From: Yamagishiella unicocca
Lineage: Eukaryota > Chlorophyta > Chlorophyceae > Chlamydomonadales > Volvocaceae
Reading direction: 5' to 3'
DNA: 64,000 bases
NCBI GenBank assembly: GCA_003116995.1
Contig: BDSL01000029.1
Coordinates: 248,001 to 312,000, forward strand
Under the pieces are notes generated by a model that worked only from the letters and a program-made list of their open reading frames with translations, made no database searches and was not told where the DNA came from. Positions 1 through 64,000 of the stretch are shown here, one piece after another (positions within the stretch are counted from its first letter, which is position 1; each line of letters starts with the position of its first letter). The translations under genes and the position numbers were made by a program.

Positions 1-56
1 TTGACGGGGGCTGCATTGCACAGCCTGCCAACGACCAGCACGCGTCTGGGACCACG

Positions 57-1941
57 ATGGCCTCTCCACTGGAGGTGGCCAAGCTGCCGCCGGCACCCGC
101 GCCGACACCAGAGTCCGGTGCGCTTCCCGGGTGGAAACTGCCGCAGACGCCTTTGGCGGCAGCCATCGCTTCATCCATCTCTGCAGGAGTGGACGAGGAC
201 GCGCAGTGTGAAGACGGTATGGACGGGGAAATGGCGTCCTGCGAGGGGGACAAGGAGGTTGAGGCCGCCGGTGCCGTTGAGGATTCTATGGAGGTGGAGT
301 TGCATCAGCATGCAACGGAGGTGGTAGCCGCTGAGGAGCAAACTGTGACTGCAGCTGCAAACGTCACTCCCTCGGCCGTAACCAAGACGCCCAGCGGGCT
401 ACGCACCACAAGCAGCAGCATGCCGGCACGCAGCCCGCTTACTGGTTCCGCCATGCGCACCCCGACCGTGATGAAGCACACCGGCAGCAAAGCAACGCCC
501 ACCGCGAAAGCTAGCACGCCCTCGATGCCCAGCGCTTCACGGCCGTCCAACCCTTACGTCTTCGTCGAGTCCCGCTACAACAAGACACCCGTCGCCGCCG
601 CTGCGGCCGCCCCCAAGCCTCGCACTTCTTCCGCGTCGGCGTCCAATGCGACGCCTGTGGCGCCCACCAATGCTGCAGCTGGTGCCAAGTCGATAAAGCG
701 CGTATCGATCCACACGCCGGAGGGTCCCCGGGCCGTCGTTCCCCAGCGGCAGGTCGTTGTCCCAACACCTTTTCGGCCCAAGTCCGCGCAGGGGGCTGTT
801 GGTGAGCAGCCTGTGGAGCCGGTTGCATCAAACGACGCCCAGCTGATCAACCCCGACGCAGCTGCGGGTCCAGATGATCGCCGTGCCAAGGTGATTTCAG
901 TTCTAGAGCCACACTGATTACTATTTAGCTGTAATTCCATACTGAAATAGCCGGTAGATCATTGGACTATTAACTATTGTACCTTCTTTACGCAGGCTGC
1001 TGAGCGCTTGAAGACTATCCACGCGACTGAAAAGGGACTCGCTGCCGGCGCTTCATCAGGACCTGGGTACTTGGTACCGACGCAGGCCTTCGCCGTCAAA
1101 GCCTCGAAGGCCGTGAAGAGCAAGGTCGACGCAGGAAGCTATGATCCCAGGTAAGGGAAAACGTGGTACTGGTTTGAACTCAAGTGTGAAGACTTGTTCC
1201 CCAACAATGTGAACGCCAACGATTTTTCTGTATGTTGCCAACTTTTCAACGCTATGAACATTGTACACAGGTCGCTGCGGCAGCTGAAGCGCGAGATCAA
1301 GGACGCGACCGCCAAGAAGGATTCGAAGGTGTGCACGCTGTCAGTTGTGTTAACGACCTGTTCTAGTTTACGCGCACGCACGCATCTAACATTGCGCGCG
1401 CCTCTTTAAACAGGCGATCATGGTGGAAGCACGCAACTCCAAGCTCACGCCCAAGGTGGCTGAGCGCCAGCTGCCCATGCCGGATGACCATGAAGACAGC
1501 GACGACCAAGCGGAGTATGACGAGGTACGTGATGATGATGAGGTAACTATTAGATGTATAATAATTTTGAAATTAATCTGGTGCAAAACTTTGCGCCGTT
1601 GCAGGGCCAGGAGAACGATCTCGTAGCGGCCATGACGGGCCTCGAGGTCGCTCCGCCCAAGAACGATGCTCCGGTGCCCCTTCGTGGTGTGCCTGCCCCT
1701 GAGGTAGGCACGAATTACGGCGCCGATATGATAGTTGCCTAGGATGACTCAGAATGCTTCCATGTTTAGTCACGATGCATTCGGTGTAACCGTAACCTTT
1801 TCTAACCGCTACCGGTACATGCATTCCGTTCAGGGACGGCACATTCGTTTCAACGACAAGGGCAAGGCGACCGCAAGCCCGCAACGCACGGTGTTGCGCG
1901 GTCTCCCAGTTGCCGTCGGCAAGTACAAGCGATTCGAGTGA
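57..1941 (+). CDS. Uncharacterised low-complexity basic protein, six exons
   Basis: I do not recognise this gene. Exons are 57-890, 996-1150, 1271-1328, 1414-1524, 1605-1703 and 1834-1941. Every junction is GT-AG and the phases agree, giving about 454 residues with stop TGA. The first 280 residues are rich in Ala, Thr, Ser and Pro, with an acidic patch near residues 45-100. The later part is basic and charged (SLRQLKREIKDATAKK, then GRHIRFNDKGK near the C-terminus), which would suit a nucleic-acid or microtubule binding protein, but that is only inference. The frame stays open to the left edge before the ATG, so exon 1 may begin outside the window. Its introns are more AT-rich than those of the neighbouring genes. 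Confidence 0.75.
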
Positions 1942-2424
1942 GCTGCAGCACATGGGGCCGATGTAGCAGGCCATAACTCCGCAGGGCATGAAACAGTGTT
2001 GGTAAAGCAGCAGCAAGTGCAGGTTACTATGATAAGCTTTAGATCAGATATCATAGCGCAGGAAGTCCTCGCAGCGTCGAATCGTGGCGGCAGGTGATTT
2101 TGTGCGCGGGTTACAGCAGGTCGGGCAAGCGGCCTCTTTCCTTGTGTCTGTTGAGGACCATGCGTTTTGTTTAAGCATGGACGTCCATGCACGTTGACTG
2201 CAGTAAACCGCCATGTATGGCCATTCAGATTGACAGGAGTAATCCGTCATGAACGTGTACTGCTGCAGGCTGACATTTTATGTTACATATACACCTTACA
2301 TACATGTAAGCCTATTCCGAAAGGTGGCAAATACGTGTCTTCTGCAACGCTAAATACGCAAGGTTTATAAACCTAATCCATTAGAGCAGGTTGTATACAT
2401 AAATGAAGGCAACCGCATCCAGAA
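1942..2424. other. Convergent 3' UTR interval
   Basis: This lies between the stop codons of the plus-strand gene ending at 1941 and the minus-strand endopeptidase ending at 2425. It is AT-richer than its surroundings and has no coding signal. TGTAA polyadenylation motifs occur on both strands near 2283-2310, so the two 3' UTRs meet here. Confidence 0.6.
2283..2310. terminator. Bidirectional TGTAA polyadenylation signals in a palindrome
   Basis: TGTAA, the usual volvocine polyadenylation signal, is at 2305-2309 on plus. On minus it is at 2296-2300 and 2283-2287 (TTACA on plus). The plus and nearer minus motifs form a 16-bp inverted repeat at 2295-2310, with 7-bp arms CTTACAT and ATGTAAG around a 2-nt spacer. 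The minus signals are about 125-140 nt past the endopeptidase stop and the plus signal about 365 nt past the first gene's stop. Confidence 0.6.
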
Positions 2425-5400
2425 CTACTCTGTCGATGAGCCGTCTCCAGCGGATGCCGTGTCATCGGTTGTGTAATTGGAGTCGAGCCGTCCGTAGCCG
2501 GCGTACCTGCAAAAAACATCAAAGGCAAGGATTGCGCCAGGGGCAACGCACCATCTGCAGCATTCAGCCAGGAACTTACCTCTCAATCCACTGGTCTTGC
2601 TCGTATAGCGTGTGCATAACGGACTCGTAAGCACGGTAGCCATGGCCCTCGTGCGGGAGCAGCACGAGCCGGCAGGTGGCGCCGTGGCCCTTGAGCGCCT
2701 GGTAGGGTTGGTCGGGGCAATTGACAAAGTGTGGGTGAGAGGTGCCGTTCGAATACCACAACCTCTTCCATGCAATGTCCCCATTTGCGGCATTTTACTG
2801 CACCTGGTAGAACCTCTCGCTCTGCAGCGGAAAGGTGCCCGGGTTGTTGTCGTCCTCCCCGTGAATCAGCAGCAACGGCTTGGTGACCTTGTCCGCCATC
2901 CTGCATCCGGTACCCGAGGATCACAACGATATAGCATTACCATTGCTAGGACAACGCGTTCGAGGGAGGAAAGAGCACCGGCTCACTGCTAACAAGTTAT
3001 GTCCCCTTCCTCCTCTGCGTGCCAGCATGCGTTCGACCAGCGAGGCCAGAGCTTCCACCCGCCGCACGGCCTCACATGAACGGCGACATCCGGTTGTACA
3101 CGTCCGGCGCCTGCCACAGCGTGCGCTCCTCATTCTGGAAGCCGAAGGGCGTCAGCGTGCGGTTGTAAGCCCCAGTGCGCGCAATACCTGTTATGAAGAG
3201 GAGCGGGCCGGCACGAACATTAGTCTGCGGGTGCAGCAGCCACACCTCACCGTCGATCAGTGCCCGGGCAGCAGCGCCATCAGGGCCCCACCCCAGTGCA
3301 AGGATAGCAAGTGACGTGCCTACAGCTACTCCTCCCTACGGACTGAAGCAGTGGCGAGCGAGCGTACGAGCGGGCCCTAGCGCGCGCCTCCCACTCAAGA
3401 CTACCGTGACCCAAGCCCTCCGCCCCCATGCCCCCGCCCCCAGGCTGTACCCGCTGCAAACAGGTCTGGCGCATGGGCCACTAGGTTGGCGGTCATGAAG
3501 GCGCCGTACGAGTGGCCGCCCACCGAAATGCGCGCTGGGTCCGCCACACCACGCCGCACCACCTCGTTGACGGCGGCACGAGCGCCATCTGCGCCGGGGG
3601 GGTTAAAAGGGAACCCGCGAATCCACGGGGCGGGGGGAGAGGGAAGGAAGGGGCAGGGTGGTTAAGGGGGGTCGGCCTCTCTATTTGAGAGCCGTGGCTG
3701 CGGCCACAGCCCGCAACACTCCCACGCGAGGAAGGTTATGGCAAGGCAGTAGCCCGGGGATGTGAAGCAGCCCTAAAACCCTAAAACCCTCACCCGCCCC
3801 CCCCCCTCCCCGCTCCTCCCCGCCCCGCCCCCACCTGTGAGCTGCTCCACGAAGGTGTCGTTGGGCTCCGGAACCGGGGCGCTGGTCGGAGCTGCGGGGT
3901 CGCCCTCCTGCGCAGACACGCCGCAGCGCGATGGCAGCAGCGGCAGCCAGGTCAAGCAGGAGGAGCACCGGCCTTTCCTGTCCACGTCAGCGCTCCGGAC
4001 ACTGGCGGCTGCAACTGAGCTACTGGAAGCACACGACCCTCCAGCACCTTCCTGGGGCCGTCCCACTTGTTCCACTTGACCCCAGAGAACGGCAGTCCTT
4101 GCTCCCACCATCAAGCGCAACTGCTCCCTCGCGCCAGGGCAGCTGCCGGCGCAGGCGCGCACCGCCGCCCCTCGACACCAACACCATACCGAGCTACAAA
4201 GCCGCCGTCGCGTCGCATTGCCCACAGACGTGCCCGCTCCGCCCCGCGTTCCCAGCCCCACCTGTACGTCTGCCACAATCGGCAGCGTGGGTCCGTCCAG
4301 CACCGCGAAGCCGCGGGTCAGCCACAGCGTGGGGGAGGTGGTGCCGATGGAGGTGAACTGGTGCGGGGAGCGGCGCATCTGGCCGGCAGCCTCCTGCGGG
4401 GGGGGAGGCGGCAGGGGATGGGGTGAGGATGGGACACATGCGAGGGAGAGGGTGCCGTGCGGCGTGGCTTGCGTTTGAAATTGCCAGCGGCGCTCATGCG
4501 CGGGAGGGCGACGCAAGCCGTCAACCGCGTGGCAGCAGTCCTCGTCGCCGTCCTCATCGGGAACGTGTCAAGGACAGCAGTGGGCAGGATTGTGGCAGCA
4601 GTGTTGGTGTGATGCTGGTGGTGCGCGCATGATGCGGGTGGACTCAGGCGGCCGCGTCCCGGGACGGGAGCCAAGATGGGTCCGGGACTGGAGAGCTGGG
4701 TCGCACCAGCTGTGCAGTCGGGCAGGTAACCAAACGATGACAAAGGCGGCAGGGATCGTTGATTTGGCGAACATAGTGAGGTGGCATGGTTGAGGTGGCA
4801 GCGGCGGCAGGGCCCGCACCTTGGTCTTGTACTCGCGAGGGTACGCCCACAAGATGCACGGCAGCGGCCCGTGGGTCGCCTGGTCGTATCCGGGCGGCAG
4901 GTACAGCGTGGCGGTCAGCATCACGCCGTCGGAGCGGGGGTAGCGCACCACCTCGCGCCGCAGCTCGCGCAGCTGCGGGTAGGGGTGCGGGAAGTTGGTG
5001 ACCTGGCGCTCCTGGCTGAGGCGGCCCGCGTCGTGGAAGGTGCGCAGGAAGGTCTGGGGGGGGTCGGCGGAGGACTCGCGGCTCATCATCAGCGCCATGC
5101 CCTGAGCGGAGGGGAAGGGGGGGGCAGGCGGAGGGGGCGGAGGGGGCAGGTGGGGGGCAGGCAGAGGGGCCGGGGAGGCGGGCGGAGGGGGCGAAGAGGG
5201 AGGGGGGGTTAGCCCACGACACCCGCTGGTGGTGCTCGGCCCGCAGAGCAGGCTGCGAGCCCCAACCCACACCACAACCAGCAGGACCAGTCCGATGGGT
5301 CCTGCTCGAGTGACCGAGTCTGCGCCTGTGTACATACACACAGCGGTGCCAGCCACCAACCCCGCCACCCCTCCCCACCCCGCGTCTCCCTCACCTCCAC

Positions 5401-8400
5401 GGTGAGAGGCGCTGCTGGGTCCGTGTCGCTCATGAGCGACCCGCTGCTCTCGTAGAAGGGGGGGCTGCTCTGCCACAGCCGGTGCGTCTCACCTGCAGCC
5501 GGCGCAGAGGAGGGGCGACAACACAGTAACCACCTCAACCACCAACTGATAACAACCTCAACTTGAAGCCCCGGGTGCCAAACCTCGCCGCGGGTCCAGC
5601 ACCAACCCGGTGGAATCCTCTTTCCCCCCAGCACTGCTTACGGTTGCGGATTACAGTTCCATCACCCAGCCCACCTTCCGGCCCCAACTCAATTAACCCA
5701 TCGGCTTGCAACCTCTCAAGCACGTGTTAAGGCAAACGCGTGTTACTGTGTTTAGGCTTTCCTCGCCACCGCCCACCACCCTCGCCCATGCTGCCCCGCC
5801 CCACCCGACTCCAGGTGCATCAGGTCCAGGAAGGGCTTGTTGCCCTCGGGGCTGGCTCCGCTGCCGGACATCAGCAGCCAGGTACCCGAGCCCGAGGCCA
5901 GGCCCTCCAGCGTCACCGCCTTGCCGGAGGCCAGAGGCGCCGCCGCCGCCGTCGCCGTCTGCGCCGCCGCTGGCTGCGCCGCCGCCGCCTCCTTGAGCGC
6001 CGCCAGCGTCACGGGGTCGGGTGTGACCCGGGCGATGGCGTAGGTGCCCCACCGGGTGCGGCGGGTGAGGGGGGAGCCGGGGTCGCCGTACACGTCCTCG
6101 TAGTTCCTGCGTGAAGAGGGTGAGGTGGCGGTGCGAGGTGGTGGGCGGCCTCAGCCAAGACGATGGAATGAGGAAACCCCTCCCCTCCCCACCGCCCCTC
6201 CCCACTGCCCCTCCCCGCCCCTCCCCCTCCCTCCCCGCCCCTCACCCCACCGCCCTCCCCGCTCCCACCGCCCCTCCCCGCCCCTCACCCCACCGCCCCT
6301 CCCCGCCCCTCCTCGGCCCCCACCGGCCCCCCCCCGCACACGGGTCTTCCTCGCAGCCCCCCCCGCACCTGTCAAAGATGACCGTCTTGGGCTCCTGCGG
6401 CTGGTCGGGAGAGAAGCGCCACCACACGCTGCGGCGCGTCTTGTACCAGGACTCGAACAGGATCGCCAGCCCGCCGTCGCACCTGGGTGGTGGTGGGGTG
6501 GTGGGGACGGGGGGAATGGGTTGTGGGCGGCGGTGAGGACATCGTCGTCGTCGTGGTCGGGGCCTTGGGGCAGTGGAGCCGAAGCTCTTCGCTGGGGGCC
6601 CAAGGTTGTGGGAGATCCCGTGAAGTGGCACGAACGAGCAAGCACCGCCACCACGAACGAGGAAGCACCGCCACCACGCTGCCGTGTTTCGCAAGGCACA
6701 CAGTGCTCCAATGCGGGGCGGGTGCGGCTGGCCATCCCACTTCCTGCCATTCAAGTCGCAAACACCCTCACCCATTTCCCTTGCCGACCCCACCACGATC
6801 CCCTCCCCTTCAGGCCCCACCACTAGCCCACGGGTTTCCTCTCAAAACCCCTCAGCCCTTCCTCCCCCCCTTCTCCTGCTCGCCCACCATGCCACCCCCC
6901 CGCATCGCAGGTCCGTGGCCGCCAGCTGTCGGGGCTGTGCGGCCGGGACGGCTGCCTCGTCCGCAGTCATCGCCAGCACCAGGTCGCGAGGGGACACCTC
7001 CACGCTCGAGTCCCCGCCGTCCTGGAGGGCGGGGGCAGGAGGGGGGTGACAACAAAAGAACCGGTAACGCGACTGGGGCAATGTAGTGGGTGCATAGCCT
7101 CCCCAGGAGGGGGGGAGGGGAGGGGAGGCGGGGAGGGGAGGGGAGGGGGGTGCACGGATCAGCCACAAGCAACGAGGGGTGTATTGTTGTGTGGGGAGAA
7201 AGGGAGGGTCGCCCGGGCGCGCGGTGAGGCGACGTGCAGTCGGCGGGGGAGGGGGGTGGCGGGTGCCGGTGCGGCCAACGGGGGCAGGGGCTCGGAGCCA
7301 TGGACTCCCCCCCCGGGGGGGGGGGAGCCCTCCCGCACCTGGGCCTCCACCCAGTACACCTCCGCGGGCGCATCGTCCCTCCAGCTGATGCCGCTGCAGC
7401 AGTCAGGGGGGTGGGCAGTCGGGGGGGCGTTTAAAAATCGTTTTACGCAACGGGACAGGATAGTCAGGGGGGGGGCAGGGGGGCCGTCAGGGGAGCGGGT
7501 AGGGGAGAAGGCAGGGAGGCATTCAGCGGGCAGAGGGGCAGAAGGCAGGGGGGGCGAGGAGGGAGACAGGAGGAGCGGTTGCGTGGCGGGGCCGAACGGG
7601 CGAGTGAAGGGCCGCGACAAGGCGACGGCATTCCAGCGCTGGTAGCAAACACCGCTTGACACGGGCTCCTCCCTTGCTCTGGCATGATAGCTGGGGCTGG
7701 CGCTATGGTAGCGGGGTTGGCAACGGCGCAGCCGGGGTTGGGGGCCCCTCCAGCCCCCCTCCCCAGGCACCCGCGCCCCGCCGCCCCCCCCCGGACCTAC
7801 CGAGGCCCTGCCCGGCAGCTGTTGAAGGCGATGGGTATGTCCTCGGCCAGTGGCAGCGCGGCTAGCTCGCGGACCTGGGGGGGGGGAGGGGGGCGGCGAG
7901 GAGGAGGAGGGCCACAAGATGTGTATCGTGCCTCCGCGGGGTGGCCTGGTGCCCTGGTGCCCTAGGCCCCCCGACCTGCACACTCAACCCGTCGCACCCC
8001 CCAGCAACGGCCCCCCTCCCCCCCCCTTTCTTTCTTGAAACCCCCCACACCCCCACCCCGACCCCCCCGCCCCACCAAGGTGCCGTCGCGACGCCACATC
8101 TGGGTGCGGCGCGGGAACCTGCCGCACGGCACTGTCGTACTGTACGGCTTCTCCAGCCAGGTGATGAGCAAGTACAGGCCGTCAGGTGACGGATCCACTC
8201 TGCGGGGCCGGAGCGGGGGGCGGCGAGGAAGTCAAGACCGCGCTCGTGGAGCCGCTTCATCCCGAAGGAGCTCAGCGGCGCCTCGCTGCCCGCGCCCCTC
8301 CCCCTCCACACACATATACACACACATACACACACACACGCGCGGTGCACACGAGCCGTCCCTGACACCCAGCACCCCCTCCACGCCACACCCCGGTCAC

Positions 8401-11400
8401 ACTCACTCGATGTACATCCTCGGGGGCCCTATGGTCACCGTCTCCCCGGTCCGCACGTCCAGCCGCAGCAGCTCGCTGACACCGTAGTGCTCGAACATGG
8501 CGATGTCGTACTCGTCCTGGAGGGGGGAGGAGAGGAGGGGCCGGGAGGGGAGGAAACCCCCGTGGGGCGAGGGGCGGAGGGGGCGGGAGGAGGGCCGCCA
8601 GCAGCCGCTAGCACACAAGTGGGGGACTAAAACCCAACGATCAGTGCGGGCCGCCGCCACCCCGAGGTCGGCGATAGCCACCCCGCAAAACGCACTCCCT
8701 CCTCCCTTCCCTCTCTCCTCGTGGTTGCCAGTAACCCCCCCGCCCTTACCACCCTTGCGATCCACTGAGATTCTACCATGTGCCAGTCAACACTTCCCGC
8801 CAATTTAAACGCCGCATGAGTTACGGCATGACGTGGTGTCGTACCTTGAGCAGGTCCGGGTACGTGCGGTTCTGTGCCTTCTTTCCGGCCGTGTTGTCGG
8901 TGATCTTGGGGCCGGGCGGCAGCGGGGGCCGCGAGGGCGGGGCGCCCAGTCCCTCCGGCAGCACCGCCGCCACGATGGTGTCGTCGTCCAGCCAGGCGTA
9001 GTCATCAAACACGGTGTTGAGGCCGCGGTAGGCGGCGGGGGCCGTGGGGGAGGTGGCGGGGGAGGCGGAGGCGGTGGGGCTGCCAGGTGTCGGGGTGCCG
9101 GGTGCAGCGGGATGCTGGGGGGGCAGCCTCAGCGCCGGGCGGCAGGCTCCGGTGGCGGGGTCTGCGAGCCAGAGCTCCAAGGGGCGGCGGGGGGGGTCGC
9201 CGGGGCCGCCGGGGCTGCGGACCTGGGTGGGTGGATGGATGCGGTGGGCCGAGCAGCGGGGGGCGGTTGCGCGGGTGTCAGGAGGGGGTAGGGAGGTCAG
9301 GTTGGGGAGGTCAGGTTGGGGAGGTCAGGTCGGGGAGGTCGCGCATCAGGGCCCGGGCGGCTTGTCAGCAGGAAGGAGTAGTAGTGGTTGTTGCCCGGAC
9401 AAGAAAGAGCGGAGCGAGAGCGGCAGGGAGGCCGGTGATGTGCGGGAGCCGGAGCGGTGTCCAGTGGTGCGGTGTGGTGAGCAGAGGTGGCCGCGTAGCA
9501 GCCCGCCGCCGCTGTCCTTCATTGACGCCCCCCACCCTTGCCCCCAGCACCACACGCAACCCTGCCGGCGCCCTCCTGAAGCTAGCCCCCTCTCCTCCTC
9601 CTCTGGCCCATGTCGAGTTACCGGTTCTTTCTGTAACCCCCCCCGTTCCCCCCCGCCCTCTCCCCGTCTTCCCCCCGCCCCCCTCTCCTCCTCCGCCCCC
9701 CCGCTCCCCCCCGCACCGTGAAGGCTATGTGGGTTCCGTCCGGGCTCCAGCTGACGTAGTTGAGCCAGGAGCCGGCGGGGTAGCCGGTGAGGGGGCGGCA
9801 CTTGTCGGGGGCGGCAGGCACCACCTCGCTGGCGGGGACGATGGAGATGTCTGGGGGAGTGGGGGAGTGGGGGAGTGAGCGATTGGGGGAGTGGGGAGGA
9901 GGGGAGGGGAGGGGAGGAGTTGCAAGGAAAACCCGTGTACGAAAGAAAAGCCGTTTAGGACAGACAGGGGAGGAGGGGGAGCGGCGTAAGGACCCGGGAG
10001 GGGAGGGGGAGGAGAGGAGTGTTTGCTGGTGATTGGTTGCCGGTGGTCGTGTCCTCAGGGACACCCAGCGCCCCCCCTGGACCCTGCCGCAACCCCTCCC
10101 TGGACCCGGTCCGGCCGCACCCGTATAGTAGCTCATCTTGCTGCTGGCGTACAGGTCGGGGTCCACTCGTAGGCCCGCCAGCTTGAGCTCGGGGCGCGAC
10201 ATCTCGAAGATGGGGGGTAGGGAGGGAGGCCGGGTGATCTGCAGGAACTGCGGGAGGCAGGGGGGGGGCGGTGGTGGTGTTGGGATAAGGGAAGGGGGCG
10301 GAAAGGAGGGCCGGGTCTCAACCCCCCTTAGCCCCACTGCCAACGGGTCTCCAGTGCTCTCCCAGTGCCCTCCCAGCGGTGGCGGTACCTCGCCGAACCT
10401 ACCTGGCCAGTTCCCAGGTCACTCCCCTCAGGCCCACCCGCCCCGGAGCCACCTGACCGCCACCCGCCCACCGCCCGGCCCCCAAGCCGCCCTTCCTCCT
10501 CATGTCCTGCCCTTCATGCGGCACATTGGGTGATCCCGCCCCCACAACGGCACATCGGGTGATCACGCCCCACAACGAAACATCGGGTGATCCCCCCCAC
10601 AACGGCACATCGGGTGATCCCGCCCCACAACGGCACATCGGGTGATCCCCCCCCACAACGGCACATCGGGTGATCCCGCCCCACAACGGCACATCGGGTG
10701 ATCCCGCCCCACAACGGCACATCGGGTGATCCCGCCCCACAACGGCACATCGGGTGATCCCTCCCCACAACGGCACATCGGGTGATCCCGCCCCACAACG
10801 GCACATCGGGTGATCCCTCCCCACAACGGCACATCGGGTGATCCCTCCCCACAACGGCACATCGGGTGATCCCGCCCCACAACGGCACATCGGGTGATCC
10901 CGCCCCACAACGGCACATCGGGTGATCCCTCCCCACAACGGCACATCGGGTGATCCCGCCCCACAACGGCACATCGGGTGATCCCTCCCCACAACGGCAC
11001 ATCGGGTGATCCCGCCCCACAACGACACATCGGGTGATCCCGCCCCACGGCGGTCATGACGACCCCTTCAGCCGCGGCTCAGGGGGCGCCCACGCACCAT
11101 CTTCCGGTCTGGCGAGTACGACAGGGAGGGCTGCGAGGGGGCGTCGACAATGGCGGCGATCTCCGGCGGGGGCAGCTTGTAGCCCCCGCCGGCACGGATG
11201 GGGGCGCCACCCAGGGCGGGGCTGAGGGGCAGCGGCTGGAAGGCGGGGGGCGAGGAGGACGGGGCGGCGGGGGCGGCGGCGGCGGCAGACGCAGCGGCGG
11301 TGGGGCCAGCGGCTGTGCACCGAGGGCCGAGAGGGGGTGAGCGGGTGGGCCGGGGGCAGCGGACGGGGGGGTGGCGGGGTAAGGCACTGAGAGGGGGTGG

Positions 11401-13991
11401 GCGGTTGTGCGAGGGAGGGGCGAGTCGAGCGCGAGGGGGTATCACAGCGAAGGGGAGACCAGTCACCTGCCCCCTTCCCTGCCTGCCCCCTTCCCTGCCT
11501 GCCCCCTTCCCTGCCTGCCCCCTTCCCTGCCTGCCCCCTTCCCTGCCTGCCCCCTTCCCTGCCTGCCCCCTTCCCTGCCTGCCCCCTTCCCTGCCTGCCC
11601 CCTTCCCTGCCTCCTCCCTTGCCTGCCTCCTCCCCTGCCTGCCTCCTCCCCCACCTGCCTCCTCCCCCACCTGCCTCCTCCCCTGCCTGCCTCCTTCCCT
11701 GCCTGCCTCCTCCCCTGCCTGCCTCCTTCCCTGCCTGCCTCCTTCCCTGCCTGCCTCCTTCCCTGCCTGCCTCCTCCCTTGCCTGCCTCCTCCCCCACCT
11801 GCCTCCTTCCCTGCCTGCCTCCTTCCCTGCCTGCCTCCTCCCCTTCCCTGCCTCCTCCCTTGCCTGCCTCCTCCCTGCCTGCCTCCTCCCCCTGCCTCCT
11901 CCCCTGCCTGCCTCCTTCCCTGCCTGCCTCCTTCCCTGCCTGCCTCCTTCCCTGCCTGCCTCCTCCCTTGCCTGCCTCCTCCCCCACCTGCCTCCTTCCC
12001 TGCCTGCCTCCTTCCCTGCCTGCCTCCTTCCCTGCCTGCCTCCTCCCTTGCCTGCCTCCTCCCCCACCTGCCTCCTCCCCCACCTGCCTCCTCCCCTGCC
12101 TGCCTCCTTCCCTGCCTGCCTCCTCCCCTGCCTGCCTCCTTCCCTGCCTGCCTCCTTCCCTGCCTGCCTCCTTCCCTGCCTGCCTCCTCCCCCACCTGCC
12201 TCCTTCCCTGCCTGCCTCCTTCCCTGCCTGCCTCCTTCTCTGCCTGCCTCCTCCCTTGCCTGCCTCCTCCCCCACCTGCCTCCTTCCCTGCCTGCCTCCT
12301 TCCCTGCCTGCCTCCTTCCCTGCCTGCCTCCTTCCCTGCCTGCCTCCTCCCTTGCCTGCCTCCTCCCCCACCTGCCTCCTCCCCCACCTGCCTCCTCCCC
12401 TGCCTGCCTCCTTCCCTGCCTGCCTCCTCCCCTGCCTGCCTCCTTCCCTGCCTGCCTCCTTCCCTGCCTGCCTCCTTCCCTGCCTGCCTCCTCCCCCACC
12501 TGCCTCCTTCCCTGCCTGCCTCCTTCCCTGCCTGCCTCCTTCCCTGCCTGCCTCCTCCCTTGCCTGCCTCCTCCCCCACCTGCCTCCTCCCCCACCTGCC
12601 TCCTTCCCTGCCTGCCTCCTTGCCTGCCTGCCTCCCCATATCGGTACTGTCCCTCCTCGCCGGTGTCAGCCCCCCCCCCCCGTTTGGAGTCCGTCCCAGT
12701 GCTCCAGCATGCGCCCACAAAATCGGTGTCCGACGACCATGCGCCAACTATCCTGTCACTGCCGCGTAAACGGCTTTGCCTATGCCCCCACCCCCGTTTG
12801 GTCCTTTTTCTCCACCACCGTCATGACCACCAGCAGGTGCCGTCTGGTGCGGCTGCCTGCCCCCTCCAGCTCACCCCGGCACTGGACCCCGCGTGGCGTC
12901 GAAAGAGCAGTGCGGGTGAACGCGGCGCTGGAGGACACGAAACACAAAACACACACGCACGGCGTGTCCCTCCGGTCAGGTGCGCCTCCACCCACAGGGC
13001 CAGGTGCGCCTCCCGCTCTAGCAGCACGCCCCCTCCCGCTCTAGCAGCACGCCCCCTCCCGGCCCGGCTGCTCCCTTGCGCCCCCTCGCACGCGGCCCCG
13101 CCACCACTAACTGCAGCAACAGCCGACCACCTGGAGATCCCGTTTGTGAATCGCGACCACCAACTGGATGTACGACACCGTAGCCCCCAGCTCGTGCCGC
13201 TAAGGGATGCGGGGCCGCTCGCCCCCCAGCGCAGGTCGACAACGAGACAGTCGTCTCCTCGTCTGCTCCTCCTTCCTCCTGCCCTGAACACCGCCTCCCC
13301 GCCCATACAACGGTTTTTTCTGGCACCCACGGGTCTTCCTCGAACCCCGCCCATACACACGGAGCTGCCCCCGACCCCGCGTGGCGCTCCTGCAGGCCAG
13401 CCTAGATACCCCTCTTCCCCCCCGCCCTCCTGCAAACCCTTAAACCCAGCTGGCCTCGGGAACATCAGCTGGGGAGAGGCGTTCGAGATCCAAATCCAGA
13501 TCCCAGTAGGACGTTCCGCTCGCGCGGGTGGACACCCGCCGCCACCTCATCGCACCTCGTCCACACGTCGTACACCCCGAGTGACAGTGTCCCACACCCG
13601 AGGTGACAGGGGCCCTGCAGCGGCCCTGCAGCGGCCCGACGAGTCACACACCTGCCTCGCCACCACTCGCGCTCAGCCGTGTGGCCAGAAGTGGCAGCCT
13701 CGCAGAGAAACGCCAGGAGGCGCGGCCGGGCAGCAGCGGCTGCAGGCCGGGACGTGCCATCAGGCGAGGGGCCGGCGCACTGCCGCCCCACCCGGACGGG
13801 CTGGCTAGGCCCTTGGCTCCCGGCGCGGCCTGGGAGCAGATGGCCGCAGACATGAGGCCCATGCTGCAAGATCGAGGGCGTGAGGCCTGCGTGATCGCCG
13901 CGCGGGAGCCCCGCCGCGCAACATCACGAACGACAGGTCCGGAGCGCGCCAGGCGTGCGCCCAGCGCACTGCCCGTACTGTAAGCCCGCAT
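2425..13991 (-). CDS. CGEP: Chloroplast glutamyl endopeptidase (S9 family serine peptidase)
   Basis: This protein should be a stromal serine endopeptidase cutting after Glu; it matches the plant CGEP family along its length. Exons from 5' to 3' on minus: 13652-13991 (putative transit peptide), 11098-11312, 10121-10247, 9717-9850, 8845-9222, 8407-8516, 8076-8199, 7801-7874, 7339-7393, 6888-7021, 6369-6482, 5805-6106, 5395-5492, 4820-5101, 4262-4393, 3835-3907, 3451-3588, 3076-3187, 2804-2900, 2580-2698, 2425-2506. All phases agree, giving about 1,079 residues. Markers are GYKLPPPEIAAIVDAP at the start of the propeller region, FPHPYPQL, the nucleophile in GGHSYGAF (Ser near 924), Asp near 998 in HGEDDNNPG, and His near 1032 in HEGHGY. 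The first exon is the least certain: it was chosen because it encodes an Arg/Ala/Ser-rich leader and has the required phase-1 donor. The introns carry large minisatellites at 10527-11046 and 11466-12637. Confidence 0.9.
10527..11046. repeat. 28-bp minisatellite in a CGEP intron
   Basis: About 18 tandem copies of a 28-bp unit that includes CACATCGGGTGATCCC. Copies differ mainly at one position (GATCCCGCCCC versus GATCCCTCCCC), and the two variants are interspersed. It lies in the intron between the exons at 11098-11312 and 10121-10247. It creates repetitive open frames on minus that are not genes. Confidence 0.9.
11466..12637. repeat. 16-bp pyrimidine-rich minisatellite, about 1.2 kb
   Basis: About 70 copies of a 16-bp unit resembling CTGCCTCCTTCCCTGC. 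The first part is dominated by a TGCCCCCTTCC variant and the rest mixes CTTCC, CTCCCC, CTCCCTT and CTCCCCCAC versions. One strand is almost entirely C, T and G, so nearly every frame is open on both strands for 300-550 codons. It sits in the long first intron inferred for the endopeptidase gene. Confidence 0.9.
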
Positions 13992-14740
13992 TTTGCACGT
14001 GATACGTATTGAGGATGTGGGTAAGCAATCTGGCTAAAGGCGTCTACGAAGTGCGGACTTGCGCAAAGCAGGGTGCGCGTTCTGGGTAATTTATGGGGTT
14101 GCCATGTAAGCAATGCGAGGATGCGTTTAAGCTCACTAAACGCGGATGTGAGGGCACTGATCGCATGGCCGGGGTTTTGTCATGCAGCGTCCTTCGGGTC
14201 GTTGCGATGGTGGATGAAGTGGTTCGCGTGAGGCCACTCAATTTCACTTAACAATCCTTTTCATTGCAGGAACTACATGGCATCGTGTGACAATGAACGT
14301 GTGCTTGAGAGAGGATGCAGAGCTGGAAGTCTGCGCGATTGACGATTGAGGCGAGTGCAAGTGCAGCAGGCAAACTGAAGCACACGCATTGGATTGCCCA
14401 ACCAAAATTGTTATAAGTAAAGACACCTCGATTATTGGTTAATTGTTTGTCACTTCATGACCCCCCGGCGTAATCGCAAAATTTGTTGCGTAAACATCGT
14501 AAGCCCCGCCTACTAAACTTTAAATAGCGAAGATTCTGACCGCCGCGTTCGACGCTATACATATTTATGCTTGCCGAGTGCTAGTAATAATTAGACGAAG
14601 ACACATCTGGTGCGCGAGTGGCTTGCTCCTTTGTTGACATACTTCCCAGTAGAAGCTGGAATAATAGTCTTCTTTAACGCTGAAACCAAATTGCTTATCC
14701 AAGTTCGGTACGCATCGGTCAGGTGCATCCATCAGCTGTG
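13992..14740. promoter_or_regulatory. Divergent promoter interval of CGEP and the ABCG gene
   Basis: A 750-bp AT-richer gap separates the inferred ATG of the minus-strand endopeptidase from the ATG of the plus-strand transporter. TATA-like tracts lie at 14519-14526 (TTTAAATA) and 14556-14568 (TATACATATTTAT), suitably upstream of the transporter. No convincing coding exon was seen. Promoter function is inferred from position and composition only. Confidence 0.45.
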
Positions 14741-17700
14741 ATGAAGGGGAATGAGACGGTACCGTTGGATGTGGAGGCAGGCGACGCGAGTGAACATGGC
14801 CTCAAGAGAGAGAAGACCTTTGCGCCGACGGGCATGCGCATTATTTTCAAGGCAAGTATTTCAACGCACAGGCTTCGTAGCTGGGGTCTTCAATCGAGGA
14901 GCTCCGGGCGACGTGCTATGTGCGCTGCGAGCTGTCCATGGAGGTTGGGCCCGAATGTGCACCACGTTGTCAATTGGTGCTTCGTATGAATGTTAAAGTT
15001 GGCGCTCAGATGTCATATTACTATGCAACAAAAAGCAGTTTCATTTGGCAGGCGCTTGCTCAGGAGTTGACGCCGCCTTGAGGGAGCCATCCCTTCCATT
15101 GCGATTAGGATTTTCCAATTCAACTAATGAACTGTGGCAAATACCCCACTTCTGCAGGACTTGGACTACTCGGTGCCTTCGAACACTGAGAAGGGCGCAA
15201 AAGCCTTCCTTCTGAAGAAAGTTTCCGGCTATTTCGAGCCTCACCAGATGGCAGCGTTGGTAGGTGGCTGGGTCGCAGCTGGGGCTCGGCGCCTATGGCA
15301 GCGGCGCTCAGCCCGCTGTGTATTGGATGGGCCCCAGCTCTCCCGGACCCTCGCCTTCATGTCACTTTCTGGAGTAGCTCCCACGCCTTACATCACTGCA
15401 CCCGCTCAGCCTCACAGCACCGCTCAGCTTCCCGCTGCCGCGTCCCGGCCTTGCCTCCACCTGCCCCCCCCCCGCCCCCGCCTCCTACCCAGATGGGCCC
15501 CAGCGGCAGCGGCAAGACCACGCTGCTGGACGTGTTGGCCGGGCGCAAAAACGCCGGCGTGATTGATGGCACCATCGCCTTCGCGGGGCAGAAGCCCACC
15601 CCGCAGTTCCTTCGGCGATATACGGGTAAGTGGCGCGTGTATCTGTGTGCATTGTGTTGTGTGTGTGTGTGTGTGTGGCGAGAAGACCCAGTTGCACGAC
15701 ATAGGAAACGGACAGGAAGGCAGGAAGTGTGTGTGGGGGCGGGGGCGCTTCAGGACCGGTGTGCAGCGAGCCGCCGTACAGGTGTAGGACAGTCCCCAGG
15801 TGGGAGGTGGGGTTGCAGGGCGCCGTGATATGCGGCTCAGGTCGTTGTGCGACCCCATTGCCTGCTCGCATGGCCACCCAACAGCGCTGCCTCGGTCAGC
15901 TCCTCCGAGCCCACCCCCCCTCCTCACCGCCTCCCGCTACTGGAGCCTCCAACGTCATCGCCCTCGGTTTGTCGGCCGTGGATTCGCGGATTTCCTTATA
16001 CCCCCCCTCCGGCCTCTCCCTGAGCTCCCTTACCCCCACCCCGGCCCCCTTCCGCCTCCCGCCCTGTGGCGCTCCGTCAATCTCACCCCTTCCAGGATAC
16101 GTCGAGCAGGTAAGGCGACGGCCGAGCGGGCGGGGGAGGGGAGTATAAAGGAATCCGCGAATCCACGGCCGACAAACCGAGGGCGGTGAAGGCGGGGGCG
16201 GGGGGCTGGGGTGCAACGGACGTTGGCGGGGATACACGTCGGGCATGCCGTGCGCTGGGGCTTCCTTGTGCTGAAACGGTCAACTAACATTCCAACTGCC
16301 CGCCTGGTAAGAGCAACGGCCATTGCCGCACCCCCGCCTCCCCTCATTTCGCCGCCGGGGACCCCGAGCGGGTTGCGGCAGGCACCGCCCTAGGGAAACC
16401 AGCATCCCTCCCTCCCTCTGAGCTCGCAACTGGGGTTACGCACCCGCACACCCGCCACGTCACTTGCCGGCCCCCCCGTCTCCGTTACTCTCCTCCACGT
16501 CCTTACCTCCTCGCCCCTCGTCGCCCCTCCCCCCTTACCTCCGGCGCCCCCCCCCCTGCCTCCGGGTCTTCCTCGAACCCCCTGCCTCCGGCCCCCGCGC
16601 CCCCCCCTGCCTCGCCCCTCCCGCAGTTCGACACCCTGCTTGGGATCCTCACTGTGTATGAGATGTTGCTGTACACGGCCGAGCTGAAGCGGTCCATTCG
16701 GGAGCCGCTGGCCGCCAAGCGGGAGGCGGTGGAGGCGCTGCTGGAGAAGCTGGCGCTGCAGAGGTGCAGGGACGTCAAGGTGGGCTGGAGGGGGGCCCGT
16801 GGGGGTTGGGGGCCCGTGGGGGTGAGCGGCGCGTTGTGCGTGTGTGTGGGGGGGGGCCGGGAGGAAACGTGGGGGGGAGGTTGATGGGGGGTGGCGGCGA
16901 CTGGGTCCGGGCTGTTTGTTCAGGGCGGGCCGGTCGACATGGGCACCGGGCAGGTGGAGGATCAGGATCAAGGGGGGGGCGGAGGGGAGGGGAGGGGAGG
17001 AAAGCAGGACGGAGGCAGGCCAGGGGGTAGCGGCGGCAGCAGGACAGGGGCGGGCCTGGAAGAAGCCTTCCGCAGAACGTGTGCAGGTCAGCCGGGGGAG
17101 GGGTGATTGCCCGTTGAGGGGTGATTACTGAGGGAAGGGGTCGCTGCTCAGGAGCTCCCATGCGGCCGCCGCTCCCCTCGCTGACCCCTAACCCCTTCAT
17201 AACCCGCAGATCGGTGGCGCCATGGCCAAGGGTATCAGTGGTGGCCAGGCGAAGCGAACCAACATCGGTGAGTGGGTGGGGGCCGGCGGTCACGTGTTGG
17301 GTGTCCGCTGCAGGGCACCGGGGTAGGGGTGTGTGTTTAGACCCAACCGCAATACGCACACGCCCTAGCCACCCGCCCGACCTTCTCACTCACAACCCCC
17401 CCCGCCAACCCCCCTCGCAATCCCCCACCCGCAGGTATCGCCCTCATCACCAACCCCCGCGTGCTGTTCTTGGACGAGCCAACATCTGGCCTGGACTCGT
17501 ACACTTCCAACGAGGTGGGCCGGGGGGGGGGAGGGGCCGCCGCGGGGGGGAGAGCCAGCGGGGGGTAGCTCGGGGGCGGCACTAGGAGGCTCCCTGCGAG
17601 GAGGCTCTGGCGGTATCAGGCCCCAGCAGCCCGGCTCCACCTCCCCACCCCCCACCTCCCGGCAACCCCCCACCTCCCGACCACTGCCTCAGCCGTCCTC

Positions 17701-20700
17701 GCCGCCTGCCTCCTGCCCCCCCCTGCCCCCCAGGTGATGACCATGCTCAAGTCCCTGACCAGCGGCGGTGTGACCATCTGCGCGACCATCCACTCCCCCA
17801 CCAGCTACTGCTTCTCGCTCTTCGACTCGCTCATCATGATGGTCAAGGGGCGAGTGGTGTACTTTGGGCCGCGAGGTGGGGGCGGGTAGGGGCGGTCGGG
17901 TTGGGGGGGGGGTGGCTTAAAACCCGGTTTTGAGGGGGGGAGATGGGAGAGGAAACCCGCGGATACGACACGGGAGGTGTCCATAGGGCCGGGTGGCAGC
18001 AGGTGGTGCGAGCTGGGCGGGCTGGGCGGGGGAAAGCGACCCGCTGAGCAGCTCAGGGCGGGACGGGAGAGGGAGGGGGGTGGGCGGCAGGTGGCTGGGC
18101 TGCAGCTCACTGGGCTTCACGGGAAGAGACCGGGAGCGGGCAGCTAGGCAGGGCGCTCGGCGTTAGAGAGTGCCTAGGTGGTGTGGAGCAGGCATGGCAC
18201 GGCGGAGGCTGCAGCGCGGTCTCTCAACCAGATGACCATCCCCGCCGCTCTCCGCGAGTGAACCGCTCAGTCGCCCTCCGCACTGAACACCCCCATAGCC
18301 TTGCTGCCTCCTGTCAACCAGCTGCCGCCCCTTCTCCTCCTATCCCCCCCTCCTGCCGCTTCTTTTATTGTAACCCCTCCTGCCACCTCCTGGCACCTGC
18401 CCCCCCCCCGCCTCCTGCCACCTCAGACCACCAGGCCATCACGTTCGCGCAGTCCGCCTGCCCCGACGTGAAGGAGTACCTGCCCGGATACAACGACGCC
18501 GAGTACCTGGTGGACCTGGTGACGGAGGCGGACATCGCGGGGGAGTCGGACAAGATGGCGGATCACTACGACAGGTGGGTGGAGGGGGGGAGGGGGGGGG
18601 GTTGGGACGGGGGCGGGGCGGGGGGTATAAAGACCGGAGGAGGGGGTGGTGTGAAACCGGTGACACGAAAAACGACAAGATAGTGGGCGCATGGTCGGCG
18701 GACAGCGAGGAGGGGGGCGGGAGGAGCCGGGGCGCTCGCTCTAAGCCGGGCGAATGGGGTGCTGAGCCGCAGGGGCGGGGCCGGGGGGTATGGCGGAGTG
18801 CCGCCAGGTTGTGCGTGTGGGGGGTGTCCTGAGGAAAGATGATGGTGGTGGCCTGTGGTGGTGGCGGTGGCGGTGGTGGTGGTGGTGGTGGCGGTGGTGG
18901 TGGTGGTGAGGCGCGTGATGGCGGTGAGGCAGAGCCACCGGACCGTGACGTGAACCGCCTGACCCTCCCCCCTCCCCCACGGGTCTTCCTCGAAACCTCC
19001 GCCCTCCCCGGGTGTCACCGGGTCTTCTCGCCCCCCCCCCCCCCGATGTGCAGCTCCTCGTTGTTCAAGGAGAACGCCGCAAGGATCGACCAGTACCTGT
19101 CGGAGTCGGCGGACGTGCTGCCGGACAACATACAGAAGGTGAGGCTGGCTTTGCGGCGGTGGCGGCTGCGGCGGCTGCGGCGGCTGTGCGGGGTTGTGAG
19201 GCCGGGCGTTGTGGTGGCCACTGATGCGGCGGCGGTTGCACACTGCTCCTTGCGGCGCACCACCGCCCTGACCTGCTCGCTGCTGCCCGCCGCCGCCAGC
19301 TGCCTGCAGCCGAAGAAGGTGCACCTCGGAACCGGCTGGTTGTCGGTTAGGCTCACTGACTGGAAGTGGGCTGAGCCCCAACATGGTCGCACACAGTCAC
19401 CCCCGCCCTATGCCCCCCCTCCCCCTATGCCTCCCCCCCGCCCTATTGTAACCCCCCCGCCCGCCCTATGCCCCCCCCCCCCGCTCAGGAGCTGGCGGTG
19501 CGGTCCGCCACCGTGACCCCCTGGTGGTGGGGCCTCAGGACGCTGGTCAAGGTGGGGAGGGAGGAGGGAGGGAGAGGGGGGGGAGAGAGGGGGGGGGAGG
19601 GACTTGGGGGGAGAGAGGGAGGGGGAGGGACTTGGGGGGAGAGAGGGAGGGGGAGGGACTTGGGGGGAGAATGGGAGGGGGAGGGACTTGGGGGGAGAGA
19701 GGGAGGGGGAGGGACTTGGGGGAGAGAGGGAGGGGGAGGGACTTGGGGGGAGAGAGGGAGGGGGAGGGACTTGGGGGGAGAATGGGAGGGGGAGGGACTT
19801 GGGGGGAGAGAGGGAGGGGGAGGGACTTGGGGGGAGAGAGGGAGGGGGAGGGACTTGGGGGGAGAGAGGGAGGGGGAGGGACTTGGGGGGAGAATGGGAG
19901 GAAGACCACTGCGGCCGCATATGGCTGCAACGCACGCCGGTGTCTTTGTTCGCCCCTGCCCCCCCGCCGACCGGTCGGTCCGCTCGATTGATCTTCGCTG
20001 ATGGTCCCACGCGGTCGCCCAACCTGTCGCCGCAGTACCGTACATCCAAGAACTATCGTGACGGCGAGTTCCTGGGGCCCCGTATCGGCGACAAGATCCT
20101 GATCAGGTGTGCTCGGCCGCCTGGCGCCCACTCATGTGGGCATCCCTTGGGGGCGGCCCGCTGGGGCCAGGGCGGCCCGCTGGGCCCTCCCATCCGAACT
20201 GCGTCAGCAGCTGCATACGGATCAAGGGATGCGGGGCTGTCCAACGAGTGCCGTACCGTACTCGGTTGTCTAGATGGTAACGGGCTCCCCCCCCTGCCCC
20301 CCTCACACTCCCCCCCTGCCCCCCCTCAACACCCCAGCCTGCTGATCATGACGCTGTACCTGGGCATCGGTGACAAGTTCACGGAGTCCAACTACGTCAA
20401 CATCGCGGCGGTGTTGTTCATGTGGTGCACGCTGCCGGCCTTCGGAGCGGCGGCATACGTGCCGGCGCTGGTGCTGGGTGAGCAGGAGCAGCCCGGGGGA
20501 AGGTGGCAAGGAGCCGGGGGAGGAGGTGTTTGTGTGGCGAGGAAAGGGGAAGAAGGGGGAGGAGGGGTTTGTGTGGCGAGGAAAGGGAGAGAAGGGGGAG
20601 GGAAGGGGAGCGGGGGGCTGGTGGTCATGACGGTGGTGGAGATAAAGCCCCTCCCTGGGCCCTTCCCTCCCCTGTGTGGCCCCCCCCCCTTGCTCCCTCC

Positions 20701-23331
20701 TCCCAGAGCGCAACCTATTCACACGCGAGCGCAACGACGGTCTGTACCTGGTCATCACCTACCTGCTGTCCAAGATGGTGGACGAGCTGCTGCTGGCGGC
20801 GCTGGCGTCCGTGGGCATATCGGCCTACGTGTTTTACGGTGCGCGCCGGTTCGCGGGTGGAGGGGGGCGGGGCGGTGGAGTTGGCGTGGATAAGCCACCA
20901 TGGTTGTTTAACGTCCATGCTTGTTAAAACGTCCATAGCACCGCCATCAGAGTTATGCAAAACATGCTCGGAGTGGCGTCTGTGGCAGCGACCCATGGGT
21001 CCGGACCCGTGTGGCGATAGGGAGCGGAGCGCAGAGGGCCCTGTGGCTTGCGGCTTGGAGGCCCGGAGGAGGGTCAAGCCGGCCTCTGGGTGCCGCTTCA
21101 TTGGGCGAGCAAAGCAGCACCGGAGGACTCCGCGGGGCCGGAAGCGCACTGCACCCGCTGGACTGGACCCGGATTTGCGTTTGCATCAGCCACACTCGCC
21201 CATCCCGGTCCCGCCCGTGGCCCCCACCCCCACCCCCGTCGTGTCACCGAATCTTAATGCCACCCCCACCCCCGTCTCCTCCCCCGACCCCAGCATGCAT
21301 CCCTAGACGTCTTTTCTAACCGGTTTTTCTCGCATCCACGGGTCTTCCTCCCACCCCCAACCCCATCTCCTCCCCCGCGCTCGCAGGCATCCAGCTGCAG
21401 GGCGAGTGGATCACCTTCTGGCTCATCTACTACATCACCCTGGCCAACGGCATCGTGCTGGCGTACTTCATCGCCGCAGTCTCCCCCAACCTGGATGTCG
21501 CCAACGCGCTTCTGCCCACATACGTCGTGACGCTGCTGTTCTTTGGCGGCTTCCTGTTCCGCTTCCACGAGATGCCGCCCTGGTGGAAGTGGTACTCCTA
21601 CATCGGTGAGCGCTCGGCGCCCCGAGGCGAAGGGATGCGGGCGGGTTGTGGGGCGGGGTACGAGCCCAGGTGTGCGACCACTGTGATGTGGTTTGATGTG
21701 CGCCTTTGCTGGAGGGGGGTGGCGTACCTCCAGACGTAGGGGGGGTGGCGTACCTCCAGACGTAGGGGGGGTAGCGTACCTCCAGACGTAGGGGGGGTAG
21801 CGTACCTCCAGACGTAGGGGGGTAGCGTACCTCCAGACGTAGGGGGGTAGCGTACCTCCAGACGTAGGGGGGTAGCGTACCTCCAGACGTAGGGGGGGTA
21901 GCGTACCTCCAGACGTAGGGGGGGTAGCGTACCTCCAGACGTAGGGGGGTAGCGTACCTCCAGACGTAGGGGGGTAGCGTACCTCCAGACGTAGGGGGGT
22001 AGCGTACCTCCAGACGTAGGGGGGTAGCGTACCTCCAGACGTAGCGGGGGTAGCGTACCTCCAGACGTAGGGGGGCGTACCTCCAGACGTAGGGGGGTAG
22101 CGTACCTCCAGACGTAGCGGGGGTAGCGTACCTCCAGACGTAGCGGGGGTGGCGTACCTCCAGACGTAGGGGGGGTAGCGTACCTCCAGACGTAGCGGGG
22201 GTAGCGTACCTCCAGACGTAGGGGGGGTAGCGTACCTCCAGACGTAGGGGGGGTAGCGTACCTCCAGACGTAGGGGGGGTAGCGTACCTCCAGACGTAGC
22301 GGGGGTAGCGTACCTCCAGACGTAGGGGGGGTAGCGTACCTCCAGACGTAGCGGGGGTAGCGTACCTCCAGACGTAGGGGGGGTAGCGTACCTCCAGACG
22401 TAGGGGGGTAGCGTACCTCCAGACGTAGGGGGGGTAGCGTACCTCCAGACGTAGGGGGGGTAGCGTACCTCCAGACGTAGGGGGGGTAGCGTACCTCCAG
22501 ACGTAGGGGGGGTAGCGTACCTCCAGACGTAGGGGGGGTAGCGTACCTCCAGACGTAGCGGGGGTAGCGTACCTCCAGACGTAGGGGGGGTGGCGTACCT
22601 CCGCACGTGTTTGAGGCGCGGTCTGCTGGGCGAGGCTGGCGGTTGAAGCCGGGGTAGGTAGGGTGCGGGCGTTGGTTGCGAGGCTGGCTGGGCAGGGTTC
22701 GTTTCGGAAATGCAGCGCGCGCTCCCGCCCTGTCCGTGTGTCTGTCCGGTGGACCCCTCCCCCCTCACCGCCGCCCCTCCCGTGCCGACCCGCAGACTTC
22801 CTGCGCTACAGCTGGGGCTCCCTCATGGTCAACCAGTTCGAGCAGAACAACCCGTCCTGGCTGGGTAAGCGGGTCGGGGCAGGTGGGGTCGGCGAGTGCT
22901 GCATGAGAAGGAGGGGAGGGAGGCGCAGGGTGGTGGGCCGCGTGCTGTTTACCCGGCCTAGCGGGGAGCTTGTCTGCGAAGGCCGGGGGCGGTCCACTTC
23001 CCGACGTCAACTGCAGTCCAGCCGGGGTAAGGAAGCAGCGCCCATCCCTTGCGGTCCCAGGGGTGGCCCCGACCTGATACGTGTCCGCTGAAGGCGTCTA
23101 GGAAGCCATCACCCGCCCGCCCCGCCTTATCCGCCCTCTTCTTGCCCCGCGCTGGCCTCAACACTGCCTCCTCCGCGGCCGCACGTCATCTCAGGTGGCA
23201 CCGTGCTGTCATACTACAGCCTCCAGAACGTTGACAAGTGGCAGTACATGGGATACCTGGCGCTCTTCTTCATCGTCTTCTTCCTGCTGGCACTCATCAC
23301 GATGCAGTTCAAGAAGTACCAGTCGCGATAA
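14741..23331 (+). CDS. ABCG (white-brown complex) half-transporter
   Basis: An ATP-driven exporter half-molecule, expected to dimerise in a membrane; the substrate cannot be read from sequence. Exons: 14741-14851, 15158-15259, 15493-15625, 16096-16109, 16627-16779, 17210-17267, 17435-17514, 17734-17875, 18427-18574, 19054-19138, 19489-19551, 20036-20106, 20338-20477, 20707-20838, 21387-21605, 22796-22864, 23195-23331. Phases agree throughout, giving 618 residues, normal for ABCG. The nucleotide-binding domain comes first: Walker A GPSGSGKTT near residues 73-81, Q-loop GYVEQ, signature ISGGQ near 180-184, Walker B VLFLDEPTSGLDS near 200-212, and His237 of the H-loop (ATIHSPT). About six hydrophobic helices follow from residue 390 onward. 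Oddities: the first intron has a GC donor (AAG|GCAAGT), exon 4 is only 14 nt, and introns hold minisatellites at 19553-19905 and 21719-22603. The ATG at 14741 was chosen as the first Met in frame. Confidence 0.93.
15954..16189. repeat. Inverted repeat flanking a 14-nt micro-exon
   Basis: Arms at about 15954-16001 and 16143-16189 are reverse complements over roughly 47 bp; in the core 41 bp I count two mismatches. The shared core includes GTCGGCCGTGGATTCGCGGA. The roughly 140-nt loop contains the 14-nt exon 16096-16109 of the ABCG gene together with its splice sites. It resembles a small palindromic (MITE-like) element or two opposed copies of one. Related AATCCACGG-containing fragments occur near 3615 and 55550. 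Confidence 0.8.
19553..19905. repeat. 28-bp purine-rich minisatellite in an ABCG intron
   Basis: About 12 copies of a 28-bp G/A-rich unit containing GGGACTTGGGGGGAGAGA, with an occasional AATGGGA variant. It lies in the intron between the exons at 19489-19551 and 20036-20106. Its long runs of G on the transcript-sense strand could form G-quadruplexes (inference). Confidence 0.9.
21719..22603. repeat. 26-bp minisatellite in an ABCG intron
   Basis: About 34 copies of a 24-26-bp unit containing GTAGCGTACCTCCAGACG followed by five to seven G. Variation is mostly in the length of the G run and a GCGGGGG variant. It makes up most of the intron between the exons at 21387-21605 and 22796-22864. Every unit holds CCTCCAG, which resembles a 3' splice site. 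Confidence 0.92.
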
Positions 23332-24832
23332 ACTCTGCGATAAAGCTATAAGGCGATAAAGCTATGCGGCGGAAGCGTCGCTGGCGAGCGCCGCGCTGTA
23401 TTGGTGCTACCTCGGGGGGTGGCGAAGGAGGATTGCAGCGGCGTGCCGTGGCCGCTTTTCCCGCCTCTAGCGCAAAATTCTGATCCTGAAACTAAAAAGA
23501 ATTAAATCTGAAAGGAAAATCTGGCGCGCATGGTCGCGTAGCATTCTGGGCGCAAACTGTTAGGCCTTTCGGCAGCTAGTATGTACCTGAGTGGGATGTT
23601 AAATATTGAAGTGGGCGCGACGCGGCGCGTGACGTGGAGGCGTCAAGTGCGAAACATCAGTCGGATGCAGCCGATTTGAAGCTAGGCTTGGGGCTCGCTC
23701 TCGTATAGAGTTGCTCCCTGCCGGAAGCTTGATTGTCTATCCGTTTCAGTCGGTATTGAGGATGACAGGCTGGCTTTCTGTAGCCACTGCCGACGTGATT
23801 GCAGCTGGACTGCCCGGAGTGGGGAAGAGGGTTTGATCCAGTGAGGGAAGACCGATGGAATGGGGGAAGGCTGATCGGCCGCTGCACGGTATGTTTTTTC
23901 CATGACCATAGTATAGTTACTGCGTTGGGGCCCATCAGCACTTTGCTTTGGTTTCGACATCGCAGGAATGATAACTTAACTGGGACCGCTGGCCACCTAG
24001 TGCTGGACGCTTTGCGCTGGGTTTTGGCTTAATTGAGCGTCTCAGCCCAACTCAGCCGTCTGCGAGTGAGGAAAACTGTTTTGGAATCTGATTGACATGT
24101 GCGCCTTGACGGCAGCCCAACTTGGAACGGCGTGTTAGTCTAACACATATACAATTGCGCGTCCTACACGCGGCCCTGGCTGTGGGCATCGCTTTTGTTG
24201 CCATATGTAGCGCTGCGTGGTCCTGCGTGGCTTGGTTGTCTGCGGGAGCTCCCGCGTTACAGTCCGCCTGATCTTACCGTGGACTTATGCCGCTCAGTTT
24301 TACCAGCGGTAGTGCACGCAAGTGCGACTCCTTGGAGCGATATGCTTTCACAGTCTTGGTATTGGTGCCTGAGGCGGCAGGACGCCTCTGCAGCCTCTGC
24401 ACGGGCGGTGGGTTCGATTCGGCCAGCCGCGTGCATGGCGGAGTGAGGCGGAGTTGGCTTGCGACGGACGGCTGACACTGGCTGACAATGTATAGCCGGT
24501 CGCTGATCTAACTCGGAACTGTAACCCGGGTGCGCCCACCATCAAGGAACAACATCAGATGAGGTTAATACGCTCAGTACGAAAGCCCTTACGAGGTGGG
24601 CGCTATGCAGCGCTAAGTGGTCCGGGCTTAATCCCACCTATGTCGTGCTGCGATCCTGGTTGTCCACTTGCGGGAAAATTTTTCGCTTCCCGATGATTCT
24701 ACCTTTTGATGATGTGTTACACGTGACTGGGGGTGTAGCCCAGGTGGTAACAGACTAAACGAGCCGTGCGGCTCCTCGCCTCGCCAAACGTAAAACAGGC
24801 GTTTGTACACTCACCTTAGACAAGAAAAATAA
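23332..24832. other. Intergenic gap and LINE 3' flank
   Basis: No gene seen. The left part is the 3' flank of the ABCG gene; the first plus-strand TGTAA I find is near 24520. The right part, directly after the ORF2 stop on minus, should be the LINE 3' UTR. It contains a 6-bp stem with a 2-nt loop at 24761-24774 (GAGCCGTGCGGCTC). No poly-A tail or target-site duplication could be recognised, so the LINE 3' boundary is unknown. Confidence 0.5.
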
Positions 24833-27800
24833 CTATCGCCCAAAGGGTTCGACATTATTACGCGTAGCCCAGATTTGGTCCAATAGACTGGCCAACTTAA
24901 CCTGGTCGAAAGTGTGCATGATAGATCTCATATCCCCAACGGGTAATTGCATGTCCACTCTTAGGTTGGCATACGCAGGGCAAACACACAGTACATGCTG
25001 CTCATCTTCAATAGCGCCACTGGAGCAAATCCGACACAACCTCTGTTCCCTAGGCAACCCCTGAGCCCTGTTGGCCGCTATGGGCCAACAGCACATACGG
25101 AAGCGCATAAGACGTCGGTGCCGCTCAAAAGGCATGCAGGCCGACATGTGCGGCAGCCATGTGATGGGCGCACTGCGCTCAAAGGGTAGTCCCATCCAAT
25201 GCTTGTACTTCGACATATGGATGCCAGGCTGCTTCCCGTCTGAGGGGAAGGAGCACGGCGTTGCATCTAGCCTACCATGACTCCAACCTTCCATCAGCTT
25301 CTCACGCAGAGCCCCGATAAGAATGCTCGCTGGCAGCGGTTTAGACACCAGCCACGAAGCTTTCTCTCGCTCACTGAGGCCACTGGGCAAGCCGCTCCAA
25401 AGATCAACACCTAGTGCAGAGCAAAACCGTAGAAAGCCGGCGCCCCACCCACTATCGGCCGGCACAAGTAGAGCATCACATAGCTCCTCCAACAAGGCGG
25501 CGTGGCAGTGTGTCCCCGGCTGCTCCACAATGCGGTTGAAAAAGCCTAAGATCAACTTGAAAATGAAGTAATGCACAGGCAGCTGGGATAGCTCAGCAAA
25601 AAGCAACCGGTGCGAGGGGCGTGAGGCTCCTGCAGCCTGCCTCATAAACGTAATTTGCAGCCGAACGGCCGGATCCTTGAGGGTGGCTTCAAAAAGGCCA
25701 TTAGCAAGATTATTACTATCCCGGCGGCGGCTGCCTACCGGACCACCGTCCATAGCCTCCACTAAAGCATCAGGGCCCCACACCTCACACCCGTAGGTAA
25801 GGATAGACCTCACTCGAGCTTGAAAAGTGCGCATTCTGACGTCCGGGGCCCGAATTTTACGCCTGTCCAGCTTAGCTGCTAAGCTAAACATAGCTGCGCG
25901 CGCGGAGTCAAGTAGTGCATGTCGACACGTAGCAAACGGCAAACCGGGGCCGTATACGAGCCCCAGGTACTTCGCTTTATCAACAGCAGGAATGCTCTCC
26001 CCCTTAAGCCGCAACCGCTCACACTGGGCAGCCACCCGTGCCGCCTTGATTTCGCTGTGCGCAAACACCATTCGCTCACATTTTTTGACGTTCGCACGCA
26101 TCCCGAAAGCATCACAGAAAAAATCGACGTAACGGAGCAGCTCTCCCATACGCGCACACGACGTGGCCAGAAGGCTAATATCGTCCGCGTAGAACAGCAG
26201 CGAAACAGGAACACCCCCAAGCCGCGGGGCAGCATTCGGGTGTGAGGAATGGTCGCCCTCATCCTGCGCATCAATGTAATCGCCCAAAGCTTCTATAAAA
26301 AGTCCGAAGAGCTCCGTACTCAGCGGATCGCCCTGCTTGACGCCCTGCTCGGAGGTGAAAGTGTCACCAAGCGCCCCATCGACCTTCACCCGCATCGTGA
26401 CCTTCTCGTACGCTTTCTTTATTGCCTCAAGTAAATGGCCTTGAACACCTCGCTCCTCTAGACGCACCCATAGCACCTCCCTGGGTACTTTGTCGAAAGC
26501 CTTCTCAAAATCAATCTGCACAATAATAAGGGGAGATGCACCTGGCCGCTTGTGACGATCAGTAAGCACCCTTTTCACAAACAGGTGATGAACCGTACCG
26601 TACTTCGAGCGAAAACCTGCTTGACCACGGTGGCGCAGCCCTAACTCCTGTCCCGCCTTGATCAGCCGCTGCAACAACACTGCAGCATACAGCTTAGCTA
26701 GCGCGCCGCCAACAGCAATACCCCGATAATTGCCAGGCTCCCGGGGGTCGCCCTTCTTGAACACAGGCGTAACGAGAGTAGTAGTGAATTGCTCAGGGAA
26801 GTCCCCCGTGCAAAAAATGTGTTGTAGCAAAACCAGCAAGGTGGGAGCCAGACGATTCAGCTCGGCCTGCTCCGGCCTATCACCCTCCTGCCTCAGCCTG
26901 CGCGCGTACTTGTAGCACTCAGCGGGTACAGACTCGCTGCCTGGTGACTTCCCATTGGGCAGCCGCCGGATGGCACGCGAGACCTCTTCCAAAGTGAGCG
27001 GCTCGTTCAGAATGCCGGCCGCTTTCTCACGCCTATGCCTCACCACACCCAGGTCCACCCATGCAGCGTTCGGGTCACGCACGCGGGTATTGATAAACGC
27101 AAGAGCGCTATTCACTTCCGTGATGTTGTGCCCTCCCGCTCCCGCATTTAGCAGGCAGGAAAAGTGCTTCGTCCACACGCTCACATCGCTTATCACACAG
27201 GCCCCACGCGCACCATCCCCCAGCAGTCGCCATAACCGCTTGTGATCATTGCGGCATGCTCGCAAGAAGTCCCTCAGCAGGCTCTCCTCGTGCAGAGCGC
27301 GCGCCCTTCGCTTCTCCCGGTTGTAGATCCCTCTCGCCTCGCAGTAAGCATCCCAATTTGGCCCCTCCTTCCTGCCATTTGTATTGGCCCTATCGGCGAA
27401 CATGCGGTCCCTGGCGGTCTGGCAGTCGTTGTTCCACCAAGGACACTCGTGTGCCTCCAGGCGGGGCCGGGCCCCAAAAACACTCGTGAGAGCTTTGCCC
27501 AACACACGGCTCAACTGCTCAACCGCTACAGTACTGTTCATCTCGCCATTTGATAAGCGCTCCGCGACCGATTGCGTGGCCAAGAGTAAGGGCGCGTCGT
27601 CGGCAGTAAAGAGCTCCGCATACTTACGCCAATTAGCCACATCGAATGCGACTCGGCGTCTAGGCCCATCGACGCCCACCTTGCTCTCAAAACCAGCTAT
27701 CAATCCCTGCACCAGCATAGTGACAGGCCGGTGGTCACTAACCCTTACCCCGCTCTCAACCACTACCTCACCTACACGCATCCGAGCAAGCGAATGGAAA

Positions 27801-28624
27801 AGCCTAGGCGATGCGACAAAAAGATCAATCATGCTGCCACCCCCCTCCAGCGTGGGAAAGGTGAGGCGACCATTCAGATCCCCTGGTAAACGTCCGTTGC
27901 AGATAATCATCCCCGAGGATCGGCAGATATCCCCGAGATGCCGGCCGAAAACATTAGCAGTCCCGTCTTCACATTTTCGGTGCTCGGGGATCCCCTCGTA
28001 GTCAGCTGGCTGGGTCGTGGTCATTCCGCGCTCGGCAAGAGCCCCAAGCTGCATCAAATCAGGGAGGTCTGAAACATGAGCCGGGCTAACCCGCGCATTA
28101 AGGTCCCCAATAATAAGTACTTCATCAGAGGCAGCCTTCAGGTCCGCCAGGCCACGCTGGATGCGCCCAAAGGCGCACTCCGCAGCGTTTTCCTTGGCGG
28201 TCAGTGTGGCTCCTCCCCCCTCGTACACCCTGGAGTCCTCCGGCGCTAGGTAGCACGCCCCCAGAAGGAAGTCACCCTGATCCAGCTTAACGCGAAGCCA
28301 GACAATTTCTGCGCCAGCCTGTACCCGGTCGCGCCTCAGGAAGGTAACGCCCACAGAGAGCGAGCTACGCACGTACACAGCAACACCCCCGAAACTGCTC
28401 CTAAGGGCTGAAGGGCACCGATCGGCTCGGTGCAACGTGAAGCCAGGCAGTGCTACTTCCGAATCGTCTACGGTATCAGAGAGATGTGATTCACAGATGA
28501 CAAGTATGTCGTGCGCTCGACATAAAGCTTGCGCCGCACCATCGGCTAACTTACAACGCCCTTGCTTACGGAGCCCATGGACGTTCCAGAGCAAAAACCT
28601 GAGACCCGCACGGCTCGCTACGTC
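24833..28624 (-). CDS. LINE ORF2: AP endonuclease plus reverse transcriptase
   Basis: Replication protein of an L1-type non-LTR retrotransposon, nicking target DNA and copying its RNA in place. The frame runs uninterrupted for about 1,260 codons from just after the ORF1 stop. The N-terminal endonuclease shows LLWNVHGL, ICESHL, IIGDLNARVS, SMIDLFVASP and VSDHRPVT. The central reverse transcriptase shows FKKGDPREPGNYRGI, the catalytic aspartate of VQIDFEKAFDKVPREV, EQGVKQGDPLS and FYADDISLL (YADD codons at 26180-26191). The C-terminus has a Cys/His cluster, CRICSSGAIEDEQHVLCVC, typical of LINE ORF2 zinc knuckles. There is no ATG between the ORF1 stop and the endonuclease motifs, so translation start is a puzzle. 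All catalytic motifs look intact, suggesting a young copy. Confidence 0.95.
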   Translation of the reverse strand, partial: DVASRAGLRFLLWNVHGLRKQGRCKLADGAAQALCRAHDILVICESHLSDTVDDSEVALPGFTLHRADRCPSALRSSFGGVAVYVRSSLSVGVTFLRRDRVQAGAEIVWLRVKLDQGDFLLGACYLAPEDSRVYEGGGATLTAKENAAECAFGRIQRGLADLKAASDEVLIIGDLNARVSPAHVSDLPDLMQLGALAERGMTTTQPADYEGIPEHRKCEDGTANVFGRHLGDICRSSGMIICNGRLPGDLNGRLTFPTLEGGGSMIDLFVASPRLFHSLARMRVGEVVVESGVRVSDHRPVTMLVQGLIAGFESKVGVDGPRRRVAFDVANWRKYAELFTADDAPLLLATQSVAERLSNGEMNSTVAVEQLSRVLGKALTSVFGARPRLEAHECPWWNNDCQTARDRMFADRANTNGRKEGPNWDAYCEARGIYNREKRRARALHEESLLRDFLRACRNDHKRLWRLLGDGARGACVISDVSVWTKHFSCLLNAGAGGHNITEVNSALAFINTRVRDPNAAWVDLGVVRHRREKAAGILNEPLTLEEVSRAIRRLPNGKSPGSESVPAECYKYARRLRQEGDRPEQAELNRLAPTLLVLLQHIFCTGDFPEQFTTTLVTPVFKKGDPREPGNYRGIAVGGALAKLYAAVLLQRLIKAGQELGLRHRGQAGFRSKYGTVHHLFVKRVLTDRHKRPGASPLIIVQIDFEKAFDKVPREVLWVRLEERGVQGHLLEAIKKAYEKVTMRVKVDGALGDTFTSEQGVKQGDPLSTELFGLFIEALGDYIDAQDEGDHSSHPNAAPRLGGVPVSLLFYADDISLLATSCARMGELLRYVDFFCDAFGMRANVKKCERMVFAHSEIKAARVAAQCERLRLKGESIPAVDKAKYLGLVYGPGLPFATCRHALLDSARAAMFSLAAKLDRRKIRAPDVRMRTFQARVRSILTYGCEVWGPDALVEAMDGGPVGSRRRDSNNLANGLFEATLKDPAVRLQITFMRQAAGASRPSHRLLFAELSQLPVHYFIFKLILGFFNRIVEQPGTHCHAALLEELCDALLVPADSGWGAGFLRFCSALGVDLWSGLPSGLSEREKASWLVSKPLPASILIGALREKLMEGWSHGRLDATPCSFPSDGKQPGIHMSKYKHWMGLPFERSAPITWLPHMSACMPFERHRRLMRFRMCCWPIAANRAQGLPREQRLCRICSSGAIEDEQHVLCVCPAYANLRVDMQLPVGDMRSIMHTFDQVKLASLLDQIWATRNNVEPFGR

Positions 28625-29899
28625 CTAGCGCTGCGTTATCAGACCGGTGTTGGCACCCGCTCCTGTTACAGCACGCCTCCAAGCTCCCCGCTGCGTGCGC
28701 TCGCTTTCCACTTCCATGCCACCGCCGCCTCCCTCACCCGCTGCATCTCTGCCGCTCCCGGAGCCCCCAGATCTACGCTGATCCTGGCTGCTCGTGCCCA
28801 GGTCTGGCTTCTTGTGGTCACGAATTCCGAGGCCGTACTTGAGAGCTGTGTTAGGCACATCGTTGTCCCTTTTGCCGGGGTTGGTTCGCGGCGGCGACTT
28901 GTTGCCATTGGCGCCCAGATCACTGCTGTGGCTACCTCCACTACCTTTAGCCCCGCCATGGCCGACGCTGCCGTTGTGGCCACGGCCTCCCGCGCGGTCG
29001 CTGTCGCCACCTGCACGTCCGCCACTCCGACCGGAGCCAACACCGCCGCTGCTGCGCTGCCTGTACCGGCGGTCACGGCCCTTCTGTTCCTGCCACGGAG
29101 CTTCCGGTTTTGCACCGCGGTTCTTGTCAGTCGCTTTCTCCCCGCCGTCGCTGCTGCTGCTGCCATACCCCTTGACGTCGGCCGCTGGGTACGCGCGAGA
29201 AAGGGAGCCGTCGGGCTGCCGCTCGCGAACGTACAGCACGGCCCCCAGCCTCCAGCATGGCACGAAACCCTCCTCCTTAAGGATGTCGAAACGCTTGTTC
29301 AAGTTGTTGCGCTCCGCGATCCCATTCTCCGTCAGGTTGTCCCTGAGGGCAATCCCCGTGACCTTCATGAGGTCGTAGCTTCGGCTCAGAATAGCGTCGC
29401 GCATGCTAGCTGCGATTCCCAGCTGTACCGCTAGTTTGCCTGACTTGAGCTTAAAGCCTCGCGCGTATGTAAAGCCAATCCAATCCTCGCTTTTGCTGTT
29501 CAGGAAGTGTTTGACAGCCTTGCGTACGCTCGTTGGCGTTGCGTCCTCCTTGTCGGTTACAGCCATGATCGAGTCCAGGCAGTAGAAGCCATTTGACGAA
29601 ATCATCCGGCCATCCTTCACCAAAGAAGGCTGTCCTTGTATCTCCGTCAGCTCGGACTGGGCCATGCACACTGCCTCGTGGAGCTCGTCCATTGAACGCT
29701 GTAAGGGCGCTACCTCCTCCTGCACCTGTTCTTTCACAAGCGGTTTCATGCTCGCAAGGACCGCGCTTGCCACTTTCTCAGAAAGCTGGTCTATCCGATC
29801 GTTTGTCTCCTTCCCCTGGTGCTCTATCTTCGCAGCCAACTTCTCCAAGAATTTCATGTAATCTTCCTGCACCTTATTGGCACTGGGATCTCGTGCCAT
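28625..29899 (-). CDS. LINE ORF1: RNA-binding nucleocapsid-like protein
   Basis: A 424-residue protein starting with ATG at 29899. The N-terminal 100 residues are charged and heptad-like (FLEKLAAKIEHQGKETNDRI onward), as expected for a coiled-coil trimerisation region. Residues 120-235 resemble the RNA-binding core and C-terminal domain of L1 ORF1p, especially RDNLTENGIAERNNL and KEEGFVPCWRLGAVLYV. The last 170 residues are Gly/Arg/Ser-rich and basic, suited to RNA binding. It ends with a single TAG at 28625-28627, and ORF2 continues in the same frame. It probably coats the element RNA in the ribonucleoprotein particle. Confidence 0.88.
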   Translation of the reverse strand: MARDPSANKVQEDYMKFLEKLAAKIEHQGKETNDRIDQLSEKVASAVLASMKPLVKEQVQEEVAPLQRSMDELHEAVCMAQSELTEIQGQPSLVKDGRMISSNGFYCLDSIMAVTDKEDATPTSVRKAVKHFLNSKSEDWIGFTYARGFKLKSGKLAVQLGIAASMRDAILSRSYDLMKVTGIALRDNLTENGIAERNNLNKRFDILKEEGFVPCWRLGAVLYVRERQPDGSLSRAYPAADVKGYGSSSSDGGEKATDKNRGAKPEAPWQEQKGRDRRYRQRSSGGVGSGRSGGRAGGDSDRAGGRGHNGSVGHGGAKGSGGSHSSDLGANGNKSPPRTNPGKRDNDVPNTALKYGLGIRDHKKPDLGTSSQDQRRSGGSGSGRDAAGEGGGGGMEVESERTQRGAWRRAVTGAGANTGLITQR

Positions 29900-31839
29900 T
29901 ATGGCGTGACTGCCGCTATGGCGTGGTCGCCTCTAGCCTGCTAAGTCACTTGTCTTGGCCCCTTTGGGCTATTGGGCTATTGGGCTAATTGGGCTATTGG
30001 GCTAATTGGGTAGTTTCAACCGTCCCCAACTCTCTTTCACCATAATGGTGACAGAGCAGGCCTGGAACCCACTGCAACTGTTACTACTACTACCATGCAC
30101 GGATTGGAGATCTTCATTAGGTTCCACTCTTCATTGGGAGTCCTACTTTTTTTGTTGTCGTCTGCACAGCCCGAACAGTTAACATTATTAGATTCTGTTG
30201 AAAAGGCAAACATACAGTTTCGCTCGAGGTTTTGTGAGCTTTCGTTGGGCATGTAACACCCTACCAGCGAAAATTTGATGTTAACCTAGCATTGCCATAG
30301 TACAAGGACTCATGAGAGGCGATTCCTAGCAATACGTTTACAGCATGGGGGGCACCAAACTAGCTAGCCAACCCTTTGAAAAGAGTGTGTTGCGGATTTG
30401 GCACATATGCTCCGACTTGCAATCGGTGCTGAAACGGTACAAGCATGCAACGGGGCTTGCAACCTTTGCTGTTGTGCCAAATCACACGGGCTTTCGACCA
30501 GGCTCGCTTGTCTGCCACAGTCGCCCCAGCCTGACGCACGGGCACGCTTTCCGCATGCCAGCCACTGTCGCGCTTCCCATCGACCTAATTAAGGTGCGTG
30601 TGCTCCTTACCTCCGCCTTTAATCAAGTCCTCCTCTCATGTTACCTGTATTCCGTCCAGGTTCGCGGGTTGTCCAAATCTCTGCTGTCGGCTACCTGCAG
30701 CACACGCGCCGCAGCTGCCAACACATCGTTCTGAGTGCATAATCGGGCATTGCGCCTTCCCGCTGTATGTTGACCCACGTCATCATGCCATACTGATTCG
30801 TTCGAGCCCGTTAGGTTCAGACGAGCCAGGAGGCTCATGGACCGCGATCCAAAGGCCTTGTATTAAGGGGGAAAAGTGTACCCGGATACTATGCAGCTTA
30901 GTACCAGTGATCGCTGCTTAGTACCAGTGATCGCTGCTACCGGTAGTTCCCTTACACACATTTAGTGACGCTGGGCTGTCCAGCGACGAACCAAAAGTGT
31001 GTAAAGGCGGACTGTTTCCAAAAGTTGGTGGGCTTGTCATCCCATTTGATTCGTTTGGCAAACACCCTCTGCATAAAACGTGCTTCAAGTAGATTACGTA
31101 AAATATATTGTAACTCAGCTGTACGAAGCGTACCTCCACTGCGGACCCGGTACGAAAACAACATTTCTTGTTAAGCACCTGGGTTATCCTTTATTAGCGT
31201 GGCCCTGCCATTTTATGCGAGGCAGGGTGTCGTGGGGCATCTGATGGCTATTATTGCTGACTCCTCTTACGGCGAAGTCTCCTTATGCCCCCCCCCTCTT
31301 GTCCCGAGCTTGCGGACGCTGTAACATCTTACTGTAATCCGATGTATCGAAAGATGCGGCTAGTTCATGCCAAAAATGCGTGTTTGCTCTGGTGATTATC
31401 GACCTTGGCGAATCGTTTCGACAGTACGATTGGTAAGTTGAGGCCTTCGAGTCAATTCGGTCACCTCAAAACCACTTTTCCGTTGACACTCATTAGGCAA
31501 AAACATTAACCTCTTTCAGGATTATTACATTCATATCAAATGATGGTACATTTGCATTCAGATTACACATAAGATATCAGTCGGCCACCAAGGATGTTTC
31601 TTTCGCTGCCTACTATACCGTATTTTTCAATTCTGGCAGAGACAAGACACTTTACGACCTTGTCCAGAAATTTGGAAAGTGGAGCAGTTTGAAAGCCCGT
31701 CACTGGTTTCCGGCGTCGCTTGAGGTTGCACAGGGCCGCAAGGCTTCCTACGTTTTAACCTGGTCCCTTGATGCAGCAAGTATACTATAGCTGGGACCGT
31801 CGTTGGGCACCTGAGTTACCCCAATGAGGCTTGGCCGCG
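29900..31839. other. Intergenic gap with LINE 5' flank and short tandem repeats
   Basis: No supported gene. It contains GGGCTATT/GGGCTAATT repeats at 29957-30012, possibly the LINE 5' end, and a perfect 20-bp tandem duplication at 30897-30936 (CTTAGTACCAGTGATCGCTG twice). The rest is AT-richer unique sequence up to the promoter of the giant surface-protein gene; no clear TATA box was identified just upstream of 31840. Confidence 0.5.
29957..30012. repeat. ATTGGGCTA short tandem repeat near the LINE 5' end
   Basis: Five to six units alternating GGGCTATT and GGGCTAATT, about 60 nt upstream (on minus) of the ORF1 start. It could be part of the LINE 5' UTR or flanking sequence. Confidence 0.8.
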
Positions 31840-34800
31840 ATGGAACATTGCAAGGCCCTTCGCGGTGCACCAATGCCGCTCTGGCTATTCATCCCGCTAT
31901 TGCTGCAAAGCTTACTGCTGTATCCAGCAGGATGCGCTAGGTTTGACCCCGCGGGCCCGAGCTCCAGGGGCCCGGGCACAGCTGACAGGCATTCACCGCA
32001 TAGAGACAACAAGGGTGATCTCGGCCTGGACGATGGCCTCGAAAATTCACCAGTCGATTTTGAGCTAATATCTTTACGCGACCAGCTCCAGCGACACGCC
32101 CGAACCGTGGGGCAGGGCTCGACTGCCACAGCGCCACCCGCTGACCTCCTGGACGGTGGCGCCCGACCCTGGCTAGATCGTGTGCCGGTGTCGGGGGCAA
32201 TCGCGGAATCTATGACCGCCTACGGTCCCAGCGTAGCGCCCAGCCCTAACAGCCCGCCGTCCGCCAGCCATGACGTCAGACCAGACGGCGCGTTCGCCAA
32301 TGGCGGCGCAATGGCCGACCAGACGGCGGAGTCATCGCGTACGACTCCGCACGGGCTGCACCATGGTGTGTCCCGCGCGGCGCACAGCAACCCTGTCAAC
32401 GGGCACTACGGACACCTGGAGGGGGGTGGGGAGGTGGACGACGCAAGCGACTGGGCGTGGCGCCGCCGCCGGCTCGAGACCACCCCCATACACTCGTACT
32501 GCCTTACGTCGCCAACTGGAGTCTGCTACCCCTGCCAGACGGGCTACGGGGAGGACCCTTGCGCGGTGGGGCCGAGGAGGGAGAGGTCGGGGATTGTGTG
32601 TGTTATTATTGTCTTGGCGGGATGTGAAATTTAGGGGGGGGGCTGGTGTTTCTCCCAGCAACACTGGGCGCTTTGTGTTGTCGACCATGTCCACCTGTAT
32701 GGGCCTAGACGAGGTGGCCACGGGAAGAGGAACCGTCGGGCCTCCCGACCCCACCCCCGAGGACCGGCCATGTCGACCGGGCGGGATGGTGCACAGCCTG
32801 CTATTGGCGCGCAGCCCCCCGCCCATCCTGTACCTGCATTGCTAACTGCTGCGACGACACGTGGTGCTCGTCCAACCGCCCTGCTCGCAGACCGACGACC
32901 TCTACTTCCTGGACACTGCCAAGTGCATCACACCGTGAGTGCGCCTCCGTGCAGCATCACGCCCACCTGGCCACCACACCGCTTCTGGTGCTGCTGCCGG
33001 TGCAGCGGGGGTCTGTGGGTGTAGCGGGGGTCTGTGGGTGCCGCGGGGGTCTGTGGGTGCAACGGGGGTCTGTGGGTGCGTGCATGGTCACGGTCGCGGC
33101 GGATGTGTCGCCGAGCACAGCAAGCAGAGGAGAGCTCGACGTAGCCGGGGTGATGTCTGTTTGGTCAACAAGCAGCGGCCTTCCTGCACAATTAGTCTCG
33201 AAGGAAAAGGCCGCCGGTCGGCAATTTGCGCGACGCCCACCTGGCGGCTGCCCTGGCTGTGCTGACGCCTTGTGGCCCTGAGTCCTGCAGCGGGTGGGAG
33301 GGTCGCTGCTCCTGCCGGGCCCGATGTGAAGGGACCGGGGGCTACATAAAATAACGGGGGGGGCGGACTGGCAGCCAGGGGAACAGCCGCGGGCGCCCGG
33401 CCGTCGGGTCACGTTGAGGCACCTCTCAACGGTGCTTCAACGTGACCCTGCCGGCCCTCATCGCAGTTCGTTCCCTGCCGCCCAGGGGGGCTAGGCCCAG
33501 CCCGCCTCTCTGCATGCTCACGGCTGACTAGAGTGCGTTGTCTACGTGGATAACTGTTAACTGTCCCCCGCACTTGCCGCTGCCATTGTTGGGGTTGGCT
33601 CGGAGGCTCACGTACATTCCATTTCTCGCTGCTTGCCCTGCTGTCACCCACTCCGTTACTGGTCGGCCGCCTCCCTCCGTGAACACAGGTTCTACTATTT
33701 TGGCAATGTTTCGGACGATAGCATCTGCGGAGATGAGGTACGGTAGCGCAGGGAGCGGGGACCGCTGGGAGGCGGGACCAGGGCGCATTGCCTTGCTGGA
33801 TTTCTTGCCGGGCCAGCCGCACCTAGCCTCTGCTGTTGGTGCCGTCTGCAACATTCCGACCCCAGAAACGCGCCCTGTAGCCATCCGACTCCAGGTTCGG
33901 TCTCGGTGCCCAGCCTGGAGCCCTCCTCCCGCCCCTCCACCCGCCCCTCCTCCCGCCCCTCCACCCGCCCCTCCACCCGCCCCTCCACCCGCCCCTCCAC
34001 CCGCCCCACCACCCGCCCCTCCACCCGCCCCTCCACCCGCCACTGCCCGCCTGCCCCACAGGTCCGACCCCGGAACATCGGAAAGCTGGACCTCCAGGTG
34101 TCCGTGAATTACGGCACCAGCCGCGTGCTGACCAAAGTGGGCCAGATGCTGGTGTTCATGCAGGTGAGGGAGGGCCGTCCAGGACTGGCTGGGGGAAACA
34201 CGGTGTGCGCATCCTCCACCCACGAACGCCCTTGACCTGCTGTGGCCCTACCCCTCGCCTCGCAGATCAGCGGGCTGCTGACGGTGTCTGTGCAGATGGA
34301 ATGCCCCTGGCTGGCGGTGGTGGACCCTACACGGTCCGGCGCGCGGCTGCGGTTGTCGCTCAGGCACCCGAACGGCACGACGTGGGTTCGCTGGATGAAC
34401 ACCACCACCTCGGGTAGGCTGGCGCGCGGGGCCCTGCCCCCGGGTGCGCGCGGGGCGGGAAGAGAGGAACGGAGGAGAGCAGCTGGCAGCTGGTGCCGGT
34501 ACCAAAATAACCTCGGTCGGGAAGGGATGCCGTGATAGGGGAGTCGTACGTTTTGAGGTTCGAGTACCAGGGGGAGGTGGTCGAGAGCGGGCCAGAAACG
34601 AGACCCTAAACCCCTAATGCGTCTGGAGCGCTGCATCGACGGCTCCAGAACTGCCTGCCGGCCCTGTGCTCCGTGCGACCTAACGTGAACCCGCCCGCTG
34701 CGCCTGCTGCTGTTGTTGTTGCTGCTGATGTTGGTGCTGCTGCAGGCTCTCAATACGTGAGCTGCGCGTCTTTCTCTGTCCAAATCAAGAACTTGAATCC

Positions 34801-37714
34801 CGCCATACTGGGAGACAATGGCTGCGAAAACATCACCTACACGGCGACCGCCGCATTCTTGACGGAGACGTATCAGGTGGGCGGGGCCGCGTGCTGGGGG
34901 ATTTGCACCAGCACTAGCCGGGCGCTATTGCACGGACACGGGCAGTGCAAGTTTCCAAGACAGTCAAGAATGCTCTCCGATGCAGCGCCATGGGAGGAAA
35001 GCTTTCCTACAGAGTATTCAGTCGACTTGAACGATCAAGTTGCCTTCCTCGGCCAGAGTTGTAAATGCGTGGATGCACACGGATTTAGCTGCGCTGATAA
35101 TGCGCTAGGCTTGGTTGTCCAAGAGACTGAGGACGAGAAAATGCACGGAGAGATCAAGCGGAAGCGATTAGCTTGCAAAAACGGGCGCACTACGGATAAC
35201 TACGGGCGGGCAATAGGTGTGACTTGTGCGGTGACCTAACGGTGTGACCTGTGCGAATGAATGGACGTGATGTCCCGCTATCAAATGTTTTTGATAACAG
35301 TTGCGAAAGGCTCTCCAGAATGCGAGTATTACAAGGGAGCCAGAACGGCCAGGGGCCTGTACGCAAAAGTGGGACTGGACGAGCTGGTCGGACGCGGCTT
35401 GTCGGACGATGCTGATTGCGACTTACGTAGGGACAACGTACATAAGCAGTGTGCGTATGACAATGATAACAAGGGTGAACAGCCGTGGCTGATGCAACGA
35501 GTCCCACGATTGCACAAGGCAGGCGTGAACTGACGCGATACGTACATACAATGTAGTGATATGTTGAATTGACTGCTTCCGGGCGCTTTTGCGTTTGCGA
35601 CGTTTCGTCCTCCGGTTCCGGCTCCGACTGGTGAAGTTTGAAGGCGCGACCTTGGCAGGACGCACCTACGTTCCTAATTTGTGTTTATGTAGATACAATC
35701 TACGACTGGAGGGTATGCTTCTAGTCGCCTGTTCCAGCTGTACGGCATTGGTGTTTGCTACCCCAGCCTCATCGTCCTGCCCGCCTCCTGCTGGCTGCCC
35801 ACCCAGGCCGACCCCTCTGAAGAAGGCATCCCGGCCGCCTGCAGCATCAACGACGAGTTCACCAAGGGCACGCAGGCAAGGGCCCAACGCGGCCGCGGCA
35901 CGGCGTCGCAATGCTGCATCGTGCGCTTACCTGCGGCACCATTCACTCACTCGGGTGGCGCTGCATCGCGCCGCGCATCAGTATTCTCGCAGCGCACTCA
36001 GCAGGAGTAAAGCCAATTTGTCACATGTTTGTATATGTTGTGTCCCAGGGTGTTGCCAAACCTGTCGTATGTTGCATATGTCGTTGTGTGGGGGCGAGGC
36101 CCCATGTGTCATCAGTACGGGATGCACGGGCGCTGGATCCGTGGTACGACACGGACAACATGCCAAAGCAACAGTACTGGCATCGTGCAGTCGGTGACCG
36201 TGTTTTTCTTACGCCCTCCTCCTCGGCCTTTCCGCGCTCCCCAGGCAAATTTTACGATGAACTACACGCCTATTCCCTACCGGAGGCCGCCACCCCCGCC
36301 ACTGCCACCCCCGCGGCCCCCTCGTCCTCCTTCGCCACCGGTACCACCGGCACCTCCGGAGCCAAACACGCCAGACTGGCCCCCCTGGCCCGACTGGCCG
36401 CCAGACATGCCGCCAGACCCGCCGCCACCACCGCCATCACCGCCCACGCCGCCATCGCCTCCGTCGCCACCGCCGTCGCCGCCATCGCCGCCGCCGTCGC
36501 CGCCGAGCCCAAGCCTGCCGCCGCCATCGCCGCCGTCGCCGCCGAACCCTCCACCATCGCCGCCTAAGCCGCCAAGCCCCAGCCCGCCGCCACCGTCGCC
36601 GCCGTCACCGCCGAGCCCGAGCCCGCCGCCACCATCGCCGCCGAGCCCGAGCCCGCCATCGCCACCGCCGCCATCGCCGCCAAGCCCGAGTCCGCCGCTA
36701 CCGCCGCCGCCGCCACCGCCGCCGCAACCACCGTCGCCGCAACCACCGTCACCTTCTCCGTCGCCGCCATCCCCTAGGCCCCCCGGGCCGCCACCGCCGC
36801 CACCGCCACCGTCACCGGCCCCAAGCCCACAGCCGCCTAGCCCCCGGCCTCCTAGCCCACCACCTCCAAACCCATCCCCACCCACCCCGCCATCACCAAG
36901 CCCACCGCCTCCATCACCAAGCCCGCCGCCGCGGCCACCATCGCCACCGCCGCCACCTTCGCCACCGCCGCCGCCGTCACCGCCGTCGCCGCCGTCGCCG
37001 CCGTCACCACCGTCACCGCCGCCTCCTAGCCCCCCCTTACCGCCTCCACCTGCGCCACCCTCCCCGCCTCCTTTACCGCCGTCACCGCCACCATCGCCCT
37101 CGCCACCAGCCCCACCACCGTCGCCATTCCCATTTCCCCCCCCTCCCAGTCCCTCCCCGCCTCTGCCACCTAGCCCTCGGCCCCCAGCGCCACCGCCACC
37201 ACCCAGCCCGCCGCCTCCTAGCCCCAAGCCACCGCTGCCACCCACTCCTCCCTCACCGAGCCCTCCTTCGCCACCCCCAAGTCCCCGGCCGCCGAGTCCG
37301 CCACCATCACCTATCCCGCCCAGCCCTCTGCCTCCAAACCCACCGTCCCCCCCACCGCCCTCCCCTCAGCCTCCAAGCCCGCGGCCCCCCGTGCCACCCA
37401 GCCCACAACCTCCATCCCCTCCGCCCAGCCCCCCGCCGCCGAGTCCTCCATCGCCTCAACCCAGCCCACCGCCCCCTAGCCCGCTGCCCCCTAGTCCCAA
37501 GCCTCCCAGCCCCTTTCCCCCCAGTCCCTTCCCACCTGCTCCCCTAAACCCCTCCCCAAGACCCCCTAGCCCGCTACCTCCGAGTCCCCTCCCACCGAGC
37601 CCACCCCCTTCACCCGTTCCTCCGAGCCCTCAGCCTCCGCTGATGCCCTCGCCTCCACCATCCCCGCCACCGCCAGCTCCACCCTCACCGCCACCCTCGC
37701 CGGCCCCCCCCTAG
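31840..37714 (+). CDS. Giant hydroxyproline-rich surface protein, N-terminal part
   Basis: Starts with ATG at 31840 and a signal peptide (LWLFIPLLLQSLLLYPAGCA). Supported exons are 31840-32565, 32891-32934, 34062-34163, 34266-34413, 34746-34876 and 36245-37714. The link between 32934 (phase 2) and 34062 (phase 0) is not resolved. Residues near 225-257 carry a Cys pattern (SYCLTSPTGVCYPC, GEDPC, DDLYFLDTAKC) weakly like pherophorin domains. A beta-rich ectodomain follows (NIGKLDLQVSVNYG, ARLRLSLRHPNGTTWV, YVSCASFSVQIKN). The last exon is a 490-residue shaft of [11 protein letters not shown] and similar motifs, expected to be hydroxylated and glycosylated. It ends at a TAG right after a run of eight C (37704-37711). 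I infer that the gene continues at 38175: no signal peptide precedes the next PPSP exon, and a one-base change in that run would give a donor of exactly the needed phase. Confidence 0.7.
33000..33080. repeat. 18-bp GGGTCTGTGGGTGNNNCG repeat
   Basis: Four copies of a unit like GGGTCTGTGGGTGTAGCG in the unresolved part of the giant gene between the exons at 32891-32934 and 34062-34163. Confidence 0.85.
33528..33724 (-). other. Possible antisense terminal exon or gene fragment
   Basis: Read on minus, an acceptor (CATCTCCGCAG) at 33725 opens 65 codons with ordinary protein composition, including AIVRNIAKIVEPVFTEGGG and NGMYVSLRANPNNGSGKCGG, then QLTVIHVDNAL and TAG at 33528. The plus-strand frames here look much less protein-like. 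I recognise no family and found no upstream exon. It sits inside the unresolved part of the plus-strand surface-protein gene and may be a captured fragment. Confidence 0.35.
33915..34042. repeat. CCCGCCCCTCCA-type repeat in an intron
   Basis: About eleven imperfect 12-bp copies (CCCGCCCCTCCA and variants) directly upstream of the acceptor at 34061. They act as an extended polypyrimidine tract and would encode PAPP in one frame, but the downstream exon joins in phase without them. Confidence 0.85.
36245..37711 (+). repeat. PPSP shaft 1 (coding)
   Basis: About 490 codons dominated by Pro and Ser after NFTMNYTPIPYRRPPPP. The first 130 codons include PDWPPWPDWPPD, then regular SPPPPSPP and PSPPSP units. 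It matches the hydroxyproline-rich rods of volvocine wall proteins and agglutinins. The antisense strand shows a Gly-rich shadow frame. Confidence 0.9.
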
Positions 37715-38174
37715 TAGGTTCTTTTCTGTCACCGCCCTAGTAGGTGGCCACAGTCTGTTGCCGCGTGGGGAGGACGGGAGGGTCGGGGTGCTGGTCAGCG
37801 TGTTCGTTGTGACGAGTGCCGAGTGAGCCCATGCCCCACGGGTTCGAACCACTATACCCGTAGGATGACGTGGGATGGTGACGTGGGATGGCGACTTGGG
37901 ATAATGACGTAGCGCGCATGAGCAAGGCCGCTTGGCTCGCACGGCGGCGGTGTCTGGTCCGCTTGAGGTCCCTGCCAGCAGGACACTGACGCCCTCCGGC
38001 GCCAAACTGCGTCTAAATTGACGAGTCGCTTAGCTCCAAACCGCTAAACGGTTTCGGTTGATGGTGGTGCAACATCAAACTGTGTACGTTGTCGCCTTGT
38101 CGTCATGCATGTGATGTCCCCGAACCGTCGTTTGATACATCCCACCCCACCCCACCTGCGGTGCTCCCATGCAG
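37715..38174 (+). other. Probable intron between PPSP shafts 1 and 2
   Basis: No coding exon or signal peptide is visible. The acceptor CCATGCAG at 38174 is convincing and opens a PPSP frame needing two bases from upstream. The only nearby candidate donor is the weak TAG|GTTCTT at 37718. If instead the first PPSP gene truly ends at 37714, this would be an intergenic spacer too short for an obvious promoter. Confidence 0.5.
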
Positions 38175-39173
38175 CCCGCCACCGCCGTCCCCGCCAGCGC
38201 CGCCGTCACCACTGCCGCCGTCACCACTACCGCCGTCACCGGCGCCGCCATCGCCCAACCCGCCGCTGCCGCCGTCGCCGCTGCCGCCATCGCCCAGCCC
38301 GCCACCGCCGCCCTCTCCATTGCCGCCATCACCGAAACCGCCATCGCCGTTGCCGCCCACCCCGCCATCGCCACCTCCCCCACTGCCGCCGTCCCCTTTC
38401 CCCCCCTCGCCACGTCCCCCACTGCCGCCGTCACCTCCACCTCCCTCGCCCCCACCCCCACCGCCACCGTCGCCTCCCCCCCCGTCGCCACGGCCCCCAC
38501 TGCCGCCGTCGCCTCCACCACCCTCCCCCCCACCCCCACCGCCGCCGTCGCCTCCACCACCATCACCCTTCCCGCCTTTACCGCCGTCACCTCCACCACC
38601 CTCACCACGGCCTCCCCTGCCGCCGTCGCCTCCACCACCGTCGCCGCCGCTGCCGCCTCCACCACTGCCGCCGTCGCCCCCACCACCGTCACCCCGGCCC
38701 CCTCCACCGCCACCCCCGCCCCGGCCCCCTCCACCGCCGTCGCCCCTACCGCCGAGCCCGCCGCCGCCCCCTTTACCGCCATCACCTCCGAGCCCCTCCC
38801 CGCCGCCGCCACCCAGCCCTCGGCCTCCTTCACCCAGCCCTCCTCCTCCACCACCGCCGCCGTCGCCCCGACCGCCCCTACCGCCGAGCCCGTCGCCGCC
38901 GTCGCCACCACCACCGCCGCCGAGTCCACCTTCCCCCAAGCCTCCAAGCCCCGATCCACCATCACCCGAGCCCCCAAGCCCTCCCCTTCCTCCATCGCCA
39001 TCTCCACCGCCGTCCCCCAACCCTCCAAGTCCCCAGCCGCCGTCGCCACCGTCCCCAAGTCCTCCGCCGCCGCCGCCTCCACCATCACCGCCCCCGTCGC
39101 CAGCTCCGCCTTTCCCTCCCCGCCGGCCGCGCCGGCCCCTAGCTCCTCGGCCTCCTCCACCGCCTCGGGCCAG
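38175..39173 (+). repeat. PPSP shaft 2 (coding)
   Basis: About 333 codons of [13 protein letters not shown] motifs. The other plus frames (Thr/Ala/Val-rich and His/Arg-rich) and the Gly-rich minus frame are also open because of the trinucleotide-like repetition; the PPSP frame was chosen because it joins the downstream exons in phase. Confidence 0.85.
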
Positions 39174-41109
39174 GTACGGCAAGCGTGTTTGCCCCTTCGG
39201 GCCTTCCCTACGCCCGACCCCGCGCATTCACATTTGCCACCGCCACCGCCACTGCCACTGCCCTCCCCCGTGGCGGCACGCTCACGCATGCTTCGGGCCG
39301 GGGCACGCCGCTCGATTACCAGATAGCGGTGTTCGGGCTTTGCCATGCAAGGTCCCCTCCAGCACCTGGACTCGCTTAAGTGACGACGCAACCCCCTCGC
39401 ACCCCCGTGTTCACCTGGAGGTGGTCCTTGCGGTCCTCGGTTATCCATATACTTGCATGCTCCCCCCTCCTGAACCACCCCGCCAGGTCTCCGCCTCCCC
39501 CCGTGCCGCCCGAGCCGCCCAGCCCTCCGCCGTCTCTCCCTTCACCGCCCCCGCGCGCGCCGTACATGCCACGTAAGCGACCGCGCCGTCCTCAAGCGCT
39601 CCCTCCCTGCAGCCGCAGCTCCCGTCCCTTTGCATTACACGCAGGTGCCCCTGTCCCTGCTCACTCGTTTCCCTGCGCCACTGCCAGCCTGCCTGCCTGT
39701 CTGCCTGGTAGCAGCCAGGGCACGCGCTGGCCACCTGGCAGTGCCCTTTCACTCATGTCCTGGAACAACCGGACCTCCACAACCCCACCGTCAACGCCTC
39801 CTGGCCCGCCCGACCCTCATTTCCCACCCCCGCCCCCACCCCCTTCGGACCCCAGGTCGCCCCTGGCCGCCCCCACGTCCCCCTCGGCCGCCCCCCAAGC
39901 CGCCCCGGTCACCCGGCATGCTGGCTCCAGCCGCGCCGCCGCCGCCCCCGCCTCCTCCGCCTCCTCCGCCGCAGCATCCGCCCCAAGGTCCCACCCGACC
40001 CCCACGGAACCCCCCCTCGCCGCCCGCCCAGCCTCCCACGCAGCCGATGCTGCCCCCGCCGCCGCCCGATACTCCGCCTGCGCCCGCAGTCCCCGGCTGC
40101 CTCCGCGTCACCGCGCGCAGCGGCAAGATGTATGGCGACCTATCCCTGGTGGACGCGGGTACCATGATAGTCGGCTCCGTGGACTCACGCACCATCAAAC
40201 TTGACATCTCGATGTTCTACTTCTTCGCCTCCGGCGACACCGCCATCGGCCTGGACCTGGTGCCTGTGCCCCGCGGCACCCCGGCGCCCACTTCCTGCCC
40301 GGCCCCAGCAGATGTGGGTGTCTCCGGGGGCATCAGCTTCCGCACCCGCGGCGACTGCACCAGCCGCACATCGAGGTTGCTGGTGGACGTGTCGTCGGTG
40401 ATGCCGTGCTACTCGAACACGATGAGCTCAGGTGGGGGAGGGGGCAGCTGGCAGCTGCGGGGGGCGGGGAGGAGACAGCGGCAGTGCGGCTGCTGGTCGG
40501 GTGGGGGTTGCTGCTCACTCAGCCGGTGGGTGCGCCCCCTCCCCGCCACGTCACGAAAATCCCCATGCCGGCCACACGTGTTGCACCGTGCCTTTGTCTC
40601 GCGCGGAGACGTGATGTCCTAACGCGTAGCGGCGTGGTGTGGGGTGTGGAAGGGAAACCTGTGTGTCGGCACTGGGGGTGTGTGGGGCGGGTTCGGGGCG
40701 GGTTCGGGGCGGGGTTTGGTAGTGGGTTTTACGTTATACCCCGTTATAGCCCGTTACGACATGATACGACATGATACGACATGATACGACATGATACGAC
40801 ATGATACGACATAACGAGACCAACGTCCGCACCCCATCTGGTCCCCAAAGTACCGGCTGCTGGCTTGACCCCCCCTCCCCTCGGGCCAACCCCCCCCCAC
40901 CCCCCCCCACGTCGGCAATCAACCAAACGCAGCGAGCTTCATCATCTGGCTCACAGTCGACGTCGCCAACAAGGTGAGTGGGCTGGTGGTGGGCGGGGCA
41001 GCGGTAGCGGCACCAGATGAGTGCCGGCTTCCTGGGTGGTAGTGGGTGGGTCGACGCGGGCGGAAGCGACCTCCAGTGGGCCCTGACTATAGCTAGGCGT
41101 AACACCCAC

Positions 41110-41166
<57 letters not shown>

Positions 41167-44100
41167 GTTTGTCTGTCTGTCTGTCCGGCGTTGCGATGTG
41201 TTGTGTGTGTATGAGGCTATGCGGCGGTGGCGGTATGCAGATCGGCTCCAGGGAGGGCGACTGGATGCATTTTGGATCTTGGCGGGGTTCCAGATCCAGA
41301 GTTGTGCGGGTCCTCCCTCCCCTTCCGGCTGCCACTCTCCAACATTGTTTCCCCCCCTGGCACCCCACCCCCTGGCACCCCACCCCCTGGCACCCTCCCC
41401 TGCAGGCCTGCTCGTCCAGCGTCTTTACAAACCTGTGGGGTGGCACCTCCGTCTCCAAGATCAGCTCCTCCGGCTGCGCCTACGTGCCCTTCACCCTCAC
41501 CTGCGACATCAGCTGCTTCGTACCGCCGTCTCCGCCGCTGAACCCATCACCGCCCTCCCCAGCACCCTCGCCGCCACCCCCCGACTTCCCCCCAACCAGC
41601 CCCTCGCCGCCCAACCCTCCCCCCCCGTCCCCACACCTCCCAGCCCGCCACCCGCCAACCCCGCCGTCCCCACACCTCCCAGCCCGCCACCCACCAACCC
41701 CGCCGTCCCCACACCTCCCAGCCCGCCACCCGCCAACCCCGCCCCCACACTTCCGCCGCCATCTCCGAGCCCTCGCAAGCCCCTACTACCGCCGTCATCA
41801 CCACACCACTCACCGCCCCCTCCATATCCGCCGCCACCACCACCCAGCCCCCCTCCTCGGCCTCCTCCTCAGCCTCCTCCTCAGCCGCCCTCGCCGGCGC
41901 CATCCTATCCTGGCAGCCCGCCCCACCTTCCCCCAACCTCGCCACCCAAGCAGCCCTCCACACCACCTCCGATGCGCCCGCAGCGGCCCCCTCGCCCCGG
42001 ACGACCCCAGCGGCCTCCCTCCTCCCCTACGCTCCCCCCTCTCCTCCTCCTCCCTCCTCCCCCCCGCCTCCCTCCTCCCCGCCGCCGCCGCCACACTACC
42101 CCCCACACCCCTCACCAAGTCGACCGCACTACCCCCCCCAACCCGCAACAACTCGACCCGACTACCCCGAGCCGTGGGCTCCGGACAGCCCCCTGGCCCC
42201 CGGCACGAGACCCTCCGGCACTCCCCTCCCTCCGCGGCGGACGCCGTCGTACCCTACCGCCCCCCCTGCGGACCCACCCCCGCCAGGGTATCTCGACTCT
42301 CCCCCCCCTGCGCCCGCCCAGCAGCCCCTCTCCTCCCCGCCATCCCCGGTGTACCCCCCCAGCCCCAGTCCCCCGCCACCACTGCTGCCGCCAGATGTCC
42401 CAACCGCGCCTTCACGCCCACCGCCGGCGCTGCCTTCGCAGCCCAGTCCCTCGCCGTACCCGCCACCGCCACCGCAGCTGCCGCCGGCTCCTCCGACACC
42501 GACTGGCCCCCCGTCGCGGCCGTCGCCATCACTGCCACCGCCCTTACCTCCTCCATCTCCCTCATATCCTCCATCGCCTTCTCCTCCATCGCCTTCTCCA
42601 CCCAGTCCCTCGCCATACCCGCCACCGTCGCCGCCGCTGCCGCCGGCTCCTCCGACACCGACTGCCCCCCCGTCGCGGCCGTCGCCATCGCCGTCACCAC
42701 CCTTACCTCCTCCATCTCCCTCATATCCTCCATCGCCTTCCCCACCCAGTCCCTCGCCGTACCCGCCTCCGCCGCTGCCGCCGGCTCCTCCGACACCGAC
42801 TGCCCCCCCGTCGCGGCCGTCGCCATCGCCGTCACCACCCTTACCTCCTCCATCTCCCTCATATCCTCCATCGCCTTCCCCGCCCAGTCCCTCGACGTAC
42901 CCGCCACCGCCGCCACCGCCGCTGCCGCCGGCTCCTCCGACACCGACTGCCCCCCCGCCGCGGCCGTCGCCATCACCGTCACCGCCCTTACCTCCATCTC
43001 CCTCATATCCTCAATCGCCTTCCCCACCCAGTCCCTCGCCGTATCCGCCACCGCCGCTGCCGCCGGCTCCTCAAGCACCGACTGCCCCCCCGTCGCGGCC
43101 GTCGCCATCGCCGTCACCACCCTTACCTCCTCCATTTCCCTCATATCCTCCCTCACCTTCCCCGCCCAGTCCCTCGCCGTACCCGCCGCCGCCGCCGCTG
43201 CCGCCGGCTCCTCCATCACCGACTGCCCCCCCGTCGCGGCCGTCGCCATCACCGTCACCACCCTTACCTCCTCCATTTCCCTCATATCCTCCCTCACCTT
43301 CCCCGCCCAGTCCCGCGCCGTACCCACCACCGCCGCCGCCGCCGCTGCCGCCGGCTCCTCCATCACCGACTGCCCCCCCGTCGCGGCCGTCGCCATCACC
43401 GTCACCACCCTTACCTCCTCCATTTCCCTCATATCCTCCCTCACCTTCCCCGCCCAGTCCCGCGCCTTACCCGCCGCCGCCGCCGCCGCCGCTGCCGCCG
43501 CTGCCGCCGGCTCCTCAACCACCGACTGCCCCCCCGTCGCCTCCGTCGCCATCGCCGTCACCACCCTTACCTCCTCCATCTCCCTCATATCCTCCATTGC
43601 CTTCCCCGCCCAGTCCCTCGACGTACCCGCCATCGCCGCCGCCGCCGCTGCCGCCGCTGCCGCCGGCTCCTCAACCACCGACTGCCCCCCCGTCGCCTCC
43701 GTCGCCATCGCCGTCACCACCCTTACCTCCTCCATCTCCTTCATATCCTCCATCGCCTTCCCCGCCCAGTCCCTCGCCGTACCCGCCACCGCCGCCGCCG
43801 CCGCTGCCGCCGCTGCCGCCGGCTCCTCCACTCTCCCCCGCCCCTCCATCGCCGCCGCCTTACCCGCCCAGTCCCACACCTCCACCTCCGTACCCACCAC
43901 CGCAGTCGCCTTCAACCCCTGCTTCGCCATCCTCCCCCGAACCCCCACTGCAACCGCCCCCGCCGTTGGATCCAACCGAGCCACCGCTGCTGCACCGCCT
44001 CCCCCCGTCACCGCCGGCGCCGCCGTCACCGCCGTCACCGCAGTCGCCACCAGCGCCGCCGCAACCACCAAGGACGCCAGCCCCGTCGCTCCCGCCAGCG

Positions 44101-47100
44101 CCGCCGGCGCCACCAGCATCACCAGCACCTCCAAGCCCCATGCCAAGCCCGCCGACGCCCCCACAGCCCCCACCTCCACCCACCCCACCCACCCCGGCCC
44201 CTTCTCCACTGCCTCCTACACCGCCACCGGCGCCACCAGCACCTCCGACACCGCCATCGCCCCCCAGGCCCCCGCCAATCCCACCAACACCACCGCCGAC
44301 ACCCCCGGCGCCCCCACGGCCGCCAGCACCCCCAAACCCCTCGCCTACCCCTCCGCCACGGCCGCCCCTTCCAGCCCCTCCGGTGCCACCAACTCCCCAC
44401 CCTCCGGTGCCGCCATTTCCCCAACCACAGCCCCCCAGCCCTGCTCCCAAGCCCCCATCGCCGCCACCGCTGCCCCCCCGCCCCCCTGCTCCTCCACTCC
44501 CGCCCGCACCTCCTCCGACTCCCCCGGCGCCACCCAGCCCCCGCCCCCGCCCACCCTCACCGCCGCGGCCGCCCTCTCCGGCTCCTTCACCACAGCCGCC
44601 CGGCCCCAGACCCCCGCCTCCCAAGCCGCCCTCGCCGCCCACCAGCCAGCGCCCTCCATCCCCCAAGCCCAAACCACCGTCCCCCAAGCCTCCGCCATCA
44701 CCCCCCAAGCCTCCGCCATCACCCCCCAAACCCCCCAAACCCCCCAGCCCGGGTCCGAAACCCCCCGCACCGCCGCGGACGCCCCCCCGGCCGCCCGCTC
44801 CCACTCTCCCGCCCACACCTCCACCCTACCCCCCCAGCTCTCCGCCTCTGACGCCCCCCTCACCTGCACTGCCGACGTATCCCCCAAGCCCCTCTCCCAG
44901 CCCCCTGCTGCCGCCATCCCCCATCATCCTTCCGCCCGTGCCCATGGTCCAGCCGGTCCAGTACGCGCCACCACCGAGGGTTGCACCGTCGCCGCCGTCG
45001 CCGGGGCCTCGCCAACCGATGCCCCCGCAGCCGCCGCCGCCCTCCCCGCAGCCGCCGGGCCCGTACGTCGCCGTGCTGGTGACGTATGTGGAGTTGGTCC
45101 CCCCGCTTGAACCCAACACCACGCTCCCGGAAGTCCCCGGAGCCGCGTTGTCGATGGATTACAACTACCTGACTGCCTCGGCCAGGTTCCAGGTGGGCCC
45201 CGGCAGGGAGGGGAGGGGAACCCGCTCCGAAACCCGCCTTCCCCCTCCGTCCCGCTGCCCCCACCCCCGTACCCGTCATGCTAATCCAAACGCGTGCTCC
45301 CGACTACGCCCTAGTTTTTTACGTTCGCCTCCTTTCCCTATGTCGCTTACACGGGTTTCTTCGGCCGTTTCTTCGGCCCCTCCCCCTCCCACCGCCACCC
45401 CTCCCCAGGGCGACTCGCCGTTCGCCAGCTGCGACACCGCCGTACAGGGCACTCTGATGTCCACGCTGTCCAAGCTGCTGGGCTTCCCCACCAGCAACAT
45501 GTCGACAGCGTGCGCGGCGGTCAGCAGCGACACAACTACGGCGCGGCGCAGGAGGCGGCTCAACGAAGAAGTGGTGCGGGGGAGGTTTCGAGGAAGGCCC
45601 CTGGATGCGAGAAAAATTGTTTAGGACAGACGTTTTGAGATGCATGCTGGAGAACTGGGTTGAGGATACGAAAGACGAAGGTCGTAGGTCGACCTCCGGC
45701 GGCTAAGCTAAATCGGCTGCAGCGAGACGACGGGAAGCGAGGACAGGCGGGGAGGCTCAGGGTCGGGTCGGGTAGGGAACGCTGGCCCCCTCATGGGACA
45801 GCTGCCCCCTTCGCTTGTGTATCGTGTGTGCCCCCAAAAGCCCCCCCGCCTCGGAAGCACCCTCCCTCCCATTCCGACGTCTGCCGGCGCCGCCTCCTGT
45901 CGATGCCGCAGGCCTGCTCGGCCAAGGTCAAGACCAACATCACGTTCAAGGTGCGGTCCGGTCCCCGTACGGGGTGGGTGGGTGGGTGGCAGGGGCCCGG
46001 CTGCCTCCCCCCCCCCCGTGTTGCCCTGTCCTGTCCTTGTCGTATCAACGGTTTTTATGCCAACCCCGTGTTGCCCGCCAAGCACGGGGCAGCCCCACGT
46101 GGTGAGGTACCGTGTCCCGTGCAGGACGAGCCGAGCCGGGGGGGCACATCCAGTCGCCCTCCCGGGAGCTCTCGGCTCACTTTGCGCCAGCGGTTAACCC
46201 GCTGGCCGTTGGGACGACCGACACGTGGCGGCTACCCTGCCGTATAAACCCCACCCGACCTCCGCTGCCCCCCCTCCGCAGGTGGACCCCGCCGTGTCCA
46301 TGACCAGCTTCAAGTCCGCCGTGTATAAGGCCCTCTCCGACGGCGGCATCGCGGGCATCTGCCCTCTGGGGCTGCTGGACGGCGATTGGGCCCAGACCGG
46401 CACGACGGTAAGGGGGGGGGCGGGGTGGATTACGGGGGGCGGGGATGGACGAGCCAGGAGCTGGTGGTGCGCAAGGGACACGGGGGGCGTGACGCGTCCC
46501 GTCCCTGGAGCCGGGAGGGCACGGGGCGGGGGCCGAAGCATCTTTAGGGATCTGCCAGACAGCCAGACAGCTAGCTAGCCAGACAGCCAGACAGCCAGAC
46601 AGCCAGACAGCCAGACAGCCAGACAGCCAGACAGCCAGATAGCCAGATAGCCAGACAGCCAGACAGCCAGACAGCCAGATAGCCAGACAGACTGGTCGCG
46701 CCGTGGGACTGCTCTGAGTCGCTCTCAGCCCTCGTCGTCCGCTCTGCGTCTACAGCTCTCAGCCCTCGTCGTCCGCTCTGCGTCTACAGCCCCCACCGAC
46801 ATTTCCCTCAACGCCTCAATCTCCCCCGCTCCTCCGAACCCCTCCCTCCCCTCCTGCTCCTCCCGCGCCCCCCCTCCCGGTCCCCCGCCCCCCCTGCCGT
46901 ACTCCTCAGGTTCGCGCCATCACCGGAGAGTCCACCACGGACTGCCGTACCTTCAGCGGCACCGTGCAGTCAACACTGGCGGCCAGCACCGGCAGCACCG
47001 CCACCGTGTCGGGCTGCCAGGCAGCGCAGTTGAGCGGGGACCTGCCCGCCGCCCCGCCTCCCCCCACTGCGGCCGCTGCGGCAGCGGCCACGAAGAAGAT

Positions 47101-50100
47101 TCCATTCATGCTGATCGCCGCGGCGGTGGGAGGGCTGCTGCTGCTGGCGCTGCTGATATTTGCATTCTTACTATGGCGCAGAAAGGTGGGGGGGGGTGCA
47201 AGGAAAGGCGGGAGGGAGGGGGGAGCGATGGGGACGCCCTAGAGCAGGGGCCCGGCTTTAGGGTTTGGGGATAGGCAGTTGCACAGCTCCGGGTTGGGAA
47301 TGCACCGGTATGTTTGTGTGGATGATGGTCGCAGGCGGGAGGTGCCTTGTAGCGGCGCCTTCGGGGCAGGGCAGGGCAGGGCAGGGCAGGGCAGGGCAGG
47401 GCAGGGCAGGGCAGGGCAGGGCAGGGCAGGGCAGGGCAGGGCAGGGCAGGGCAGGGCGGTGCTTCGTCGGTTACCAGGCACTACCAGGAGGCTGTCACTC
47501 CCACGCTCATGGCTACGACGACTGACGCTCGTCCATATCCGTACTGCCCGCTGCGCCACTCGCGGCCGTGACCCTCCATCCCTCCCCCCCCCCGCGGTTC
47601 TTTAATTGTAACCCCCCCGCGGCCTCGTACACGGGTTTTCCTTGCAACCCTCCCCCCCCGCCCTGCCCTCCGCAGAAGAAGAAGAAGAATGGATTCGATG
47701 TTATGGCGGGTGCGGAGCCGGGTATGGCAAACGAGATATCCGCGGCCGCCGATGCCGTGCCCGGTGAGGGCGGCGATGGAGCGGCGGCTGGTGGGGGTGC
47801 TTTCGAAAGCGCCCTTGGCGCCGCCGCGGCCGGCGGCGCGGGCGCTGCCGCCGCTGGGGCTGCTGCCGGTGCCGGCGGCGCTGGGGCTGCTTCTGGTGCT
47901 GCTGCTGGTGCTGCTGCTAGCGGTGCTGCTGGCGGTGCCTTGAGTAGCGCCCTAGGTGCTGCTGCTGGCGGAGGTGCTGGCGGCGGCGGCTTGGATGGTG
48001 CGGCCGCTGCTGGCGGAGCTGCCGGTGGTGCCGGTGCTGGTGCAGCTGCTGGTGCAGCCGCTGGTGCTGCTGGTGCCGGTGGTGCTGGCGGCGGTGCTGG
48101 CAGCGGCGCTGGCGGCGGTGCTGGCGGCGGTGCTGGCAGCGGCGCTGGCGGCGGTGCTGGCGGCGGTGCTGGCGGCGGCGCTGGCGGCGGTGCTGGCGGC
48201 GGTGCTGGCAGCGGTGCTGGCGGCGGTGCTGGTGGCGGTGCTGGCGGCGGTGCTGGCAGTGGTGCTGGCGGCGGCGCTGGCGGCGGCGCTGGCAGTGGTG
48301 CTGGCGGCGGCGCTGGCGGCGGCGCTTTTGACAGCGCCCTAGGCGCCACTGCTGCTGGTGGGGATGCCGCTGGAGCGGGCCTGGACGCTGCTGCCGGTGC
48401 CGGTGCCGCTGCTGCTGCTGCGGCTGCTGCCGCTGCTGCTGCTGCCGGCGGAGGTGCGGGTGGCGCCGCGGCCGGCGGCGCTTTTGACAGCGCACTGGGC
48501 GCCGCGGCCGCAGCAGGCGGCGCAGCCGGCGGCGGCGTCGACGCCGCTGCGGCTGGGATAGCGGGTGCTGGTGCCTCTGGCAATGGTCTGGGTGCGGCTG
48601 GCGCTCCCACCGCGGCGGCCGGCGGCGCCTCTGACACCAACATGGGCATGAACGCGGCCGCACTGGCCGCAGCGGGCATCCTAGTCGGTGCTGCGGGTGC
48701 GGCTGGTACGGGTGCGGATGCTGCTGGTGCTGGTGCGGGTGCTGGTGCGGGTGCTGGTGCCGGTGCTGCTGCCGGTGCCGGTGCCGGTGCTGGCGAGCTC
48801 TTCCGCAAGACCAGCAAGCTGCCCTTGGAGGCGGGCGCTGGCGGCGCTGGCGGCGCTGGCGGCGCTGGCGGCGCTGGCGGCGCTGGCGGCGTGGGGGGGG
48901 AGGGTGCGTCACTGCCCGGGGCCCTAGGCGGCAGACCCGTCGTGCTGCCACACCTGGAGGCCGATGCGGACCACCTGCCCGGTCTGGACCCCTCCCTGGC
49001 GCCCCAGCCACTGGGGGCCAAGCCCGTGCTGCCCGTCGTCACTGGCGCGGCGGCGGGGGTGCTGGTGGGCGCTTCCGGCCGGGCGCTGCCGGGCATGGGG
49101 GCGCGGAAGTCCGCGCTGCCGGCCCTGGCGACACCCGGCAGCCCCGCCGCGGCTGCGTCCAACCCCTTTGCCAGGTCCCTGCTGCCCGGGCTGTCGATTA
49201 AGGAAGGCGGCGCCAACCCCACTGCTGCGGGGGCGGCGGGGGCGGGGGCGGCGGGGGCGGCGGGGGCGGCCACTCGCTCTCCCGCCGCCATCCCGGGTAT
49301 CCTCCACACGGCATCCATGGACGCTGCCACTGCGCGCGAGATGGAGGCGCAGTCGTTCATGGCTGGCTTAGAGGGCCTAGAAACCATGGGAGAGGTGAGG
49401 CTGGGGTGGGGTGATTGGGGGAGGAGGGGGGAGTGAGAGCGGGAGCCCCATCGCCGCGGTAGAGCGCCGGCGTTCCCTTGACAGCGCTCCCTACCACCCT
49501 AGCTGCCGTACCGTTGGCTGCCGGCTGCCGGCGCCTTACCCAGGCGTCGCACCTCAATCCGCAGACAATTGCACGTGGTGCGGACGATTGCACGTGGTAG
49601 GGGAGCGAGTGCACGTGTTACGGGCCCAGTTGCACATGGTAAGGACGATTGCACGTGGTACGGACGGCAACGTTGTGGGCCCTGCGGGCGACCCGAGGTT
49701 TCACCGGCATTGCCATGTCCCCATGTGCCCTTCCCCCCCTCCCCTCCCGCGCACCCCCAGGAGGCCCACAGCAGCGGCCCCTCAGTGACCAGCACCGCCG
49801 GGCTGTTCGTGCGGGGCGGCGACTCGACGACTGCGGGCTTCGTGTCCCACAACGTGCCCACAGTGACGGTGAGGCCGGGGGGGAGAAGAGAGACAGGCGG
49901 AGGGGGAAGAAGAGAGACAGGCGGGGGGGAGAAGAGAGACAGGCGGGGGGGAGAAGAGAGACAGGCGGGGGGGAGAAGAGAGACAGGCGGGGGGGAGAAG
50001 AGAGACAGGGGGGGAGAAGAGAGACAGGCGGGGGGAGAAGAGAGACAGGCGGGGGGCCATCCACAGCTGGCGGCGGCGCACTCGCCCAGCCACCTCCTGC

Positions 50101-53100
50101 ACACCAGTATGTACGGCATGGTGCGAAGTGACTAGCCACAAAGGCGCCCTCGTCAGGGTGGGGTGCAACTGCCCCCCTGGCACCCCGCCCCGCCCCACAC
50201 CAGTATTCATCTCAAACTTCTGTCCTAGATGGTTTTCCTTCCTACACGGGTTTTCCTTACAGCCCCACTCCACAACACCCCACCGCATCACGTCGCGCTC
50301 CCTGCACCCCGCAGCCTGGACTGCTGCCTGCCGCAACGCCGCCACTAACCACGGTGCCATTACACGGCATCCGACCGCCTCCCCCCTCGCGCAGGAGATG
50401 TCGGCGGAGCTACCAGTCCTGTCCGCCGCAGCCGTCGCAGCAGCGGTTGCCGCCGCGGCAGCAGGCGGCGGCGGCGCCGCCGCCGCTTTCAGCTTCCCAA
50501 ACACTGGCGCAGCAGCTGCGGGTGGCGCTGCCGGCGCCGCCGCCGCCGTTCCGCCTCCCCCCCTTCCCCCTCCAAAGGGCATTTTCTCGCGGCTCTTCGG
50601 CGGGATGTTCGGTCGGAGTGCTGCGACCCCCGGCGCCGGTGACACCGCAGCGGCATCAGCGGCGCCACCGCCCTCATCGTCGCCGCCGGCTCTGGAGCTG
50701 CCCTCGCTGGCGGAGTTGGACCAGCAGGCCGAGGCGGCGGCGATGGCGGCCGTGGCAATGACCATGGGCGGCGCCAGCGCTGCCGGCAGCGTCACCGGTC
50801 GGGGCTGGCCGCAGAGCCGGACGGCATCCGCGGTGGGACTGGGTATTATTGGTGTGGAGCTGGCCAGCCGCGCAGGAAGCGTGGCGGCGATGTCGGCGAG
50901 GGGGAGTATGCTCGCAGCCAGCACCGCCGGCGATGCGGGTGCCGCCGACCCGGCGGGTGCTGGTGCTGGCGGGTCCAGTCTCGCGGGGGCCGCCGGTGTG
51001 GCGGGTGCTGGCGGCGCCGCCGGAGGCGGTCAGGAAGGAGCGGCTGGCGGGGCCGGTCTGCGCACCGGAGCGCGCCTGTGGAGGGAGGGGGGCGCCGCGG
51101 GTGCTGGTGGGGAGGGGGGCGAGGATATGCACGCGGAGGCGGAGGCGGGCGGGGGGGCCGCGGCCGCAGCGGCGGCAACTGCCGCCGGCAGCAAGCCGGC
51201 CAGCAACCTGCCGTCGATCTTCATGAAGCCCAACGCGGCCTACGTACCCCCCCGCGACGCCGCTGTGCTAGGGGGCGACGGTGCGGATGGAATGAGTGGC
51301 CCAGGCGACGGCGACGGCGCCAATGCCGGCGTGGGGGGTCAGGGAGGGGCCAGCGGTCACTCCGTCGGGGGCCCACACGGGGGAGGGGAGGCCAGCTGGG
51401 CGACGGCGGCTGGCGCCGCTGCCGCGGCTGGCGCCGCCGGCGCAGCCGGCGGGTCCCCCGGCAGCACCCGCTCCAACCGAGCCGGGGATGCGCTGGGTGG
51501 TGCCGTGGATGCGGACTCCACGGCAGCAGCAGCGGGAGCGGGGGCGGGAGGTGGAGCCGGGGCGGCCGGCGCCTTCTCCACAGCTGCAAAGAGCCCCGGA
51601 AGGGGCGGCAGCGGTGGTGTGGCCGGGGGAGCAGCAGCGGCGGCAGCAGCTGGTGGTGCGGCGGGCGGTGCGTTCTTCAAGCGCGCAGGCAAGCGAGAGA
51701 GCGATGGAATGGACCCAGAAGCGGCGACAGCAGCAGCCGGCGCTAAGGCGGGAGGCAGCTTCTCTACGTTGTTCAAGCGGCCAGGAAAGGCCGTCAGCGC
51801 TGGAGTGGACTCCTCGGCCTCCGCGTCCGCAGGTGGAGCTAGGACCGGGGGCAGTTTCACCACGTTCTTCAAGCGCCCAGGAAAGGCCGCCAGCGCTGGA
51901 GTGGAGTCCGGGGCGGCAGGTGCCGGTGGTGTCGCGGGCAGTGCGGCCTCCGCGTCCTGGGGCCAGCGCAACGGCCGCAGCCACCTCGCGGGGGGTGCAG
52001 CCTCCGGCGATATGGATGCGGAAGCTGCTGGCGGAGCTGGCAGTGGCAACGCCGCTGCTGGGGGCAAAGCTACGGTCCACTTCAAGCGGCCAGGAGAAGG
52101 GCTCGGCGGCGATATGGATCCTGAATCCGCGGCAGCCGGAGCAGCAGCAGGCGGTGCTGGCATGTCCAAGGGCATGGCGCGCTTCAAGCGCGGGGGAGAT
52201 GGCGTGGGCGGAGACGATGGGCCTGAATCTGCGGCTATGGGAGGAGCGGGCGGCGCCGGAGGCGCCGCTGGAGGCAAAGCTACGGTCCACTTCAAGCGGC
52301 CAGGGGATGGTGCCGGCGGCGACATGGATTCTGAATCCGCGGCAGCCGGAGCAGCAGCAGGCGGTGCTGGCATGTCCAAAGGCATGGCGCGCTTCAAACG
52401 GCCAGGAGATGGGGTCGGTGGCGATATGGAACCAGAGTCCGCGTCATCCGAGGTGGTCGGCGGTGCTGGCGGGGCCGGTTGGGGCCAAGGCATGACCCGC
52501 TTCAAGCGGCCGGGCGACGGCATGGGCGGCGACATGGATCCAGAATCCGCGGCAGCGGCAGCGGCGGCCGGCGGTGCTGGCGGGGCCGGTTGGGGCCAAG
52601 GCATGACCCGCTTCAAGCGGCCGGGCGATGGCATGGGCGGCGACATGGATCCAGAATCCGCGGCAGCGGCAGCGGCGGCCGGCGGTGCTGGCGGGGCCGG
52701 TTGGGGCCAAGGCATGACCCGCTTCAAGCGGCCGGGCGATGGCATGGGCGGCGACATGGATCCAGAATCCGCGGCAGCGGCAGCGGCGGCCGGCGGTGCT
52801 GGCGGGGCCGGTTGGGGCCAAGGCATGACCCGCTTCAAGCGGCCCGGCGACGGCATGGGCGGCGACATGGATCCAGAATCCGCGGCAGCGGCAGCAGCGG
52901 CCGTCGGTGCTGGTGGGGCCGGTTGGGGCCAAGGCATGGTCCGCTTCAAGCGGCCCGGCGACGGCACGGGCGGAGACATGGATCCAGAATCCGCAGCAGC
53001 GGCAGCCGCAGCGGCCGGCCGCGCCGCCCCAGCTGGTGGCCATCGCAGCGTCAAGTTCAGCAGGCCCGGGGACGGCATCAACGGTGGATTGGACGGAGAG

Positions 53101-55143
53101 CCGGCAGCTACCACTGGCTTCGCACCGAGATCGCGGTCCGTCACTTCGGGGCCGCGGGGAGTTCACTTCAACCGCCCGGGAGACGGCGTCAGCGGCGGGC
53201 TGGAGGCCGAGCAGGCGGCGGCGGCGGCGGCGGAGGCCGCGCGGGCAGGGAAGTCCGGCTTGCCCTCCAACGTGCGGAACTTCAACAGGTACGGCACGAT
53301 ACCGTACGATGGGGTAATCTTGGAGGGTGTATGTGCGGCGCCCGCGCTTGTGTCCCGCGTGCACCCCTGCAAGCGGCCACTGGATCCGGCCCAGTCGGGC
53401 TGCAGAATGGGGCCACCCGTACTTCCATGCGGCTACGGCCAACCCCCGTACAGTGCGCTGTCGGGTGCAGTACGGTGTCAGGTATCCCAACCGTAACCCA
53501 GCTCACAACCACCACTTGCTTGCAATGGACGGCAGTTGCCGCCATCTCCTCGCCCCTGCACGCCCGGGCGCATAGGGCCCGGCCGAGCACCGTCGTAGTC
53601 CAAAGCTTCGTCACGCTTAAGCCCACACGTGTCTGTGATGTGTGCCCCACGTGCGCAGGCCGGGCATGGGTGACCATGACGGCAGCCTGGATCGTGAGGC
53701 TGGTGCGGTCGCGAGGGCCGCCGCGGCGGTCAAGACGGCGATCCCCGTCACGGGCATGCCCTCGCGCAAGATGAAGTTCGGCTCCGGCGTCGGCGAGGTA
53801 GGTCCTGACCGCCCGCCTCCGTCGCTGCCTCAGACCAGCATTACTCAGCATCACTCAGTACTACTCAGCATTACTGCTTGTTGGGCGTGTCTGGGTGAGC
53901 AGGGTTGAGCTGCGCGGGGCGGGATTTGAATTGCATTGTGGATTCGGTGTGGCAAGCCCTCACGCCGCCCCTCCCTGCAACCCAACCCCACTCTTCCCGC
54001 AGGACCCCGGCGACCTGCCCGACGAAGGAGGGCCCGCGGCGGCCCAGCGGTCCGGCCCCAGCGGCACTTCAACGGTAGGTCGGTGTGTCGGAGGACAGCC
54101 AAGCGCAAAACACCACGGTCGGTGTGTGTATGGGAAGGGGGGGCGGCCGATGGGCGACCCCGACCAGGTTTCCTTCCATATACCCCACCCACGGCAACTG
54201 ACCGGAGGTGTACGACGCCCCGACCGTGGACCTCCTTGCCCTTCCCCCTTCCCGTCCATGACCTCTTGAGGGACCCTCTCTCACCCCGTAAACGTCTCCC
54301 GACTCACCTGCGACTCACCCCCCACCACCAACCCTACGGCTCACCCACTCTTCCCGCCGCTCGCCCCCTCGCCCCGCCTCTCCTAACATCTCAGGGCGGC
54401 GGCCGCAGCTTGCGCCAGTTCAAGTTCGCTGGGTCGCAGGCCGATACCCTGGATGACGACGACTTGGAGGAGGATGAGCTGCTGGAGGAGGACGTGCTGC
54501 CCGCGAACGCCACAGAGGAGGTGCGCGCGGCTGGGTGGGCGGTGGAGAGGGGGGCGGCGAATGCGGGCGGAGGCGGGGGGCCTGGTGGGAGGGGCCCATC
54601 TGGCCAGCCCCTCTCCACCACTGGCCTCGCTTCCGCCCAGCTCAGCTAAGCCAGTGCCCGACAATCCTTTTGTCGGTTCTTGCCGCTGGGGATTGACCAG
54701 TTGGGTTGCGGTGGGCTAGGCTGCGGTGGGCTCGCTCCGCGCTCTTGCCTTACCCTCCCCACACATGCATCGCGTGGGTGGTTGTTGACGCGACTCCTGT
54801 CGTGCCCCGTGCGGGTTCAAGATTCCCCCCCAGCTACAACTCAGTTGCCTCTCCCCCTGTGCCTCCGTCGACTCACTTGTTTCTTCTCAATTCCCTCACC
54901 CCCCCCAACCCGCCCCCACTACACTTCCCAAGTCGGGTTACCGGTTCTCTTACATACCCCCCCCCCCCGCCGCCCCCTGCCCACCCACAGGAGCGCCGCC
55001 TCTATGCGATGCGCCGAGCCGGCCGCGGCCCCACGTACGGCGACGAGAAGATCGGGCCCGTGGATCAGATCCAACTGCAGCGCGAGCAGCGGCACCGCGC
55101 AATGCTGGAGCAGATGAAGAACAATGCGTGGGGCGGGGTGTGA
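38175..55143 (+). CDS. Giant hydroxyproline-rich transmembrane protein, main part
   Basis: Probably the continuation of the gene starting at 31840. Exons: 38175-39173, 39487-39572, 39856-40431, 40933-40973, 41406-45192, 45409-45573, 45912-45950, 46282-46407, 46910-47185, 47676-49394, 49761-49868, 50395-53288, 53659-53797, 54003-54074, 54395-54520, 54991-55143. Phases agree except for two frame changes inside the exon 41406-45192. Order: PPSP shaft 2, ectodomain ([17 protein letters not shown] to CDISCF), PPSP shaft 3, a second ectodomain ([14 protein letters not shown] to the Cys-containing region at 46910), one transmembrane helix ([20 protein letters not shown]) followed by WRRK and KKKK. 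A cytoplasmic tail of about 1,740 residues follows: Ala/Gly-rich, then about 16 F-K-R-P-G-D-G repeats, then an acidic stretch and a charged end. By topology it is a type I wall-spanning receptor or anchor. Agglutinin-like adhesion or wall sensing is inference; I know no named homologue. Confidence 0.75.
40754..40812. repeat. 10-bp tandem repeat in an intron
   Basis: Five to six copies of GACATGATAC in the intron between the exons at 39856-40431 and 40933-40973 of the giant gene. Confidence 0.9.
41109..41185. repeat. (CTGT)n microsatellite in an intron
   Basis: About 19 CTGT units with one short interruption, in the intron before the exon at 41406 of the giant gene. Confidence 0.95.
41521..45060 (+). 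repeat. PPSP shaft 3 with a 140-150-nt internal unit (coding)
   Basis: Nearly 1,200 codons, mostly Pro and Ser. Between about 42460 and 43830 there are about nine copies of a near 48-residue unit containing [18 protein letters not shown], then [19 protein letters not shown]. The Tyr-Pro pairs recur regularly. The PPSP frame changes once at the C8 run 41619-41626 and again at about 42000-42040. From 43830 the sequence turns to PAPPSPP and PSPKPP motifs. Confidence 0.85.
46553..46691. repeat. 8-bp AGCCAGAC tandem repeat in an intron
   Basis: About 17 copies of AGCCAGAC, some changed to AGCCAGAT, in the intron between the exons at 46282-46407 and 46910-47185. It is followed at about 46716-46790 by a roughly 37-bp duplication containing CTCTCAGCCCTCGTCGTCC. 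Confidence 0.93.
47364..47456. repeat. 5-bp GGGCA tandem repeat in an intron
   Basis: About 18 uninterrupted GGGCA units in the intron just after the transmembrane exon of the giant gene. Confidence 0.95.
49870..50058. repeat. 22-23-bp GAGAAGAGAGACAGGCGG repeat in an intron
   Basis: About eight copies of a purine-rich unit (GAGAAGAGAGACAGGCGG plus a short G run) directly after the donor of the exon at 49761-49868. Confidence 0.9.
51680..53290 (+). repeat. F-K-R-P-G-D-G protein repeat array (coding)
   Basis: About 16 copies of a module starting F-[KNS]-R-P-G-[DKE]-G, followed by GGDMDPES and an Ala/Gly spacer. The central copies, at about 52497-53010, follow a strict 111-nt (37-codon) period and are almost identical in DNA, indicating recent amplification. 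Outer copies are diverged ([33 protein letters not shown]). The last copy is split by the intron at 53288, with FNR before it and PGMGDHDG after it. Confidence 0.92.
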
Positions 55144-57618
55144 CGAGAGTGGCCCGTGAGGGGGCCCGTGAGGGGGCCAGAGGGGGCGCTGGATGCCCTG
55201 AGGGGCAGCAGCGCCAGGGAGGGCTGCCGGTGCACCGGCCTTCGGGCCTGAGGAGGTGTTTTGCTGCATGCGTGGAGGGCGCGGGGGAGCACCTCGTGGC
55301 GTTGTCCGATTTTAATGTCCAGCCCTGGAGTGCGGAGGCATTACATTCGGGCACTGTTATTATTATTCATTCCTTCTTCCCCATTCATCATTAAAAGACA
55401 CTGAAGAAGACCCCGCCGGAGGGCGGGCAGCCCGGCGGACACCATGAATTGCCTCACGAAGATGAAGACGGGGGCCGGCTGCTGCTGCGGCGCCGGGCGC
55501 CTGGGGGCGGGGTGTGGGGTGGCGTAGCGCCGGGGCGGGGGGTGAAGGATAATCCTCGAATCCACGGCCCGGGGGGGGGGCGGTTCTCAGGTTGGCACTG
55601 GACGACGATATTGGTGGGGGTCCTTGGAGCTCACTGTTGCTGGGTTGCTGTTCTCCTTGTTCTTGTTGTTATTATTGCCCTGTGAAGCTATCGGTGTGGT
55701 GCAAGGCCCAAATGCTGGCAAGCATGTGTTTGCTCGTACGTCGCTTGTTACTTACGAGCTGGCGCTCGTAGGGCCCACGGGACTGCCCCGACGTGTAGGG
55801 CGCCGTACAACCAGTTACGGTGCTGTGACGTGACTACGCGTGTTGTGCTGGGCCTTATTTTCACCCACCAATCCAAGTGGCCCCCTTCCAAAGCGCGGCA
55901 GCTGGACGGGCCACGTGCGATGCTTAGCGCAATACGCAAAATGGATACCTCTTTGAAAGCGGCTTTTCTTTGCTGTCCGACGGAGAACAGCCGTGCCTAC
56001 GTGCTTATGCTGCTCCTACTAAAGTACTTGCTACAGTGTTGTTTGTTTCCGCTTTAGCACATTCATGTCACCGATATGTCATCGTCATTGTGAGATATGC
56101 GCGATTGCACGATTTTCATTTGCTTTTAGTGACGGCTGGAGTGCAAGTCCCCGCTGGGGAGAGAGAGGGGAACGTGTGTTTTTCCCCGCGGAGAGGAGGC
56201 GGGGAGGCCGGGGGCCGCAACCGTGGTAGTAGCGTTACTGCGGACGTGCGCCCCGGGGGTGCGGGTTGCAGATCGCATCACCCACCTGCCTGTCCATGTG
56301 CTGGCCCCGAGGGGCGATACCTGGCGTGGCGTATGGGACGGTAGCCGGCTCCCCTCATGAAGTGCCAGTTTCCCTGCTCGTGTTGTAACAGCTACATGCA
56401 TAGCTTCGCTCAGACCCCTTGCAGAGCACACAGCGCACCCCTGGCGCCCGGTGGAGGGCCGACCCATGGGTCTTCCTTTCGTACCCCTGGCGCCCTGTGA
56501 ACAGCCGGACAGCGGGGACCCTGCCTCGATGACTCGACTGCGGAGTTGACGGCGGGGCGGCAGCGCAGGCCAGTGCCGGGGAGGGGCCGCAGGCCAGTGC
56601 CGCGCAGGCCGGCTGGCTCGCTGCAGGGGCAGGTGGACGAGGTCCAGACGGCGAGCACCGAGTCTTACACAGACCCACGGGCGTTGTGGTGGGTACGGCA
56701 AGCAGCAGCTTCCGACCCCAGTCGTACTCTCAATCATCATCCACGCCGGCCACACGGCCGCAGCAAGGGAAGTGTCAACATGGGTATAAGTACGTGCATT
56801 GGACGATGCGGCAGCAGCAGCACCGGTGGTCATGATCAATTGGCCAAATATCCAGTGCCAAACATATTTGCAGTTGACAAGCAACACCGCCAACCGAGGG
56901 CCCAAACTCTCCAATGCGCATTTATTGCAGACCTGGCCGCATTTTCGCAGTACGCTACGTTGTGCAGGTACCAGGGGGGTCACAACGGGTAATTTTCCAC
57001 CACCACCGACATCAGGCACATCGCACTTCGCGCCAATAGGTAGGTCATCACGTGGCGCAAGGTCCTATCATGTCATGTCCTGTCATGAAAATATTCAGCC
57101 ACCGGTACCAACAAAGCGTCGTCAGCTCCATTGCGCCCCTACCCCCCCAGCGCGCAATAAACAGGCTAAGCCACTCACACCACCGAGCAGCAACGAATGG
57201 TGGGGGGGCAACGTTGGAGCAATTGCGAAGTTCAGGGAGGGAACCGGCAAGTGCCACCCCCTGCCGCCGCCTTCTCGCACCTCCCGCACAACCCCGCTCC
57301 CTCCCTCCCCAACTCCTTGCCTCCCTGCCCCCCTCCCTGCCCCCCTCCCTGCCTTCCTCCCTGTCTCCTTCCCTGCCTCCCTCCCTGCCCCCCTGCGGAT
57401 TTATTGTATACTCCCCTTCTGTATCCTTATTCACAGTCTCCTCCCTCCTTCGCCCCGCCCGTTTGCTGCTGTCCGGTGGCCCGCTTCATCTCCTTACATC
57501 GCAAGTTCGCAACCCAATCCCAATCAGCTGAAGACGCTTTCGACCCCCGCCGCTTCCACCGCGCCACCCAGGACGGCACCGCTACATGCAGCTGCTTCTC
57601 CTGCCGCCACTGCGGGCG
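55144..57618. other. Intergenic interval between convergent genes
   Basis: No gene supported. It holds the 3' UTR of the giant gene, whose first plus-strand TGTAA I find is 56384-56388, about 1.24 kb after the stop. It also holds the 3' UTR of the TRP gene (TGTAA on minus at 57494-57498). A fragment containing CGAATCCACGG near 55555 and a CATGGGTCTTCC fragment near 56464 belong to the dispersed families seen in the introns. A short CCCTCCCTGCC-type repeat lies at about 57295-57400. Confidence 0.5.
57494..57498 (-). terminator. TGTAA polyadenylation signal of the TRP gene
   Basis: TTACA on plus, TGTAA on minus, about 120 nt downstream of the channel gene's stop codon; spacing and motif fit volvocine 3' ends. 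Confidence 0.5.
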
Positions 57619-60600
57619 CTAGCGCTGCCGCTCCTGGCGGTCCTCCGCCTCCGCCTGCGCGCGCGTGAAGTCCTCGTCGTCGTAAGAGAAGCTGCTCTCC
57701 ATTTGCTCCCGGAACGCCGGCGGCCAGGCGGTGGTGTCCTCCCAGATGATGAACAGCTTTGCGGGGATGGAGGTGTGGGTGTGGGGCAGGTTGGTCTTGG
57801 CCTCTGCAGGAAGAGGGGAAAGGGGTTTGGCGAGGGTTTGGTGAGGGTTCGGCGGGGCGGGAGGGCCGGAGGGAGGGGGGAAAGGGGTTTGGTGAGGGTT
57901 CGGCGGGGCGGGAGGGCGGGGCTGCGAGAGGAAACCCGTGCGTGGGGGGTGAGAGGGCGTAGTGGCGGGGTGTGGAGAGGGGGCCGCCATGCGGTGGCAG
58001 GGCCCCCGGGTTGCAAGGCAGGGGCGGAGGGCGACAGGGAGGGCAGCTGAGGGTTTCAGTCGCGGCATGGCGGCATGGCAGGTGGGTGCCCCTTTCCTTG
58101 TTCGCGACAGCATCCGACGCCCGGCTTCCCAAGCACCCAGGCGGCCCCCGGGGATACCCTAGCACGGTGGACTCCCCACCCACCTCCGATTGGCGTGGCG
58201 AAGCCGCCCATTGCGTGGCAGCGCTCCAGCGCCTCCGTCTTGAGTCGTTGCACCTCCTGGTCGCCGAGCAGCCGCTGCGTCTTGAGCAGGTAGCCGCCGA
58301 ACACCACCAGCCACTCCTGCTCCGCAACCACGACACCAACCTGCGGAGGGGGAGGAGCGGAGGGAGGGTTAGGGGGAGGAGGAGGGTTAGGGGGAGGAGG
58401 GGAGGGTTCGAGGAAGACCCGTGGATGCCCGAAGAAAGGGGAGGGAGGGGGAGGAGGAGGGGAGGAGGAGGGGGCATTTGGGACGGGATACAGGTATGAA
58501 GAAGCCGTGGTGGGTATCGGGCTGGCTTGTGGTGGCGGTGATGGTGGCAGTGGTAGATAGGGTGAGGAGGTGTGTGGCTGCGTCGGGGCGGGTTCGCTGG
58601 CCCGAGGAAGCCGGAGGCGATGGTGCGGGGTGATGCGGCGAGGATGGGCGGCGAGGGGTGGGCAGCGAGGGAGGGAAGGGAAGGAAGGGAGGGAAGGGAG
58701 GGAGGTGCAGCACAACATTGGGGGGGCAGTGAGGAGTGGGTCTCGCATACACACGGTGAAGAGCGCAGTGGGTGAGGGTCCTGAGGGCGTCAGCCACACC
58801 GCCGAACTCGGTACGACGGCAGTACGTGCTCGTACCTCAAAGTCGTACGACAAGATGGCTACGAGCAGCGACAGCAGCAGCAGGGTGGAGAGGATGGTCC
58901 AGACGATGTAGATGACGGTGGCGAAGGCGTCCAACTCGTAGATGGTGTAGTCGGCGTTGGCCAGTGTGATCTGCGAAGCAGGAGGGGGCCCCCAGGGAGG
59001 GGCAGGGGAGGGGAGCGCCAGGATCCGTTGGTGGTTAGTTAGTGGTTAGTGACCAGGATCCGGTAGCCACGTTCGCTCTGGCCCCACCTGGAATGAGCTC
59101 ATGAAGGAGCCGATGACCGTGGCGTGCGCCTCCACGGGGTTCCCCTCCTTGTCCACCGCTGAGCCCAGCACCAGGAACAGCGCCACAGCCACCGCCACGA
59201 AGAACAGCAGGTACAGCGAGGAGAACTCCATCACGTTGATGAGCTGAGGGGGGGAGGTCGAGGAAGACGCGTGGATGCGAGAAAAACAGAACAGACGTTT
59301 TGAGGCGGGGAGGTCGAGGGCGGGAGGGTTGGGTGAGCTACGGATGGCTGGAAGTGGATTGAGGGCCGGCGTGTGTAGCGTTTGGGGTTTTCTGGGGCGG
59401 AGGGGGTGACTGTGGCGGAGGGGGTGACTGTGGCGGAGGGGGTGACTGGGGCTGAGGGGGTGACTGTGGCGGAGGGGGTGACTGTGGCGGAGGGGGCGAC
59501 TGGGGCGGAGGGGGCGACTGTCCAAGCGGTGATGGGACCTGGCAGGAAGGGCGCCAGTAGCCCGTCATTCAGCTCTATCCCCCACTCCGTCATTTCAGCT
59601 CTCTCCTCCCCTGCCTTCCTGCCTCCCCGGCCGCTCTGCCGGCCGGTTCACCCAGCCACAACCAGCCGCCCCACACCCCGTCCCAATCGTCCTGCCGAAT
59701 CAGCCCCAAGCCACACGCCACCAGCAAACCAACCGCAACTAGCATGTAACCGCTGGCTGATCCACCGCCCCCAGATCCCCTCCCCCCCCCTCCTACCATC
59801 CTCCGCAGCACCCTCAGCTGCGGCCCAGTGATCCGGAACACCCCCGCTATAGCTAGCAGCTTGACCCACACCGCGATGACCAACACGGCCAGGGTGCAGG
59901 CCTCAGCCCTGGAGGGCCGAGGGAGAGGGCGAGGCGGGGGGCGGAGAGCGGGAATGTTGTAGCGTGAACCTAGCAGAACCACGCGAAACATATGCAGATA
60001 CGTCGCACATCCGGGCACGCCAACAGGGAAACATGGCGTCCAAGAGGGCGACAGTGGCGAGGGGAAGTCCGGTCGAAGCGGGGTAGGAAGAGCGCCAATA
60101 CACGCACACACGTAATGCGGTCTCCTGGATTGGTTGGCGGCTAGGGAGCAGCATGGTAAGGACAGCGCCTGGCAACGCGCACATCCCCGTTCCGATCCTA
60201 TTCCCCTCCCGCCAGGCTACTGTTGTTAGGAGCCACCCCTGCTTGCAGCCTTCGGATTGGTTCCTCTCCTTTAGATGACCAGATCTTCTCCAGATGTGGG
60301 TTGCTGTTTCCACCGACACTAACGTCATGTCGCTTCTTTCCTTCGCTACGACGTTGCCACCACTACTTGTCATAACTGCTTGGAGGTTGCTATCACTACT
60401 TGGGACGTTGCCACCACTCCGCACGCACACACACATGGGGCTTCGCGGTAACAACACACGCACCTTGGCGAGATGATCTCTGTCCGTTGCGCCACCGCCG
60501 CCACCCGTACGGACCCCAGCGCCGTAATGAGCAGCAGCGAGCCCAGGTCCAGAAGGTTCCACACGTCCATGAGGTACCGCGGCACAGCAACCACGGTGGC

Positions 60601-63600
60601 GCGGGTCTGGTGCACGTCGTGGCCGGCTCGGAACAGCAGCCGCAGCAGCCGCTGTAACGCGCCGGTGCCGTGGACGCGAACCTGGGGGGCGGAGGGGGGC
60701 GGAGGGGGGCGGAGGGGGGCGGAGGGGAGCGGAGGGGGGCGGAGGGGAGCGGAGGGGGTTTACAGAAAAGAACCGGTTACTCGGCACGGGAAGTGTAGTG
60801 GGTGCATAGCCTTCGGACACCTGGACGCGCGCGCATGCTACTGGCGGGGGTAAGAGGAGAGGAGACCCGGTTACGCGGCATTGGAGACGGAGGGGCAGGA
60901 GGGGAGGGGCAGATGCGGGGGGTGGCAGCGAACAGGAGGTTTGCGTTATGTCATGGTAGGGGTTGGGTCGAGTGGAAGCGTGGGTTGGTGTGTGGAGTCG
61001 GCGGTGGTGAGCGGGGCCCCGGGTTGTGGCGCCCCTTCACAACACCACCCCCCGCTTGCCGCCCATGCCCCAACAAATGTACGCGCCCCGCCACCGCCAC
61101 CGGAGACTCCTCTCACCACCGCCACCGGAGACTCCCCTCACCACCGCTCCCCCCAACCACACAGGAGTGCCGACGCACTAGGTTGGAAGTAACACCCCCC
61201 GGGGCCCCAGTCCCCCCCAGCCCGCAGTCTGCCCCACCCAGCGCACCCCCCCTCCATCCTTTACGCACACACCCCTGTCCCCCTCCCCCCCGGGTTACAC
61301 CCCCCCCGTCACCCCTCTAATACCCCCCCCACCTGCGTGTACCCCGACTTGCGGTACTCGTCCACCTCCCGCCACACCGCGTACAGGCACAGCGGGAACA
61401 GCAGCAGCTCCGCCGCAGCCCGCACGGCGTCCAGCATCACGTCGGAGGAGCTGGAGCAGCAGCGGTACCTGCAATCAGGGGGGCGGGGGGGGGGCAAGGG
61501 GTGTGCGGTCGGACGATATGGGGCGTCGGACGATATGGGGCGTCGGACGATATGGGGCGTCGGACGATATGGGGCAGGTGGCAGGGAGTGCTGCAGTGGC
61601 GGTGCAACCTGCTGCCCGCAACTGCACCGGACGCGGCCCCCGACGCCCTCCCTGGCCCTCCCGCTCCGCCCTCAAGCCCCTCCCGCGCCGCCCCTCCCCC
61701 TCGCCCCCCCAGGGCCCGCTCACTCGTACACCTCGCCCCCCGCCTCCTGCCACTTGTACTTGCTGACGATGGCGATGTAGGTGACCAGGAGGAGCATGGC
61801 CAGGTGCTGCACCAGGTTGCGGATGAAGAACCGCCTGCCGTACAGCCGCCACTGCCATTGCAGGTACTGCTTGACGAGCCTGCGACCGCAGGGGCCGAAC
61901 AACATGTACGACAGAGCCTCGGAACGACGTGACCAAGACAGGATGAGGGCCGGTGGTTTGTGTGGGTGCGAACGTGGGTGTGGGTGTGGGTGTGGCTGCG
62001 GGTGTGGGTGTACGGCTATCGTCAGGCCGCCATGATGTAGGCCTCCAGAGCCAGGAGGTGCTGTCCGGTACGGCGCTGCAGCCCCCCTAGCGGCCCTCAC
62101 ACCGCTGTGGCGGCACGCAGGTGGCCTGACGTGATGTGGCCTGACGTGGCTTGAAGTGGCGCCACCGGGTGTGACGCGGGCACACCTCACCCGGGCCGGC
62201 CCCTCCCACCCCCCTCCTCCCTGCCCTCATTCCCCCGGTCTCCCCTCCCCCCCAAACCACATACACACATGTGCTGCAGCAGGAAGTTGGACGCGGCATT
62301 GTTGATCATGGCCTCCACCGGGGAGTCCATAAGGCCCATGGAGTCCTTGTAGTCCAGGCCTGGGGCGGGGAGGAGGGGCGGGTTGCGGGTTGCGGTTGGT
62401 TGGTGGGTTGGTTGGTGGGCAGCCGGTGTTGGCTCTGAGGATGCTCACATGTCCGAGCTGAAGGCACCCATGTGATTCCCTTGGACTCCAGGTCCTAGGA
62501 TCCCGTCCACCGCCTCTTTCCCCGGGGGGGGGGGTGTTCAAGGAGGGGGTGTCGTGGCGCCCACTGGCAGCTTCCAGGTGCCAGCTGCAGGGAGGGAGGG
62601 GGGCGAGGTAGCCGCCACGCCGCCGCCCCCCTGCCGATTCTCACCTGGCGGCCCAGCACCCTCCCTCTGCCCCTCCCTCCCTCTGCCCCTCCCTCCCTGC
62701 CAGCTCCCTCCCCCTGCCAGCTCCCTCCCTCTGCCCTTCCCTCCTTCTCTTGTGCCGATGCCATCGGTTTCGCTGCCCCCCCCCCCCCGCACCACTAAGG
62801 GTATCCGCAGCACGCCCCCAGCTGCGGCCCCCAGCCACCCAGCTGCTCACCCGTGAAGTCGTACAGCATCTTGGTGTACTGCACGTAGTTGGACAACCGC
62901 TTGACCTGCCGGAGGCGGGGGGTCGGCGCCATACGCAAGGGGGGTTACAGGTAAAGAACCGGTAACTCGACTGGGGTAATGTAGTTAGTGCATAGCCTTC
63001 ATACTTCGGAACGCGCGCGCAAGGGGGGGGGGGAGCGGGACGGCGGTGGGAACACACCTGCACCTGCCAGCGGACAGCCCCCCCTTTAAGACCTGCCCCC
63101 AGTCCGGCCCAGTCCGGTCCGGCCGTCCTCCTTCCCCCCGTCCTGGCCTCGAGGGGACGGGGCCCCCGACTCCTCACCCCTCCATCCTCCACCCTCGGTG
63201 CCTCTCCCCTGCCCGTGCTGCGTCCCCTTCCCCTGACGCCGCGGCACAGTGGGACACACCTTGGAGTCCAGGTACACCAGGGCCAGGTGCGGCTGCTTTT
63301 CCACCTGGTTGCGTGTGTATGTGGGGGCGTTGGAGGGAGGCAGGGGTCGGCCAGGGGTAGGGGGAGGGGATCCCAGCCATTATCAGCAAGGGGGAGAAGA
63401 GAGGATCGAATCCCCCTCGGTCCGACACGCGCTGCCCCCCAGCCCCCGCGCACCATGTCTAGCAGGCTGATGCGCGGGTAAGACAGGCGCATCCGTGCGT
63501 GGACACCCTACCCGTCCGCCTAACCCCTCGACCCTGAGCCCCAGCCGTTACGGTGCTCCCTCCCCGCGCACCATGTCCAGCAGGCTGATGCGCTCCACCG

Positions 63601-64000
63601 CATTGGGGTGGGTGGGGTCCACGCCGCCCTTGAGCGCCTGAATGGTGGCGAAGTCGTTGCACACGTATGCGCTGCGCGGGGGGCGGGAGGCGCGATGGAG
63701 GGGGAGGGCGGGGTGGTTAGGGTGGTTAGGGTGGTTGCTCGTACGGCCGGGTGCAGGGGGTTGGAGGTTGACAGTTAAAACCCTGCCGTTTCCGCGCTGC
63801 CTCCACGACATCATCGGGTTTGCGCACCTGTTGTGTATCATGTTGTTGCCGTCATTGTTTATGTGCAGCAGATTGGCCCCCCGACCCAGCAGCAGCTTCA
63901 TCACGCTGTTCTGGCGGAAGCCCACTGCGCGGTACAGCGCCGTACTGCCGTATTCGTCCTGGATGTCAACCGGGAAGCCGAAGTCCAGCAGCAGCCGTAC
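57619..64000 (-). CDS. TRP-type cation channel with ankyrin repeats, 5' part missing
   Basis: The gene enters from the right edge. Exons on minus: 63828-64000, 63572-63671, 63260-63304, 62851-62905, 62265-62359, then an unresolved part between 62075 and 61724 (a possible exon ends at 62075; another ends at 61724), 61333-61468, 60464-60681, 59797-59908, 59088-59243, 58836-58970, 58184-58340, 57619-57803 with TAG. The visible N-terminal part is ankyrin-like (LLLDFGFPVDIQDEYGSTAL, LLLGRGANLLHINNDGNN). Six helices follow: S1 LVQHLAMLLLVTYIAIV, S2 ELLLFPLCLYAVW, S3 LLDLGSLLLITALGSV, S4 CTLAVLVIAVWVKLLAIAGV with the linker ITGPQLRVLRRM, S5 YLLFFVAVAVALFLVLGSA, a pore segment around IGSFMSSFQITLANADY, and S6 VIYIVWTILSTLLLLSLLVA. 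A charged cytoplasmic tail closes the protein. Ankyrin plus six helices suggests a TRPV/TRPA-like sensory channel in plasma or ciliary membrane; ion selectivity and stimulus are not readable. Confidence 0.88.
59395..59522. repeat. 18-bp GGCGGAGGGGGTGACTGT repeat in a TRP intron
   Basis: About seven copies of GGCGGAGGGGGTGACTGT (some GGGGCTGAGG or GGGCGACT variants) in the intron between the exons at 59797-59908 and 59088-59243. Confidence 0.9.
61505..61574. repeat. 17-bp GGACGATATGGGGCGTC repeat in a TRP intron
   Basis: Four copies of GGACGATATGGGGCGTC in the intron preceding the exon at 61333-61468 on minus. Confidence 0.9.

Follow-up and report, generated by a model that had tools for sequence, protein, structure and literature searches.

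A volvocine gene family joining proline-rich rods to a long cytoplasmic tail: candidate wall anchors or sensors

Does a single gene in the volvocine alga Yamagishiella unicocca link wall-type proline rods, through one membrane helix, to a very long cytoplasmic tail, and what might such a protein do? The window analysed here is the 64,000-nucleotide stretch C29:248001-312000 of a genome assembled as 133 Mb in 1,415 contigs, and an earlier sequence-only reading had proposed that it holds such a gene. A gene model built from the window sequence has 24 exons at 31840-55143 on the plus strand, encoding in order a signal peptide, ectodomain 1, a shaft, ectodomain 2, a second shaft, ectodomain 3, a helix and the tail. 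Its parts are as follows (C12 and C27 are contigs carrying paralogues; a slash marks an exon border).

31840-32565, plus strand: exon 1; signal peptide, propeptide-like stretch of ~180 residues, RRRRL, first ectodomain 1 cysteines; counterparts in C12 and C27
32891-32934, 33689-33737, 34062-34163, 34266-34413 and 34746-34876, plus strand: exons 2-6; ectodomain 1
35807-35875, plus strand: exon 7; ectodomain 1 end; GC donor
36245-37713, plus strand: exon 8; last ectodomain 1 strand (YTPI), start of the first Pro/Ser shaft; ends TA/GTAGGT
38175-39173 and 39487-39572, plus strand: exons 9 and 10; first shaft, continued
39856-40431 and 40933-40973, plus strand: exons 11 and 12; first shaft end, most of ectodomain 2
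41406-45192, plus strand: exon 13; ectodomain 2 end, second shaft, ectodomain 3 start; two frame breaks as assembled
45409-45570, 45912-45950 and 46282-46407, plus strand: exons 14-16; ectodomain 3, with RRRRR in a loop
46910-47185, plus strand: exon 17; ectodomain 3 end, transmembrane helix, RRK
47676-49394, plus strand: exon 18; KKKKNGFDV juxtamembrane motif, Ala/Gly-rich tail
49761-49868, plus strand: exon 19; tail
50395-53288, plus strand: exon 20; tail, nearly all of the 15 repeat-pattern matches; 111-nt tandem array at 52379-53006
53659-53797, 54003-54074 and 54395-54520, plus strand: exons 21-23; tail motifs including RQFKFAG
54991-55143, plus strand: exon 24; conserved C-terminal 50 residues, stop

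The coding length is 14,041 nt (about 4,680 codons). All but one of the 23 introns are GT-AG (22), the other being GC-AG (after exon 7), and splice phases are consistent throughout the model, the interior of exon 13 excepted. An exon 7 start at 35693 was ruled out; we place it at 35807 because the C12 and C27 counterparts start there, their acceptors corresponding to that position. The signal peptide, cysteine-bearing ectodomains, PPSP shafts, single helix and long tail all lie close to where the sequence-only reading had put them, and its intracellular part of about 1,740 residues with a phase-consistent stop agrees with a tail of 1,736 residues closed by TGA at 55141-55143. Its three shafts of about 490, 333 and 1,200 residues become two: the 490- and 333-residue pieces are contiguous once spliced, and the last is the second rod of about 1,180 aa. 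Short tandem arrays occur in intron 12 (41109-41185, CTGT x19), intron 16 (46554-46690, GCCAGACA x17) and intron 17 (47364-47457, GGGCA x18.8).

The signal peptide from 31840 was called by eye, and a hydropathy scan found no 19-residue stretch at 1.9 in exons 1-12. The transmembrane helix is a 29-residue stretch in exon 17 with a peak hydropathy of 2.83, followed by RRK/KKKK; from ectodomain 3 to the C-terminus, the sole other stretch above 1.9 is Ala-rich (1.96). The scan of exons 1-12 and of ectodomain 3 to the end thus bears out a single helix. Cysteines number 16 in residues 1-1480 (signal peptide counted), six in ectodomain 3 and none in the tail, and NxS/T sites number four in ectodomain 1, three in ectodomain 3 and one in the tail. 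Ectodomains 1 and 2 were rejected as duplicates of one domain (hhalign probability 0.5%), sequence searches of the PDB gave no relative for either at E up to 10, and a single-sequence structure model of part of ectodomain 2 reached a pLDDT of 32. No pherophorin domain was found at E up to 1 in a Pfam search of ectodomains 1-3, exons 1, 8, 18 and 20 and the C-terminal exons.

Between these domains, the first shaft occupies residues 438-1353 (916 aa, including 613 Pro and 147 Ser) and the second is the longer of the two. Proline rods of the type found in MST3, the core of the Chlamydomonas mastigoneme, are described as stiff, glycan-cased polyproline II helices rising 3.1 Å per residue (PMC11015965, in part), and both shafts together could therefore reach ~650 nm at full extension (2,095 residues at 0.31 nm). 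If the window shafts are likewise hydroxylated and glycosylated polyproline II rods, they would hold the heads out within the wall or matrix.

In this model, built from genomic sequence, the exon 8-9 and exon 17-18 links are made by splice sites only, so that two or three adjoining genes (a secreted head gene and a membrane gene) might have been taken for one. The other domain borders are bridged within single exons: exon 8 joins ectodomain 1 to the shaft, exon 11 the shaft to ectodomain 2, and exon 17 ectodomain 3 to the helix, while exon 13 spans the ectodomain 2 end, the shaft and the ectodomain 3 start and is unbroken in both paralogues. At 37.7-38.2 kb, where a promoter had been named as the sign of a separate gene, no ATG in the gap shares the frame of exon 9, and the exon 8 donor (TA/GTAGGT) is conserved in C12 as TA/GTGAGT; a second gene beginning there was accordingly rejected. 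The usual volvocine poly(A) signal, TGTAA, occurs on the plus strand inside the gene in introns only (35060 and 47607), the next one being at 56384. The order kept among paralogues (described below) might also reflect a conserved block of genes, yet a Pleodorina starrii protein with the same base is annotated as one. Bridging exons and this annotation support the proposed single gene linking wall-type rods, helix and long tail, and we consider several genes extremely improbable.

Another way for the model to mislead would be for the copy to be broken. As assembled, exon 13 (41406-45192) is 3,787 nt long, which is indivisible by three, and its proline content places it in frame A until ~41.62 kb, frame B until ~42.03 kb and frame C beyond. 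Were these two switches genuine, the product would be a truncated secreted protein and the remainder of the gene would be decaying. However, either switch amounts to one missing base (or two additional ones) located in or close to a C-run, and C-runs are a usual site of sequencing errors. The counterparts of exon 13 are single open frames of 2,628 nt in C12 and 6,327 nt in C27 (exon 14 included). Downstream, the 1,938 codons of exons 14-24 contain no stop but the final one, with splice sites intact, and an assembly error is therefore likelier than a dead gene. Rates of dN below dS (given below) also argue against a frameshifted copy, which we judge improbable.

The genome contains at least five such genes, the window gene included, the others being on C12, C27, C23 and C110. 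The C12 paralogue lies at ~422.6-439.6 kb and the C27 paralogue at ~491.3-469.9 kb on the minus strand. With 26 pieces of the window gene as queries (exons 9 and 10 left out), ordered counterparts on one strand were found for 25 of 26 in C12 and 24 of 26 in C27; that of exon 22 was not placed in either, nor that of exon 12 in C27. The same pieces in the same order on one strand in two paralogues are therefore more than chance. Splice sites match those of C12 and C27 in most exons examined; intron 15-16 is absent from C12 and intron 13-14 from C27. C23 and C110 are shorter relatives that have ectodomain 3 and the helix in common with the window gene, along with some stretches of the tail.

Beyond this genome, the relative is Pleodorina starrii PLESTB_000067600, annotated as a single 2,294-residue protein. 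It matched the ectodomain 3 plus helix query at E 2.7e-45 (45% identity across 81% of the query) and the ectodomain 3 query at E 2.8e-38. It was the sole match in each search, among 2,321 candidates sharing most words for the former and 3,181 for the latter, and ectodomain 1 had no match among 487 candidates of 1,121-3,568 aa, which does not demonstrate absence of the family from Chlamydomonas or Volvox carteri.

What these proteins share is concentrated near and inside the membrane. Ectodomain 3, one helix and basic residues align in the window, C12, C27, C23 and Pleodorina copies, and in C110 they were matched just exon by exon; a conserved C-terminal peptide is present in the window, C12, C27, C110 and Pleodorina copies, but a search of the C23 sequence that was fetched did not reveal it. 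The Pleodorina protein has ectodomain 3, the helix, RRRKKKK, the tail motifs (FKRPDG and FQRPGMGDH) and the C-terminal peptide in common with the window protein, but differs in carrying, between its shafts, an unnamed domain plus DUF4215 twice where the window protein has ectodomains 1 and 2. C23 has a DUF4215 (E 7e-5; 23.5 bits, below the Pfam cut-off of 27) together with a Pleodorina-type head. Since C23 and the Pleodorina protein bear other heads on a shared base, it is the heads that are swapped while the base stays the same. As far as these alignments indicate, the family plan consists of exchangeable Cys-rich heads on Pro/Ser shafts above a constant base. In that base a small domain close to the membrane is followed by one helix, then by a basic juxtamembrane motif, a long Cys-free tail and the C-terminal peptide.

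The unnamed Pleodorina domain is a repeat of ~255 residues (251-505 and 758-1017) that precedes each DUF4215 and has no Pfam name. In the Yamagishiella unicocca genome it also occurs in C23 and C4, the latter at a further locus (C4:2257107-2258815) with E down to 1.5e-22.

Conservation differs along the protein. Identity to the window copy is 63% (C12) and 59% (C27) in ectodomain 1, 55% and 41% in ectodomain 2, and 53, 50 and 43% (C12, C27 and C23) in the alignment of ectodomain 3 plus helix. Conservation peaks in the last 50 residues, at 84% (C12), 80% (C27) and 57% (C110). Nine of the 24 exons were compared with C12 or C27, giving 17 comparisons, and dN is lower than dS in every one, although several of the dS values have reached saturation and one is infinite. 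The C-terminal exon shows dN of 0.09 and 0.13 against dS of 0.61 and 0.77 (the first of each pair being against C12), and the helix exon is the loosest, with dN of 0.51 and 0.75 against dS of 0.80 and 0.93. The window gene is thus real, large and one of a family, and selection acts on it, with the clearest signs at the inner end.

Within that inner end, exons 18 and 20 match no Pfam family, and the C-terminal peptide gave five matches by sequence to the PDB, the best at E 0.5. The tail contains repeated F-K/N-R-P-G-D-G motifs, with 15 matches to the repeat pattern. Several of these fall inside the 111-nt array, whose units are 93% alike, so the array is recent. The C-terminal peptide and the repeats may bind a cytoplasmic or cortical partner.

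On the outer side of the membrane, ectodomain 3 may have a SEA/ferredoxin-like fold. A structure model of the Pleodorina starrii counterpart, of modest confidence, has its elements in SEA/ferredoxin-like order with a disordered loop that holds RRRR, and RR is present in that loop in all copies aligned. Sequence searches of ectodomain 3 plus helix against the PDB gave 14 matches, the best (E 0.037) from the helix region, and Foldseek gave none among 539 matches at E 0.001. A GSVVV-type motif, the autoproteolytic site of SEA domains, was not found in the loop. The Notch SEA-like domain likewise has no autoproteolytic site, and juxtamembrane SEA-like domains can be proteolytic switches under force (both PMC6586460, in part). 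Chlamydomonas possesses relatives of subtilisin-like convertases (PMC6313938, in part), and such a protease might cut the basic loop. The cut protein would then be two parts held together non-covalently, as in mucins, dystroglycan or Notch, and this two-part domain would determine how much force it takes to shed the rod.

We therefore favour, with somewhat better than even confidence, a giant single-pass type I glycoprotein of a volvocine family that acts as a two-part anchor or sensor between wall and cytoplasm, resembling mucins or dystroglycan. It would anchor the wall to the cell and report load or damage; anchoring plus load reporting between the wall or matrix and a cytoplasmic partner is the most likely function. 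Sequence shows the architecture and the constraint; the fold, the cleavage, the heterodimer, the partner, the signal and the function itself are inferred. The role in wall tension or mating suggested by the sequence-only reading remains conjecture.

A possible alternative, with a good deal less probability, is that the protein is a membrane-tethered wall precursor, in which cutting at the basic loop frees the whole ectodomain and the helix and tail serve folding, sorting and delivery only. The basic site does lie within the membrane-proximal domain. Shortly after it is made, SAG1 is cleaved to give an agglutinin and a membrane piece, SAG1-C65 (PMC4362204, in part), and SEA domains that have no structured neighbour, that of MUC1 among them, were highly cleaved without a stimulus (PMC6586460, in part). 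However, a tail used just for sorting would scarcely require 1,736 residues, and the C-terminal peptide is more conserved than any ectodomain.

It is unlikely that the protein is instead a ciliary or sexual adhesin like SAG1 or MST3, with shafts projecting from cilia or gametes and a tail anchored to microtubules. MST3 does pair very long proline rods and membrane anchoring with an intracellular C terminus of ~1,600 residues that may anchor to doublet microtubules, but its PKD-like domain crosses the membrane several times and is completed by SIP, and it also has C-type lectin and Ig-like domains (PMC11015965, in part). The window protein has one hydrophobic helix in the parts scanned, no Pfam channel domain (PKD-like or other) in the pieces scanned, and a putatively SEA-like membrane-proximal domain. 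SAG1 also yields, from one gene and by proteolysis, an agglutinin and an integral membrane C-terminal part, but it is a gamete adhesin (PMC4362204, in part).

Other known systems are comparable in part. Juxtamembrane SEA or SEA-like domains occur in mucins, dystroglycan, Notch, Trop2 and EpCAM (PMC6586460, in part). In general anatomy these proteins resemble the window protein, having a long ectodomain, a membrane-proximal domain of ferredoxin-like order with a cleavable site (both putative in the window protein), one helix and a cytoplasmic tail. No significant sequence relationship was found, and neither the heads nor the tail are related. Yeast Wsc1 and Mid2 have a single helix and an O-glycosylated extracellular rod likened to a nano-scale spring (PMC6704257, in part); the window protein differs in being far larger, in having a conserved tail peptide of another kind and in giving no Pfam match to a WSC domain in the pieces scanned. 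Precedents thus exist for parts of the plan in MST3, SAG1 and SEA-like receptors. The claim that no described family has this full order fared accordingly: no paper on the family was found in the literature searched (a scope without most subscription journals and bioRxiv), yet much of the plan is already present in MST3 and SAG1.

In colonial relatives, what had been the wall is now the matrix of the body. Chlamydomonas reacts when its wall is lost or defective, and one paper treats the identity of the sensing surface proteins as an open question; it found no counterparts of the plant wall receptors CrRLK1L and WAK, and proposes other candidates, TRP channels with Hyp-rich domains and SRCR proteins (PMC6704257, in part). 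Members of the family described here are candidates for algal wall anchors or sensors, and they supply specific targets for gene removal, a defined peptide to use as bait in pull-downs and a separate domain on which to assay cleavage. A bolder reading, doubtful as a whole, is that volvocine algae evolved force-gated matrix receptors independently of animals: swappable heads on rods of up to ~0.6 micrometre would be held to the membrane by a protease-nicked SEA-like domain, a long repeat tail and its C-terminal peptide would couple to the cytoplasm, and load on the wall or matrix would split the halves or pull the tail, leading to wall repair or growth responses.

Three neighbours of the gene were also seen. 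On the minus strand at 24836-29932, ~1.9 kb before the gene, is a LINE-type ORF with an endonuclease (PF03372) and a reverse transcriptase (PF00078); the element also has an upstream 435-residue ORF without a Pfam match. A convergent neighbour on the minus strand (58059-64000) has ankyrin repeats at 63551-64000 (E 1.9e-7) and a channel-like hydrophobic segment at 58059-59045 with no Pfam match, and it is possibly an ankyrin-type cation channel. Its ankyrin/channel-like ORFs were considered as part of a duplicated block and discarded, having no match in the DNA fetched around C12, C27, C23 and C110. The third, at 21320-21736 on the plus strand, is a partial ABC-2 type transporter (PF01061, E 6.8e-13).
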